A stretch of 64,000 nt of DNA, taken from positions 1-64,000 of the forward strand of contig NZ_BLYC01000010.1 of assembly GCF_019721995.1 (NCBI RefSeq), read 5' to 3'. Below are positions 1-64,000 of the stretch, in pieces. The DNA comes from Bathymodiolus japonicus methanotrophic gill symbiont (lineage in GTDB: Bacteria; Pseudomonadota; Gammaproteobacteria; Methylococcales; Methylomonadaceae). Both the position numbers and the translations under genes were made by a program. The notes beneath the pieces were generated by a model. It saw only the letters and a program-made list of their open reading frames with translations, was not told where the DNA came from and searched no databases. The number at the start of each line of letters is the position of its first letter. The stretch's first letter is position 1.

Positions 1-1534
1 CATCAGTGTTCCCCTATCAATTGAGGCCGTGAAACTAACCTCGCCACAAGAGAGCTCATAAAGCACTGTAAAGACATTCCTGTTATTATTGCGTTTTGAA
101 CTGCCCGAATGGTATACGAGCTGATACGAGATATTCTTGCCTGGAAAAATAATGGATTCACAAAACGATCTCGTTTTTGAGCCTGTTGCTGCCTTATCTC
201 CAGAGCCTCGCTATATTTTTTATCCGATGGATGAATCAATTCTGGCTGTTGTGTTTTTGAAATCTCTTCAAATACGCGCATTAAATTATAGCTCATTGCA
301 GTCAGGCGCATTTGATTTTCAAGTGAGCGGGTATTGGAAGACCAAGCTTTAGTTTCCTTGAAATTACTTTTAGTGTTATTGAATGTCTTTTCAATCGTCC
401 ATCGCTTGAAATACAGCATGGCAATGGTTCCAGGGTTAATAGTCATTGGCAAGGTTGTCACAAACCGGTGAAGTTTTCCGGTTTCTGGATCACGGTAATC
501 CACCACGTTAAATTTGATGCCCTTGTTTTCGTACACACTGTATGCTTCAACCCCTGTATTGATCTCATGGCGGGAGTCAAAAGGGATAGACTCAACCAGA
601 GTCGCAATTGAATTTTCTTTTAGCATTGAAATCATGTAATTAGCATGTCGTTTCTGCCGATCCCACCAGACAAAGTCGGTGACGGCTTTATCGTAGACAT
701 AGAGATGTTTCTGAGAGCTGTTATTTCCCTTGTTTTGCTTTTCAATATGATCTCGTAACACAGGTATTTCTTGATGCCTCTGAGTTCCGTTTGTCACCAG
801 ACAAAGAAATCTGAGCAACCCACTTCTGAGATTCAACGCGTAAATCCCCCCGGCCGCATAAACTTTCCCCTTGCTGTTTTTTTCAGTATGGCAGGCATGA
901 TCAATAAAATGTCCATCCGCTGCTTCTATGGTGTATTCGTCAAGTTCTGGGAATGCTTTAAGATAATCAATGCCTTGCGATAGCAGTGTTTCAGAGTGAA
1001 GATGGTAGCTCTGCTGTTCAAATGCCTCAAGCATACTTGTTCGTCTATGCGACTTCAGTGATTTAAAATACGTTGAGTGGGGAAGCAGCTGGCCATAAAT
1101 CTGTTCATTGGTTTGGAGGAAATGGCGACCACTATCGACTACACTGATACAGCGTAATAACCCAAGGCGAATAAAGTCGATATCCTTCAACTCTGGGCAT
1201 GAACGAGCCCACAAAGGATGACGCTCTGCTAACAGGGCACGTTCCATACTTTCATTGCAGTGTTGGTGAATATGTTCAGAGAGTGGTAGGTCTTTAAGCA
1301 TGGGTGATATCCGTTTATGAGGTGATTAAAACGGAAATTTTTAGAAAAATTTTTTCGGCAATTGCAAGCTTTATTTGAAATTATTTGTTGTTTTTTTACG
1401 GTGCCTACAGAGTGTCTATTTGCTGTTATAAGTGATTAAAATCAAAAAGATGGAAATATTCGAGTGGTGCTACCTTCAGGTAGGTTATAGGCTGCTTTGT
1501 TTAGGTACTTCTTCTTTCAATGGGAACACTGATG
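1..1534 (-). mobile_element. IS4-family insertion sequence (IS4-A), complete copy
   Basis: Complete 1534-bp copy whose left end coincides with the first base of the window. The ends are imperfect inverted repeats starting CATCAGTGTTCCC. A second full copy at 9184-10717 has the same length and an 8-bp target duplication, which fixes the boundaries. Left flank lies outside the window, so the duplication here cannot be read. Bases 1535-1653 after it are not recognisable. Confidence 0.93.
3..1301 (-). CDS. IS4-family transposase (DDE), intact
   Basis: A 432-residue DDE transposase that would cut and rejoin IS4-A ends. Candidate catalytic acids are D129 (in EAADGHFID) and D204 (in VYDKAV), followed by a perfect IS4 signature Y-x2-R-x3-E-x6-K: Y297, R300, E304, K311. 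The stop codon lies within the left terminal inverted repeat, so the gene spans almost the whole element apart from a leader of about 230 bp. It is uninterrupted, as is the copy at 9186-10484, so at least two potentially active transposases are present and could also move damaged copies in trans. Confidence 0.92.
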   Translation of the reverse strand: MLKDLPLSEHIHQHCNESMERALLAERHPLWARSCPELKDIDFIRLGLLRCISVVDSGRHFLQTNEQIYGQLLPHSTYFKSLKSHRRTSMLEAFEQQSYHLHSETLLSQGIDYLKAFPELDEYTIEAADGHFIDHACHTEKNSKGKVYAAGGIYALNLRSGLLRFLCLVTNGTQRHQEIPVLRDHIEKQNKGNNSSQKHLYVYDKAVTDFVWWDRQKRHANYMISMLKENSIATLVESIPFDSRHEINTGVEAYSVYENKGIKFNVVDYRDPETGKLHRFVTTLPMTINPGTIAMLYFKRWTIEKTFNNTKSNFKETKAWSSNTRSLENQMRLTAMSYNLMRVFEEISKTQQPELIHPSDKKYSEALEIRQQQAQKRDRFVNPLFFQARISRISSYTIRAVQNAIITGMSLQCFMSSLVARLVSRPQLIGEH

Positions 1535-1653
1535 ACTGCTAATGAACTCTGTTTGCTGGGCTAAGTTTGAGCGAGCAAGCCTTGGAGATTGCAAAGTAGC
1601 CGCATTATCCTGGGTGTTTCGTAAAGCAAGTATACCCTGGGACTGGTTGCTAC

Positions 1654-1836
1654 CGCTGAAAATCATGGAAACGTAGCTTAGCGAAGTGTTGATTTTTAGT
1701 CCCTGATAGGCGACAGGGCAATTCGCTGATTCGACGTGTGCTAGCAGCACGCGAGAGGAGCAAGAATTGCATTCCGAATAGCCGTCCAGCCAGTGAGGTA
1801 GTAATGACGAAGCGGCTTTTGTGCGTAGTCGTTGCG
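1654..1836 (-). repeat. SE-C short repeat, truncated
   Basis: The tail two thirds of an SE-C element in reverse orientation (starts CGCTGAAAATCATGG on this strand). It stops abruptly at 1836 where an ISB right end begins, so the CAGGCGCGCC head is missing. Confidence 0.85.
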
Positions 1837-1901
1837 TCATTGTTCTGCTGGGTGAAGGTAAGAGTTTGATGGCAATGGGATGGAAAAACTTGAACATCGA
1901 G
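1837..1901 (+). mobile_element. ISB right-end fragment
   Basis: 65 bp matching the right end of the ISB copy that finishes at 47335, ending in CTTGAACATCGAG. It immediately precedes IS3 sequence, so it marks an old ISB insertion in the IS3 copy whose body has been lost. Confidence 0.8.
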
Positions 1902-1952
1902 TAATAATAAATTAAGCGAATATGAGCAACTCGCTATTTTAATGACCTGTAA

Positions 1953-2104
1953 CTCGATGTTCAAGTTTTTTAACTGATTGATTTTATTGATAATTTTACT
2001 GACAAAGAAAGCATCAACATCATTGTAAATCAATCACTTATAAAACAAAGCCGGAAAAATTTACTTTTCTTAGCCCAGTTATAGCTGAAAACTTGAACAT
2101 CGAG
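1953..2104. repeat. MITE-B, 152 bp
   Basis: Inverted ends CTCGATGTTCAAG / CTTGAACATCGAG, no coding capacity. Flanked by the 5-bp target duplication TGTAA (1948-1952 and 2105-2109) inside IS3 orfB; removing the element and one duplication restores the reading frame. The ends match those of ISB, which is the likely source of its transposase. Confidence 0.93.
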
Positions 2105-2231
2105 TGTAATGAGGACGAGTATGCCAATTTACCACCGAGTCAAATCGTCCCTATCCTGGCAGACAAAGGCATCTACATTGCCTCCGAATCATCATTTTAT
2201 CGAGTGTTGCATAAAGCAGAACAAGTCACAC

Positions 2232-2526
2232 TCGGGGAGTCGCTATTTTTGCGAAAGCTTGTTTTGGGCATCCCAGCCCAAGCAAGCAGCAAAAACTTAA
2301 CGCGACCACTTATGCCTCCGGCGGCCCCGATTCGTCCTCGTCACCTCGTCCCGACCCAACAAGGGGTCGGAACATAGGCTCCAAATGACTTGACGCCGTG
2401 TCGGATGGCCTTTTATTTTGTCTCCACCTTCGCTAACGCTCAGACTCCGACAAAACAACGGCCCTACGGCTATCGCGGACTAAAAATCATCACTTCGCTT
2501 AGGCTCCGTTTCCCTGATTTTCAGCG
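2232..2526 (+). repeat. SE-A short repeat (295 bp)
   Basis: Head TCGGGGAGTCGC, tail hairpin AAAATCA/TGATTTT followed by CAGCG. Inserted in IS3 orfB; the uninterrupted sequence at 17243-17262 shows no target duplication and no loss. Confidence 0.93.
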
Positions 2527-2542
2527 ATAGATGGCGGGCTAA

Positions 2543-2822
2543 CAGGCGCGCCATGCTACCTCACGAAATTCCGGGACTCCTGTCGCCATAATTCGTTCAC
2601 CTACGCAGCGGATGGGAGATGCCCTGAACGCCCTGCGTCCGCAACAACTACGCACAAAAGCCGCTTCGTCATTACTACCTCACTGGCTGGACGGCTATTC
2701 GGAATGCAATTCTTGCTCCTCTCGCGTGCTGCTAGCACACGTCGAATCAGCGAATTGCCCTGTCGCCTATCAGGGACTAAAAATCACCACTTCGCTAAGC
2801 TACGTTTCCATGATTTTCAGCG
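2543..2822 (+). repeat. SE-C short repeat (280 bp)
   Basis: Head CAGGCGCGCC, tail TGATTTTCAGCG. Sits 16 bp after the SE-A copy in the same IS3 orfB; comparison with 17255-17275 shows clean insertion. Confidence 0.93.
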
Positions 2823-3047
2823 AGAGCGCAAAAACACCTCCAAGCCAACGAGTTATATCGCAGAAAAAGCGAACCAGGTATGGACGTGGGATATCAGCTA
2901 CATGCCAACACCCATCGTGGGTCAGTTCTACTATTTATATATGATAGAGGACATTTATAGCCGAAAAATAGTCGGGGCTGAAGTGTATGAACAAGAAAGT
3001 GGCGAAGATGCCGCTACACTACTTGAGCGTAGCCTATTAAAGGAAAA

Positions 3048-3342
3048 TTGGGGAGTCGCTATTTTTGCGAAAGCTTGTTTTGGGCATCCCAGCCCAAGCA
3101 AGCAGCAAAAACTTAACGCGACCACTTATGCCTCCGGCGGCCCCGATTCGTCCTCGTCACCTCGTCCCGACCCAACAAGGGGTCGGAACATAGGCTCCAA
3201 ATGACTTGACGCCGTGTCGGATGGCCTTTTATTTTGTCTCCACCTTCGCTAACGCTCAGACTCCGACAAAACAACGGCCCTACGGCTATCGCGGACTAAA
3301 AATCTTCACTTCGCTAAAGCTCCGTTTCCAGGATTTTCAGCG
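3048..3342 (+). repeat. SE-A short repeat (295 bp)
   Basis: Starts TTGGGGAGTCGC and ends GGATTTTCAGCG. It joins the middle of IS3 orfB to IS3 right-end sequence, so the part of orfB between them has been lost, perhaps by recombination between two SE-A copies. Confidence 0.92.
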
Positions 3343-3388
3343 GAGGCGGCTTAAATAATTTAGGCGAAAACTATCTTGAAAAACACCG

Positions 3389-3791
3389 CTATCGACTACA
3401 CTGATACAGCGTAATAACCCAAGGAGAATAAAGTCGATATCCTTCAACTCTGGGCATGAACGAGCCCACAAAGGATGACGCTCTGCTAACAGGGCACGTT
3501 CCATACTTTCATTGCAGTGTTGGTGAATATGTTCAGAGAGTGGTAGGTCTTTAAGCATGGGTGATATCCGTTTATGAGGTGATTAAAACGGAAATTTTTA
3601 GAAAAATTTCTTCGGCAATTGCAAGCTTTATTTGAAATTATTTGTTGTTTTTTTACGGTGCCTACAGAGTGTCTATTTGCTGTGATAAGTGATTAAAATC
3701 AAAAAGATGGAAATATTCGAGTGGTGCTACATTCAGGTAGGTTATAGGCTGCTTTGTTTAGGTACTTCTTCTTTCAATGGGAACACTGATG
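3389..3791 (-). mobile_element. IS4-A right-end fragment (transposase 5' part)
   Basis: 403 bp matching the promoter-proximal end of IS4-A. It encodes only about the first 58 residues of the transposase (start at 3558) and ends with the terminal repeat GGGAACACTGATG. The rest of the element is missing at 3388, so it is a dead remnant. Confidence 0.9.
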
Positions 3792-3979
3792 TTGTAAACA
3801 GGCTTCCATAGGCCATTGTTGCCAAACCAGCTATCAGTGACTGTCAATATCGGAGCGGTGGAAAAATGTTCTGCAATTGCAATCAGCATTTGAGCCGCCT
3901 GAGTCATCTTGGTCTGGAAAGGAACGACTTCCCCTCTTATCGTGGCGGTTTCTTTTTTTGCCTGAATTGTTTTTAAGGG
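3792..3979 (-). mobile_element. ISX transposase fragment
   Basis: Encodes on the minus strand an internal DDE-transposase segment with TATIRGEVVPF and VTDSWFGNNGLWKP. The same segment, more decayed, lies at 19300-19500 inside the main ISX copy. Cut by IS4-A on one side and MITE-A on the other. Confidence 0.8.
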
Positions 3980-4183
3980 CTGAAGTTTCCCAATTATTGA
4001 GTAGCTGAAATACACAATGCTGGTGTATCGAGGTTTATTTTAGGTGGTTTTGCCATGTTTATAGCAAACCCCTACTTAATTCCCCTTAGGCAATAGCATT
4101 TGAAACGAATGAAAAGACTGTTTTTTTCATATAGTTGTAGCATAGTTTCAATTTTACCATAAATAATTATTGGGAAACTTCAG
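3980..4183. repeat. MITE-A, 204 bp
   Basis: Inverted ends CTGAAGTTTCCCAAT / ATTGGGAAACTTCAG, AT-rich interior without an ORF. Identical in length to the copy at 55724-55927. No clean target duplication is visible here (TTAAGGG against TTAAGCG), so one flank has probably been rearranged. Confidence 0.9.
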
Positions 4184-4355
4184 TTAAGCGTATTTTTCTT
4201 AATAATAACCCAGAGTAAAAAATCTAAAGTTTTTTACTCCTGCTTGTTCGATTATTATGTGACTACACGGCCAGGAATTCGCGGCAATAAAAAGCATATC
4301 CCGTTATAATATTGACCTCTATTATGAACTTATTAAGAATTCCTAGAACACTATT

Positions 4356-5267
4356 ATGCATGCTGACTGGATAGACTACCTGGCTACACAAAAACTATTA
4401 AGCTTTGTACCAACCGATAAGCAGGCAATCTTAGCGCCACTTACGCATTTAGGCATATTAACGGTTTCGGGGAAAGATGCGGCAGATTTTTTACAAGGTC
4501 AAACAACATGTGATATTAAAGCATTGCTTGATGCGCAGCCTGTTTTGGGTGCATATTGCAATGCCAAAGGTCGTACAATCAGTAGCTTTATCATTATCCG
4601 GCATCAAGATTCATTTCAGCTCATCCTTACGCACGAGTTACTCGAATCGGTTAGAAAAAAGCTGCAAATGTATGTGTTACGTTCTGACGTAAAAATGACA
4701 GATCATAGTGATGACTTATGTATTAGTGGTATTGCAAATATCAAACTGAATCCACAAGAGCTGTTATACCCATACCCGCAACTAGAAAACAGCTTTCTGT
4801 TTATCGGCGCCCCCGAACAAAGCCGCTTATTCTGGTTAGAGCTAAGCCAGCAGCTAGACATAAGCTTAATCAGCTCTAGCGCCTGGTTAGGCCTGGATAT
4901 TCAGGCGGGGATTCCCTGGCTATATACACGGACTAGTGAAGAATTTGTGCCACAAATGCTTAACCTGGATAAACTGGGTGCGATCAGCTTTGAAAAAGGC
5001 TGCTACACCGGCCAGGAAATCGTAGCTCGCACACACTATTTAGGCAAGAATAAGCGCACCATGTATCAAGCACGCTGTGCTACGGCTGCTGAAATTAGCC
5101 CTGGCTGTTCAGTTACTGATAATGAGTCTAAGGTACGGGGCATGGTCGTATTAGTTGCAGTGCAAGACAATATAACTCAGCTATTAGTGGTACTGCATGA
5201 TCAGGCAGTTAATGATGTAAATCTCCAACTTGCTAATCAATCCTGCGATAAAATTACTCTGAATTAA
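4356..5267 (+). CDS. ygfZ: YgfZ/GcvT-like folate-binding iron-sulfur cluster repair protein
   Basis: 303 residues, the usual YgfZ length. The protein supports activity of some Fe-S enzymes using tetrahydrofolate. It carries the YgfZ signature KGCYTGQE at about residues 210-217, with the functional Cys, followed by IVARTHYLGK, and the N-terminal GKDAADFLQGQ found in the GcvT-type fold. The ATG at 4356 follows a TATAAT at 4305-4310 about 45 bp upstream, a possible -10, but I see no good -35. ctaA follows 27 bp downstream, so the two may be cotranscribed. Upstream bases 4184-4355 are ordinary intergenic sequence after MITE-A. Confidence 0.92.
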   Translation: MHADWIDYLATQKLLSFVPTDKQAILAPLTHLGILTVSGKDAADFLQGQTTCDIKALLDAQPVLGAYCNAKGRTISSFIIIRHQDSFQLILTHELLESVRKKLQMYVLRSDVKMTDHSDDLCISGIANIKLNPQELLYPYPQLENSFLFIGAPEQSRLFWLELSQQLDISLISSSAWLGLDIQAGIPWLYTRTSEEFVPQMLNLDKLGAISFEKGCYTGQEIVARTHYLGKNKRTMYQARCATAAEISPGCSVTDNESKVRGMVVLVAVQDNITQLLVVLHDQAVNDVNLQLANQSCDKITLN

Positions 5268-5294
5268 CATCATAATGAAAGCCGCACAATACAA

Positions 5295-6284
5295 ATGAAC
5301 CCTGACATTGCACGACGCTTTAGGCGCTTAGGTACACTGACAATTTTCGCCGTCTATTTTGTTATTTTAGTAGGCGGTATTGTCCGTGCATCTGGAGCCG
5401 GCATGGGCTGCCCTGACTGGCCTACCTGTTTTGGACAGCTAATCCCGCCAACTAGCGAAGCTCAGCTGCCCGCCAATTATCATGAAATCTATGCTGTTGG
5501 CTATACCAATACCGATTTTAATGTCATCAAAACCTGGACTGAATACCTGAACCGCCTTACCGGGGTGACAATCGGTTTTTTAATTTTCTTAACACTCTGG
5601 GCATCACGCGCCTACCTGAAAACAGATAAAGCAGTGTTTTATTTATCCCTGACTGTATTTCTGTTAGTGGGCTTTCAGGGCTGGCTGGGTTCCATCGTGG
5701 TAAAAACCCATCTGCACCCGTTGATGATCACGGCACATATGCTACTCGCGCTGTTTATTGTCGCCTTATTAATCTATGTCATTGCCCGCTCACAAAATGA
5801 TTTATTACGCCAGATTGATATTTCTGCATTGCCTGCAACATTTAAAACTGTCTTGATTGTCGCTATGGGCTTTACTTTACTGCAAGTCGGCATGGGCACT
5901 CAGGTTAGAGAAGCAGTGGATTTAATTGCCACACATCATAATTATATAGACCGTGAATACTGGCGCGATAGCTTTCCGCTTATTTTTTACATACACCGAT
6001 CATTTTCAGCAGTGATACTCTTCACTAACCTATGGTTAGCATGGAAAGTCTACCAGTCAGTCGATAAAAGCAGCTTATTATTTCGTCTTGCCTTGGTCTT
6101 AGTCGGTCTAATTATTTCTGCAATTCTTGCGGGCATGTCTTTAGATCATCTGGGCATGCCTCCTGTCGCACAACCCATACATTTATTAATGGCAAATTTA
6201 ACTTTTGGTGTACAATTTTTTATATTTATCTGTATCAGCTATGCTGCAAAAAACATAAATAGGCTTGCAGCCCCCTTATCCTGA
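5295..6284 (+). CDS. ctaA: COX15/CtaA heme A synthase family protein
   Basis: 329 residues with about eight hydrophobic segments. Heme A synthase oxidises the heme O methyl group in the membrane for haem-copper oxidases. Recognisable features are the N-terminal VRASGAGMGCPDWP motif (about residues 33-46), the His in TEYLNRLTG-like and HPLMITAHM regions, and the paired segment YIHRSFSAV and LDHLGMPPVAQPIHLLMA in the second half. The stop codon overlaps the long-frame start of the next gene, suggesting coupling. No oxidase genes are nearby, so the oxidase it serves cannot be seen. Confidence 0.92.
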   Translation: MNPDIARRFRRLGTLTIFAVYFVILVGGIVRASGAGMGCPDWPTCFGQLIPPTSEAQLPANYHEIYAVGYTNTDFNVIKTWTEYLNRLTGVTIGFLIFLTLWASRAYLKTDKAVFYLSLTVFLLVGFQGWLGSIVVKTHLHPLMITAHMLLALFIVALLIYVIARSQNDLLRQIDISALPATFKTVLIVAMGFTLLQVGMGTQVREAVDLIATHHNYIDREYWRDSFPLIFYIHRSFSAVILFTNLWLAWKVYQSVDKSSLLFRLALVLVGLIISAILAGMSLDHLGMPPVAQPIHLLMANLTFGVQFFIFICISYAAKNINRLAAPLS

Positions 6285-6324
6285 TGACCACATAGTTTTA
6301 TCCATCCAACATACCAAGACTCCC

Positions 6325-8469
6325 ATGCTAAAAATATTTTTAAGATGGCTACTGACTTTTCTTTATAGAATTGAAGTAAAAGGTTTAGATAATTATAAGC
6401 AGGCTGGTGACCGTGTACTGATTATTGCCAATCACAGCTCTTTTTTAGACCCATTAATATTAGGTGTATTCCTGCCAGATAGAATTACTTTTGCAATTAA
6501 CAGCCATATTGCCGAACTCTGGTGGTTAAGGCCATTTCTTAGATTGTCGCATGTTTTTCGCATGGATCCGACCCACCCGATATCCTTGAAAAACCTGATT
6601 CATTTCTTACAAAAACCCAGTAAAACCGTTATTTTCCCTGAAGGCCGGATTACCGTCACTGGCTCGATGATGAAGATATACGACGGCACTGGAATGGTCG
6701 CCGATAAATCTGGAGCGACAATTCTACCTATCCGTATAGAAGGCGCGCAATATACACATTTCTCTCGTTTACATAGAATAGTTCGCCTACGTTTTTTTCC
6801 TAAAATCGCCCTGCAAATTCTACCACCAACAAAAATTGAGGTGGATAAAGATTTGCGTGGAAAAGCGCGCCGCCATGTCAGTGGTCTGATTTTAACCGAC
6901 ATCATGAGCAATATGATGTATACAACCAGTCACTATCAACAAACAATTTTTTCAGCCATGCTGGATGCTAAAAAGATCCACGGTGGTAAACACCGTGTTG
7001 CAGAAGATTTAGACAGAATCCCTGTTTCGTATAACACACTGATTACCCGATCTATTGCGATAGGTAATGCATTGAAAAAAATCACTGCCAAAGGTGAGAA
7101 TGTTGGGGTCTATTTACCGAATAATAGTAAGACACTGAATGTTGTTCTAGGCTTGCAATTGCATGAACGCGTACCCGCCATGTTGAATTATTCTATAGGC
7201 GCTACCGGAATGCTGTCTGCCTGTCATACTGCAAAAATCACCACGGTTCTGACCTCACACCGTTTTATTGAACTAGGGAAATTTGCTGAAGATGCGCATA
7301 CACTCGCGGAAAATATTAACCTCATTTATCTGGAAGATTTAGCCAAAGATATAAGCACTATCAATAAGCTCACAGCTTTAATACAGGCAAAAACCACCCA
7401 TTTATGGTATCCACGTACACAATGCTCCCCAGATAGCCCAGCCGTTGTGCTTTTTACTTCAGGTTCAGAAGGTGCACCTAAAGGTGTTGTACTATCGCAT
7501 AAAAATATCCTGGCAAATCATAAGCAGATTTCAGCGCGAATTAACTTTAATGCCCAGGATACCGTATTAAATTTCTTACCCATGTTTCATTCCTTTGGTT
7601 TTAGCGTTGGCACTATGCTACCTATTATGAATGGCATGACCACCTTCTTCTATCCATCGCCATTGCATTACAGCATTATTCCTGAAATGGCTTATGAAAC
7701 CAATTCCTCTATTATCTTTGGTACCAATACCTTTTTAGCCGCCTATGGAAAAAAGGCGCATCCCTATGATTTTTTCAATATACGCTATGTTGTCGCAGGT
7801 GCTGAAAAGCTGCATGAAAACACTCGGCAATTGTGGGCAGATAAATTTGGCATTCGTATATTAGAAGGCTACGGTGCGACTGAAACCAGCCCTGTTGCTG
7901 CAGTTAATACCCCCATGTTTTGTAAAAACGGGACAGTGGGGCGCTTAATGCCGGGAATGGAATACAAATTAGAAAACATTCCCGGCATTGAAAATGCTGG
8001 AAAACTGCACCTTTACGGGGAAAACATTATGCAAGGCTATTTGCTAGCCGATAATCCGGGAGTATTAGTACCCCCCCATTCTATCTATGGCGATGGCTGG
8101 TATGATACCGGGGATATAGTGCATGTCGATGAGGAGCGCTATGTCTCCATTCGTGGACGTAGTAAGCGCTTTGCAAAAATTGCCGGAGAAATGGTTTCCC
8201 TGACCGCTACTGAGCAATTAATCAATGAAATCTGGCCAGATGCACAGCATGTTGTGGTCTGTATTCCAGATGAAAGAAAAGGTGAACAATTAATCCTGAT
8301 TACCACACAGGAAAATGCTAATAGCAAAGAACTGATCGCACTTGCCAAAGGCGTGTCCAGCATTAATTTACCAAAGAAATTTATCGCCGTGGAGAAAGTC
8401 CCTGTATTGGCAACTGGGAAAATTAACTATATAGCTGCAGCTGAATTAGCCGAAGCGCATTTTAGTTAA
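6325..8469 (+). CDS. aas: Bifunctional acyltransferase/acyl-ACP synthetase (Aas-like)
   Basis: About 714 residues in two domains. The first 200 form a PlsC-type acyltransferase with NHSSFLD (HX4D) and FPEGRIT. The remainder is an AMP-binding adenylating domain with the P-loop-like FTSGSEGAPKGV, GYGATETSP and YDTGDIV. E. coli Aas (719 residues) has the same order and re-acylates lysophosphatidylethanolamine using fatty acid activated on ACP. I prefer the ATG at 6325, whose product begins MLKIFLRWLL; the frame is open up to a TTG at 6265 overlapping ctaA, but that extension does not look like family sequence. Ends 17 bp before an SE-B copy. Confidence 0.88.
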   Translation: MLKIFLRWLLTFLYRIEVKGLDNYKQAGDRVLIIANHSSFLDPLILGVFLPDRITFAINSHIAELWWLRPFLRLSHVFRMDPTHPISLKNLIHFLQKPSKTVIFPEGRITVTGSMMKIYDGTGMVADKSGATILPIRIEGAQYTHFSRLHRIVRLRFFPKIALQILPPTKIEVDKDLRGKARRHVSGLILTDIMSNMMYTTSHYQQTIFSAMLDAKKIHGGKHRVAEDLDRIPVSYNTLITRSIAIGNALKKITAKGENVGVYLPNNSKTLNVVLGLQLHERVPAMLNYSIGATGMLSACHTAKITTVLTSHRFIELGKFAEDAHTLAENINLIYLEDLAKDISTINKLTALIQAKTTHLWYPRTQCSPDSPAVVLFTSGSEGAPKGVVLSHKNILANHKQISARINFNAQDTVLNFLPMFHSFGFSVGTMLPIMNGMTTFFYPSPLHYSIIPEMAYETNSSIIFGTNTFLAAYGKKAHPYDFFNIRYVVAGAEKLHENTRQLWADKFGIRILEGYGATETSPVAAVNTPMFCKNGTVGRLMPGMEYKLENIPGIENAGKLHLYGENIMQGYLLADNPGVLVPPHSIYGDGWYDTGDIVHVDEERYVSIRGRSKRFAKIAGEMVSLTATEQLINEIWPDAQHVVVCIPDERKGEQLILITTQENANSKELIALAKGVSSINLPKKFIAVEKVPVLATGKINYIAAAELAEAHFS

Positions 8470-8486
8470 TTACTATTCCTTGGAAA

Positions 8487-8746
8487 CAGGCGCGCCATGC
8501 TACCTCACGAAATTCCGGGACTCCTGTCGCCGTAATTCGTTCACCTACGCAGCGAATAGGAGATGCTCCAGCCGCCCTGCGTCCGCCACAGACTGAGCAC
8601 AAAGCAGCTCAGTCATGGCTACCACAAATGGCTCTACGGCTATTCGGGATAAAATTTTAGCCTCCCTCGCGCGCTATCGCGCACTTCGGATTGGCAAATT
8701 TCCCTGCGCCTTCTGGAGACTATCAGCCCGTCCGGGGCTGACAGCG
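8487..8746 (+). repeat. SE-B short repeat (260 bp)
   Basis: Head CAGGCGCGCC, tail hairpin TCAGCCC/GGGCTGA then CAGCG. It lies between the end of aas and the hypX remnant, so the C-terminal end of hypX has been replaced at this point. Confidence 0.93.
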
Positions 8747-9183
8747 ATTGAATATCACGCCTTCTCTGACAAATACTCTATCCGCCGCAAGTGCTAATAT
8801 TGCCCCTCCCGCGCCAGCGTTAGCAGTAACAGCAGAGATTGTCACTTTATCCAGCGTGTTGATTATTTGCAGGATTATGTCATCGATCGCATAAAATTAA
8901 GCCACGATTCTTTCGCCGGCTCATCTGCAACTTCGATTATATTGAGATGTATACCGTTAGACCAGGACTCTTCCCCGCCCATTAACACAATCACATCGAT
9001 ATCCAGGGTACTAACATGTTGATAAACGCTGAGTAGCAATCTGCACTGCTCGGTACTCATACCGCCATTATGAAAGGATGAATGCAGGTAAGCGACCCGG
9101 TTTTTCGTATGATACCAGACCTCCTGACAAGGAGGATACAGCCCCGCTTTGGTATAATTAATAGCTATATTTTGTATGGATTT

Positions 9184-10717
9184 CATCAGTGTTCCCCTAT
9201 CAATTGATGCCGTGAGACTAACCTCGCCACAAGAGAGCTCATAAAGCACTGTAAAGACATTCCTGTTATTATTGCGTTTTGAACTGCCCGAATGGTATAC
9301 GAGCTGATACGAGATATTCTTGCCTGGAAAAATAATGGATTCACAAAACGATCTCGTTTTTGAGCCTGTTGCTGCCTTATCTCCAGAGCCTCGCTATATT
9401 TTTTATCCGATGGATGAATCAATTCTGGCTGTTGTGTTTTTGAACTCTCTTCAAACACGCGCATTAAATTATAGCTCATTGCAGTCAGGCGCATTTGATT
9501 TTCAAGTGAGCGGGTATTGGAAGACCAAGCTTTAGTTTCCTTGAAATTACTTTTAGTGTTATTGAATGTCTTTTCAATCGTCCATCGCTTGAAATACAGC
9601 ATGGCAATGGTTCCAGGGTTAATAGTCATTGGCAAGGTTGTCACAAACCGGTGAAGTTTTCCGGTTTCTGGATCACGGTAATCCACCACGTTAAATTTGA
9701 TGCCCTTGTTTTCGTACACACTGTATGCTTCAACCCCTGTATTGATCTCATGGCGGGAGTCAAAAGGGATAGACTCAACGAGAGTCGCAATTGAATTTTC
9801 TTTTAGCATTGAAATCATGTAATTAGCATGTCGTTTCTGCCGATCCCACCAGACAAAGTCGGTGACGGCTTTATCGTAGACATAGAGATGTTTCTGAGAG
9901 CTGTTATTTCCCTTGTTTTGCTTTTCAATATGATCTCGTAACACAGGTATTTCTTGATGCCTCTGAGTTCCGTTTGTCACCAGACAAAGAAATCTGAGCA
10001 ACCCACTTCTGAGATTCAACGCGTAAATCCCCCCAGCCGCATAAACTTTCCCCTTGCTGTTTTTTTCAGTATGGCAGGCATGATCAATAAAATGTCCATC
10101 CGCTGCTTCTATGGTGTATTCGTCAAGTTCCGGGAATGCTTTAAGATAATCAATGCCTTGCGACAGCAGTGTTTCAGCGTGAAGATGATAGCTCTGCTGT
10201 TCAAATGCCTCAAGCATACTTGTTCGTCTATGCGACTTCAGTGATTTAAAATACGTTGAGTGGGGAAGCAGCTGGCCATAAATCTGTTCATTGGTTTGGA
10301 GGAAATGGCGACCACTATCGACTACACTGATACAGCGTAATAACCCAAGGCGAATAAAGTCGATATCCTTCAACTCTGGGCATGAACGAGCCCACAAAGG
10401 ATGACGCTCTGCTAACAGGGAACGTTCCATACTTTCATTGCAGTGTTGGTGAATATGTTCAGAGAGTGGTAGGTCTTTAAGCATGGGTGATATCCGTTTA
10501 TGAGGTGATTAAAACGGAAATTTTTAGAAAAATTTTTTCGGCAATTGCAAGCTTTATTTGAAATTATTTGTTGTTTTTTTACGGTGCCTACAGAGTGTCT
10601 ATTTGCTGTTATAAGTGATTAAAATCAAAAAGATGTAAATATTCGAGTGGTGCTACCTTCAGGTAGGTTATAGGCTGCTTTGTTTAGGTACTTCTTCTTT
10701 CAATGGGAACACTGATG
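9184..10717 (-). mobile_element. IS4-A, complete copy with target duplication
   Basis: 1534 bp, bounded by CATCAGTGTTCCC inverted ends. The 8-bp direct repeat ATGGATTT lies at 9176-9183 and 10718-10725, showing that this IS makes 8-bp duplications. It interrupts hypX between the linker and the hydratase domain. Confidence 0.97.
9186..10484 (-). CDS. IS4-family transposase (DDE), intact
   Basis: 432 residues, differing from the copy at 3-1301 by a handful of residues (for example RSLLAE for RALLAE near position 21 and HAETLL for HSETLL near 102). The DDE acids and the Y-x2-R-x3-E-x6-K signature are present. High similarity between copies points to recent amplification. Confidence 0.92.
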   Translation of the reverse strand: MLKDLPLSEHIHQHCNESMERSLLAERHPLWARSCPELKDIDFIRLGLLRCISVVDSGRHFLQTNEQIYGQLLPHSTYFKSLKSHRRTSMLEAFEQQSYHLHAETLLSQGIDYLKAFPELDEYTIEAADGHFIDHACHTEKNSKGKVYAAGGIYALNLRSGLLRFLCLVTNGTQRHQEIPVLRDHIEKQNKGNNSSQKHLYVYDKAVTDFVWWDRQKRHANYMISMLKENSIATLVESIPFDSRHEINTGVEAYSVYENKGIKFNVVDYRDPETGKLHRFVTTLPMTINPGTIAMLYFKRWTIEKTFNNTKSNFKETKAWSSNTRSLENQMRLTAMSYNLMRVFEESSKTQQPELIHPSDKKYSEALEIRQQQAQKRDRFVNPLFFQARISRISSYTIRAVQNAIITGMSLQCFMSSLVARLVSRHQLIGEH

Positions 10718-11010
10718 ATGGATTTAGAAAAAAGATTTGCTACGATCGAAGCCGGTTTTTCAGCAAGTGCTAATTCATCTTTTAAAACAACCGTTGCAGG
10801 TAACTTGATGCCTTTTTCACTAGCCGCCAGCTTAGGTTTTAAATGACCTATCCAGATAGCGCCATCTATAGTCGCTCTACAAATAGCCTGATTTGCCGCA
10901 GCAATAATGTCACCGGCTTTTCCTGTTAACTGCTCTTCTTTATGCACATTGTATAAAAACACAGGTCCCCCATAGATTTCATCCAGCACCCCCGGGCTAC
11001 CATCTGCCGC

Positions 11011-11290
11011 CGCTGAAAATCATGGAAACGTAGCTTAGCGAAGTGGTGATTTTTAGTCCCTGATAGGCGACAGGGCAATTCGCTGATTCGACGTGTGCTA
11101 GCAGCACGCGAGAGGAGCAAGAATTGCATTCCGAATAGCCGTCCAGCCAGTGAGGTAGTAATGACGAAGCGGCTTTTGTGCGTAGTCGTTGCGGACGCAG
11201 GGCGTTCAGGGCATCTCCCATCCGCTGCGTAGGTGAACGAATTATGGCGACAGGAGTCCCGGAATTTCGTGAGGTAGCATGGCGCGCCTG
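11011..11290 (-). repeat. SE-C short repeat (280 bp) in hypX
   Basis: Complete, reverse orientation. The target in element orientation is CTGCAT / GCGGCA; it rejoins in frame with no duplicated base. Confidence 0.94.
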
Positions 11291-11627
11291 ATGCAGATGT
11301 CGCAAAATCTCATCAGTTGATTGTTTTTTCCAGTTAAGCGCACGATCAGCCTGTTTCATCATCGGCTGAAGCTTGCCTTTAACCATTGGGTTATTGTAAT
11401 CCAGCGGAACAGGCTTAAAGTCAGGCGCATCAAAATAGCTGAGCGCCTCCCATAAACAGTCCACAGCACCCTGCGTCACTTCGCGATTAAATAGGCTACT
11501 TTTTGTGGCATTGCGCATAGGAAAGGTTTTTGTCGCCCAGATATCGCCCATATCCATTTCTTCCTGAGCTGCTAATAGCGTAACGCCCCATTCAGCAACT
11601 CCGTTTTGAATCGCCCAATCCAGAGAA

Positions 11628-11907
11628 CAGGCGCGCCATGCTACCTCACGAAATTCCGGGACTCCTGTCGCCATAATTCGTTCACCTACGCAGCGGATGG
11701 GAGATGCCCTGAACGCCCTGCGTCCGCAACGACTACGCACAAAAGCCGCTTCGTCATTACTACCTCACTGGCTGGACGGCTATTCAGAATGCAATTCTTG
11801 CTCCTCTCGCGTGCTGCTAGCACACGTCGAATCAGCGAATTGCCCTGTCGCCTATCAGGGACTAAAAATCACCACTTCGCTAAGCTACGTTTCCATGATT
11901 TTCAGCG
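11628..11907 (+). repeat. SE-C short repeat (280 bp) at the hypX/ppnN junction
   Basis: Complete copy with hypX on its left and ppnN on its right. Both genes are divergent and both lack their 5' ends exactly here, as expected if two SE-C copies recombined and deleted what lay between. Confidence 0.94.
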
Positions 11908-12170
11908 GGGGTATTAAGCTGGATCTGAAAAGCGCACCGGCAACCGCTTTTGTCGATGGAGAAATGATTAAAGGCATACGCGAGCATTTATTTGCTGTAT
12001 TGCGTGATATTGTTTACGTTAGCGATGAAATAAATGATAACCCTAAATTCGACTTGCAAAGCTCGGAAGGCATAAGCAATTCAGTATTTCATATTTTACG
12101 CAATGCCAATATTATTCACCAGAGTACCGAACCTAAACTGGTTGTTTTCTGGGGTGGACATTCCATTTCG

Positions 12171-12465
12171 ACGGGGAGTCGCTATTTTTGCGAAAGCTTG
12201 TTTTGGGCATCCCAGCCCAAGCAAGCAGCAAAAACTTAACGCGACCACTAATGCCTCCGGCGGCCCCGATTCGTCCTCGTCACCTCGTCCCGACCCAACA
12301 AGGGGTCGGAACATAGGCTCCAAATGACTTGACGCCGTGTCGGATGGCCTTTTATTTTGTCTCCACCTTCGCTAACGCTCAGACTCCGACAAAATAACGG
12401 CCCTACGGCTATCGCGGACTAAAAATCATCACTTCGCTTAGGCTCCGTTTCCCTGATTTTCAGCG
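12171..12465 (+). repeat. SE-A short repeat (295 bp) in ppnN
   Basis: Starts ACGGGGAGTCGC, showing that the first base varies. Target ATTTCG / CGCGAA is rejoined exactly. Confidence 0.94.
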
Positions 12466-12489
12466 CGCGAAGAATATACTTATACGAAA

Positions 12490-12784
12490 TCGGGGAGTCG
12501 CTATTTTTGCGAAAGCTTGTTTTGGGCATCCCAGCCCAAGCAAGCAGCAAAAACTTAACGCGACCACTTATGCCTCCGGCGGCCCCGATTCGTCCTCGTC
12601 ACCTCGTCCCGACCCAACAAGGGGTCGGAACATAGGCTCCAAATGACTTGACGCCGTGTCGGATGGCCTTTTATTTTGTCTCCACCTTCGCTAACGCTCA
12701 GACTCCGACAAAATAACGGCCCTACGGCTATCGCGGACTAAAAATCATCACTTCGCTTAGGCTCCGTTTCCCTGATTTTCAGCG
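12490..12784 (+). repeat. SE-A short repeat (295 bp) in ppnN
   Basis: Only 24 bp after the preceding SE-A, same orientation. Target ACGAAA / GAAGTA is rejoined exactly. Confidence 0.94.
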
Positions 12785-13454
12785 GAAGTAGGCTACGAGA
12801 TAGGCTTACGTGGTATGAATATCTGTACCGGCTGTGGCCCTGGCGCAATGAAAGGCCCTATGAAAGGTGCAACGATTGGCCATACAAAACAACGCATCAA
12901 CCACGGGCATTATATCGGCATCACAGAAATTGTAAATAACTTGGTAATTTTACCGGATATAGAAAAACGCCTGGAAGCATTTGTGCGTATCGGACACGGT
13001 ATTATCGTGTTCCCAGGAGACGCCGGAACCGCTGAAGAAATTTTATATGTATTGGGGATTTTATTACATCCAGAGAATGCAGAAACCCCATTCCCGCTCA
13101 TTTTCTCCGGACCTGAATCATCAGCAGATTACTTTAGGCAGATCAATGCCTTTATAGGTGAAACATTAGGTTTTGAAGCACAGCAGCGCTACAAGATTAT
13201 CATCGATGATCCGGCCAGAGTTGCCCGATAAATGCGCTTAGGAATACGGCAAGTACGCGAATTCCGTAAGAGTAAAGCCGATGCCTATTATTTTAACTGG
13301 AGCTTAAAAATCGCTACTGAGTTTCAGCAACCATTTACCCCTACTCACGAAAATATGGCAGGGCTGGAATTACATAAAGACCAGGCAAAACATCAATTAG
13401 CCGCAAATTTACGCCGGGTTTTTTCTGGCATAGTGGCTGGTAATGTTAAAGACG

Positions 13455-13714
13455 CAGGCGCGCCATGCTACCTCACGAAATTCCGGGACTCCTGTCGCCG
13501 TAATTCGTTCACCTACGCAGCGAATAGGAGATGCTCCAGCCGCCCTGCGTCCGCCACAGACTGAGCACAAAGCAGCTCAGTCATGGCTACCACAAATGGC
13601 TCTACGGCTATTCGGGATAAAATTTTAGCCTCCCTCGCGCGCTATCGCGCACTTCGGATTGGCAAATTTCCCTGCGCCTTCTGGAGACTATCAGCCCGTC
13701 CGGGGCTGACAGCG
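13455..13714 (+). repeat. SE-B short repeat (260 bp) in ppnN
   Basis: Target AAAGACG / AGGGAATC is rejoined in frame. No target duplication. Confidence 0.94.
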
Positions 13715-13871
13715 AGGGAATCCGGGCTATAGAAAAAAATGGACATTTTGAAATCAGTGGCGATAAAGAAATCATGCAACCGGTGATGAGTTACTTGCAG
13801 CATTTGTTAGCCAGAAACGCATGAAATTGCCCGGAACAACCTATGTGCCCTGCTATAAAATAGTTTCTTAA

Positions 13872-13987
13872 GGCTGTTCAGTGTAGACTGAGGTTGAGGT
13901 ACGAAACCCAGCAAATAGATATTTAAGTCACAAACGAAGCCTGTGAAAAGCTGGGATTACGCTCGCTTTATCCCAACCTACAGATAG
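13872..13987. repeat. Intergenic REP-like short repeats
   Basis: Between ppnN and ssb. Contains AGGTTGAGGTACGAAACCC and GCTGGGATTACGCTCGC with TTTATCCCAACCTACA, a style of dispersed intergenic repeat. It may include the ssb terminator region, but no clear stem with a T-run is seen. Confidence 0.4.
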
Positions 13988-14461
13988 CTAAAATGGAATA
14001 TCATCATCAAAATCTTCATACTCCGCAGGCGGTGGTGAATTTGGTGCTGTTTGTGCTGGAGCAGGAGTAGCATGACTCTGTGGACTTGCAGGAGCATTGG
14101 CAGCATTACTTGCTAACGGTGCTGTCCCTCCAGAACGGCTACCTAGCATGTTCATTTCTGTAGCAACTATTTCAGTAGTATATTTATCCTGACCGCTCTG
14201 ATCTTGCCATTTACGTGTTTGCAAACGCCCTTCTACATAAACCTGGCTACCTTTGCGTAAATATTCGCCGACAATTTCTGCCAGGCGATTAAAGAACACC
14301 ACTCGATGCCATTCAGTTTTTTCTTTGCGTTCACCCGATTGCTTATCTTTCCAGCGAAAGGTTGTTGCCAGGGTTACATTAGCAACTACTCCCCCAGTAG
14401 GCATATAACGCACCTCTGGATCAGCCCCCAAATTTCCTATTAAAGTTACTTTATTGAGCAT
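13988..14461 (-). CDS. ssb: Single-stranded DNA-binding protein
   Basis: 157 residues. The first ~110 form the OB fold ([48 protein letters not shown]), followed by an Ala/Pro/Ser-rich linker and the acidic protein-interaction tip DDDIPF. SSB coats single-stranded DNA in replication, repair and recombination. An AGTAAG-like ribosome site sits just upstream of the ATG. It is the only intact gene between two heavily rearranged regions. Confidence 0.97.
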
Positions 14462-15260
14462 TACTTACTCCAAAAAAATGAATTGATGCATAGTCTACCA
14501 TTAATAAATTGAATTCTATTTAGGAACCTGGATTTATTAACTGAAGTTTCCTAGTTTTTAAAGCATAAGAATATCAGCTAATGCTTATTTTTCTGAAATA
14601 TTAGGTATTACTAATATTAATGGCATTCCGTTGACTAAAAGCCTTGAATTCTTTTTAAAAACAACAGGTTAATCGTGAATGAGGCCTAGTTTTACTGTAT
14701 AATGAAAGTTTATAACACATTGATTATACAAATAAAACGACCTCATTCATGTTCATTTTACGCGATATTTTACTCCCGCTTCAAGATCATTTTTCCAAAA
14801 CCACTTTAGGCCGCGAACGAGCCTCTCTGTTTGTTTACACGATCCTGTCTATTATCGTTCCCTTTACGTCGTCGATGACATCTAATCTTTGGCGTTGCCT
14901 TGATACGTTGTTCGGGTTTGAGATCAAGAATAAGCGCTTTTACACTTTCATGGCTTCTTCAACTTTGCCGTGGGCTGGGCTGTGGAAAACTATCTGGGAG
15001 CTGATTCCGTCTCCTGAAACAGATGGGCGCATATTGGTTGCACTGGATGACTCCATTATCACTAAAGTAGGCAAAAATATCTTCGGCTGTGAAGCCATTT
15101 TTGACCACGCGGCCAAATCGAATCAAAGCAAATATCCCCCCCCCCGTGTCAGGATAGTTTTCGCCTTATTTGAAAAATAATAACTCAAACAAGGGGCGGA
15201 AAAATAAAACCATGACAACTCAATACCCAAAAGAAAGAAAAGATGCCATCATTAACAAAA

Positions 15261-15389
15261 CTGAAGTTTCCCAATAATTATTTATGGTAAAATTGAAACT
15301 ATGCTACAACTATATGAAAAAAATAGTCTTTTCATTCGTTTCAAATGCTATTGCCTAAGGGGAATTAAGTAGGGGTTTGCTATAAACAT
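15261..15389 (-). repeat. MITE-A, half copy
   Basis: Begins CTGAAGTTTCCCAAT and stops at ATAAACAT, where IS4-A is inserted. ATAAACAT is the IS4-A target duplication in this MITE (also seen at 41180-41187). The other half is not beside it. Confidence 0.88.
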
Positions 15390-16936
15390 CATCAGTGTTC
15401 CCCTATCAATTGAGGCCGTGAAACTAACCTCGCCACAAGAGAGCTCATAAAGCACTGTAAAGACATTCCTGTTATTATTGCGTTTTGAACTGCCCGAATG
15501 GTATACGAGATGATACGAGATATTCTTGCCTGGAAAAATAATGGATTCACAAAACGATCTCGTTTTTGGGCCTGTTGCTGCCTTATCTCCAGAGCCTCGC
15601 TATATTTTTTATCCGATGGATGAATCAATTCTGGCTGTTGTGTTTTTGAAATCTCTTCAAACACGCGCATTAAATTATAGCTCATTGCAGTCAGGCGCAT
15701 TTGATTTTCAAGTGAGCGGGTATTGGAAGACCAAGCTTTAGTTTCCTTGAAATTACTTTTAGTGTTATTGAATGTCTTTTCAATCGTCCATCGCTTGAAA
15801 TACAGCATGGCAATGGTTCCAGGGTTAATAGTCATTGGCAAGGTTGTCACGAACCGGTGAAGTTTTCCGGTTTCTGGATCACGGTAATCCACCACGTTAA
15901 ATTTGATGCCCTTGTTTTCGTACACACTGTATGCTTCAACTCCTGTATTGATCTCATGCTGGGAGTCAAAAGGGATAGACTCAACCAGAGTCGCAATTGA
16001 ATTTTCTTTTAGCATTGAAATCATGTAATTAGCATGTCGTTTCTGCCGATCCCACCAGACAAAGTCGGTGACGGCTTTATCGTAGACATAGAGATGTTTC
16101 TGAGAGCTGTTATTTCCCTTGTTTTGCTTTTCAATATGATCTCGTAACACAGGTATTTCTTGATGCCTCTGAGTTCCGTTTGTCACCAGACAAAGAAATC
16201 TGAGCAACCCACTTCTGAGATTCAACGCGTAAATCCCCCCGGCCGCATAAACTTTCCCCTTGCTGTTTTTTTCAGTATGGCAGGCATGATCAATAAAATG
16301 TCCATCCGCCGCTGGAAATCCTGGAAACGGAGCTTTAGCGAAGTGAAGATTTTTAGTCCGCGATAGCCGTAGGGCCGTTGTTTTGTCGGAGTCTGAGCGT
16401 TAGCGAAGGTGGAGACAAAATAAAAGGCCATCCGACACGGCGTCAAGTCATTTGGAGCCTATGTTCCGACCCCTTGTTGGGTCGGGACGAGGTGACGAGG
16501 ACGAATCGGGGCCGCCGGAGGCATAAGTGGTCGCGTTAAGTTTTTGCTGCTTGCTTGGGCTGGGATGCCCAAAACAAGCTTTCGCAAAAATAGCGACTCC
16601 CCGATGCTTCTATGGTGTATTCGTCAAGTTCCGGGAATGCTTTAAGATAATCAATGCCTTGCGATAGCAGTGTTTCAGCGTGAAGATGATAGCCCTGCTG
16701 TTCAAATGCCTCAAGCATACTTGTTCGTCTATGCGACTTCAGTGATTTAAAATACGTTGAGTGGGGAAGCAGCTGGCCATAAATCTGTTCATTGGTTTGG
16801 AGGAAATGGCGACCACTATCGACTACACTGATACAGCGTAATAACCCAAGGCGAATAAAGTCGATATCCTTCAACTCTGGGCATGAACGAGCCCACAAAG
16901 GATGACGCTCTACTAACAGGGCACGTTCCATACTTT
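15390..16936 (-). mobile_element. IS4-A, interrupted and truncated copy
   Basis: Left end at 15390. The transposase frame (15392-16931) is split by SE-A at 16310-16604 and the element ends at 16936 where SE-B begins, losing the first ~18 transposase codons and the right end. Removing SE-A restores the normal IS4-A sequence across TCCATCCGC / TGCTTC. Confidence 0.9.
16310..16604 (-). repeat. SE-A short repeat (295 bp) in IS4-A
   Basis: Reverse orientation. Target in element orientation AGAAGCA / GCGGATG, no duplication. Same sense as the interrupted transposase. Confidence 0.95.
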
Positions 16937-17196
16937 CGCTGTCAGCCCCGGACGGGCTGATAGTCTCCAGAAGGCGCAGGGAAATTTGCCAATCCGAAGT
17001 GCGCGATAGCGCGCGAGGGAGGCTAAAATTTTATCCCGAATAGCCGTAGAGCCATTTGTGGTAGCCATGACTGAGCTGCTTTGTGCTCAGTCTGTGGCGG
17101 ACGCAGGGCGGCTGGAGCATCTCCTATTCGCTGCGTAGGTGAACGAATTACGGCGACAGGAGTCCCGGAATTTCGTGAGGTAGCATGGCGCGCCTG
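16937..17196 (-). repeat. SE-B short repeat (260 bp) joining IS4-A to IS3
   Basis: Complete copy with IS4-A on one side and IS3 orfB on the other. It cannot have inserted into one target, so recombination between SE-B copies with deletion is likely. Confidence 0.93.
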
Positions 17197-17484
17197 ATTG
17201 CCTCCGAATCATCATTTTATCGAGTGTTGCATAAAGCAGAACAAGTCACACATAGAGGGCGGGCTAAAGAGCGCAAAAACACCTCCAAACCAACGAGTTA
17301 TATCGCAGAAAAAGCGAACCAGGTATGGACGTGGGATATCAGCTACATGCCAACACCCATCGTGGGTCAGTTCTACTATTTATATATGATAGAGGACATT
17401 TATAGCCGAAAAATAGTCGGGGCTGAAGTGTATGAACAAGAAAGTGGCGAAGATGCCGCTACACTACTTGAGCGTAGCCTATTA
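17197..17484 (+). pseudogene. IS3 OrfB fragment
   Basis: Codes for ASESSFYRVLHKAEQ, then the rve start VWTWDISYMPT and IVGAEVYEQESGED. Uninterrupted here and therefore the reference for insertion points in the copy at 2105-3047. Ends at an ISB insertion. Confidence 0.85.
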
Positions 17485-18778
17485 CTCGATGTTCAAGTTT
17501 TTCCATCCCATTGCCATCAAACTCTTACCTTCACCCAGCAGAACAATACTTTAATGATGCTGTTGGCCCTAAGCGCCCTAAATCTCTGCCAATCATATGT
17601 TTTCCTGATGGCATCAGTTGAAACACATCCTTTATTAATTCACCTAACTCTTTCAGCTTATCACCAGGATCTGGAAACTCTAGCAATGACGTGATGAACT
17701 CAAGCAGTACATCCATTTGAGACTTGCGCTGTAAGCTTCCTACGGTCGCTGCCAGCCATGGAGAGCGAAAGCGAGGGCTGGTAGTCCCCAGAAGGCGTAG
17801 GGCCGTTGTTTTGTCGAAATCGTAGCGCTAGCGTAGGTGTAGACAAAATAAAAGGCATTCCGAAACGCCGTCCAGTCATTTGAGGGAGTGTTACGAAGCC
17901 AGCACCGAGTTTACGATGGTAATGGCGAAGTGGCACGTACGCAGGACGTCTGGGGCGCCGAAGGCATTAGTGGTCGCGTTAAGTTTTTGCCGCTTGCTTG
18001 GGCTGGGATGCCCAAAACAAGCTTTCGCAAAAATAGCGACTCCCCGCATACGCAGGTAGTTTGCTTTCAATGCGGGCTATTTGCTCTGGGTGAAGGAGAA
18101 GGCAATGGTCAAACAAAAGACTCAGAATCAGGCCACGGCTTGATCCCTCTTCATCTAATTGTTTGGCCTCACGCCCCCATCCTTCATAAAGCTTCCAGTC
18201 CTCAAAGAAAACCTCAATCAGCCATCTCAACGTATAGGCTTGAATAATATCTTGTGTGCGCCAAGTCAGGTCTGTCGCCACTAAATAGCGATAGTCGTTT
18301 TCACCGTCATATTTTAAGGCAATGACAAAGCGTTTTTTACTGTGTGAACTCACCTTTAATCGTGCACTGCTGACAGTCACTTTAATCTCTTTTCCGCCAC
18401 GTACACGTATTATCTGATCAATGCCTTTGTTAATCGAATTAAAGTACTCTCGACGGACCTTATTCTACCTCTATATTCAATTTTTTGGTTTTACGTAATT
18501 GGCTAATCACCTGCGAGCCTCCATTTCTTTAGCGGCTTCGCCCTAGAGGCTTGTTTCACCATACATCGCATCACGAGTACGCCCTTAATTTTAATCAGGC
18601 TATGCTCACTTAAACTCTTTTATAAGCCTAATGCAATCTCTGTTTTGGTCGGGTAGGCACTGTCACGTTTCAGGCTAATAGGCCTATATTTTTTTTGCTA
18701 TACGCTCTTTTTCAACCGTTTTTCTTCTTATCCCACTGCTTTAAGGCTGGATCCGCATATAAAAGAAAACCGACAGGC
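17485..18778 (-). mobile_element. ISB (IS4-family) copy, interrupted and truncated
   Basis: Starts with the ISB terminal sequence CTCGATGTTCAAG at 17485. The transposase is readable on the minus strand from about 18480 (VTVSSARLKVSSHSKKR) through the Y-x2-R-x3-E-x6-K signature in YTLRWLIEVFFEDWK to MDVLLEFITSLLEF. SE-D interrupts it at 17747-18047. Upstream of 18480 the sequence degenerates, and it is cut at 18778 by an SE chimera. The copy at 46239-47335 covers the same protein region. Confidence 0.82.
17747..18047 (-). repeat. SE-D short repeat (301 bp) in ISB
   Basis: Head GCGGGGAGTCGC (shared with SE-A) and tail GGCTGGCAGCG (SE-B type). Target rejoins exactly: flanks ATACG and GTACC are contiguous in the ISB copy near 47070. 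Confidence 0.93.
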
Positions 18779-19054
18779 TCGGGGAGTCGCTATTTTCCAG
18801 GCGCGCCATGCTACCTCACGAAATTCTGGACCCTGTCGCCATAATTCCGTTCACCTACCGCAGCGAATCGGAGATGCTCCAGCCCACCTGCGGTCCGCCA
18901 CAGACTGAGCACAAAGCAGCTCATCATGGCTACCCAAATGGCTCTACGGCTATTCGGGGATAAAATTTTATCCTCCCTCGCGCGCTATCGCGCACTTCGG
19001 AATTGGCAAATTTCCCTGCGCCTTCGAGACTTCAGCCCGTCCGGGCTGACAGCG
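18779..19054 (+). repeat. SE-A head fragment fused to a decayed SE-B
   Basis: The first ~18 bp of SE-A (to GTCGCTATTTT) directly precede an SE-B copy of 257 bp with many single-base indels. The same A-head/B joint occurs at 44902-45179, so it may be a hybrid element rather than two chance events. Confidence 0.8.
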
Positions 19055-19949
19055 TGCGAAGATAAAATTATATCTCCAAAGAAAAAAGAAAAACCTTTCC
19101 AGATGGTCTGGCTCAACCAGAAACTGGGATGCTACAGGGGCAGTTTTCATTAATCCTGAAGGACTGATGAGCGGCTTAATAAATTTAGGCGAAAACTATC
19201 CTTGAAAACTCGTATCCTGGGCACAAAATATTGTATCGGTAGGGTTGCTTGAAACAGGTCAAAGGTTCGCTGGGCGTGCCTATTTTTTAGATTTCCGATT
19301 TTATCTACCCTTAAAAAACAATTTCAGGCAAAAAAAGAAACCGCCACGTAAGAGGGGAAGTCGTTCCTTTCCAGACCAGATGACTCGGCGCCTCAATGGC
19401 TGATTGCAATTGCAAGAACATTTTTCCACCGCTCCGAATATTTGACAGTCCTGATAGCTGGCTTGGCAACAATGGCCTATGGAAGCCTGTTTAACAAAGC
19501 TATCGGAAGCCCGGTTTAATATTTCTCCTCTAGGTTAAGGTGCAATAATGTACTGTCATCGTCCAGAAAAAGAAAACCCAATGTGCGCGGATGGAAAATC
19601 GAATCCGGGTCAAAGAGCTCAAGCAAGACATAGGGAGTCAGAAAAGTCAGTGTCGAAATGCGCAGGCAGTGACCAACCATTTGAAACTTCTGTATGAATG
19701 GCAACAACGCGACGTGGATTTACGCGATCGTTTAAAAACCGTCCGGAACGTCGGCACAAAGTGAAGGGGCGAGCCAGTTTCACCTTTTCAGATATCCGCC
19801 GCATCATTGCCGAACGGCTTTGTGATCCGGACATTTTGAAAGGGTTTGCCCCAAATACAGCAGCTCCCCTGTAAATTCGGTGGTAGCCGTTTTATTGCGA
19901 ATGGTTCCTTGATGAATTTCTAAGAAACTTCAGTTTATTAATATCTGAA

Positions 19950-20013
19950 ACTATATATTTTATAGGATGCGCTTCGTGCCTCAGCACATCCTACAGGTTT
20001 TAGGCATTATTTA
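19950..20013. repeat. Dispersed hairpin repeat
   Basis: GAAACTATATATT followed by a stem TAGGATG...CATCCTA. The same ~60-bp unit occurs in opposite orientation at 60232-60290. Located between the ISX right end and the end of the beta-propeller gene, where it may act as a bidirectional terminator. Confidence 0.65.
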
Positions 20014-20064
20014 ATCCGCAACCCTAAAGTATTCGCGGGCTAAAGCCGCAAGTTATTCTTAGGG

Positions 20065-21057
20065 TTATTTACTGATAAAATCACCAAATGCACGACTACC
20101 ATCACCTGTTTCTATCGTTTCTACTACGCTCAATGTTTGAGCATCAATCACTGTGACAGTGCCATCGAACCAGTTAGCAATATAAACATGGCGGTCATCA
20201 GAGTGTGTACTTATGCCTTCCGGTTTTTCGCCCACTTCTATCTGGCTGATTTCTTTTAATGTCTGCGTATCAATAACAGAAACAGTATTGTCATCCTGGT
20301 TGGTAACAAATAATAATTTTTCATTTAATGCTAAAGCGAGTGCATAAGGTCGACCACCCACTTTAATGCGCGAGATGCGTTTTAAATTTTGCGCACTTAA
20401 AACAGAGACATCATTACTTTCTACATTCGCGCTATAAATGTACTCGCCTTTTTTATCCAGGATGATGCCAAAAGGGTGAGCGCCAACTTTAGTCGTATTT
20501 CTAATTTTAAAGCTGCGTAAATCAATTTGAGATAATGTGTCATCCATGCGGTTGGCAACATATAGCCAGCGATTATCAGGGCTGACTACCAGACCTGATG
20601 GTGATTTGCCAACTATTAGTTTTTTGATTAGTTCTAGATCAGCGCTATTAAAAATCGATACACTGTTTTCATACCAGTCAGCAACAAAAATACGCTGCCC
20701 ATCTGGGCTAACAGCTATACCAACCGATGCACCACCGACTGTTACATGGTTTGTTTGTTGCAAACTTTGCGCATCTATCACAGCAAAGCCATCACCTTCA
20801 GGGGTGCTAATATAAACCTTGCCTAATCGATGATTAACTGCCACACCCACAGGTTTACCAACAACGGCAATGGTTTTAATGACCTGATTAGTCGCGACAT
20901 CAACTACCGCAATGCTGTTATCTAATTGATTCGTGATAAATGCATAGGGCTGCGCTAATAGAAAAGAACTATTAGTAAGTAACAAAAGTACATATATTAT
21001 CTGGAAGGTGTATTTGAATGGCATATAATGCTGACGTTGATTTTGTTTTGCAAGCAT
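20065..21057 (-). CDS. YVTN-type beta-propeller protein, exported
   Basis: About 330 residues: a hydrophobic export signal (IIYVLLLLTNSSFLLAQP) followed by roughly seven 40-residue repeats containing YVTN-like strands (YVANRMDDTLSQID, FVTNQDDNTVSVID, YIANWFDGTVTVID). Such propellers act as periplasmic binding or scaffold proteins; substrates are usually unknown. Related propellers occur in PQQ-linked alcohol oxidation clusters, and a periplasmic SRPBCC protein is next, but no dehydrogenase gene is here. The start is uncertain: GTG 21090, ATG 21057 or ATG 21024. SE-A ends its head only ~14 bp upstream of the GTG, so the native promoter has probably been displaced. Confidence 0.82.
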   Translation of the reverse strand: MLAKQNQRQHYMPFKYTFQIIYVLLLLTNSSFLLAQPYAFITNQLDNSIAVVDVATNQVIKTIAVVGKPVGVAVNHRLGKVYISTPEGDGFAVIDAQSLQQTNHVTVGGASVGIAVSPDGQRIFVADWYENSVSIFNSADLELIKKLIVGKSPSGLVVSPDNRWLYVANRMDDTLSQIDLRSFKIRNTTKVGAHPFGIILDKKGEYIYSANVESNDVSVLSAQNLKRISRIKVGGRPYALALALNEKLLFVTNQDDNTVSVIDTQTLKEISQIEVGEKPEGISTHSDDRHVYIANWFDGTVTVIDAQTLSVVETIETGDGSRAFGDFISK

Positions 21058-21103
21058 GCGCTCTTGGACGATTAAGAAAGTAGTGCACACCCTCTTATGA
21101 AAA

Positions 21104-21398
21104 TCGGGGAGTCGCTATTTTTGCGAAAGCTTGTTTTGGGCATCCCAGCCCAAGCAAGCAGCAAAAACTTAACGCGACCACTTATGCCTCCGGCGGCCCC
21201 GATTCGTCCTCGTCACCTCGTCCCGACCCAACAAGGGGTCGGAACATAGGCTCCAAATGACTTGACGCCGTGTCGGATGGCCTTTTATTTTGTCTCCACC
21301 TTCGCTAACGCTCAGACTCCGACAAAACAACGGCCCTACGGCTATCGCGGACTAAAAATCATCACTTCGCTTAGGCTACGTTTCCCTGATTTTCAGCG
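21104..21398 (+). repeat. SE-A short repeat (295 bp) upstream of the beta-propeller gene
   Basis: Complete copy, antisense to the gene. On its other side it abuts a large imperfect foldback. Confidence 0.94.
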
Positions 21399-21399
21399 G

Positions 21400-21590
21400 G
21401 GGACTGAGTGGCGTTTTTACTATACTTCGCGCGGTCACGGATGCAGAATTTATAGTGCACTGATTTTGTCGAGGGCAAGGCGCTAAAACTGGCTACGCAA
21501 GTGTTTTAGCAACGCCGCTATCGACAAAAACTCAGTCGTTAGAAATCCGCAGTCGTGTCCACGCGAAGTATAAACCTCCCCTTAGTCCCT
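21400..21590. repeat. Large imperfect foldback (about 190 bp)
   Basis: Outer arms GGGACTGAG / CTTAGTCCC and TATACTTCGCG / CGCGAAGTATA, inner arms TTTTGTCGA / TCGACAAAA and GCTAAAAC / GTTTTAGC. The whole would fold into one long interrupted hairpin. No ORF. It may be a MITE or foldback element of another family; no target duplication was identified. Bases 21591-21702 hold nothing recognisable. Confidence 0.7.
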
Positions 21591-21702
21591 CTCAATAACG
21601 AACAGGTACTATCTATCTAATTGTCATACCAGCTAAGTAGACTAGAGGCGTACATTGTGACCCACTTTCAAGTACTGCCTAGACGAACAACTAAAAAGAA
21701 GC

Positions 21703-22302
21703 TTATCTTTTCATTTCAAATGTAATCGTTTCTGGTGAAGCGGCAGGCTCAAATTTATTTAACAAGCTTGTTAAGCCTTCTTTTAATACTGCCGTTACTT
21801 GCTTATCCGCTGTTTCTTCGTTTAATTCTACCGGTGGATTATTGTTCATATAACCTCGATAATACGTTGCGACCCAAATTACTTCAGAGCCGCTACCTTT
21901 TTTCTTAACTGTCAACTTACCCTGGTAATTATCAACAGCAAGAACTGGCACGTCTTCATCCTGACCTGAGTGCTGAATTGTTTTTACAATACTCATGTCA
22001 GTGATCTTATAAGTATATGACATTTTCTTATCATCATACTTTTTCAGAAATTCTGTGATTGTGCCACCACCAGGTAGTGTTAAAACACGCGTAGCACCTT
22101 TTTCATTACCACCCTTTCCATCAGTGCTTTTAATTCCTGGGTGCCAGGACATATCATCAAAGTTTTTAATTACGTCCCAGACTTCTTCAGCAGGCGCATC
22201 AATTGCAACTTTTGCTGTCATTTTTCCTCTAACAGGGCCATGTGCAAAAGAAATCGCACTAAATAAAAACAAGAATAATGCAAGTAAAGAAATTTTTTTC
22301 AT
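21703..22302 (-). CDS. Periplasmic SRPBCC (START-like) family protein, MxaD-like
   Basis: 199 residues with a clear signal peptide (MKKISLLALFLFLFSAISFAHG). The mature part has SRPBCC features: KVAIDAPAEEVWDVIKNFDDMSWHPGI near the start, GATRVLTLPGGGTITE, and a long C-terminal helix. The fold has a hydrophobic pocket. MxaD of methanol dehydrogenase clusters is a periplasmic member with this layout, but the assignment here rests on general resemblance. Upstream 22303-22534 is AT-rich intergenic sequence with no feature I can name. Confidence 0.7.
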   Translation of the reverse strand: MKKISLLALFLFLFSAISFAHGPVRGKMTAKVAIDAPAEEVWDVIKNFDDMSWHPGIKSTDGKGGNEKGATRVLTLPGGGTITEFLKKYDDKKMSYTYKITDMSIVKTIQHSGQDEDVPVLAVDNYQGKLTVKKKGSGSEVIWVATYYRGYMNNNPPVELNEETADKQVTAVLKEGLTSLLNKFEPAASPETITFEMKR

Positions 22303-22534
22303 ATTTAATCCTAATTGTGTGACGTAAAAATGAGTTGCTTATTATAAGGTAATTTGTTGAATGCTAAAATCAAAAATAACGCCTCAGACAATTAACGGCT
22401 ATAAATTTACTATTTTTTACTGATTTAAGTTTCCTAAATAAGTTTTTTTGCACATATTCTGAGTGTTAAATCCCCATAGAATACAGTACAATACAGTGTA
22501 ATTATAAATTAAAGTCTAACGCTCATTTTTTATT

Positions 22535-23920
22535 ATGCAAGAAATTAATAGACGTTTTTCCATTTTGTTTTTTTTGATGCTGCTTTTTATCCAGGGTTGT
22601 AGCCTCAAAAATCCCAATCAGGTAGAAAATAAGCAACAAAATAAGTCTCTTAGTGAACTGGCACAACAAGCCGGGCTAGACTTGCCTGCCGCATCAATTC
22701 GAGCTAAACGCAACTTTGCCCAGACCAATGATAGCTGGCAATATCTAATTTCCCTGTTTGCCATTCCTGAAGTTGATGATGCTCTAATTCAAAAACAGCT
22801 GGACTGGTATCTGGCTCGTCCAGAATATATAGCAACCATTCAGACACGGGCGCAACCTTACTTATATAATATTATTAAACAGATAGAAGAAAAGGGCTTG
22901 CCGGGTGAGTTCGCCTTGCTTCCTGCGGTAGAAAGTGGATTTAAAGCACATGCCTATTCGCGGGCACGGGCATCAGGCTTGTGGCAGTTTATACCTTCTA
23001 CTGGAAGACTGTATGGCCTGGATCAAAACTGGTGGTACGATGGCCGGCGCGATGTCTATGCCTCTACCGATGCAGCAACTAGTTACCTGAAAAAACTGGG
23101 CGGTATTTTTAATAATGACTGGCTACTCGCCCTTGCTTCATATAATGCCGGCATGGGAACCGTCGGCAGAGCAGTCAAGCGCAATGCCTCCCAAAACAAG
23201 GCATCCGACTTTTGGTCGCTGAAATTACCTAAAGAAACCAGAAATTACGTGCCGCGTCTACTTGCATTGGCAAAAATTTTCGCTCATGCAGATCATTATG
23301 GTATCAGCTTAAAAACCCAGACGCATGAGCCCGCCTTTATGGCAATTAATATAGGTTCTCAGCTTGAACTGGCAAAAGCTGCGCAATTGTCTAACACCAC
23401 AGTTAAGCAATTATTACATCTAAACCCAGGACTGAGTCGCGGCTATACCCCCCCAAAAGGCCCTCACCGTCTATTGATTCCAATCGCAAATGCCGAACTA
23501 TTTAAAAAGAACCTGGCCGCTCTACCCGTAGCCCAGCGCGTACAATGGCAAACACACCAGATTAAACCCGGCGAGAACCTATGGGCGATTGCTCGTCACT
23601 ATAAAACCCATATAAGATCCATCCGTGAAGTTAATCATTTAACAAATAATAATATTCGTGCGGGTGCTCAGTTGCTTATCCCTGTCCCCCGTAGCCAGGG
23701 GACTCAGGCCTCGTTTACCCAGGCCACGGCTAAAATGCCTATTTACAATAAATCTAGCTATACAGTTAAATCAGGCGATAGTTTATGGGGCATTGCTAGA
23801 AAACTGGGCTTACATAGTAAAGATATTGCCCAGTGGAATCAGATTGGGCTCAATACCACTCTAGCGTTAGGTCAAACATTAGTCATTAAACAGCACGCAA
23901 TGCATCAGTGTTCCCATTGA
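22535..23920 (+). CDS. mltD: Membrane-bound lytic transglycosylase D, C-terminus altered by IS4-A
   Basis: About 461 residues. A lipoprotein signal (LLFIQGCS) is followed by an SLT domain with catalytic Glu in LPAVESGFKAHAYS and GLWQFIPSTGRLYGL, then two LysM modules (QIKPGENLWAIARHYKTH and YTVKSGDSLWGIARKLG) that bind peptidoglycan. It cleaves glycan strands to anhydro-muropeptides. IS4-A is inserted at 23903, so the last codons (about six residues, HQCSH and stop) come from the IS end. Family members may carry more LysM modules, so some C-terminal sequence may be lost; the SLT domain and two LysM modules are intact. Confidence 0.88.
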   Translation: MQEINRRFSILFFLMLLFIQGCSLKNPNQVENKQQNKSLSELAQQAGLDLPAASIRAKRNFAQTNDSWQYLISLFAIPEVDDALIQKQLDWYLARPEYIATIQTRAQPYLYNIIKQIEEKGLPGEFALLPAVESGFKAHAYSRARASGLWQFIPSTGRLYGLDQNWWYDGRRDVYASTDAATSYLKKLGGIFNNDWLLALASYNAGMGTVGRAVKRNASQNKASDFWSLKLPKETRNYVPRLLALAKIFAHADHYGISLKTQTHEPAFMAINIGSQLELAKAAQLSNTTVKQLLHLNPGLSRGYTPPKGPHRLLIPIANAELFKKNLAALPVAQRVQWQTHQIKPGENLWAIARHYKTHIRSIREVNHLTNNNIRAGAQLLIPVPRSQGTQASFTQATAKMPIYNKSSYTVKSGDSLWGIARKLGLHSKDIAQWNQIGLNTTLALGQTLVIKQHAMHQCSH

Positions 23921-24661
23921 AAGAAGAAGTACCTAAACAAAGCAGCCTATAACCTACCTGAAGGTAGCACCACTCGAATATTTCCATATTTTTGATTTTA
24001 ATCACTTATAACAGCAAATAGACACTCTGTAGGCACCGTAAAAAAAACAACAAATAATTTCAAATAAAGCTTGCATTTGCCGAAAAAAAATTTTCTAAAA
24101 ATTTCCGTTTTAATCACCTCATAAACGGATATCACCCATGCTTAAAGACCTACCACTCTCTGAACATATTCACCAACACTGCAATGAAAGTATGGAACGT
24201 GCCCTGTTAGCAGAGCGTCATCCTTCGCTGAAAATCCTGGAAACGGAGCTTTAGCGAAGTGAAGATTTTTAGTCCGCGATAGCCGTAGGGCCGTTGTTTT
24301 GTCGGAGTCTGAGCGTTAGCGAAGGTGGAGACAAAATAAAAGGCCATCCGACACGGCGTCAAGTCATTTGGAGCCTATGTTCCGACCCCTTGTTGGGTCG
24401 GGACGAGGTGACGAGGACGAATCGGGGCCGCCGGAGGCATAAGTGGTCGCGTTAAGTTTTTGCTGCTTGCTTGGGCTGGGATGCCCAAAACAAGCTTTCA
24501 CAAAAATAGCGACTCCCCAATGTGGGCTCGTTCATGCCCAGAGTTGAAGGATATCGACTTTATTCACCTTGGGTTATTACGCTGTATCAGTGTAGTCGAT
24601 AGTGGTCGCCATTTCCTCCAAACCAATGAACAGATTTATGGCCAGCTGCTTCCCCACTCAA
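23903..24661 (+). mobile_element. IS4-A, truncated copy
   Basis: Right-end half of IS4-A, with SE-A at 24226-24520 between transposase codons for RHP and LWARSC. It ends at 24661 inside the transposase, where phoU sequence begins, and has no left end. Confidence 0.9.
24226..24520 (-). repeat. SE-A short repeat (295 bp) in IS4-A
   Basis: Reverse orientation, starts (element sense) TTGGGGAGTCGC. Target GCCCACA / AAGGATG, exact. Confidence 0.95.
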
Positions 24662-25200
24662 AGTTTTATTCTAAAAAGAATTGGCGGGCGGATATTGCTA
24701 AAATTGATACGCAAATTATTCATGTTTTTGCTTTGTACACTCCAGAGGCTCGTGATTTAAGGCAATTAATCGCCTTTTTAAAAATCACTAATGAACTAGA
24801 TCGTACTGTTAATACCAGTCGGTCTTTTATTCGAGATTTTCCCTATGTTTTATCAAAAGAAATTGATCAATATTTTATTCTTGAATATGCCATTCCTTTA
24901 CAGAAAACCTGTGTAGTTTCAGTAGAAAGTGCTTTAGCTCTTTTTTCTATAGATGATAAATCTGAGGTAGCGGAACTTTACAAAACGGTTGTGATTGAAG
25001 AAGAGAAGAACGATGAATTTTACAAAATTATTGAAAAGAGCTTGTTAAAAAAAATCAGTAATGATATTCAGCTTTCTAACGAATATCAAGCGGTTATGTT
25101 TACATTACGCCGTTTAGAGAAAATAGCAGACCGAGCATTGAATATAGCCTCATTAATGCACTTTGCTAAAGTGGGTGGAGATATTAATCGTGTGAAATAG
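24662..25200 (+). pseudogene. phoU: PhoU-family protein, 5'-truncated and fused to a transposase start
   Basis: The readable part is PhoU-like: DTQIIHVFALYTPEARDLRQLIAFLKITNELDR and a second repeat ending RRLEKIADRALNIASL. PhoU proteins modulate phosphate uptake and signalling. About 30-40 N-terminal residues are missing, replaced in frame by IS4-A transposase sequence (an ATG at 24522 would give a fusion starting MWARSCPEL). Whether the fusion is translated is unknown. No pst genes are nearby. Confidence 0.75.
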
Positions 25201-25231
25201 CTATCCTAGAATGACTAAGGCAACTGGCAAT

Positions 25232-25309
25232 AAATAAGCCAGCTAGCTTATTTGTATTCAAGGCGTGGGAACAGGCGCATAGCCAGCTATATAACCGTTC
25301 CCACAACGC
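25232..25309. terminator. Two hairpins between phoU remnant and dapB
   Basis: AAATAAGC-6-GCTTATTT at 25232-25253, then GTGGGAAC/GTTCCCAC around 25265-25304. The genes on both sides converge here, so a bidirectional terminator is plausible. Neither has a long T-run. Confidence 0.45.
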
Positions 25310-25359
25310 AGAAGATGATTAAAAAGACCAGTAAGATGACTGGGGTATTTGCTAGGTAC

Positions 25360-27302
<1,943 letters not shown>

Positions 27303-27485
27303 TTTTCAGTCCACACCCTATCATTGCCGGGGCTTAACCCCAGTTACTATGAAATTACTTTTACACTTGTTTCGCACACAGCCATTTACCTAGCCACGCG
27401 AAGTCTACTATGTGATACAACAACGCCCCGTCACAGTTTTTCACCGTGGCGAGGCGCTCCCATTTTTTAAATGGTTTATGACAAC

Positions 27486-29420
27486 TTATTTCTTATCATC
27501 GTCTTTTACTTCTTCAAATTCAGCATCAACAACACTGCCATCAGCCTCTGCTGCTGGCTGCTCTGTAGAGCCCCCCATATCTGGCGTACCTTCAGCACCT
27601 GCCTGCTGTGCATAAGCACGCTCAGCTAGTTTGCCTGATAACTCAGTTAATGCCGTTGTTTTCGCTTCGATCGCTTCTTTGTCATCACCTTTCAGTGTTT
27701 CTTTTAGCTCTTCGATAGCCACATCAATAGCCGTTTTTTCTTCAGCAGTTACTTGCTCACCAAGTTCTTCAATTGATTTCTCGGTGACATTGATCATGCT
27801 TTCGGCAGTATTACGTGCTGAAACCAGCTCAGTTAGCTTCTTATCTTCTTCTGCATGCGCTTCAGCATCTTTTATCATGCGTTCAACTTCATCATCCGAT
27901 AAGCCACTCGATGCCTTAATAATAATCGACTGCTCTTTACCTGTTGCTTTGTCTTTGGCAGAAACATTCAAAATACCATTGGCATCAATATCAAAAGTAA
28001 CTTCAATTTGTGGTACGCCGCGACGGGCCGGTGGAATATCAGACAGATCAAAACGTCCTAATGACTTGTTCCCCGCAGCAACTTCACGCTCACCTTGCAT
28101 AACATGCACAGTAACCGCTGTTTGATTATCATCAGCAGTAGAAAATACCTGGGATGCATTGGTTGGAATCGTAGTGTTTTTCTCGATCAACTTAGTCATC
28201 ACGCCACCCATAGTCTCAATACCCAGAGACAGTGGTGTTACATCAAGTAATAATACGTCTTTAACATCACCACCTAGAACACCCGCCTGAATCGCAGCAC
28301 CTAACGCTACCGCTTCATCTGGGTTTACATCTTTACGTGGCTCTTTACCGAAAATGCCTTGTACCACTTCCTGTACTTTCGGCATACGTGACTGACCGCC
28401 AACTAATATGACATGGTTAATGTCTTTTGCCGACAAACCAGCATCTTTTAATGCTGTTTCACATGGGCCTTTAGTACGCTGGACTAAGTCATCAACCAGA
28501 GACTCTAATTTAGCACGGGTTAATTTAACATTTAAGTGCTTAGGACCTGACGCATCAGCTGTCACATAAGGTAGATTCACATCTGTCTGCTCAGCAGAAG
28601 ACAATTCAATTTTTGATTTTTCTGCTGCTTCTTTTAAGCGTTGTAAAGCCAATGGGTCATTATGTAAGTCTATACCATTGTCTTTTTTAAATTCAGTTGC
28701 CAGGTAATCAATAATTCTTAAATCGAAATCTTCACCACCCAGAAATGTATCACCATTAGTCGCTAATACTTCAAACTGGTGCTCGCCTTCCACTTCGGCT
28801 ATTTCGATAATGGAAATATCAAAAGTACCACCACCTAAGTCATATACAGCAATAGTCGAATCGCCTGGTGCTTGATCCATACCAAAGGCTAATGCAGCCG
28901 CTGTTGGCTCATTAATAATACGTTTAACATCAAGCCCCGCTACACGACCGGCATCTTTAGTTGCCTGACGCTGTGAATCATTAAAGTAAGCAGGTACGGT
29001 AATGACCGCTTCATTAACTTCTTCGCCTAGAAAGGCTTCCGCATCTTTTTTTAGTTTCATCAACACACGTGAAGAAACTTCAGGGGCTGCCATCTTTTTA
29101 CCGTGACACTCTACCCATGCATCGCCATTTTCTGCTTCGATGATTTTATAAGGCACCATTTTGATGTCTTTTTGTACCACATCATCTTTAAAGCGACGTC
29201 CGATTAAACGCTTAATAGCAAATAAGGTATTTTCCGGATTAGTGACCGCCTGACGTTTTGCAGACTGACCTACCAAAACTTCATCATCTTTAGTAAATGC
29301 AATAATTGATGGCGTAGTACGTGCGCCTTCGCTGTTTTCGATAACTCGTGCTTTACCATTTTCCAGAACGGCAACACAAGAGTTGGTCGTTCCTAAATCA
29401 ATTCCAATCATTTTAGCCAT
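27486..29420 (-). CDS. dnaK: Chaperone DnaK (Hsp70)
   Basis: 644 residues from the start chosen here. ATPase motifs: [54 protein letters not shown]. Substrate domain follows, ending in the [11 protein letters not shown] tail typical of bacterial DnaK. I take the ATG at 29420 ([10 protein letters not shown]) because GGAG lies 6 bp upstream; an in-frame ATG at 29432 would add four residues upstream of that site. A sigma-32-like promoter is placed at 29463-29490. Confidence 0.98.
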
Positions 29421-29462
29421 TGAATGCTCCAAAAAGGTTTATATATTTAAAAGTTAAGTCTG

Positions 29463-29490
29463 ATATGTGGTTGTTAATTTTTTTTTCAAG
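29463..29490 (-). promoter_or_regulatory. Sigma-32-like heat-shock promoter of dnaK
   Basis: Reading the minus strand: CTTGAA, 14 bp, CCACATAT, close to the heat-shock consensus CTTGAAA-N11-16-CCCCATnT. It lies ~43-70 bp upstream of the dnaK start. Confidence 0.65.
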
Positions 29491-29621
29491 CCTTGTGCAA
29501 TGCCTATTTAACTTTACTAGTTAGAGTCGCCTTAAACTCTTTGATTTAACTCACAAACTTCATTCATTTATTCATCAATATGTAAAGAGCAGGTGCAGCA
29601 CCGCCAGTAAAACGGCTGAAT

Positions 29622-30224
29622 TTATGCAACAGCTTGAGCAACAACAGCCATTGCAGGGCGAATCAGGCGACCATTTAATATATATCCCTTTTGAAATACA
29701 TTAATTACTGTATTTGGCTCTGCATCCTCAGTTGGCACCATAGACATGGCCTGATGGAATTCAGGATCAAACGGCTGCCCTAGTGGGTCAATTGCCTCAA
29801 TATTAAATTTCTCGAACACTGATTCAAATTGCTTTACTGTTAGTTCGCTACCTTCCTTTAATTTAACGACTTCAGGGGAGTCACTCGTAGCCGCCTGGAT
29901 ACCCAGCTCCAGCGAATCAATGACGCTGAGCAATTCTTTGGCAAATTTTTCCAGGCCATATTTATGCGCGCTATCCAGGTCTTTTTGGGTGCGTCTTTTA
30001 AGATTGTCCATTTCTGCCTGTATACGCAAGACTTTATCCCAGTTTTCAGCGGCTTTACTCTCTGCCTTTGCCAATTTCTTCTGCAAATCTTCAACGGAAA
30101 GCTCCGTCTGAATTTCGTCTTCTAACTCTGCTGATTCATTATCAAGTTCATCGACCTGCTCAAGAACGTCTTCAAGCAATTCACGGTCTAATTGAACCTC
30201 TGCGGATGGCTGATCTTTACTCAT
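29622..30224 (-). CDS. grpE: Nucleotide exchange factor GrpE
   Basis: 200 residues. An acidic, Glu-rich N-terminus leads into a long coiled coil (AKAESKAAENWDKVLRIQAEMDNLKRR) and the beta domain with VFQKGYILNGRLIRPAMV-like ending. It releases ADP from DnaK. Gene order grpE-dnaK-dnaJ is conserved. GGAG lies 9 bp before the ATG. No CIRCE inverted repeat is seen in the 75 bp upstream. Confidence 0.97.
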   Translation of the reverse strand: MSKDQPSAEVQLDRELLEDVLEQVDELDNESAELEDEIQTELSVEDLQKKLAKAESKAAENWDKVLRIQAEMDNLKRRTQKDLDSAHKYGLEKFAKELLSVIDSLELGIQAATSDSPEVVKLKEGSELTVKQFESVFEKFNIEAIDPLGQPFDPEFHQAMSMVPTEDAEPNTVINVFQKGYILNGRLIRPAMAVVAQAVA

Positions 30225-30293
30225 TTAATTTGCTCCAGAAAATATGGGTATAACATTAAAATTTACCATTATTCAATAAGTTAAAAACAGCTA

Positions 30294-30360
30294 TAGGGCG
30301 TGGCTTTAGCCCGCTTTTAGCATACTTTCGATTATTTTAGCGGGCTAAAGCCACGCCCTA
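30294..30360. repeat. Perfect 22-bp inverted repeat
   Basis: Arms at 30294-30315 and 30339-30360, starting TAGGGCGTGGCTTTAGCCC and its exact complement, with a 23-bp AT-rich spacer. The core GCTTTAGCCCGC resembles GCGGGCTAAAGCCGC at 20030-20052, so it is a dispersed intergenic repeat, between grpE and the hrcA remnant. Confidence 0.85.
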
Positions 30361-30422
30361 CAAACAGTATGTAAATACTACTACTGAATAATTACAAAAA
30401 ACTGCTTTTATGATGGGGATGC

Positions 30423-30635
30423 TTACCTGTTATTCAATGCTGTGCCTAATAATTTTGCGGTTACATCGACATAGGGGATGATTTTTTCATAAGCCATACG
30501 TGTCAGCCCGATGCCCCCGAGAACACCAACGACTCCATCATTGATAGAATAGATGGCTATTCTAAGCACCAAAGACACTACCCTAACATATTGAATCAGC
30601 TGAAGATTATTGCTCGACTTTAAACTGAGCGGCAC
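30423..30635 (-). pseudogene. hrcA: HrcA heat-shock repressor, C-terminal remnant
   Basis: A 70-codon frame whose second half, GVVGVLGGIGLTRMAYEKIIPYVDVTAKLLG, matches the HrcA C-terminus (family pattern GxxGVIGPTRMxY..VIPxVDxTAxLL), with two extra residues where GPTRM is expected. Position immediately upstream of grpE is the usual hrcA location. Only the end of the gene is left; the DNA upstream (30636-30878) carries no further HrcA match that I can recognise. HrcA represses grpE/dnaK/groE through CIRCE, so heat-shock control here probably rests on sigma-32. Confidence 0.72.
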
Positions 30636-30878
30636 TTAATATTGTCAGCTTTTTTTACACCTGTATACTTAGGCTCAACACCAAAATAAATAAAATACAT
30701 GCATATCAATGGCTTAACCAAAGTAGCATACTACTTGCTGCTTTTAATATGATTTTGCAGTATTAGTTAATACGGTAATTAGCTTTTAATAATTACCTCA
30801 AAAACAATATAGAACATTCGCAAAATTATTATGTAACATTTTACAATAATATTCATTTACACCTAGAGGGTAAAAAAA

Positions 30879-31664
30879 ATGAAAACCTTAAAACAAATTT
30901 TAACCGGGGTTGTTGCTTCGCTGCTGCTTTTTGCTGGCACTGAAGCAATGGCTGTACCGGTAGGCGTTGAGCTTGCAGTGGTTATAGATTCTTCTGGCAG
31001 CATCACTAATACTGAATTTGAAGCACAAATGCAAGGTTATGTCAATGCGTTTAGTGATGTTGACATTCAAGATAGGATTGAGGGCATAGCTGGTGGGTTT
31101 GCAGTAAAGCTATTCTTTTCTTCTTCTGCCATAGGTAGTATTGAGGCTTTGCTAGTAACAGCTACTGATGCAATGAATTTTGCAACCGCGATTGATGCAA
31201 TTGCAAGACTTGGTACTATTGGTGCCCGTACAAATATTGTAGCTGCCATGAAATTAGCAAATACCTGGCTGACTGGCAATGATAAAGAGGGCGGCGCCCT
31301 AGTGATGGATGTTTCCGGTGACGGTGACCAAAATGTTAATATTGGTGGCTATACCAATGACCAAGCTGGACGAGATGAGGCTGTAAGAGATCAACGCGAC
31401 CTAGCTACAGCAGCGGGTATTATTGTTAATGGTCTAGCAGTTGATGATGGAAGTTTCCAGGATGCATGTCTTGCCGGCGGGTATTACACCGACAACGTTG
31501 TAAATAATGCCTGTGTACAGTCTACAGGTTTTGAAAGTGGGGATTTTGACGCTGCTGTCAAAGATAAATTCATTAAGGATGTTACAGTTCCAGAGCACGC
31601 TACTTTAGCTTTATTTGGCTTGGGTTTAGCTGGATTGAGCTTAAGAAAACGTAAGTTAGCTTAA
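30879..31664 (+). CDS. Exported vWA (DUF1194-type) protein with PEP-CTERM sorting tail
   Basis: 261 residues. Signal peptide (LTGVVASLLLFAGTEAMA), then a von Willebrand A domain with the metal-site motif DSSGS (in VVIDSSGSIT), a Thr in ARTNIV and Asp in MDVSGDGDQN. The C-terminus is VPEHATLALFGLGLAGLSLRKRKLA: the PEP motif (here PEH), a transmembrane helix and a basic tail, the signal read by exosortase for outer-envelope or matrix proteins. Ribosome site GAGGG precedes the ATG. No exosortase is in the window. Function is unknown; adhesion or matrix binding is a guess. Confidence 0.85.
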   Translation: MKTLKQILTGVVASLLLFAGTEAMAVPVGVELAVVIDSSGSITNTEFEAQMQGYVNAFSDVDIQDRIEGIAGGFAVKLFFSSSAIGSIEALLVTATDAMNFATAIDAIARLGTIGARTNIVAAMKLANTWLTGNDKEGGALVMDVSGDGDQNVNIGGYTNDQAGRDEAVRDQRDLATAAGIIVNGLAVDDGSFQDACLAGGYYTDNVVNNACVQSTGFESGDFDAAVKDKFIKDVTVPEHATLALFGLGLAGLSLRKRKLA

Positions 31665-31680
31665 TCTAAAATCTTGTAAA

Positions 31681-31718
31681 AAAAGCCCTGCTGGTTAGCA
31701 CAATCAGCAGGGCTTTTT
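31681..31718 (+). terminator. Rho-independent terminator after the vWA gene
   Basis: AAAGCCCTGCTG - 11 nt loop - CAGCAGGGCTTTTT: a 12-bp stem followed by a T-run. SE-C begins at the very next base. Confidence 0.92.
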
Positions 31719-31878
31719 CAGGCGCGCCATGCTACCTCACGAAATTCCGGGACTCCTGTCGCCATAATTCGTTCACCTACGCAGCGGATGGGAGATGCCC
31801 TGAACGCCCTGCGTCCGCAACGACTACGCACAAAAGCCGCTTCGTCATTACTACCTCACTGGCCGGACGGCTACTCGG

Positions 31879-32173
31879 TTGGGGAGTCGCTATTTTTGCG
31901 AAAGCTTGTTTTGGGCATCCCAGCCCAAGCAAGCAGCAAAAACTTAACGCGACCACTTATGCCTCCGGCGGCCCCGATTCGTCCTCGTCACCTCGTCCCG
32001 ACCCAACAAGGGGTCGGAACATAGGCTCCAAATGACTTGACGCCGTGTCGGATGGCCTTTTATTTTGTCTCCACCTTCGCTAACGCTCAGACTCCGACAA
32101 AATAACGGCCCTACGGCTATCGCGGACTAAAAATCATCACTTCGCTTAGGCTCCGTTTCCCTGATTTTCAGCG
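31879..32173 (+). repeat. SE-A (295 bp) nested in SE-C
   Basis: Target in SE-C: CTACTCGG / AATGCAATTC, exact compared with other SE-C copies. Confidence 0.95.
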
Positions 32174-32214
32174 AATGCAATTCTTGCTCCTCTCGCGTGC
32201 TGCTAGCACACGTC

Positions 32215-32474
32215 CGCTGTCAGCCCCGGACGGGCTGATAGTCTCCAGAAGGCGCAGGGAAATTTGCCAATCCGAAGTGCGCGATAGCGCGCGAGGGAGG
32301 CTAAAATTTTATCCCGAATAGCCGTAGAGCCATTTGTGGTAGCCATGACTGAGCTGCTTTGTGCTCAGTCTGTGGCGGACGCAGGGCGGCTGGAGCATCT
32401 CCTATTCGCTGCGTAGGTGAACGAATTACGGCGACAGGAGTCCCGGAATTTCGTGAGGTAGCATGGCGCGCCTG
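32215..32474 (-). repeat. SE-B (260 bp) nested in SE-C
   Basis: Reverse orientation. Target in SE-C: GCACACGTC / GAATCAGCG, exact. Confidence 0.95.
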
Positions 32475-32631
32475 GAATCAGCGAATTGCCCTGTCGCCTA
32501 TCAGGGACTAAAAATCACCACTTCGCTAAGCTCCGTTTCCATGATTTTCAGCGTGTGTGTAAAACTTGCGCTTAGCCTCACTCAAACATCCCTCTTCTCA
32601 CGACTCAATTAGCGGAAAAAGTCCGCCCTAC

Positions 32632-32932
32632 TCGGGGAGTCGCTATTTTTGCGAAAGCTTGTTTTGGGCATCCCAGCCCAAGCAAGCGGCAAAAACTTAA
32701 CGCGACCACTAATGCCTTCGGCGCCCCAGACGTCCTGCGTACGTGCCACTTCGCCATTACCATCGTAAACTCGGTGCTGGCTTCGTAACACTCCCTCAAA
32801 TGACTGGACGGCGTTTCGGAATGCCTTTTATTTTGTCTACACCTACGCTAGCGCTACGATTTCGACAAAACAACGGCCCTACGCCTTCTGGGGACTACCA
32901 GCCCTCGCTTTCGCTCTCCATGGCTGGCAGCG
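32632..32932 (+). repeat. SE-D short repeat (301 bp)
   Basis: Head TCGGGGAGTCGC, tail GGCTGGCAGCG. Same length and nearly same sequence as 17747-18047. It ends 21 bp from the stop codon of ybiT. The 78 bp before it (32554-32631) are unrecognised. Confidence 0.94.
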
Positions 32933-32953
32933 AGGGTATCCGGATGCTTACTT

Positions 32954-34543
32954 TTAACCTAAATCCTGACTTGCTAAGTATTCTTCGTAGGTGCCATGAA
33001 AGTCCACAACCCCTGTCGGTGTTAATTCCAGGATGCGCGTGGCTATACTGGACACAAACTCACGATCATGGCTGACAAAAATCAAGGTTCCAGGATAATT
33101 TTCCAGCGCCAGATTTAATGATTCTATCGATTCCATATCCAGATGATTAGTAGGCTCATCCAGCAAAAGTACATTGTTACGGCGGAGCATTAATTTACCG
33201 AAGATCATACGGCCTTTTTCACCCCCCGACAGCACGCTGACTTTTTTATGAATATCATCCTGAGAAAACAACAGTCTTCCTAGCGTTCCGCGTATCACCT
33301 GGTCATCATCACTCGGCTGACGCCACTGCTCCATCCAATCAAATAATAATTTCGGCTCAGCAAAATCTGCCGCATGATCCTGTGCACAATAGCCTATATC
33401 CGCATTTTCAGACCACTTCATCTTACCGGCTGTGGGTTCAATTTCCCCTGCCATACATTTGAGTAACGTCGTTTTACCTATACCGTTTGGCCCGATAATA
33501 GCAATACGCTCGCCCACCTGTACCATCAGGTCAAAATTGGCAAAGAGCTCCTCATCATAGCTTTTAGCAAGCCCTGCTATTTCTAATGCCAGTCTGTGCA
33601 GTTTCTTGTTTTGCTCAAAGCGAATAAACGGATTTTTCCGGCTTGAAGGCTTGATCTCGGCCAAGTCAATTTTTTCCAACTGCCTAGCGCGAGAAGTCGC
33701 CTGTTTCGATTTTGAAGCATTCGCAGAAAAACGGCTGACAAACGCTTTGAGTTCTGAAATTTTTGCCTGTTTTTTTGCATTGTCCGCTTGTAACTGTTCG
33801 GTGACCATAGTGGCAGCAGTCATATAATCATCATAGGAACCTGGATAAAGGCGAATTTCACCATAATCCAGATCTGCCATATGCGTACACACGCTATTTA
33901 GGAAGTGTCGATCATGCGAGATAATAACCATGGTGCACTGACGCTCATTTAATATCCCCTCCAACCAGCGAATGGCATTAATATCCAGGTTATTCGTAGG
34001 CTCATCTAAGAGCATAATATCCGGATCGGAAAACAGCACTTGTGCCAATAATACGCGTAGCTTCCAGCCGGGTGCGACTGCACTCATAAGCCCATAATGC
34101 TGATCCAGTGGAATACCCACTCCGGCGAGTAACTCCCCTGCACGCGCCTCTGCAGTATAACCATCCATCTCGGCAAACTCGGACTCAAGCTCAGCAACAC
34201 GCATCCCTTCTTCTTCCGTCATTTCCTGGTTTGCATAAATGGCATCACGCTCTGATTTTACTTTCCAGAGCTCCTCATGCCCCATAATCACGGTATCCAC
34301 TACGGCATATTGCTCGTAAGCAAACTGATCCTGTTGTAACTTGCCGATTCGCTCATTAGGATCTTTGGAAAGATTGCCCGATGTAGCTTCCAGATCACCA
34401 CCCAAAATTTTCATAAAGGTTGATTTACCACAACCATTAGCTCCAATCAGCCCATAACGATTTCCATTACCGAATTTAACGGATACGTCTTCAAAAAGTG
34501 GCTTGGCGCCAAATTGCATAGTGATATTTGCAGTTGTAAGCAT
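32954..34543 (-). CDS. ybiT: ABC-F family ATPase YbiT
   Basis: 529 residues, like E. coli YbiT. Two ABC domains without membrane segments: Walker [10 protein letters not shown] and GPNGIGKTT, signature LSGGEKGRM in the second, Walker [12 protein letters not shown] and [11 protein letters not shown], and the charged linker with Lys/Ala/Ser-rich [23 protein letters not shown] proteins act on ribosomes, resolving stalled or drug-bound states. The degenerate first signature ([13 protein letters not shown]) is typical of YbiT. Confidence 0.93.
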
Positions 34544-34880
34544 ATTTATATTTTAGGTTTGGGCAGGCACAACAATCCCGTCTGTCTGAAATGCCATTCA
34601 CGGAATGATGCTGTTCTAGCAGATAACTATTTAAGGTGATTTCTGTCAAAGAATAGACCATCTTACTGGTCTTTTTGTCCGTCTTCTGCGTTGCGACAGC
34701 AGTTACATAGAACGACTATGTGCCTGTTATCGCGCCTTGAAGACAAACAAAAATCCTGCGCAATCTGGAATATTCTTTTCCGACAATCACCTAAAATGTG
34801 GGGTATTCTACGCGATTTCCTTATTCAGATGTGAGTAAATCAGAAATGCCTGTAGATTAGGCAGCCTAGAATGAAGTCAC
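34544..34880. other. Intergenic region, no gene
   Basis: 337 bp between sulP-CA and ybiT on the same strand. It holds small hairpins such as GACCATCTTACTGGTC and a Met-poor, stop-rich sequence in all frames. Probably the ybiT promoter region; no clear boxes identified. Confidence 0.5.
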
Positions 34881-37091
34881 TTAATCAAAAAACTCTACAA
34901 TTCCGGTTTCTATATTATACATTGCACCAACGATAGCTATCTCAGCAGCGGATTCTAATTGCACTAAGACTTCACTCCGCTGCTTAACTTGTTCGACCAT
35001 TATTTCCACATTCCGCTCCGCTACCTTCTCTTCCAGAGAGTTGTCTAAGCTAATGTTTGTAGTATGCTTTCCACTTTTAACGAATGCAACTGCAGGCTGA
35101 ATTTTATCTAGTAAGTTAGTCAGATTTCCTAGCTCGATTCCCGAACATGCACCTTTAATAGCACCACAATGGGTATGTCCTAACACCACGACCAATTTAG
35201 ATCCGGCTGCTTTACAGGCATATTCCATACTGCCCAGAATATCATCATTCACCACATTTCCAGCAACTCTAACACTGAAGATATCACCCAGTCCCTGGTC
35301 AAAAATCAATTCTGCCGAGGTTCGTGAGTCTATACAGCTTAAGATAATGGCAATAGGAAACTGCCCTCCTACACTCTCATTAGCTTGCTCTAAGAGGTTA
35401 CGATTATTTCTTAGGCTATTAACAAAACGGGTATTACCTGATTTCAATATCTCCAGTACATCCTTTGGTGATAATGCCTGTTGAGACTCTTTAGTAATCG
35501 GCAAAGCACGCTCAACCGGCTCTAAAAAGCCAAAGCCCCGCAAATTCTGGATAACCAACTTGATTTTTTTGCGTCTTGCCTCAACTTTAAAATTTTGAAT
35601 CATCTCGTAAACATCATAATCAATATATTTAGCGTAGGTTGCATCAATCACCACATTAGATTTAGCAGGTAAATTACTCAATATATGCAGGATTTTTGAT
35701 TTATTCAAAAAAGACACATTTTCCGATAAGGTAATTACCGTTTTGTTTAACTTGTGCTGTTCATGCAAATGAAATCCCACTTGTAAATTTTCTAGCAAAA
35801 TAAAAAATAGCGCAAACGCCATACCTATGCTGATACCTGTCAACATATCTGAAAAAATAAGACCGAAAATCGTTGCCGTAAAGGGAAGAAAATGAAAATA
35901 ACCAACCTGATACATGGTTTTAAATGATGCAGGCTGGGCTAACTTATAACCAACCACTAACAAAATAGCTGCTAAACTGGCCAGTGGGATTTTATTTACT
36001 AATTCAGGAATAAGTAGTACAGCGATTAATAAGAACAAACCCTGTATCAAAGCAGCCATTTTTGTACGCCCACCCATCTGAATATTAGCCGAACTACGCA
36101 CAATTAATTGCGTCATAGGCAAACCGCCTAATAAACCCGAACAGATATTACCGATACCCTGCGCTCTAAGCTCCCGATTATTTGAAGTAACGCGCGTATA
36201 AGGATCCAGCTTATCAACCGCCTCTACACATAATAAAGTTTCCAGGCTTGCGACAATGGCAATGGTAAACGCTACAGGATAAATCGCTGGATTATCGATC
36301 TGACTAAAATCTGGCAAGGTGATTAAGTTCATGATATCGCCGTACGTTTCCACTACAGGTAAGTTGACCAGGTGGCTTACACCCAAGGCCCAGGCAGGAT
36401 AAAAATAGATAAATAACTGATTTAATATGCCCCCCACAACAACCGCCATTACAGAACCATGCAACCAGCGCCGGAAACGATATTGTTTAATCCAGTCAGT
36501 TTCCCATAATAATATTAACCCCAGGCTAAGCAGGCTGATAACAACTGCGCCTGGAGCGATAAAATCAACCATATGCCCCAGTTCCGACAACGTTGTATAG
36601 TCATCACCCTGAACGAACGAGAGATCACCTTCATAATCCTGGTCATAACCAACTGCATGCGGAATCTGTTTAAGAAAAATAATAATTCCAATCCCGGACA
36701 ACATGCCGGCAATCACCGCTGACGGGAAATAATAGCCGATCACTCCAGCACCCAGTTTACCGAGAATAAACTGCAGAACGCCTGCGAGAACGACTGCAAG
36801 CAACACAGCTTCAAAGCCTATTTCTGCAATAGCAGAAAATACAATAACCGCCATACCTGCAGCTGGCCCACTCACCCCTAATGAAGAGCCACTTAGGCTA
36901 GTAACCACGATGCCACCGATAACCCCGGCAATTAACCCCGCAGACAGTGGCGCCCCTGATGCCAGTGCAATACCTAAACACAGTGGTAAGGCTAATACAA
37001 AAACGACGATGCTTGCTGGAAGGTCGTAACGAAAACTAGCTTTATAATTCAATAGCAAGTCATTTTCCGTTAACAATGGCTTCTTTATCAT
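34881..37091 (-). CDS. SulP-family anion transporter fused to a beta-carbonic anhydrase
   Basis: 736 residues. About 1-430 form a SulP/SLC26 membrane domain with many hydrophobic helices, starting with LPASIVVFVLALPLCLGIALASGAP and the SulP signature SLSGSSLGVSGPAAG. A STAS-like segment follows (VVIDATYAKYIDYDVYEMI). Residues about 560-736 are a beta-carbonic anhydrase with zinc ligands in CIDSR and HTHCG. Fusions of this kind in bacteria suggest bicarbonate transport coupled to interconversion with CO2; direction and substrate are inference. SE-B sits ~60 bp upstream of the start, so expression may be altered. Confidence 0.93.
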   Translation of the reverse strand: MIKKPLLTENDLLLNYKASFRYDLPASIVVFVLALPLCLGIALASGAPLSAGLIAGVIGGIVVTSLSGSSLGVSGPAAGMAVIVFSAIAEIGFEAVLLAVVLAGVLQFILGKLGAGVIGYYFPSAVIAGMLSGIGIIIFLKQIPHAVGYDQDYEGDLSFVQGDDYTTLSELGHMVDFIAPGAVVISLLSLGLILLWETDWIKQYRFRRWLHGSVMAVVVGGILNQLFIYFYPAWALGVSHLVNLPVVETYGDIMNLITLPDFSQIDNPAIYPVAFTIAIVASLETLLCVEAVDKLDPYTRVTSNNRELRAQGIGNICSGLLGGLPMTQLIVRSSANIQMGGRTKMAALIQGLFLLIAVLLIPELVNKIPLASLAAILLVVGYKLAQPASFKTMYQVGYFHFLPFTATIFGLIFSDMLTGISIGMAFALFFILLENLQVGFHLHEQHKLNKTVITLSENVSFLNKSKILHILSNLPAKSNVVIDATYAKYIDYDVYEMIQNFKVEARRKKIKLVIQNLRGFGFLEPVERALPITKESQQALSPKDVLEILKSGNTRFVNSLRNNRNLLEQANESVGGQFPIAIILSCIDSRTSAELIFDQGLGDIFSVRVAGNVVNDDILGSMEYACKAAGSKLVVVLGHTHCGAIKGACSGIELGNLTNLLDKIQPAVAFVKSGKHTTNISLDNSLEEKVAERNVEIMVEQVKQRSEVLVQLESAAEIAIVGAMYNIETGIVEFFD

Positions 37092-37152
37092 GTTTTCTTT
37101 AATCCTGTAAAAATATGTTTGGCAATAACGCTATATTATATTAAAAAAATCA

Positions 37153-37412
37153 CAGGCGCGCCATGCTACCTCACGAAATTCCGGGACTCCTGTCGCCGTA
37201 ATTCGTTCACCTACGCAGCGAATAGGAGATGATCCAGCCGCCCTGCGTCCGCCACAGACTGAGCACAAAGCAGCTCAGTCATGGCTACCACAAATGGCTC
37301 TACGGCTATTCGGGATAAAATTTTAGCCTCCCTCGCGCGCTATCGCGCACTTCGGATTGGCAAATTTCCCTGCGCCTTCTGGAGACTATCAGCCCGTCCG
37401 GGGCTGACAGCG
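37153..37412 (+). repeat. SE-B short repeat (260 bp) upstream of sulP-CA
   Basis: Complete, between the divergent-side start of the transporter gene and the marR remnant. The 149 bp after it hold no gene. Confidence 0.94.
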
Positions 37413-37561
37413 GTTGCTCACGGTTTCTAGCATAAGCTATTGACTCCACAGCACTTCAAAAAAATACCCGCTTAACCTATGGTGAAGCTAAGATTTTTTT
37501 CAAATCACTGTGAAACCAATATCTTGCACTATAATTCCGCACTCAACTGATTTTTCTAGGA

Positions 37562-38215
37562 TTATAGTGGGATATGTTCCTGGCAAATTTTATTACTATC
37601 ACTTTTAGTTAATTTTTCTTCGGTTAACTCACAGAAAAAACCAAAGGATCTTTTGCTAAAGTTTTTACATGTTTTACAGACGCCAAAAGAATTTGAGTTA
37701 TTTGCTTTTTGCAGCGCTCTCAGCGCCTCAGTAAAAATTTCGTTTTCTGGAAGGATTGAAGCATTTGCTTGTAGTATTGTAGCCGCTTTGTAACTACTCA
37801 GCGTGTTTTTTAACTTTAAAATCAAATGGATATATTTTAATTTAACCTGACTTTAGTCATTTTCACCTTTAAAAATGGGTGAAAATCGGACTAAAATTCA
37901 GAGAGATACATTAATTATTATTTTAAATCAATCTGTTATGAGTTTAAATTACGCTGAGTAGTTACGCCGCTTTTTTAAATAAATCAGTGGGTTTTGCCTT
38001 GTTTAAGATATTTCTCCCTTTGTCAAGTAACTGAATATGATAAACACGTTTATCCAGCTGATCCTGATTTTTTTATATATGCTCTTTTTTCAAAAATAAT
38101 CAGCGTCTGCGATACAGTTCCCCGTGTCATACCCAGATAGTTTGCAATAGCAGCCGGAGTATCGCTGTATTTATTGCAAAGGGATAAATACTCTAAAACC
38201 TGGAAATGCACTATA
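37562..38215 (-). pseudogene. MarR-family regulator split by MITE-C, 5' end missing
   Basis: Joining 38215-37966 to 37789-37562 on the minus strand gives one frame: a winged-helix domain (VLEYLSLCNKYSDTPAAIANYLGMTRGTVSQTL, DKRVYHIQLLDKGRNIL) continuing FKKAATILQANASILPENEIF and a Cys-rich end (CKTCKNF, FFCEL, KICQEH) seen in a MarR subgroup that may bind metal. About 30 N-terminal residues are lost near 38220, where IS630 sequence starts. Target unknown; the gene is next to sulP-CA but transcribed in the same direction. Confidence 0.8.
37790..37965. repeat. MITE-C, 176 bp
   Basis: Inverted ends GTAACTACTCAGCGT / ACGCTGAGTAGTTAC with the 8-bp target duplication GCCGCTTT at 37782-37789 and 37966-37973. 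AT-rich, non-coding. No parent IS with these ends is in the window. Confidence 0.93.
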
Positions 38216-38256
38216 GTTTCTCAGATAAATAATTTCCAAATTTGGAGCGCTTAAAC

Positions 38257-39486
38257 TTAGGCGGTAACAACGAAATCTTCCCGCAATTTTTGCATAACAC
38301 AAATCACTTTACTGGCATCATGCATATAAGTGTTAAAAGTTTGCACAACTGAATCATGAAGATCTTCAAAAGTTTTAAAATACTTCATATGAGTCGAATC
38401 GCGTTTCGTATTTTTCCATAATTTCTCAATCGGATTAAAATCCGGCGAGAACGCAGGGAGACGTTCTACTGTCAAACGATCTACATTAGCTAACTTAAAT
38501 TCCTTAATAACACCGCTTCCATGATACGGGGCACCATCTTCAATTAGAATAATCTTGCCTTTATAATAAGCCAGCAATTGTGTTAAAAACTCAACATAGC
38601 TTTCACCATTAAAACGCCCAGATGTTTCAGCGTGTTGTAATATCATTGGCTTATAACTCTCGATTAAGACGTTGTCGGCAATAGAATATATCGCTTCCAT
38701 AAAAAGCTTCTGTGTTGGATATTTCTCATTTTTTAAGCTTTTAAGAATAGCTAAAAATTCTTGAGGCAGCCCAGCTTCTTTTAAAAGTCTAAGTGACTTT
38801 GGTTTTATCTCATAAGCCAATGATTCTCGGTATTGAAAACTCCCTCCTTCGAGTTCGATCGTACCAACCCTTTTCGAATCCCTGATGTTTCCACTGTGGG
38901 TTGCTCTCCTATTGGAGCCCAGGTTCGTGCCAATGAACCCCACATAGCAAATGACACCTCATCACCGAATAAAACGACACTCTTTTCTTCTACCGCCTTT
39001 TCCATAATGGCAGGCAATGTTTCTTCCAGCCACGTTTTTCTTTCAAGCTCGTACTTTTCTTCTTCTTGGCGATCAGTCACAAAACGAGCTTTTTGATAAC
39101 TGAAGCCCAGTTTTTTCATTAGGCTTGATAAATAGTTCAAGTTATAACGAACTTCAAATTTTAACCAAATAAGCTCGGCAATCATCGCAGTATTCCATAT
39201 TCCACAATGAAATCCATTGTCTTCTGGGCCTTTCTTTATCAACTCAACCAATCTATTTTTCTGGTCTTTAGTTAACTTTGACTTCCGACCACGTCCTTGA
39301 TAGTGTTGCCCTATTAACCAACCGACACCTTTATGCATGAATGTTTTCAGCCAATTTATAATGGTTTTTTCACAGACTCACATTAGGCGTGCTATTTCTT
39401 TGATTCCCATGCATTCACTGAACCAGAGTAGAGCTTGAGTTAATCGATATAAACAAATATTACTTAGCTTGAGAGCTGTCGCCATA
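38257..39486 (-). pseudogene. IS630-family transposase, stop codon and frameshift
   Basis: Start ATG at 39486 (MATALKLSNICLYRLTQALLW), HTH region, then the DDE domain: VVLFGDEVSF, ILIEDGAPYHG and SPDFNPIEKLWK hold the three acids. A TGA interrupts the HTH near 39377, and the frame shifts near 38868 after TSGIRKG, where several bases of the usual GxKVFGTIEL are missing. Both defects together argue for decay rather than programmed frameshifting. 39487-39630 has no recognisable gene. Confidence 0.85.
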
Positions 39487-39899
39487 TTTTTTTTAGTCGG
39501 TCTACAATTGACTTTGAAAAAGTGAGGGATACCATTTTTGACTGTTTCCGTTAGTGTTGGAACGAAAATTATAAGCCAGTTTCCCCTCTGTCGTTTTTGT
39601 TTGTTCGGAAATTAATTTTCTGAAAGTCTATAGAGATGTTTCTGAGAGCTGTTATTTCCCTTGTTTTGCTTTTCAATATGATCTCGTAACACAGGTATTT
39701 CTTGATGTCTCTGAGTTCCGTTTGTCACCAGACAAAGAAATCTGAGCAACCCACTTCTGAGATTCAACGCGTAAATCCCCCCGGCCGCATAAACTTTCCC
39801 CTTGCTGTTTTTTTCAGTATGGCAGGCATGATCAATAAAATGTCCATCCGCTGCTTCTATGGTGTATTCGTCAAGTTCCGGGAATGCTTTAAGATAATC

Positions 39900-40161
39900 C
39901 AGGCGCGCCATGCTACCTCACGAAATTCCGGGACTCCTGTCGCCGTAATTCGTTCACCTACGCAGCGAATAGGAGATGCTCCAGCCGCCCTGCGTCCGCC
40001 ACAGACTGTGAGCACAAAGCAGCTCAGTCATGGCTACCACAAATGGCTCTACGGCTATTCGGGATAAAATTTTAGCCTCCCTCGCGCGCTATCGCGCACT
40101 TCGGATTGGCAAATTTCCCTGCGCCTTCTGGAGACTATCAGCCCGTCCGGGGCTGATAGCG
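39900..40161 (+). repeat. SE-B short repeat (262 bp) in IS4-A
   Basis: Two extra bases (TG in GACTGTGAGC) and tail GATAGCG rather than GACAGCG. Target GATAATC / AATGCC, exact. Confidence 0.94.
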
Positions 40162-40365
40162 AATGCCTTGCGATAGCAGTGTTTCAGCGTGAAGATGATA
40201 GCTCTGCTGTTCAAATGCCTCAAGCATACTTGTTCGTCTATGCGACTTCAGTGATTTAAAATACGTTGAGTGGGGAAGCAGCTGGCCATAAATCTGTTCA
40301 TTGGTTTGGAGGAAATGGCGACCACTATCGACTACACTGATACAGCGTAATAACCCAAGGCGAAT

Positions 40366-40660
40366 TCGGGGAGTCGCTATTTTTGCGAAAGCTTGTTTTG
40401 GGCATCCCAGCCCAAGCAAGCAGCAAAAACTTAACGCGACCACTTATGCCTCCGGCGGCCCCGATTCGTCCTCGTCACCTCGTCCCGACCCAACAAGGGG
40501 TCGGAACATAGGCTCCAAATGACTTGACGCCGTGTCGGATGGCCTTTTATTTTGTCCCCACCTTCGCTAACGCTCAGACTCCGACAAAACAACGGCCCTA
40601 CGGCTATCGCGGACTAAAAATCATCACTTCGCTTAGGCTCCGTTTCCCTGATTTTCAGCG
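40366..40660 (+). repeat. SE-A short repeat (295 bp) in IS4-A
   Basis: Target GGCGAAT / AAAGTCG, exact. Opposite sense to the transposase. Confidence 0.95.
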
Positions 40661-40977
40661 AAAGTCGATATCCTTCAACTCTGGGCATGAACGAGACCAC
40701 AAAGGATGACGCTCTGCTAACAGGGCACGTTCCATACTTTCATTGCAGTGTTGGTGAATATGTTCAGAGAGTGGTAGGTCTTTAAGCATGGGTGATATCC
40801 GTTTATGAGGTGATTAAAACGGAAATTTTTAGAAAAATTTCTTCGGCAATTGCAAGCTTTATTTGAAATTATTTGTTGTTTTTTTACGGTGCCTACAGAG
40901 TGTCTATTTGCTGTGATAAGTGATTAAAATCAAAAATATGGAAATATTCGAGTGGTGCTACCTTCAGGTAGGTTATA

Positions 40978-41129
40978 CTCGATGTTCAAGTTTTTTAACT
41001 GATTGATTTTATTGATAATTCTACTGACAAAGAAAGCATCAACATCATTGTAAATCAATCACTTATAAAACAAAGCCGGAAAAATTTACTTTTCTTAGCC
41101 CAGTTATAGCTGAAAACTTGAACATCGAG
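40978..41129. repeat. MITE-B (152 bp) in IS4-A
   Basis: 5-bp target duplication TTATA at 40973-40977 and 41130-41134. Same length as the other two copies. Confidence 0.95.
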
Positions 41130-41179
41130 TTATAGGCTGCTTTGTTTAGGTACTTCTTCTTTCAATGGGAACACTGATG

Positions 41180-41262
41180 ATAAACATGACAGAACCACCT
41201 AAAATAAACCTCGATACACCAGCATTGTGTATTTCAGCTACTCAATAATTGGGAAACTTCAG
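41180..41262 (-). repeat. MITE-A, half copy
   Basis: Begins ATAAACATG (IS4-A target site) and ends GGGAAACTTCAG. Complementary in extent to the half at 15261-15389. Confidence 0.85.
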
Positions 41263-41388
41263 TTTTTAAAACACTGGGTGCAAAAAAATAAATCATCTAT
41301 TTGTAGGTACAGTATTTGCCAGAACAGGCGTTTTTTTGTATCTTACTTATGCAAAAACTGTAAAATTATTTTCATTATCGCAATCTTG

Positions 41389-41417
41389 ATGTTCCTGCAC
41401 TACGGGAACATTTTTTT
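41389..41417 (+). terminator. Hairpin with T-run directly before crcB
   Basis: ATGTTCC - loop - GGAACAT then seven T. It ends 11 bp before the crcB ATG, so it may stop upstream transcripts or form part of an attenuator. I looked for the conserved fluoride riboswitch core upstream and did not find it. Confidence 0.55.
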
Positions 41418-41427
41418 AAATTTGAAT

Positions 41428-42135
41428 ATGAATCATTTAATCGCAGTCGCTTTGGGCGGTGCTTTGGGCGCATCATTACGTTTTTTGGTATCCAGCGGAG
41501 TTTACCAATGGTTAGGACGTGGTTTTCCCTATGGGACATTAAGCGTTAACATTTTAGGTTCATTTTTAATTGGTCTGATGACAGAAGCACTGATCTTACA
41601 GCGTATTGCCATCACCATGGAATATCGAGCTGCTCTTCTGGTCGGTGTGTTTGGATCATTTACCACATTTTCCACATTTTCGCTGGAAACCCTTTATCTG
41701 ATTGAGCAAGGGAATCTTTTAAAGGCCTCATTAAATGTACTGATCAGTGTTTTTGCTTGTTTATTTGCAGTGTGGTTGGGCTTGTTATTAGGCAGAACCC
41801 TGTTTTTGTATTCCGGCGGCGTGGTGCGCTGGATGGGCTGGGGTTTCCCTTATGCACTGATACTGGTTAATGCTATGGGCGCCTTTATTATTGGCATTAT
41901 CAGTACTATTCTCATTCAAAAAAATGATCTGTCCCTGGAATATCGGGCATCACTGGTGACAATAATGGTTGGCATATTTGTTACCTGCTCCAGTTTATAT
42001 CTGATATTATATTTAATAGAAAGCGGACATACGTTTAAATCAGATTTAAACGCTATGGCGGGGGTTTTTATAAGTAACTTGGCTGTTTGCGGTTTATCTT
42101 TATGGATTGGATTAATGCTAGGAAAACACATATGA
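41428..42135 (+). CDS. crcB: Double-domain fluoride exporter CrcB (Fluc)
   Basis: About 235 residues, twice the normal CrcB length. The first half carries family motifs: ALGGALGASLRF, FPYGTLSVNILGSFLIG (with the pore Asn) and GVFGSFTTFSTFSLET (Phe box). The second half repeats the layout (FPYALILVNAMGAFIIG, then GIFVTCSSLYLILYLIES) but lacks the TTFSTF box. Bacterial Fluc normally works as an antiparallel dimer, so this tandem fusion with one degenerate half may mimic it. Upstream in-frame codons to 41227 come from MITE-A and look unrelated, so I start at ATG 41428. The stop overlaps the DUF190 start (ATGA). Confidence 0.88.
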   Translation: MNHLIAVALGGALGASLRFLVSSGVYQWLGRGFPYGTLSVNILGSFLIGLMTEALILQRIAITMEYRAALLVGVFGSFTTFSTFSLETLYLIEQGNLLKASLNVLISVFACLFAVWLGLLLGRTLFLYSGGVVRWMGWGFPYALILVNAMGAFIIGIISTILIQKNDLSLEYRASLVTIMVGIFVTCSSLYLILYLIESGHTFKSDLNAMAGVFISNLAVCGLSLWIGLMLGKHI

Positions 42136-42138
42136 GTA

Positions 42139-42398
42139 CAGGCGCGCCATGCTACCTCACGAAATTCCGGGACTCCTGTCGCCGTAATTCGTTCACCTAC
42201 GCAGCGAATAGGAGATGCTCCAGCCGCCCTGCGTCCGCCACAGACTGAGCACAAAGCAGCTCAGTCATGGCTACCTCAAATGGCTCTACGGCTATTCGGG
42301 ATAAAATTTTAGCCTCCCTCGCGCGCTATCGCGCACTTCGGATTGGCAAATTTCCCTGCGCCTTCTGGAGACTATCAGCCCGTCCGGGGCTGACAGCG
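42139..42398 (+). repeat. SE-B short repeat (260 bp) at the start of the DUF190 gene
   Basis: Inserted 7 bp after the original ATG of the DUF190 gene (ATGAGTA / TGAGTGTG). Its final G together with TG makes a new in-frame GTG start. Confidence 0.95.
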
Positions 42399-42736
42399 TG
42401 AGTGTGACGGTTGTCAGAGTTTATATTTTGGAAGGACATAATCAAATGGACCAGGCTCTTAATATATTGCATGATGAGGAGGGTATTCATGGCACCACCG
42501 TTATTCGCGGTATTGCCGGTTTTGGTGAAAACAAAGAAATTCATACCTCATCGTTACTGAACCTATCTTTGGAATTACCCTTGATTATTGAGTTTTACGA
42601 GGAAACAGAAAAAGCTTTACAAGCGATAGAAAAACTTAAATGTAGGCTACCTTTAAAACATATCATCAGCTGGTCGGCAACAGCACATACGCTTAAAATC
42701 AGGGAAATGGAGCCTAAGCGGAGTGATGATTTTTAG
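42398..42736 (+). CDS. DUF190-family protein, both ends altered by short repeats
   Basis: 112 codons, core about 95 residues: VTVVRVYILEGHNQ, GIHGTTVIRGIAGFG and SLELPLIIEFYEE identify DUF190 (PF02641), a small GlnB-like family often linked to crcB. The original start, ATG 42132 overlapping the crcB stop, is separated by SE-B; a GTG at the junction could still start translation, losing two residues. At the 3' end a C-like repeat at 42690 replaces the original last two codons and stop (excision gives ATA GAT TAA) with about 14 foreign residues. Function may survive. Confidence 0.7.
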   Translation: MSVTVVRVYILEGHNQMDQALNILHDEEGIHGTTVIRGIAGFGENKEIHTSSLLNLSLELPLIIEFYEETEKALQAIEKLKCRLPLKHIISWSATAHTLKIREMEPKRSDDF

Positions 42737-42972
42737 TCCCTGGTAGGCGACAGGGCAATTCGCTGATCCGAAGTGCGCTAGTAGCGCGCGAGGGAGGCAA
42801 GAATTGCATTCCGAATAGCCGTCCAGCCATTTGAGGTAGTCTTAACGGAGCAGGGTTTTGTGCGTAGTTGAGACGGACGCAGGGCGACCAGGGCATCTCC
42901 CATTCGCTCCGTAAGCGAATGAATGTTGGTGACAGGAGTCCCAGAATGTTGTGAGGTAGCATGGCGCGCCTG
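42690..42972 (-). repeat. Divergent SE-C short repeat (283 bp)
   Basis: Reverse orientation, head CAGGCGCGCC, tail altered to TGATTTTAAGCG. Diverges from other SE-C at many positions, so it is an older or separate subgroup. It sits between converging DUF190 and DUF4010 stop codons. Confidence 0.88.
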
Positions 42973-43300
42973 TAGATTAAACAAAGTAAAAAGCATAGAA
43001 AAGCGAAATAACAAACAACAGTAATAGCCAGACGACAGCCACTATGACTGAGCGATTGCGAGCCAGGATAGTTGCGTATATTGCCTTTAATAAATTATTA
43101 CTGCCACTGGCAACAATGATGGCAGAAACAATTGCATTTTCTGTAACTGAAAATTTCCCTGACAACAATGATAAAATAGAGGGGTCGATATCAGTAAAGC
43201 CCACCACAATAGACAAACTGAAGTTTCCCAATTATTGAGTAGCTGAAAGACACAATGCTGGTGTATCGAGGTTTATTTTAGGTGGTTTTGCCATGTTTAT

Positions 43301-44817
43301 CATCAGTGTTCCCCTATCAATTGAGGCCGTGAAACTAACCTCGCCACAAGAGAGCTCATAAAGCACTGTAAAGACATTCCTGTTATTATTGCGTTTTGAA
43401 CTGCCCGAATGGTATACGAGCTGATACGAGATATTCTTGCCTGGAAAAATAATGGATTCACAAAACGATCTCGTTTTTGAGCCTGTTGCTGCCTTATCTC
43501 CAGAGCCTCGCTATATTTTTTATCCGATGGATGAATCAATTCTGGCTGTTGTGTTTTTGAAATCTCTTCAAACACGCGCATTAAATTATAGCTCATTGCA
43601 GTCAGGCGCATTTGATTTTCAAGTGAGCGGGTATTGGAAGACCAAGCTTTAGTTTCCTTGAAATTACTTTTAGTGTTATTGAATCGTCCATCGCTTGAAA
43701 TACAGCATGGCAATGGTTCCAGGGTTAATGGTCATTGGCAAGGTTGTCACAAACCGGTGAAGTTTTCCGGTTTCTGGATCTCGGGGAGTCGCTATTTTTG
43801 CGAAAGCTTGTTTTGGGCATCCCAGCCCAAGCAAGCAGCAAAAACTTAACGCGACCACTTATGCCTCCGGCGGCCCCGATTCGTCCTCGTCACCTTGTCC
43901 CGACCCAACAAGGGGTCGGAACATAGGCTCCAAATGACTTGACGCGGTGTCGGATGGCCTTTTATTTTGTCTCCACCTTCGCTAACGCTCAGACTCCGAC
44001 AAAACAACGACCCTACGGCTATCGCGGACTAAAAATCATCACTTCGCTTAGGCTACGTTTCCCTGATTTTCAGCGACGGTAATCCACCACGTTAAATTTG
44101 ATGCCCTTGTTTTCGTACACACTGTATGCTTCAACCCCTGTATTGATCTCATGGCGGGAGTCAAAAGGGATAGACTCAACGAGAGTCGCAATTGAATTTT
44201 CTTTTAGCATTGAAATCATGTAATTAGCATGTCGTTTCTGCCGATCCCACCAGACAAAGTCGGTGACGGCTTTATCGTAGACATAGAGATGTTTCTGAGA
44301 GCTGTTATTTCCCTTGTTTTGCTTTTCAATATGATCTCGTAACACAGGTATTTCTTGATGTCTCTGAGTTCCGTTTGTCACCAGACAAAGAAATCTGAGC
44401 AACCCACTTCTGAGATTCAACGCGTAAATCCCCCCGGCCGCATAAACTTTCCCCTTGCTGTTTTTTTCAGTATGGCAGGCATGATCAATAAAATGTCCAT
44501 CCGCTGCTTCTATGGTGTATTCGTCAAGTTCCGGGAATGCTTTAAGATAATCAATGCCTTGCGATAGCAGTGTTTCAGAGTGAAGATGATAGCTCTGCTG
44601 TTCAGATGCCTCAAGCATACTTGTTCGTCTATGCGACTTCAGTGATTTAAAATACGTTGAGTGGGGAAGCAGCTGGCCATAAATCTGTTCATTGGTTTGG
44701 AGGAAATGGCGACCACTATCGACTACACTGATACAGCGTAATAACCCAAGCCGAATAAAGTCGATATCCTTCAACTCTGGGCATGAACGAGACCACAAAG
44801 GATGACGCTCTGCTAAC
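43301..44817 (-). mobile_element. IS4-A, interrupted and truncated copy
   Basis: Left end at 43301 in MITE-A at ATGTTTAT. SE-A interrupts the transposase at 43781-44075 and an 11-bp deletion lies near 43684. Ends at 44817 inside the transposase start; 44818-44901 is unrecognised. Confidence 0.9.
43781..44075 (+). repeat. SE-A short repeat (295 bp) in IS4-A
   Basis: Target TCTGGATC / ACGGTAATC, exact against four other IS4-A copies. Confidence 0.96.
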
Positions 44818-44901
44818 CCATCTTCGTCACTTTCATCTTTCTAAGCCATTGATTCATCGGTTTAAGCGATTTTTTGTCGAAAAATTCTCTTTAAAATCAA
44901 T

Positions 44902-45179
44902 GCGGGGAGTCGCTATTTTCAGGCGCGCCATGCTACCTCACGAAATTCCGGGACTCCTGTCGCCGTAATTCGTTCACCTACGCAGCGAATAGGAGATGCT
45001 CCAGCCGCCCTGCGTCCGCCACAGACTGAGCACAAAGCAGCTCAGTCATGGCTACCACAAATGGCTCTACGGCTATTCGGGATAAAATTTTAGCCTCCCT
45101 CGCGCGCTATCGCGCACTTCGGATTGGCAAATTTCCCTGCGCCTTCTGGAGACTATCAGCCCGTCCGGGGCTGACAGCG
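44902..45179 (+). repeat. SE-A head fragment fused to SE-B
   Basis: 18 bp of SE-A head (44902-44919) joined to a complete SE-B (44920-45179). The joint after GTCGCTATTTT is the same as at 18797. Confidence 0.88.
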
Positions 45180-45437
45180 TAGGCAATAGCATTTGAAACG
45201 AATGAAAAGACTGTTTTTTTCATATAGTTGTAGCATAGTTTCAATTTTACCATAAATAATTATTGGGAAACTTCAGTAGACAAAAAGTTAAGTCCATTAT
45301 TACCAAAATTCCCGATGACATATTGGGTGATAAAAGAAAAGAATACAAACATAAAAGCAAACAAAATATTGCTGTTGATAGCTCCAGAGGATGTTGCGTT
45401 GTATTACTTGCAGGTATGGCAGCACTATTGTTGTCCA

Positions 45438-45732
45438 TCGGGGAGTCGCTATTTTTGCGAAAGCTTGTTTTGGGCATCCCAGCCCAAGCAAGCAGCAAAA
45501 ACTTAACGCGACCACTTATGCCTCCGGCGGCCCCGATTCGTCCTCGTCACCTTGTCCCGACCCAACAAGGGGTCGGAACATAGGCTCCAAATGACTTGAC
45601 GCCGTGTCGGATGGCCTTTTATTTTGTCTCCACCTTCGCTAACGCTCAGACTCCGACAAAACAACGGCCCTACGGCTATCGCGGACTAAAAATCTTCACT
45701 TCGCTAAAGCTCCATTTCCAGGATTTTCAGCG
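45438..45732 (+). repeat. SE-A short repeat (295 bp) in DUF4010 gene
   Basis: Target TTGTCCA / GGTGAAG. No duplication. Confidence 0.94.
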
Positions 45733-45958
45733 GGTGAAGTAAACCCACAACAAGCAGACAGGAAAGGATAATTAGAACGGCAAAGGCTAATAATAGGCTT
45801 TTACCTGCTGTGCTATCCAGGAAGAAAATAATAACCAACAACCTAAGATACATCATAGCAGTCGCCATGATCAAAGCGGAAGAAACATTGCTGCGATCTT
45901 GTTTCATGAGTCGGGCACGGCGACTGATTACAACAGAAACAGCAGTACTTGAGTAAAG

Positions 45959-46238
45959 CAGGCGCGCCATGCTACCTCACGAAATTCCGGGACTCCTGTC
46001 GCCATAATTCTTTCACCTACGCAGCGGATGGGAGATGCCCTGAACGCCCTGCGTCCGCAACGACTACGCACAAAAGCCGCTTCGTCATTACTACCTCACT
46101 GGCTGGACGGCTATTCAGAATGCAATTCTTGCTCCTCTCGCGTGCTGCTAGCACACGTCGAATCAGCGAATTGCCCTGTCGCCTATCAGGGACTAAAAAT
46201 CACCACTTCGCTAAGCTACGTTTCCATGATTTTCAGCG
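45959..46238 (+). repeat. SE-C short repeat (280 bp) joining DUF4010 to ISB
   Basis: Complete copy with the DUF4010 remnant on the left and ISB transposase sequence on the right, implying a deletion or rearrangement. Confidence 0.93.
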
Positions 46239-47335
46239 GGCGTACTGGCTGATGCGCTGTATGGTGAAAAGCCTTTATGGACGAAGCCGCTAAAGAATCT
46301 GGAGGCTCGCAGGTGATTAGCCAATTATGTAAAAACCAAAATATTGAATATAGAGGTAGAATAAGGTCAGTCGAGAGCTACTTTAATTCGATTAACAAAG
46401 GCATTGATCAGATAATACGTGTACGTGGCGGCAAAGAGATTAAAGTGACTGTCAGCAGTGCACGATTAAAAGTGGGATCTCACAGTAAAAAGCGCTTTGT
46501 CATTGCCTTAAAATATGACGGTGAAAACGACTATCGCTATTTAGTGGCGACAGACCTGACTTGGCGCACACAAGATATTATTCAAGCCTATACGTTGAGA
46601 TGGCTGATTGAGGTTTTCTTTGAGGACTGGAAGCTTTAATGAAGGATGGGGGCGTGAGGCCAAACAATTATTGGGGAGTCGCTATTTTTGCGAAAGCTTG
46701 TTTTGGGCATCCCAGCCCAAGCAAGCAGCAAAAACTTAACGCGACCACTTATGCCTCCGGCGGCCCCGATTCGTCCTCGTCACCTCGTCCCGACCCAACA
46801 AGGGGTCGGAACATAGGCTCCAAATGACTTGACGCCGTGTCGGATGGCCTTTTATTTTGTCTCCACCTTCGCTAACGCTCAGACTCCGACAAAATAACGG
46901 CCCTACGGCTATCGCGGACTAAAAATCATCACTTCGCTTAGGCTCCGTTTCCCTGATTTTCAGCGGATGAAGAGGGGTCAAGCCGTGGCCTGATTCTGAG
47001 TCTTTTGTTTGACCATTGCCTTCTCCTTCACCCAGAGCAAATAGCCCGCATTGAAAGCAAACTACCTGCGTATACCGTAGGAAGCTTACAGCGCAAGTCT
47101 CAAATGGATGTACTGCTTGAGTTCATCACGTCATTGCTAGAGTTTCCAGATCCTGGTGATAAGCTGAAAGAGTTAGGTGAATTAATAAAGGATGTGTTTC
47201 AACTGATGCCATCAGGAAAACATATGACTGGCAGAGATTTAGGGCGCTTAGGGCCAACAGCATCATTAAAGTATTGTTCTGCTGGGTGAAGGTAAGAGTT
47301 TGATGGCAATGGGATGGAAAAACTTGAACATCGAG
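46239..47335 (+). mobile_element. ISB (IS4-family) copy, 5'-truncated, with SE-A
   Basis: Transposase readable from 46277 (DEAAKESGGSQVISQLCK), through VTVSSARLKVGSHSKKRF and the signature YTLRWLIEVFFEDWK (Y, R, E, K), across SE-A at 46671-46965, to LLEFPDPGDKLKELGEL. The right end CTTGAACATCGAG at 47335 has the inverse sequence of MITE-B ends. The N-terminal part is missing. Confidence 0.88.
46671..46965 (+). repeat. SE-A short repeat (295 bp) in ISB
   Basis: Target CAATTA / GATGAAG, exact against the ISB copy near 18155. Confidence 0.95.
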
Positions 47336-48670
47336 TTTCAGGTTTACGTTGCCATTCTATACCGATGGCTTTGTTTTTTTTGTCATCCGCGATAACGTTA
47401 ATGGTGTAATCTGCAGCAACACGGCTATGTTTTTCACGTAGTCGTCCGATACGTTCCAGTATTTTGTCGTATTTTTTAAGGGTGCCTTTTTTGCTCAGAC
47501 CTGTGTGCAGTTTTTCCAGGACCTCTTCCAGACGAGCATGGAAGCGATTACGGATACCTTGTTCTTTTTTTGCTTTTTGTTCTGAATGACAATAGAGTCG
47601 GGTTTCCCCGGTTTCTTGATCAACTTCACGATAAACAACAACATTGCTGTCCCGGGTATCCCTGACCGCTACCGGAGTTTTCTGATCTCTTGGGTTTTTT
47701 ACATGTTGTTCTCGACTGACAACGAGATAATGATAATCTTGTTCGATTAACCAGGCAATATTGTCAGCGCTGGCAATGCCGGCATCCATGATAACCACCG
47801 GCTTTATTTGATGAAAGGGATCCTTGTCTCGCAGTTCGTCAAGCATCAGTTTCAAGGTCGCGGGCTCACTGGCGTTGCCGGGAAAAACCTGACTACTCAA
47901 TGGAAAGCCGTCACCATCCAGAACCAGCCCCAGAGTAACCAACGGGCAATCAGTGCGTTTCTCTTTAGAGCGACCGAATTTCGCTTTCGGGTTTCGGGCG
48001 CACTGGCCTTCAAAATAAGTATTGGTCAGATCGTACAATACAATCTTGCGGTTTAAATTGAACAACGTCTGCTCTCGGTCAGCCAGAAAATATTCAAGAG
48101 TTGCCTGATGTTTGAGTAGCTTGTCACTGACTGTATATAATCGCGTCAGGCTGGTGTTACCGTAGTCATGACCCAGTAATTCGCCCAGGCCTGTTCGATT
48201 TTGCAACCAGTCATGTGTTTGCAGTTCACTGCCGGGTGAAACCATACGTCCTATGATAGTGCCCAGGGCCGTCGCCGTATCTACTTTATTAAAGCCCAGC
48301 GCCATGAGTTTTTCGTCTAGCTGTAACTGCTGTGCGGCATGCAGTGCCAGGGTTTCAACACCAATACTACGGGCATTAATGGCTTCGACATGATTAATAT
48401 CGACATGATGAAAATCTCGCGTTGTTGTTTTTGAATCTAGCGGTTGTGACAGTTTTGCAGTCATCAGTGAGCTATAGCGCTGGGCTGTTGCTTCCAGAAG
48501 TTGATTTAAATCATCGGCTAAATTGAATAGCTCTTCCTGATGTGGTTCCAAACCTTGCTGTAATTGTTCGATTCTGGCCGTCAGCAAGGGCCAGTACTTT
48601 TCATCAATCGTAAAGTCCGCACCTATATTGAGCAATGTACGTTGCTTGACTTGTTTTCCTATACGCACCA
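47336..48670 (-). pseudogene. IS1634-family transposase, truncated at both ends
   Basis: About 440 residues of IS1634-type transposase: VLYDLTNTYFEGQC, CPLVTLGLVLDGDGFPLSSQVFPGN, VVIMDAGIASADN and a YLVVSREQ region. The C-terminal end was replaced by ISB at 47335 and the N-terminus by IS4-A at 48671; the open frame (47199-48683) runs into foreign sequence at both ends, so both outer parts of that frame are artefacts. Confidence 0.85.
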
Positions 48671-50361
48671 TCAGTGTTCCCATTGAAAGAAGAAGTGCCT
48701 AAACAAAGCAGCCTATAACCTACCTGAAGGTAGCACCACTCGAATATTTCCATCTTCTTGATTTTAATCACTTATAACAGCAAATAGACACTCTGTAGGC
48801 ACCGTAAAAAAACAACAAATAATTTCAAATAAAGCTTGCATTTGCCGAAAAGATTCTTCTAAAAATTTCCGTTTTAATCACCTCATAAACGGATATCACC
48901 CATGCTTAAAGACCTACCACTCTCTGAACATATTCACCAACACTGCAATGAAAGTATGGAACGTGCCCTGTTAGCAGAGCGTCATCCTTTGTGGGCTCGT
49001 TCATGCACAGAGTTGAAGGATATATCGACTTTATTCGCCTTGGGTTATTACGCTGTATCAGTGTAGTCGATAGTGGTCGCCATTTCCTCCAAACCAATGA
49101 ACAGATTCATGGCCAGCTGCTTCCCCACTCAACGTATTTTAAATCACTGAAGTCGCATAGACGAACAAGTATGCTTGAGGCATTTGAACAGCAGAGCTAT
49201 CATCTTCACGCTGAAACACTGCTATCGCAAGGCATTGATTATCTTAAAGCATTCCCAGAACTTGACGAATACACCATAGAAGCAGCGGATGGACATTTTA
49301 TTGATCATGCCTGCCATACTGAAAAAAACAGCAAGGGGAAAGTTTATGCGGCCGGGGGGATTTACGCGTTGAATCTCAGAAGTGGGTTGCTCAGATTTCT
49401 TTGTCTGGTGACAAACGGAACTCAGAGACATCAAGAAATACCTGTGTTACGAGATCATATTGAAAAGCAAAACAAGGGAAATAACAGCTCTCAGAAACAT
49501 CTCTATGTCTACGATAAAGCCGTCACCGACTTTGTCTGGTGGGATCGGCAGAAACGACATGCTAATTACATGATTTCAATGCTAAAAGAAAATTCAATTG
49601 CGACTCTCGTTGAGTCTATCCCTTTTGACTCCCGCCATGAGATCAATACAGGGGTTGAAGCATACAGTGTGTACGAAAACAAGGGCATCAAATTTAACGT
49701 GGTGGATTACCGTGATCCAGAAACCGGAAAACTTCACCGGTTTGTGACAACCTTGCCAATGACTATTAACCCTGGAACCATTGCCATGCTGTATTTCAAG
49801 CGATGGACGATTGAAAAGACATTCAATAACACTAAAACTCGATGTTCAAGTTTTCAGCTATAACTGGGCTAAGAAAAGTAAATTTTTCCGGCTTTGTTTT
49901 ATAAGTGATTGATTTACAATGATGTTGATGCTTTCTTTGTCAGTAAAATTATCAATAAAATCAATCAGTTAAAAAACTTGAACATCGAGTAAAAGTAATT
50001 TCAAGGAAACTAAAGCTTGGTCTTCCAATACCCGCTCACTTGAAAATCAAATGCGCCTGACTGCAATGAGCTATAATTTAATGCGCGTGTTTGAAGAGAT
50101 TTCAAAAACACAACAGCCAGAATTGATTCATCCATCGGATAAAAAATATAGCGAGGCTCTGGAGATAAGGCAGCAACAGGCTCAAAAACGAGATCGTTTT
50201 GTGAATCCATTATTTTTCCAGGCAAGAATATCTCGTATCAGCTCGTATACCATTCGGGCAGTTCAAAACGCAATAATAACAGGAATGTCTTTACAGTGCT
50301 TTATGAGCTCTCTTGTGGCGAGGTTAGTTTCACGGCCTCAATTGATAGGGAAACACTGATG
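48671..50361 (+). mobile_element. IS4-A copy with MITE-B, transposase dead
   Basis: Near full-length, right end at 48671 and left end at 50361. The transposase starts at 48903 but a 2-bp insertion at GGATATATCGAC near 49023 shifts the frame, and MITE-B interrupts it at 49838. The flanks do not form a target duplication (IS1634 on one side, MITE-A on the other), so it lies at a recombination junction. Confidence 0.9.
49838..49989. repeat. MITE-B (152 bp) in IS4-A
   Basis: 5-bp target duplication TAAAA at 49833-49837 and 49990-49994, confirmed by the empty site in other IS4-A copies. Confidence 0.96.
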
Positions 50362-50490
50362 ATGTTTATAGCAAACCCCTACTTAATTCCCCTTAGGCAA
50401 TAGCATTTGAAACGAATGAAAAGACTATTTTTTTCATATAGTTGTAGCATAGTTTCAATTTTACCATAAATAATTATTGGGAAACTTCAG
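50362..50490 (+). repeat. MITE-A, half copy
   Basis: Begins ATGTTTATAGC next to IS4-A and ends GGGAAACTTCAG. Confidence 0.88.
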
Positions 50491-50563
50491 ATAATAAGCA
50501 ATATAAAGAATTTTCCGCAAGCCTGGACTGCTGAGGGATGTGCTATGTATTACATAAAAAACC

Positions 50564-50594
50564 TCAGGGTATAAATCTTTGATTTATACCCTGA
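50564..50594. terminator. Long hairpin, likely terminator
   Basis: TCAGGGTATAAATC - 3 nt - GATTTATACCCTGA, a perfect 14-bp stem. No following T-run on the plus strand; on the minus strand it lies downstream of the flavin reductase gene, now separated from it by SE-A, and is followed by AGGTTTTTTATG, a usable T-run. Confidence 0.7.
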
Positions 50595-50607
50595 AGCTGC
50601 TAGCTAA

Positions 50608-50902
50608 CGCTGAAAATCAGGGAAACGGAGCCTAAGCGAAGTGATGATTTTTAGTCCGCGATAGCCGTAGGGCCGTTATTTTGTCGGAGTCTGAGCGTTA
50701 GCGAAGGTGGAGACAAAATAAAAGGCCATCCGACACGGCGTCAAGTCATTTGGAGCCTATGTTCCGACCCCTTGTTGGGTCGGGACGAGGTGACGAGGAC
50801 GAATCGGGGCCGCCGGAGGCATAAGTGGTCGCGTTAAGTTTTTGCTGCTTGCTTGGGCTGGGATGCCCAAAACAAGCTTTCGCAAAAATAGCGACTCCCC
50901 AA
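50608..50902 (-). repeat. SE-A short repeat (295 bp)
   Basis: Reverse orientation, two bases after the stop codon of the flavin reductase-like gene and before its probable terminator. Confidence 0.94.
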
Positions 50903-50904
50903 AG

Positions 50905-51384
50905 CTACTCTGCTACTTGCTGATAGGCTGAATTGAAATAAAGTAAAGGACCACCAGTATTGCACTGATTATGTTGAATCTCTCCCACAACCACCCAATG
51001 CGTACCAGCTTTGAACTGATGCACAACGGTACATTCCATAATGGCGAGAGATTCATCTAAAACTGGCACGCCTAATTCACCCTTATGCCAGACGACATTT
51101 TTAAAGCGCTCATCCATACTTGAGCCACCCGCAAATTGGTTTGATACCTGTTGCTGCTCGCTGGTTAAGATATTTACTGCAAACTTTTTATTTTGCAGAA
51201 TCGCAGCACCGGTTTCTGTTGTTTCATTAAGGCACACTAGAATTTGTGGCGGATCCATAGAAACACTGGCAAATGACGTTGCAGTCATGCCTAATTTCTC
51301 ATCTTCTGATTGTGCGGTAACAACCGATACACCACTCGCCCAAAGCTTAAGTGTGTCTTTAAATTCCTGATTTCCAATAGCCAT
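50905..51384 (-). CDS. Flavin reductase-like domain protein
   Basis: 159 residues. Matches the flavin reductase / FMN-binding split-barrel family: FKDTLKLWASGVSVVTA, LGMTATSFASVSMDPPQILVCLN and FAVNILTSEQQQVSNQFA are characteristic. Members supply reduced FMN or FAD to a partner oxygenase, or act as chromate/flavin reductases; no partner is nearby. Transcribed divergently from pgk with ~190 bp between. Confidence 0.88.
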   Translation of the reverse strand: MAIGNQEFKDTLKLWASGVSVVTAQSEDEKLGMTATSFASVSMDPPQILVCLNETTETGAAILQNKKFAVNILTSEQQQVSNQFAGGSSMDERFKNVVWHKGELGVPVLDESLAIMECTVVHQFKAGTHWVVVGEIQHNQCNTGGPLLYFNSAYQQVAE

Positions 51385-51461
51385 TTATTACCTCAATTTT
51401 ACTGCCCTAATTCAAAAGTCACTCGCTGATTTAATCTTAAAAGTGAATATGCAAGCTTAAT

Positions 51462-51490
51462 TTAATCACAAGACAGACTTAAGGTATAAT
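51462..51490 (+). promoter_or_regulatory. Possible sigma-70 promoter of pgk
   Basis: TATAAT at 51485-51490 with TTAATC 17 bp upstream. The -10 is perfect and the -35 weak; ~80 bp ahead of the start codon. Confidence 0.45.
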
Positions 51491-51572
51491 ATTTTTCTAT
51501 TACACGCTAAATTTACCCGTTTGATATACCTAGCGCACTCTTTAAATTCACACTCAATTATCGGAGATAGCA

Positions 51573-52748
51573 ATGCCAGTAACAAAAATGGCTGATTTAG
51601 ATTTAAATGGAAAACGAATTTTAATTCGCCAGGACCTTAATGTACCGGTTCAAGATGGCAAAATTACAAGTGATATCCGTATCCGTGCCAGTTTACCTGC
51701 TATCAAGCTTGGCCTGGATGCCGGCGCCGCCGTCATGCTAATGTCGCATTTAGGTCGCCCTACTGAAGGGGAGTTTGATCAAGCGGCTTCTTTGCAGCCA
51801 GTTGCGCAACGTTTATCAGAGTTGCTTGGCACGCCGGTTCGCCTAGAAAAAAACTGGATTGATGGTATCGATATCAAGCCTGGTGAAGTCGTATTATGCG
51901 AAAACGTACGCTTTAATATTGGCGAAAAAGAGAACAGTCCTGAACTGGGCAAAAAAATGGCCGCTTTATGCGATATTTTTGTGATGGATGCTTTTGGTAC
52001 TGCACATAGAGCACAGGCGTCAACGCATAGTGTAATCGAACATGCCAGGATTGCTTGCGCTGGGCCATTGTTATCAGCTGAACTAGAAGCTCTGGGCAAA
52101 TCTCTGAATAACCCTGAACGCCCGGTGGTTGCCATAGTTGGCGGCTCTAAGGTTTCAACTAAATTGACTGTTCTCAAAACCCTGGCAGATAAAGTTGATC
52201 AACTCATAGTCGGCGGTGGAATTGCCAATACGTTTATTGCCGCAGCCGGTTATTCAGTGGGCAAATCGCTTTATGAAGCTGATTTAATTGACGATGCTAA
52301 GGCATTAATTGCAGCGGCTAAAGCCAATAATTCAGATATTCCTGTACCTGTTGATGTGGTGTGTGCAAAAGAATTTTCGGAGTCTGCTGTAGCGACGATC
52401 AAAAATGTGAGCGATATAGACGAAGATGATATGGTGCTGGATATCGGCCCAGAAACTGCCAAACAATATGCAGAGATTCTAAAGTCAGCTAAAACTATCG
52501 TCTGGAATGGGCCGGTCGGTGTTTTTGAAATTAACCAATTTGCCGAAGGTACAAAAACATTAGCTCTGGCTATCGCTGATAGTGATGCGTTCTCTATTGC
52601 CGGTGGTGGCGATACTCTGGCAGCTATTGATAAATATGAAATTAAAGACAGAGTGTCCTATACCTCTACCGGAGGTGGCGCATTCCTGGAATTTTTAGAA
52701 GGCAAGGAACTGCCAGCTATTACTGCACTTGAAGCCAAGAATAGCTAG
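51573..52748 (+). CDS. pgk: Phosphoglycerate kinase
   Basis: 391 residues, standard bacterial length. Interconverts 1,3-bisphosphoglycerate + ADP and 3-phosphoglycerate + ATP. Motifs: [48 protein letters not shown] and [14 protein letters not shown] lies 6 bp upstream of the ATG. Followed by a strong hairpin at 52764-52801, so it is probably a single-gene unit here. Confidence 0.97.
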
Positions 52749-52763
52749 CTTAATTAAAGCAAA

Positions 52764-52801
52764 GATGGTTTGCGTGTCGTTTTTATTGCACGCAAACCAT
52801 C
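52764..52801 (+). terminator. Hairpin after pgk
   Basis: GATGGTTTGCGTG - 12 nt - CACGCAAACCATC, a perfect 13-bp stem, with no T-run directly after it. Confidence 0.7.
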
Positions 52802-52898
52802 ACTAATGCTGACTTTTTATCAAGGAAAGTTTTATAAGAACTTAAAACTCCAATATAATAGTCAATTATTTTTTAATATCCACCCTGAAGGTTTAATA

Positions 52899-53144
52899 AT
52901 GGCACGAGTTACTGTCGAAGATTGTCTAGATAATGTTGAAAATCGCTTTGAGCTAGTCTTACTGGCGGCACAAAGAGCTCGGCAACTAGAAAAAGGCGCT
53001 GATGAATTTGTTACACGTGGAAAAGATAAATGCACCGTTGTTGCCTTACGCGAAATAGCGGAAGGTCATGTGACCAAAGAAAACATAGATGCACTACACC
53101 AAGTAGCTGAGCCTCTTGATGCCTTCCAGACTACATTAAATTGA
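52899..53144 (+). CDS. rpoZ: RNA polymerase omega subunit
   Basis: 81 residues from the ATG at 52899 (GAAGGT ribosome site upstream). [30 protein letters not shown] with [18 protein letters not shown] is diagnostic of omega, which aids assembly of the polymerase and ppGpp binding. A longer open frame to 52770 has no family support. spoT starts 4 bp after the stop; rpoZ-spoT is a conserved pair. Confidence 0.97.
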
Positions 53145-53148
53145 ATGT

Positions 53149-55317
53149 ATGAGCGCTCAGGTCTCCACAGCAATCTCCGAGCAACCTGAGCAGCTCCTGT
53201 TCGAAAAACTAAATACCTTACTAAGTAAATATTTAAATTCAGCCCACATTGATCAGGTTTACCAAGCTTATCGATACGGTGCCAAACACCATCAGGGGCA
53301 GTTTCGTAAAACCGGCGAGGCTTATATTTGCCACCCACTTGCTGTTGCAATTTCTCTCGCTAAAATGCGCATGGATGTGCATGGCATTATGGCTGCTATT
53401 CTGCATGACCTTATTGAAGACACCGATGTTAGCAAACAGGAGATCCTTGAATTATTTGGCGAGGATGTCGCTGAATTAGTCGATGGTGTTACCAAGCTAA
53501 CCCAGTTAAATTGCAAGACTCAAGCTGAGGCACAAGCAGAAAATGTGCGTAAAATGTGTCTGGCAATGGCTAAAGACATGCGTGTGATTATGGTCAAGCT
53601 GGGCGATCGTTTGCATAATATGCAGACACTCGGTGTTATGCGCCCGGATAAAAAGCGCCGCATAGCCAAAGAAACCCTGGATATATACACGCCTATTGCT
53701 AATCGCCTGGGCATGAATAATATCCGCCATCAGCTGGAATCATTATGCTTTGAAGCAATGCACCCCATGCGCTACCGGATTTTAAAAAATGCGGTAAAAA
53801 AAGCGCGAGGCAATCGCAATGAAATTGTTGCAACCATTACAAATTCCTTAAAAACTCGCCTGCATCAGGAACATGTGAGCTGTGATGTACAAGGCCGTGA
53901 AAAGTACCTGTACAGTATCTACAAGAAAATGCTGGCAAAAAAACTGTCTTTCTCGGATATTTTTGATGTCTACGCTTTTCGCATTCATTGCGATAATGTC
54001 GATACCTGCTATCGGGTTTTAGGCATAGTACATAATCTCTTCAAGCCTATTCCCGGGAAATTTAAAGACTATATCGCCTTACCCAAGGCAAATGGCTATC
54101 AGTCTTTGCATACTATTGTAATCGGACCTTACGGTGTGCCTCTGGAAATCCAGATTCGTACACATCAAATGCATCGCATGTCTGAATCAGGCATTGCTGC
54201 TCACTGGCTTTATAAGTCTGATGACGAAGAGCACTTCAATTCTAAATATCGTGCTAATGAATGGGTACGTGACTTACTGGAAATTCAGAAAACAGCGGGT
54301 AATTCACTGGAATTTATTGATAATTTAAAGATTGATTTATTCCCCCAGGAAATTTTTGTTTTTACGCCGCAAGGTAATATTGTAAAACTGCCACGAAATT
54401 CCAGTGTGGTCGATTTTGCCTATGCAGTGCACACAGACATAGGCAATTCCTGTGTCTCAGCGCGTATCGATAAACGCCTGGCACCTTTACAGGCGAAACT
54501 GGGAAACGGTGTAACTGTTGAAGTTATTAGGGCTACCTGGGCAAGACCTAATCCACTCTGGTTAAATTATGTAGTCACTACTAAGGCGCGCGCAGGTATA
54601 CGCTCCTATCTGAAACATTTTAAGCAGCAGGAAGCTATTAGTCTGGGACGGCGCCTGCTGGAAAAAGAGCTGCAAGATATAGGAAAATCTCTTGAAGATA
54701 TTTCGGAGTCCATGCAAAATCAGCTATTAATAGCGATTAACCTTGCCAGCACGGATGAGCTATATGAAGAAATTGGTCTGGGCAATAAAATGCCCTTTTT
54801 AATTGCCAAGCAGCTCAATCAAGCTGATGTCAGTGCCTCTTTAAAACTGGAGGACACCGAAATACGTAAAGAAACTCCGCTGGCTATAAAGGGCTCTGAA
54901 GGCATGGTGGTCACTATCGCAAAATGCTGTCGTCCTATTCCGGGCGATCCTATAGTCGGCTATTTCAATCCAGGCAAAGGGATCGTAGTGCATCATCATG
55001 AATGCCGGAATAGTACTAATGAACGCAAAAAAACCACCGACTGGCTAGAAGTTGAGTGGAGCAATGATACAACTGGCGAATATCCAACTGAAATACGCCT
55101 GGAATTATTGAATCAGCCGGGGACTTTAGCTACCATTGTATCAACAATTTCAAAGTTAGAATCCAATATAGAAAATATCAACATTGCCGAGCAGGATGGA
55201 CGCGTTTCTGTTGATTACATTACCCTGACAGTTAAAGATAGATTACATCTGGCAAATATCATGCGCCAGCTTAAAAAGTTATTTATTGTTCTAAAAATTA
55301 CCCGCACAAGAGGCTAG
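53149..55317 (+). CDS. spoT: Bifunctional (p)ppGpp synthase/hydrolase SpoT
   Basis: 722 residues. N-terminal HD hydrolase with [21 protein letters not shown] and HDLIEDTDV; RelA/SpoT synthetase domain with [13 protein letters not shown] and [22 protein letters not shown] domain beginning [27 protein letters not shown]; and a C-terminal ACT domain. Intact HD motif supports hydrolase activity. Makes and degrades the stringent-response alarmone in the cytoplasm. Confidence 0.97.
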
Positions 55318-55325
55318 AAATATTT

Positions 55326-55727
55326 ATGCAAAAAGAGAGTATCCACACTGAATCTGCACCCCAGGCAATTGGCACTTATTCTCAGGCAGTTAAAGTAGGG
55401 ACAACGATCTACCTGTCAGGACAAATCCCACTGGATCCCGTCTCAATGGAAGTCGTAACAGGTGATATCAGCGCACATATCAAACAGGTGTTTGATAATT
55501 TAACGGCTGTCGCACAGGCGGCTGGTGGTGAATTGCAGGATGTTGTTAAATTGAATGTTTTCCTCACCGACTTGTCTTATTTTCCTATCGTGAATGAAAT
55601 AATGGGGCAGTATTTTAACCAGCCCTACCCTGCCCGTGCAGTCATCGGTGTTGCTGCATTACCTAAAGGTGTTAGCGTAGAAATGGATGCGGTGATGGAA
55701 TTAAAGTCGCCTGAGTATAATTACTGA
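55326..55727 (+). CDS. ridA: RidA/YjgF enamine/imine deaminase
   Basis: 133 residues. Family signatures [23 protein letters not shown] and [23 protein letters not shown], with the active-site Arg in PARAV. RidA hydrolyses reactive 2-aminoacrylate made by PLP enzymes. Close behind spoT (8 bp). MITE-A entered at the stop codon; because the target duplication repeats TATAATTA, the last residues and a stop (now TGA from the MITE) are preserved. Confidence 0.95.
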
Positions 55728-55927
55728 AGTTTCCCAATTATTGAGTAGCTGAAATACACAATGCTGGTGTATCGAGGTTTATTTTAGGTGGTTTTGCCAT
55801 GTTTATAGCAAACCCCTACTTAATTCCCCTTAGGCAATAGCATTTGAAACGAATGAAAAGACTGTTTTTTTCATATAGTTGTAGCATAGTTTCAATTTTA
55901 CCATAAATAATTATTGGGAAACTTCAG
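55724..55927. repeat. MITE-A, complete with target duplication
   Basis: 204 bp, flanked by TATAATTA (55716-55723 and 55928-55935). This copy fixes the ends and the 8-bp duplication of the family. Confidence 0.96.
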
Positions 55928-56015
55928 TATAATTATTAACCCCCCTTTTTTAACATTTTAAAACATTAGCGGCCTAATTCCGAGCCACTCCTACTGCTAA
56001 AGTTAATGACTTACC

Positions 56016-58106
56016 ATGGATTCACAGGGCATTCTAAACCAATCTGTCGCATCACTCAAAGGTATCGGTGGGCAAACAGTAGGCCGCCTGGAAAAATTAG
56101 CTATTCGCCAGATTCGTGATCTAATCTTTCACCTGCCCTTGCGTTATGAAGATCGCACCCGTGTTCAGGCAATAAATGAGCTCACCCCGGGTAGTGTCGC
56201 CTTAATCTGCGCGAAAGTCGTTTCCAGCAGCATTCTAAATCGGGGCCGGCGCACATTAGTCTGTCAGATCAGCGATGAAACCGGCTATCTAGGGCTGCGC
56301 TTTTTTCATTTTACAGCCAAGCAATACAATAGCCTTAGTTCGGGAACATTAATCAGCTGCTTTGGGGAAATTAAAGATGGCTACTCGGGCCATGAAATGA
56401 TCCACCCTGAATATAAAGTCATCCAGCAAATTGATGACTGCATCACCAAAGATACCCTGAGCGCAATCTACCCACTTACTGAAGGGCTACGCCAGAGCAG
56501 TATTAGAAAAGCGGTAGAGCAGGCGTTAACTTTGTACAACAATGCCCCCGACTCACTTCCCGATTTATTACCTGCGGCGGTATTACGCAAATTTCAATAT
56601 CCCACTTTAATTGATGCATTAAATACCCTGCATACGCCAGCCCCAGGCATATCGCTTGATACCTTAGTCAACTACCCTAACCCGGCATTAAAACGTCTGG
56701 CTTTTGAAGAATTCGTTGCCCATCAGTTAAGTCAGCTGCAACGAAAATCGGCAGATAAGCACTGGCAGGCTCCCGTCTTAGAATGTAGCAAACAGCAAGC
56801 CAGACAGTTTCTAGCTAGCCTCAGTTTTAAGCTAACTAATGCCCAACAGCGGGTTATTGCTGAAATCACAACTGATTGTGCCAGCAACTCTCCGATGTTA
56901 CGCTTAATACAAGGCGATGTAGGCTCAGGAAAAACCGTAGTCTCTGCATACGCTGCCTTGCTTGCCTTAAGTAGTCAATATCAAGTAGCTATTATGGCAC
57001 CTACCGAATTGCTGGCTGAACAGCATCTACGCAATTTTAGTGTTTGGTTTAAGTGCTTTGATACTCATATTATCTTTCTAACCGGACAGCTAAAAGGCAA
57101 AAAACGCCAGCAAGCACTGGAAGCAATAGCAGATGGCAGTGCCGGTATTATTATCGGCACCCATGCCTTATTTCAGGATGCAGTTGTATTTGCCCGCTTG
57201 GGGCTGATCATTATTGATGAGCAACACCGCTTCGGTGTTAATCAGCGCATGGCATTGCGAGATAAAGGCCAGCATAAAAACAACAAGCCGCATCAGTTAA
57301 TTATGACTGCAACGCCTATCCCTCGAACCCTCGCAATGCTTAATTATGCAGACTTGGATATTTCCATTATTGATGAACTGCCTCCTGGCAGAATTCCGGT
57401 TGTTACCCGCGCTATTTCTGCACAGCGGCGTAGCGAGGTCATTGCCAAAATCAACAACTGGATACAGCAAGGCAGACAAAGCTACTGGGTATGTACCTTA
57501 ATCGAAGAATCCGAAGCATTACAGTGTGAAGCGGCAGAGAAAACGGCTGCACATTTAGTCGAAATACTGCCAGAGGTACGTATAGGCCTGGTGCATGGAC
57601 GCATGAAAGCAGCGGATAAAGACCAGGTGATGCAAGCGTTTAAAAAGCATCAACTGGATCTACTGGTTGCAACCACAGTGATCGAAGTCGGCGTTGATGT
57701 GCCTAATGCCGGACTGATGATTATCGAAAACCCTGAGCGACTGGGCCTCTCTCAGCTACACCAGTTACGCGGGCGTGTTGGCCGTGGTAGTGATGATAGT
57801 TTCTGCCTGTTAATGTATCAATCGCCCTTATCAAAAACAGCTGGCGAGCGACTTAATATTTTGCGCGAAACCAGTGATGGTTTTATTATTGCCGAAAAAG
57901 ACTTAGAATTACGCGGCCCGGGTGAGATGATGGGCACCAGGCAAACCGGGCAAATGCAATTTAAAATTGCCAGCCTGGAGAACGATATTGATTTACTGGA
58001 TCAGGTCGACATAGCAGTCAATCTTATCCAGCAAAACTATCCCGAAAATATTCAGCCGCTGGTTGAGCGCTGGTTAGGATCGACAACGAAATATGCAGAG
58101 GTTTGA
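56016..58106 (+). CDS. recG: ATP-dependent DNA helicase RecG
   Basis: 696 residues. Wedge/OB domain at the N-terminus (LKGIGGQTVGRLEKLAI, LPLRYEDRTRV), then helicase motifs: GDVGSGKTVVSAYAALLAL (I), APTELLAEQH (Ia), IIDEQHRFGV (II, DEQH), MTATPIPRTLA (III), TTVIEVGVDVPNA and QLRGRVGRG (V-VI). Remodels stalled forks and Holliday junctions. MITE-A lies between ridA and recG, possibly in its leader. Confidence 0.97.
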   Translation: MDSQGILNQSVASLKGIGGQTVGRLEKLAIRQIRDLIFHLPLRYEDRTRVQAINELTPGSVALICAKVVSSSILNRGRRTLVCQISDETGYLGLRFFHFTAKQYNSLSSGTLISCFGEIKDGYSGHEMIHPEYKVIQQIDDCITKDTLSAIYPLTEGLRQSSIRKAVEQALTLYNNAPDSLPDLLPAAVLRKFQYPTLIDALNTLHTPAPGISLDTLVNYPNPALKRLAFEEFVAHQLSQLQRKSADKHWQAPVLECSKQQARQFLASLSFKLTNAQQRVIAEITTDCASNSPMLRLIQGDVGSGKTVVSAYAALLALSSQYQVAIMAPTELLAEQHLRNFSVWFKCFDTHIIFLTGQLKGKKRQQALEAIADGSAGIIIGTHALFQDAVVFARLGLIIIDEQHRFGVNQRMALRDKGQHKNNKPHQLIMTATPIPRTLAMLNYADLDISIIDELPPGRIPVVTRAISAQRRSEVIAKINNWIQQGRQSYWVCTLIEESEALQCEAAEKTAAHLVEILPEVRIGLVHGRMKAADKDQVMQAFKKHQLDLLVATTVIEVGVDVPNAGLMIIENPERLGLSQLHQLRGRVGRGSDDSFCLLMYQSPLSKTAGERLNILRETSDGFIIAEKDLELRGPGEMMGTRQTGQMQFKIASLENDIDLLDQVDIAVNLIQQNYPENIQPLVERWLGSTTKYAEV

Positions 58107-58672
58107 TAATATTGAACAATAAAAGCAGCTTATATCCAAAAGAGCCAACCTGGTTCTGTAATCGCTTAAAAAGTCGTTTAAACATCCCTGATAATGCTGC
58201 TTCGTGGATTTACGAGCCCGGCTCTATTACCCAAAGACTTCGAGACTACTATGGCTCGCGCGTGCGTGTGCAGGTGCTTAAAAACCAATGGCAAAGAGCA
58301 TTTATATCCGAAAGCAAGCTACTAAAAACGTCACCCATAAAATATACTCTGACCCGAGAAGTACTGCTGTATGCTGATGATATTCCTCTGGTACTCGCAC
58401 GAACTATCCTGCCTAAACAGACTATCAGTAGCGCACATCGAAACCTGTCGCACCTGGGTAATCGTCCTCTGGGCGAAGTGATTTTTTCATACCCCAGATT
58501 AGAACGCCTGGCACTGGAAATTACACAGGTCCCCGTGCATAGCTGGCGGTCATCTATACAACAGATGATGCTGGTTACACAACCCCTATGGGGACGTAGA
58601 ACCATTTATGCCATTCATCATCACCCGCTATTGGTTAGTGAGTTTTTTTTACCGGCAATTTTGAATCATTAG
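58103..58672 (+). CDS. ubiC: Chorismate pyruvate-lyase family protein
   Basis: 189 residues. Resembles UbiC, which converts chorismate to 4-hydroxybenzoate, the first ubiquinone step: EPGSITQRLRDYYGSRVRVQVL, a WQRAFISES-like segment, LTREVLLYADDIPLVLARTILP and NRPLGEVIFSYP. The start is a TTG overlapping the recG stop (TTGATAA), implying translational coupling. ubiA is not seen. Confidence 0.88.
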   Translation: MIILNNKSSLYPKEPTWFCNRLKSRLNIPDNAASWIYEPGSITQRLRDYYGSRVRVQVLKNQWQRAFISESKLLKTSPIKYTLTREVLLYADDIPLVLARTILPKQTISSAHRNLSHLGNRPLGEVIFSYPRLERLALEITQVPVHSWRSSIQQMMLVTQPLWGRRTIYAIHHHPLLVSEFFLPAILNH

Positions 58673-58718
58673 AACCCACATTAAGTAAATACTTAAACCT
58701 GAATAAGGAAGAATACAT

Positions 58719-59159
58719 ATGCGCTATTTACATACCATGGTCAGAGTACAAGACCTGGACGCAGCCCTACATTTTTACTGCCAGCAATTAGGCATCCAGG
58801 AATCACATCGATTTGACGATGAAGCTGGTCGTTACACACTCGTGTACTTAAATGCCCCGGCAGATTCCGAGCTGGCAAAAAACACCCAGGCGCCGTTACT
58901 GGAGTTAACCTATAACTGGGATACTGAAGTGTACGCCGATGGACGAAATTTTGGCCACCTGGCTTTTGAAGTCGATGATATTTACGCTACTTGCCAAAAA
59001 CTACTGGAGAGTGGTGTAATTATTAACCGGCCACCACGCGATGGTTATATGGCCTTTATCCGCTCGCCCGATCTGATTTCCATTGAACTATTGCAAAAAG
59101 GTGAGCCGCTAAGCCCTACTGAACCCTGGGCTTCTATGGAAAATACCGGTAGCTGGTAA
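58719..59159 (+). CDS. gloA: Lactoylglutathione lyase (glyoxalase I)
   Basis: 146 residues, one VOC fold. Metal ligands fit the GloA pattern: H5 (MRYLHTMVRV), Glu in LLELTYNWD, His in FGHLAFEVDD, Glu in ISIELLQK. Isomerises the methylglyoxal-glutathione adduct. GGAAG ribosome site. 59160-59414 after it has small hairpins (CTTCATGACCTTCATGG) but no gene. Confidence 0.9.
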   Translation: MRYLHTMVRVQDLDAALHFYCQQLGIQESHRFDDEAGRYTLVYLNAPADSELAKNTQAPLLELTYNWDTEVYADGRNFGHLAFEVDDIYATCQKLLESGVIINRPPRDGYMAFIRSPDLISIELLQKGEPLSPTEPWASMENTGSW

Positions 59160-59414
59160 TATCAAAGTGCAGATAATATAAATGGTTGAATGAGCAGCTT
59201 ATGCTGTCCTTTTTCACCGGAGGATTAATGACACACTTATTCACGTTTAGTCAAACCCCAACTGTATATCAGGTAGCTTGAGGAAGCCTTTTAATTGTGA
59301 ACGACATTTTTTAACTTGTATTTTCTCCATGAAGGACACGAAGGTTATTTTGTTTTTCTTCATGACCTTCATGGTGAGTCTTGTTTTTTTCATCAACTAC
59401 TCGAAACATTTATA

Positions 59415-59891
59415 TTAGGAGATACGATCAGCCTTTTTCCGGTATTTAAGCTGCATTCCGGCTAAAAAATTACGCAAAATCTGATTTTTACATTCACGAT
59501 AATTTTTATGTTCTGGCTTACGAAAAAATGCACTTAACTCATGCTTGCTCAAGCGAAAGTCAACGAGTTGCATGATCGCCAGAATATCGTCATCCTTAAG
59601 ATTTAACGCGATTTTTAATTTTCTAAAGATAATATTATTCGTCAGCCGCTGCTCTGGCTTGGGTTGCGTGCCAGGCTTCTTGCCACGTTTATGGTTAATC
59701 AAACCATTCAGGAAAATTGCCAGTTCAGTATCTCTACATGCCTGGTACTCAGGATCGTCATCTTTTTTTAGCCAGGCGCTGATCTGCTGCCGCGACACCT
59801 GATGATCCGCCAGCGCAAATAATGCAATCATGCGGGTATCATTAAAATCAAAAGTGTAACGGATACGCCGTAAAACATCGTTATTAGTCAT
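59415..59891 (-). CDS. DUF1456 family protein (YehS-like)
   Basis: 158 residues in two repeats of the DUF1456 unit: NNDVLRRIRYTFDFNDTRMIALF...SRQQISAWLKKDDDPEY and TNNIIFRKLKIALNLKDDDILAIM...SKHELSAFFRKPEHKNY. E. coli YehS has the same duplication. Cytoplasmic; function not established. slyX lies 20 bp upstream on the same strand, probably cotranscribed. Confidence 0.9.
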   Translation of the reverse strand: MTNNDVLRRIRYTFDFNDTRMIALFALADHQVSRQQISAWLKKDDDPEYQACRDTELAIFLNGLINHKRGKKPGTQPKPEQRLTNNIIFRKLKIALNLKDDDILAIMQLVDFRLSKHELSAFFRKPEHKNYRECKNQILRNFLAGMQLKYRKKADRIS

Positions 59892-59910
59892 TGCTGAATC
59901 AACTTATTCA

Positions 59911-60129
59911 TTAATAATGCGGTGGACGTTCATCCGCAGCCGAAAATGCACCTGCAGATTGCGCTGACGCTTCCGATAAATCACGTACCCGGCCGATCAA
60001 TTGCTGTGTTAGGAGTTCTAATGCATCTATCTGGGTTTGCTGCTTACATACCACCTCATTAAGTTGGGCAATGGTATCTTCCTGATAGGCAATTTTGGTT
60101 TCTATTGCAATAATGCGTTGCACGGTCAT
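59911..60129 (-). CDS. slyX: SlyX family protein
   Basis: 72 residues, almost entirely a coiled coil (RIIAIETKIAYQEDTIAQLNEVV, QQTQIDALELLTQQLIGRV) ending in the characteristic ERPPHY. Function unknown in the family. Confidence 0.92.
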   Translation of the reverse strand: MTVQRIIAIETKIAYQEDTIAQLNEVVCKQQTQIDALELLTQQLIGRVRDLSEASAQSAGAFSAADERPPHY

Positions 60130-60337
60130 AGTCTTATTTTATTTGGGGAAATCAGGGAGTGAAAAACTCGATGTAGAGTAGACTTTAGTCCGCTACTCTA
60201 AGGGTTGAAAATTAAATTAAACCCGAAAGCTGTAGGATGCGCTGAGGAACGAAGCACATCCTACGGAATATATAGTTTCGAGTATTAAAAATTCTGCTTC
60301 TAAATCAATAATTGCGGACTAAAGTCCGCGCTACAGC
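60130..60337. repeat. Intergenic palindromic repeats
   Basis: Contains GTAGGATGCGC...GCACATCCTAC (60232-60264, inverse of the unit at 19950-20013) and GCGGACTAAAGTCCGC near 60315. Between mazG and slyX; mazG stop lies in its right end. Confidence 0.65.
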
Positions 60338-61114
60338 TTATATTTTCTTCAGAGTAAGTTTTGCTTCATTCCATAAGCCATCTAATTCATCTAGCTCACA
60401 TTGTTTAACTTCCCGTCCAGATTGCAGCACTTTATTTTCTATATATTCAAAGCGCTGGGTAAATTTCCGGGTGCTTTTTTTGAGTGCCTGTTCGGGATCA
60501 ATCTGCATATGTCTAGCGAGATTAACAGCAACCAGCAATAAATCGCCTATCTCCTCTTCTATATGCTGCTTGTCGCCTGACTCCCAGGCTTCTTTAACTT
60601 CGTCTAGTTCTTCCAGAACTTTATCGTAAACAGGCTCAACTGCCACCCAGCCAAAACCATGATGTGCAGCTCGATCCTGAATTTTCTTGCACTGCACTAG
60701 AGCGGGTAGATTTTTTGCCACACCAGATAATATAGTATGGTTTGCTACTTCTTTTGCCTCCCTCTCGGAAGATTTAAATGTTTCCCATGCCCGATGTTGC
60801 TCAGCTTCATTGGCATAAACTACGTCCGCAAAGACATGTGGATGTCTGCGAACTAATTTGTCAGTAATACCCGCTGCAACCTGTTCAAAATCAAATAGTC
60901 CCTGCTCTGCTGCAAGCTGGGCATGGAACACTACCTGGAACAACAAGTCACCTAATTCAGATTTAAGATCCTGCATATCACCGCGTTCAATCGCATCGAC
61001 AACTTCATACGCCTCTTCCAGCGTGTAGGGAATCAGACTGCTAAAGTCCTGCTTTTTATCCCATGAACAACCGGTTTGCGGATCTCTTAACTGCTGCATA
61101 TTTTTCATAGTCAC
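60338..61114 (-). CDS. mazG: Nucleoside triphosphate pyrophosphohydrolase MazG
   Basis: 258 residues, two tandem MazG domains. First: CSWDKKQDFSSLIPYTLEEAYEVVDAI with ELGDLLFQVVFHA; second: LEELDEVKEAW with EEEIGDLLLVAVNLARH. The paired ExxE and ExxD motifs coordinate magnesium. Removes non-canonical or excess NTPs. Its start overlaps the stop of the upstream transporter gene by one base, so the two are coupled. Confidence 0.95.
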   Translation of the reverse strand: MTMKNMQQLRDPQTGCSWDKKQDFSSLIPYTLEEAYEVVDAIERGDMQDLKSELGDLLFQVVFHAQLAAEQGLFDFEQVAAGITDKLVRRHPHVFADVVYANEAEQHRAWETFKSSEREAKEVANHTILSGVAKNLPALVQCKKIQDRAAHHGFGWVAVEPVYDKVLEELDEVKEAWESGDKQHIEEEIGDLLLVAVNLARHMQIDPEQALKKSTRKFTQRFEYIENKVLQSGREVKQCELDELDGLWNEAKLTLKKI

Positions 61115-62208
61115 TACATTTCATAGGTGTTCATTTTATCATCCAGGCGTGGCCAGGCTGATACCACTGCTTTAACCAGAGTAGCAAGAGGAATAGCAAA
61201 AAAGACGCCCCAAAACCCCCAAAGTCCACCAAAAAACAAGATAGCAACGATAATGGCAGCCGGATGCAGGTTAACCGCTTCCGAGAAAAGCAGTGGTACT
61301 AAAACCACACCATCAATAGCCTGTATGATTGAATAAGCAATTACCGTGTACATAAATTCATCGCCGCCAAACCCCCATTGAAAAAAGGCCACGCCCAAAA
61401 CAGGAAAAGTCACTAGCGTAGCACCTACGTATGGGATAATCACTTGCAGCCCCATAAACACAGACAACAATACCGCATAATTAAGCCCTAACGCAGAAAA
61501 TGTCATATAACTGACAATACCAAGTATTAAAACCTCGACAAATTTCCCACGTATATAGTTACCCAATTGCATATCTACTTCGACCCAGACATTGACAGAT
61601 AACAACCTATCCCGGGGTAAAAACTTAGCAAACCAGTCTAATAAAATTTTCTTATCTTTCAAACAGAAAAAGATTAGCACCGGAACCAAAATCAAATAGA
61701 CTAAGACACTGATAATGCCTACTACCGATGAGGCGGAAAAGCTTAATAAGTCCTGGCCATAGCTCAATGCCTCTTGCTGAATAGCAAACATGAGTTCACG
61801 CAATTTATCAGCAGATATAATTTGCGGATAGGCTTCCGGCAATTTCAAAATTTCTGCTTGCGAGCTTTTTATAATGTCCGGTGTATGCTGCAAGAGCTGT
61901 TTTAGCTGCTTATATAGCATAGGCATCAGGCCAAATAATAAATAACTAAAAGCACCCATAAACCCTGAAAACACAATTAATACAGCAGGTAGACGCTTTA
62001 GTTTATGCTCTAGCTTTTTGACCATGCCTTCTAATAAGTAGGCTAATACAATGGCAATAAAAACCGGCATTAATACATCAGCCAGAGATGTAATTAACAA
62101 GAATCCAACGATTAAAATAATCGCTAAAGCCACTGCTTGCGAATTGGGTAGAATTCGCTTTATACTGTCTTTTAAAAATTGTAGATTGGAAAAATCATTA
62201 CGCTGCAT
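61114..62208 (-). CDS. AI-2E family membrane protein (PerM-like)
   Basis: 364 residues with about eight hydrophobic helices in the AI-2E transporter pattern (PF01594): VALAIILIVGFLLITSLADVLMPVFIAIVLAYLLEG near the N-terminus, and LVTFPVLGVAFFQWG and GGLWGFWGVFFAIPLATLVKAV near the end. Substrate is not predictable from sequence. Coupled to mazG. Confidence 0.9.
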   Translation of the reverse strand: MQRNDFSNLQFLKDSIKRILPNSQAVALAIILIVGFLLITSLADVLMPVFIAIVLAYLLEGMVKKLEHKLKRLPAVLIVFSGFMGAFSYLLFGLMPMLYKQLKQLLQHTPDIIKSSQAEILKLPEAYPQIISADKLRELMFAIQQEALSYGQDLLSFSASSVVGIISVLVYLILVPVLIFFCLKDKKILLDWFAKFLPRDRLLSVNVWVEVDMQLGNYIRGKFVEVLILGIVSYMTFSALGLNYAVLLSVFMGLQVIIPYVGATLVTFPVLGVAFFQWGFGGDEFMYTVIAYSIIQAIDGVVLVPLLFSEAVNLHPAAIIVAILFFGGLWGFWGVFFAIPLATLVKAVVSAWPRLDDKMNTYEM

Positions 62209-62242
62209 AGTGACTATTTATTATTGTTATTTTTATTAGATG

Positions 62243-62611
62243 TCAGGGGCAATACGTAGCATTAGTTTTCGGTGTCTCGCTGACACTGACTGAAATGACT
62301 TCCTGCCAGATCTGCCTGGCATGATCGTATAGATATTTGGCTATACTTTCTGCTGTGGTAGAACCTGTTAAGACATCATTAAGGTGACGATGATCCAGCG
62401 TCTCATCAATCATTTTTTTAAAAACAATTAGTTCATTATAATCAACCACAAATCCGGTTGCATTGAGTTCTTCTGCGGCCAGAACCAGTTCGACAACATA
62501 ATTATGCCCGTGCAATCGGCTACAGGGGTGTTGCTCTGGTAGTCCCTCAATAATATGACTTGCACTAAAATTAAATTGCTTGGAAATTGTGTACACGCTA
62601 TTTTGTTCCAC
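62243..62611 (-). CDS. queD: 6-carboxy-5,6,7,8-tetrahydropterin synthase
   Basis: 122 residues. Zinc ligands in FSASH and LHGHNY, active-site Cys in CSRLHGH, plus DYNELI, LDHRHLND and STTAESIAKY. Second step of queuosine precursor synthesis. 34 bp upstream of the AI-2E gene. 62612-62813 beyond it holds only small hairpins (AGCCGAC...GCCGGCT). Confidence 0.95.
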   Translation of the reverse strand: MEQNSVYTISKQFNFSASHIIEGLPEQHPCSRLHGHNYVVELVLAAEELNATGFVVDYNELIVFKKMIDETLDHRHLNDVLTGSTTAESIAKYLYDHARQIWQEVISVSVSETPKTNATYCP

Positions 62612-62813
62612 TGATATTAATCATGAAAAAAGCCGACCCTATAAAGCCGGCTCTGATAGAGTATCATTTTAACATGCTTAAACTTTTTACTTGTAAAACT
62701 TAATAGTTTGAACTTACTGACATTGCTAAATAGCCTGTTGCTATTCGTGCATGACCGACTTGCTTAACTGCTCTATTTTTTCACTGTAATCACTATATTC
62801 ATTCGACCTGAAT

Positions 62814-64000
62814 TCAAGTCATAAGTACATAACCCAATAAATTTTTCATATCTATCCCAGTCAGCTCTTCAAATACCTCATAAGGTGTTTTGTAATTGAG
62901 ACACTTTTTAGGGCGACTATTTAGCTTATCAACGGCTATAAAAACCTCTTTTATCGTAACATCAATCAACTCCATTACTTTAGGGAAATACTGTCTTAAT
63001 AAGCCATTAGCATTCTCATTTTGCCCTCTTTCCCAAGAGCTGTAGGGAGTCGAAAAATACGTATCACAACCTAGTGCTTCTGCTATTTTTTCATGCAGGG
63101 TAAACTCTTTCCCGTTATCAAAAGTAATTGTTTTAACAAAGCTTTTTATAGGATCAAGCATTAAAATAGTTGCGTCTAATACATATTGAGCCTTTTTCCC
63201 CGCTAAAGGGAAGGCCAACCGTAATTTAGAGACTCGCTCATCCAGCGTTACAATCGCCCCTTTGTGATTTTTCCCAATGATTGTATCTGCCTCCCAATCA
63301 CCTATACGCTTACGGTTGTTGACCTCTTCAGGACGCTCATCTATATCGACTCTATTAGGGATTCCTGTCCTATTATGGGCTGACCCATACCGCTTGCGAT
63401 AGGTTTTGTTCTGATGCCGAAGATGCTTGTATAGTTCACCCCCTGCCTTTTTGTCCGCCAGAATATGCTGGTAGATTGTTTCATTCGGGGAGTCGCTATT
63501 TTTGCGAAAGCTTGTTTTGGGCATCCCAGCCCAAGCAAGCAGCAAAAACTTAACGCGACCACTTATGCCTCCGGCGGCCCCGATTCGTCCTCGTCACCTC
63601 GTCCCGACCCAACAAGGGGTCGGAACATAGGCTCCAAATGACTTGACGCCGTGTCGGATGGCCTTTTATTTTGTCTCCACCTTCGCTAACGCTCAGACTC
63701 CGACAAAACAACGGCCCTACGGCTATCGCGGACTAAAAATCTTCACTTCGCTAAAGCTCCGTTTCCAGGATTTTCAGCGGATGAAGACTAATTATACCTT
63801 CTTGTTTTAACCGCCCTGCAATCTGCTCAGGACTCCAGTCATCCTCAATGCGAACATTAACAATGCCTTTTATTTCATCCGTTAATTTAACCTCTTTAGG
63901 CTTGTTTTTGTGTCGTTCTTGGGCAAAATCTTCTGCTTGTTTATGCCTGTAGCCTCTTTGACCTGTATTGCGTTTAATCTCGCGTGAAATATTGCTTTGG
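62814..64000 (-). pseudogene. IS30-family transposase, split by SE-A, continues beyond window
   Basis: On the minus strand 64000-63780 reads SNISREIKRNTGQRGYRHKQAE and WSPEQIAGRLKQEG (IS30 HTH part); 63484-62814 reads NETIYQHI, RIGDWEADTIIG, TFDNGKEF and PYSSWERGQNENANGLLRQYFPK, the DDE domain with its three acids. Excising SE-A gives SLHHETIYQ in frame, so this was an intact gene before the insertion. Confidence 0.9.
63485..63779 (+). repeat. SE-A short repeat (295 bp) in IS30
   Basis: Target GTTTCAT / GATGAAG, exact by reading frame. Antisense to the transposase. Confidence 0.95.

Follow-up and report, generated by a model that had tools for sequence, protein, structure and literature searches.

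The DNA analysed here, a stretch of 64,000 nucleotides (the window), comes from a methane oxidiser whose genome is dense with roughly 280-base, non-coding repeats, which we name SE. They raise the question by which route such sequences enter a genome and what kind of enzyme moves them. The initial annotation described them as short mobile repeats that insert without target duplication and differ from DDE-derived MITEs, which the flank statistics and empty sites given below support.

SE copies in the window and in the sampled genome

The window contains 14 whole copies of SE-A (295 bp), nine of SE-B (260 bp), five of SE-C (280 bp) and two of SE-D (301 bp), as well as two damaged SE-C copies, which confirms that the repeats are real. 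SE-A consists of a variable dinucleotide followed by GGGGAGTCGC and ends with CAGCG. Other features that had been described are also present: a hairpin lies beside the CAGCG tail, terminal inverted repeats were not seen in the SE end sequences, and the full A/B/C copies occur in both orientations (21 on the plus strand and seven on the minus strand).

SE-A copies on the plus strand are located at 2232..2526 (the four bases of the right flank being ATAG), 3048..3342 (GAGG), 12171..12465 (CGCG), 12490..12784 (GAAG; 24 bp from the preceding copy), 21104..21398 (GGGG), 31879..32173 (AATG), 40366..40660 (AAAG), 43781..44075 (ACGG), 45438..45732 (GGTG), 46671..46965 (GATG) and 63485..63779 (GATG), those on the minus strand at 16310..16604 (GCGG), 24226..24520 (AAGG) and 50608..50902 (TTAG). 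An empty site was matched for the copies that begin at 2232, 16310, 24226, 31879, 40366, 43781, 46671 and 63485. The SE-B copies lie at 8487..8746 (ATTG), 13455..13714 (AGGG), 18798..19054 (TGCG; diverged, about 93%, and inside an SE-A head fragment), 37153..37412 (GTTG), 39900..40161 (AATG; with the end TAGCG, as noted before), 42139..42398 (TGAG) and 44920..45179 (TAGG) on the plus strand and at 16937..17196 (AAAG) and 32215..32474 (GACG) on the minus strand; empty sites were matched for those at 39900 and 32215.

Whole SE-C copies were found at 2543..2822 (AGAG, empty site matched), 11628..11907 (GGGG) and 45959..46238 (GGCG) on the plus strand and at 11011..11290 (GCGG) on the minus strand, where also a whole SE-C-like copy is located (42690..42972, TATG, about 85% to SE-C). 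One damaged SE-C is head-truncated (1654..1836, minus strand, SE-C positions 98-280, GTAG). The other (31719..32553, plus strand) is split by two nested insertions, the SE-A copy at 31879 and the SE-B copy at 32215, both of which are exact. The two SE-D copies are encountered at 17747..18047 on the minus strand (ACCG) and at 32632..32932 on the plus strand (AGGG).

A sample of 464 kb from this genome gave 150 SE matches, and the full A/B/C copies in it number 133. The 21 partial or SE-D stretches that were inspected represent mostly nested insertions or deletions, and head-truncated copies are few. By extrapolation the genome would carry roughly 1,600 SE copies, or 9% of its length. An ordinary MITE (D13) is also present in this genome.

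Junctions, target base and orientation

For all 133 full A/B/C copies of the 464 kb both 60-bp flanks were joined and searched for an empty site. In SE-A the two additional bases at the head were counted as element, and a match was regarded as exact if its 24 columns were gapless and contained one mismatch at most. An empty site matching across the junction was found for 61 of the 133 copies, and in 54 of these 61 cases (25 SE-A, 18 SE-B and 11 SE-C, 11 of them in the window) the flanks rejoin exactly and without duplicated target bases, as had been claimed from the window. Of the seven others, two are tandem self-matches, one is matched by the head of a different SE-A copy and two have weak matches only; c2_61725 is gapless with two mismatches, and the empty site of c2_24344 is short of 6 nt. 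For c2_107595 the first-pass flank search gave an additional match that fits a 293-bp insert.

The statement that SE has no fixed flanking sequence holds for the left side, where no motif was detected in the 133 copies. It does not hold for the right side, where the fourth base is a G in 130 of the 133 copies, a rule that the initial annotation overlooked; a C at +1 (2/133) and a G at +5 (7/133) are rare. The G at +4 is also seen in 24 of 26 copies from other Methylococcales and in 37 of 40 copies from elsewhere in the Gammaproteobacteria. At the opposite end the initial dinucleotide of SE-A differs between copies that are identical at the other variable positions, and it is not linked to internal haplotypes. 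Such a variable head dinucleotide is not predicted by a fixed 3' cleavage site and counts against the explanation that we favour below.

The forward strand of SE is the C-rich strand in 110 of the 133 copies of this genome (p=8e-15), the leading strand being inferred from GC skew. Local skew indicates the same lagging-strand bias for other SE families (43 versus 21, p=0.008), while copies from other Methylococcales are evenly divided (15 versus 15), which counts against the favoured explanation. With respect to the sense of genes there is no preference, as 33 insertions in open frames have the same sense as the gene and 32 the opposite one; because of these numbers an intron reading of SE was rejected.

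Fold and distribution

The whole SE sequence forms one conserved fold of ten helices, in which 91.1% of the cells are paired and covariation is strong (146 double-change cells versus 44 in shuffles). A CCCC/GGGG helix is nested and does not form a pseudoknot. Among the pairs of SE, G·T and A·C are about equally frequent (33 versus 25 in one count, 33 versus 34 in another), which suggests folded DNA rather than RNA. A small control of tRNA acceptor stems gave seven G·T and no A·C, based on ARAGORN calls, which favour G-U.

When 321 gammaproteobacterial genomes were searched with a covariance model, 44 of them contained the SE family, which is spread through the class. The 1.4-Mb, 100%-complete genome G130 contains two copies at different sites which are identical over 247 bp, and in the single-contig genomes G134 and G225 the copies are mostly 97.5-100% identical. 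In a plasmid collection SE-A matched 13 places in four records, all from Methylococcales; two more distant SE queries against the same collection and one phage query gave no matches. No Rfam family scored above threshold on the SE sequences tested, and a description of SE was absent among the matches listed in full-text literature searches, whose short, ranked listings make this a weak indication. The Thiomargarita MITEs described among PMC6006769, PMC3116915, PMC9755519, PMC9640706, PMC4853749 and PMC10652631 differ from SE, as they have direct and inverted repeats. Neither consistent target duplications nor membership in a known IS or intron family, the two outcomes that the initial annotation had named as contradicting it, appeared in the tests run.

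Candidate enzymes and routes of insertion

An enzyme that moves SE was not found among the groups searched genome-wide, namely Y1 transposase, TnpB, IscB and reverse transcriptase. Every one of these is absent from some SE-bearing genomes. Clustering of open frames around Methylococcales copies and 60 class-level loci revealed no recurrent transposase near SE; the biggest of these clusters consisted of translated SE sequence or of frames judged by eye to be common genes. Phage-integrase frames, picked by eye, lie near SE at loci L053 and L080, a weak one at L134. We also looked for longer, ORF-bearing SE elements among heads that have no near tail and are not cut by a contig end, and none of the 16 loci that yielded sequence, out of 17 chosen, showed by eye an enzyme gene between SE ends.

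SE could be an oversized relative of REPINs or of IS200/IS605 MITEs and depend for its movement on a Y1 HUH transposase of the Pfam type, likeliest on a RAYT whose gene lies elsewhere in the genome. We regard this as unlikely, although Y1 genes are widespread (88 of 101 genomes in the search of relatives) and outside the order a Y1 match occurs in 30 of 38 SE-bearing genomes of the class against nine of 17 SE-lacking ones. In the genome of the window (G000) a single intact IS200-type gene and a single RAYT-type gene are present, and at locus L182 of the SE-rich genome G006 a Y1 gene is accompanied by three SE matches at distances of up to about 0.7 kb. Lagging-strand targeting is known for IS608 and ISDra2, according to PMC6006769. 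Elements of the IS200/IS605 group and their MITEs, which are moved by Y1 HUH enzymes through 'peel and paste', resemble SE in the missing duplication, the lagging-strand bias and the hairpins near the ends, and also in recognition 5' of the moving strand, if it is the reverse strand of SE that moves. However, eight of the 38 SE-bearing genomes, among them G130 with its two identical copies, which also gave no RVT_1 or TnpB match, lack a Y1 match, and the RAYT protein of G000 has none in G020, G035, G047 and G060, all with many SE-A first-look candidates. Among 75 Y1, RAYT and IscB loci searched by blastn, 64 of them also with the covariance model, SE copies were detected only at L182 and a weak match at L209, the latter being the only one that flanks the RAYT loci L189-L218. 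No cognate tnpA that shares the SE ends was present at the loci examined, and one IS200-type tnpA element has, by eye, ends unlike those of SE. Two apparent RAYT neighbours of SE were dismissed, as the one in G134 is a RAYT cut by SE and the one in G110 a tnpA-like fragment adjoining SE. IS200/IS605 MITEs use a fixed short target motif that abuts the element, whereas the target of SE is one base (C at -4) and its conservation extends over the whole fold. REPs and REPINs with their RAYTs are likewise numerous, non-coding, folded and non-autonomous, but SE is 200-310 nt long with ten helices, lacks a GT[AG]G foot common to the family (ends read by eye), and does not flank the examined RAYT genes. 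Furthermore one SE family spans a bacterial class, while PMC6006769 reports that conservation of REPs between species is absent. The earlier comparison with HUH/Y1 or REP/RAYT systems is not sustained in view of the SE-free loci, the genomes without Y1 and a one-base target in place of a tetranucleotide. For the single-strand route as such there is indirect support from the bias relative to the replication strand, from the one-sided target rule and from the DNA-like conserved fold.

Readings that involve RNA are much less probable. As an ORF-less OMEGA-type element (HEARO or IscB-like) SE would take its guide from the left flank, and NNNG would be the target-adjacent motif. Its length of about 200-300 nt, 5' hairpin, long-range CCCC/GGGG pairing, terminal hairpin and right-flank motif do recall the IscB guide RNA and its NNRR motif (PMC9640706). 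That this applies is very improbable, as HEARO was not matched even when E values of up to 10 were admitted (the only hits on SE, with E 1.1 and 8.5, came from unrelated families and were at chance level), an IscB-type gene and TnpB were not found in G000, and TnpB was present in only one of 19 SE-bearing genomes tested. The CCCC/GGGG helix is nested and not part of a pseudoknotted core, and G·T does not exceed A·C. Slightly less credible still is a retroelement that is inserted through an RNA copy, either by reverse splicing or by target-primed reverse transcription. The group II intron RmInt1 also targets the lagging-strand template (PMC8914252), clean full-length insertion without duplication is compatible with reverse splicing, and RVT_1 reverse transcriptases occur in G000 and in 17 of 25 SE-bearing genomes tested; but they are missing in the other eight, including G134 and G225, head-truncated copies are few, and SE has no left-flank motif, no bias in gene sense, no excess of G·T over A·C and, in the sequences tested, no group II match in Rfam. 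Least of all do we expect a conventional DDE-derived MITE or a decayed IS. High copy number, missing coding capacity and the occurrence of the MITE D13 in the same genome would fit, yet target duplication and terminal inverted repeats are lacking and the target rule is one-sided and concerns a single base.

Integron attC cassettes offer another comparison. They are recombined as a folded single strand at a G/TT crossover by integrases, which are tyrosine recombinases that work on folded strands. SE may share the folded substrate, but its flanks contain no G/TT crossover and the right flank lacks a TT core.

We favour, with a probability of roughly 0.6, that SE-A, SE-B, SE-C and SE-D constitute one new superfamily of non-autonomous mobile DNA which is inserted as a folded single strand by a trans-acting enzyme. 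Since no enzyme was found, this mechanism rests on the footprints that could be demonstrated (clean and mostly full-length insertion, the G at +4, an orientation that follows GC skew, the covarying fold and the occurrence throughout the class), from which we infer the single-stranded substrate, the reverse strand as the mover and an enzyme acting in trans. SE would fold over its full length of about 200-310 nt as a single strand, and the enzyme would recognise this fold. It would then join the reverse complement of the head-to-tail strand into lagging-strand template that is single-stranded, at a point three bases downstream from a C, which is read as NNNG to the right of SE, and subsequent replication would render the inserted SE double-stranded. 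Possible candidates for the enzyme are HUH proteins not covered by Pfam Y1, or else a tyrosine recombinase working on folded strands in the manner of the integron integrases. The more specific proposal, that this class-wide superfamily moves fully folded by a kind of recombinase new to transposition, which reads one target base four positions out, is offered only tentatively.

About a tenth of the part of the genome that was sampled consists of SE, which also interrupts genes. As a sequence held over its full length by Watson-Crick covariation without an excess of G-U, it would be a natural case on which to test whether sequence comparison can distinguish folds of DNA from those of RNA. If the favoured reading is right, SE would be a class-wide family of mobile elements without an Rfam entry, whose target rule is kept over wide divergence, and the SE enzyme would be findable by experiment with the help of this rule, of the clean junctions and of the strand bias.

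Abundance, ends and target of the repeats

The initial annotation described the SE elements of the window as short mobile repeats, a finding which is borne out here and is larger than was claimed. Its copy counts were matched, with 14 SE-A, nine SE-B, five whole SE-C and two SE-D; one truncated SE-C copy and one split by nested insertions are found in addition. The types are mosaic, since SE-C resembles SE-B in its first 240 bases (about 80%) and SE-A in its last 60 (about 87%). The source genome (4.97 Mb, 98.9% complete) was sampled over 464 kb, comprising the window and the first 200 kb each of two further contigs, C1 and C2. Blastn revealed 133 full copies in this sample (56 A, 38 B and 39 C), and a covariance model gave 150 matches, a few of them partial, a density of about one per 3.1 kb. 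Extrapolation, on the assumption that this sample is typical, leads to about 1,600 copies genome-wide, roughly 9% of the genome.

For all 133 copies 60 bp of each flank were joined and searched in the sequence of the same genome. A match across the junction was obtained for 60 copies in the first pass, and for 61 in a recount in which two extra bases at the SE-A head (the left end) were taken as part of the element. Junctions were exact for 54 of the 61 (25 A, 18 B and 11 C), being ungapped with one mismatch at the most over the 24 columns that span them. Of the remaining seven, two are tandem self-matches, one aligns to the head of a different SE-A copy and two are weak; a sixth is ungapped but has two mismatches, and in the seventh the empty site is short by 6 nt. 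The exact insert of SE-B and SE-C extends from CAGGCG to CAGCG. In SE-A the two bases ahead of GGGG are TC in 33 copies, TT in 17, AC in three, GC in one and CG in two, the last of which we read as SE-B nested directly before GGGG. This dinucleotide differs between copies in the window and on C1 and C2 that are alike at other variable positions; the first two bases vary as if they were re-made at each move.

The fourth base after the tail (the right end) is G in 54 of 56 A, 37 of 38 B and 39 of 39 C copies, while C at +1 (2/133) and G at +5 (7/133) are rare. No left-flank motif could be identified among the 133 full copies. Copies with an AGCG tail show the same +4 G in 24 of 26 cases in other Methylococcales and in 37 of 40 elsewhere in the Gammaproteobacteria, a class count that leaves out 24 copies with other tails; one of its three exceptions (locus L250) is a misplaced end, judged against identical copies. 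Among those 24, the copies of genomes G225 and G130, whose ends can be set by copy comparison, also have G at +4.

Interrupted genes and mobile elements

Reading frames open for 450 nt or more contain 65 of the 131 removable junctions (random positions, 76%), 33 in sense and 32 in antisense orientation, and many of the interrupted frames resemble IS transposases by eye. SE insertion thus disrupts genes and is indifferent to transcription, which is evidence against reading the elements as introns.

Many empty sites are provided by copies of a DDE_Tnp_1 element (1-1301, 9186-10484, 15392-16225, 43301-44798 and 48991-49863; one checked with Pfam), several of which are broken by SE insertions. An ordinary 204-bp MITE (D13) with inverted ends ACTGAAGTTTCCCAATAATT is located at 3981-4184 and 55725-55928, with split or partial copies at 15260-15389, 41180-41261, 43219-43300, 45180-45277 and 50362-50490. 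Its two halves are also found on C2, about 1.6-1.7 kb apart and placed as if bounding an IS. At 44920-45285 an SE-A head fragment is followed by SE-B and then by D13, which suggests rearrangement between nested elements.

Hosts and fold

Among the matches listed, the head pattern occurs mainly in Methylococcales (Methylobacter, Methylomonas, Methylovulum, Crenothrix, Methyloprofundus and the methane-oxidising symbionts of Bathymodiolus) and in a few MAGs labelled otherwise. With the repeats also present in its relatives, the source genome very probably belongs to a methane oxidiser from this order. Within the relatives set, this genome included, blastn detected SE-A in 52 and SE-B in 17 of 101 genomes. 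The covariance model matched 44 of 321 evenly drawn genomes of the class (36 of 243 genera), and in the phylum 2 of 398, namely this genome and one weak match. Near-identical copies at different sites are present in G225 (three at 100%) and G418 (four at 100%); in G134 most copies are 97.5-99.7% identical and some are older. G130 carries two copies identical over 247 bp at different sites, one of them on a 3.5-kb contig, so that mis-binning is possible. SE-A-like matches were also seen on four Methylococcales plasmids (NZ_CP091425.1, CP157006.1, NZ_CP123898.1 and AP023241.1; ten places on one), which indicates that the elements can reside on plasmids.

No Rfam family scored above threshold on SE, and relaxed searches of three sets yielded chance-level matches only, none of them to HEARO or a group II intron; two fell on SE (E 1.1 and 8.5). 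In a related genome RF02001, a group II intron domain, was matched at L028:790-963, close to an SE-B-like copy but not within it.

Ten helices with 52 pairs are supported by the alignment of 27 diverse members from the Methylococcales. In comparison to shuffles, 91.1% versus 78.0% of cells are paired, 146 versus 44 are changed on both sides, and the covariation score is 0.287 versus 0.111. Pairing falls below 50% when the partner is shifted by one column, a control that favours the tested structure since this was hand-drawn partly from the same sequences. RNAalifold alone gave a smaller structure of 26 pairs, with a lower consensus energy for the reverse strand (-22.4 versus -10.0). In RNA helices G-U is far better tolerated than A-C. 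Cells with G·T and A·C number 33 and 25, respectively, in the sequence-based alignment. For the class members (47 aligned, 34 of them non-redundant and giving 1,434 cells) the counts are 33 and 34, compared with 7 and 0 in the acceptor stems of 17 tRNAs encoded at the same loci. The similar rates in SE suggest that folded DNA, rather than RNA, is under selection.

Orientation and the search for a moving enzyme

SE reads forward on the C-rich strand in 110 of 133 copies (p=8e-15): 21+/7- full copies in the C-rich window, and 9+/50- and 7+/39- on the sampled contigs with a G-rich plus strand. By 6-kb local skew only, the ratio is 93 versus 40 in this genome and 43 versus 21 in other gammaproteobacterial families; the signal is absent from other Methylococcales (15 versus 15). 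The G-rich strand is the leading strand in most bacteria. If this holds here, the lagging-strand template would carry the SE strand that reads from CGCTG to the head, and the fixed target base on it would be a C four positions upstream of the SE 5' end. IS200/IS605 elements likewise read their target on the 5' side of the moving strand. Lagging-strand targeting is among the features described for IS608 and ISDra2 in PMC6006769.

No moving enzyme was found among Y1, IscB, TnpB and reverse transcriptase, the groups covered by the genome-wide search. Of the 101 relatives-set genomes, 13 have IscB-type genes, this genome having none, and 88 have Y1 transposases. In the class, Y1 was matched in 30 of 38 genomes that carry SE and in 9 of 17 that do not (SE-bearing G150, G295 and G376 left out); G130 is among the eight SE-bearing ones with no match. 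TnpB was present in 1 of 19 and reverse transcriptase in 17 of 25 SE-bearing genomes, the latter being missing from the single-contig G134 and G225. This patchy occurrence means that no tested enzyme fits all recently active hosts, although loss of the enzyme from individual genomes would weaken the argument. Across 75 Y1, RAYT and IscB loci SE sequence was seen only at L182 and, weakly, at L209. At L182:813-2271 one Y1 gene has three SE matches within about 0.7 kb, which may be chance because copies are dense in that genome (G006). At the loci examined no gene resembling a transposase was found repeatedly next to SE copies.

Phage-integrase (tyrosine recombinase) frames were noticed near SE by eye, with no control, at L053:1135-2454, L080:5722-6096 and L134:475-885, the last below the Pfam cut-off. 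At L299:3272-4123 (genome G134) an SE copy cuts a RAYT-like gene at the 3' end. In the related genome G037 an SE head breaks off at L047:3450-3790 and is followed by a frame starting MNIIGIDVSK, which we take to resemble an IS110-type transposase, apparently inserted in SE.

SE works in the manner of an IS200/IS605 derivative, with no duplication and a lagging-strand bias, yet it did not pass as one in the tests that could be made here, as no fixed abutting motif and no cognate tnpA were found. The repeats of the window form one branch of a superfamily of folded, non-autonomous DNA in the Gammaproteobacteria. Its members insert cleanly next to NNNG, and most likely do so at the replication fork in single-stranded form.
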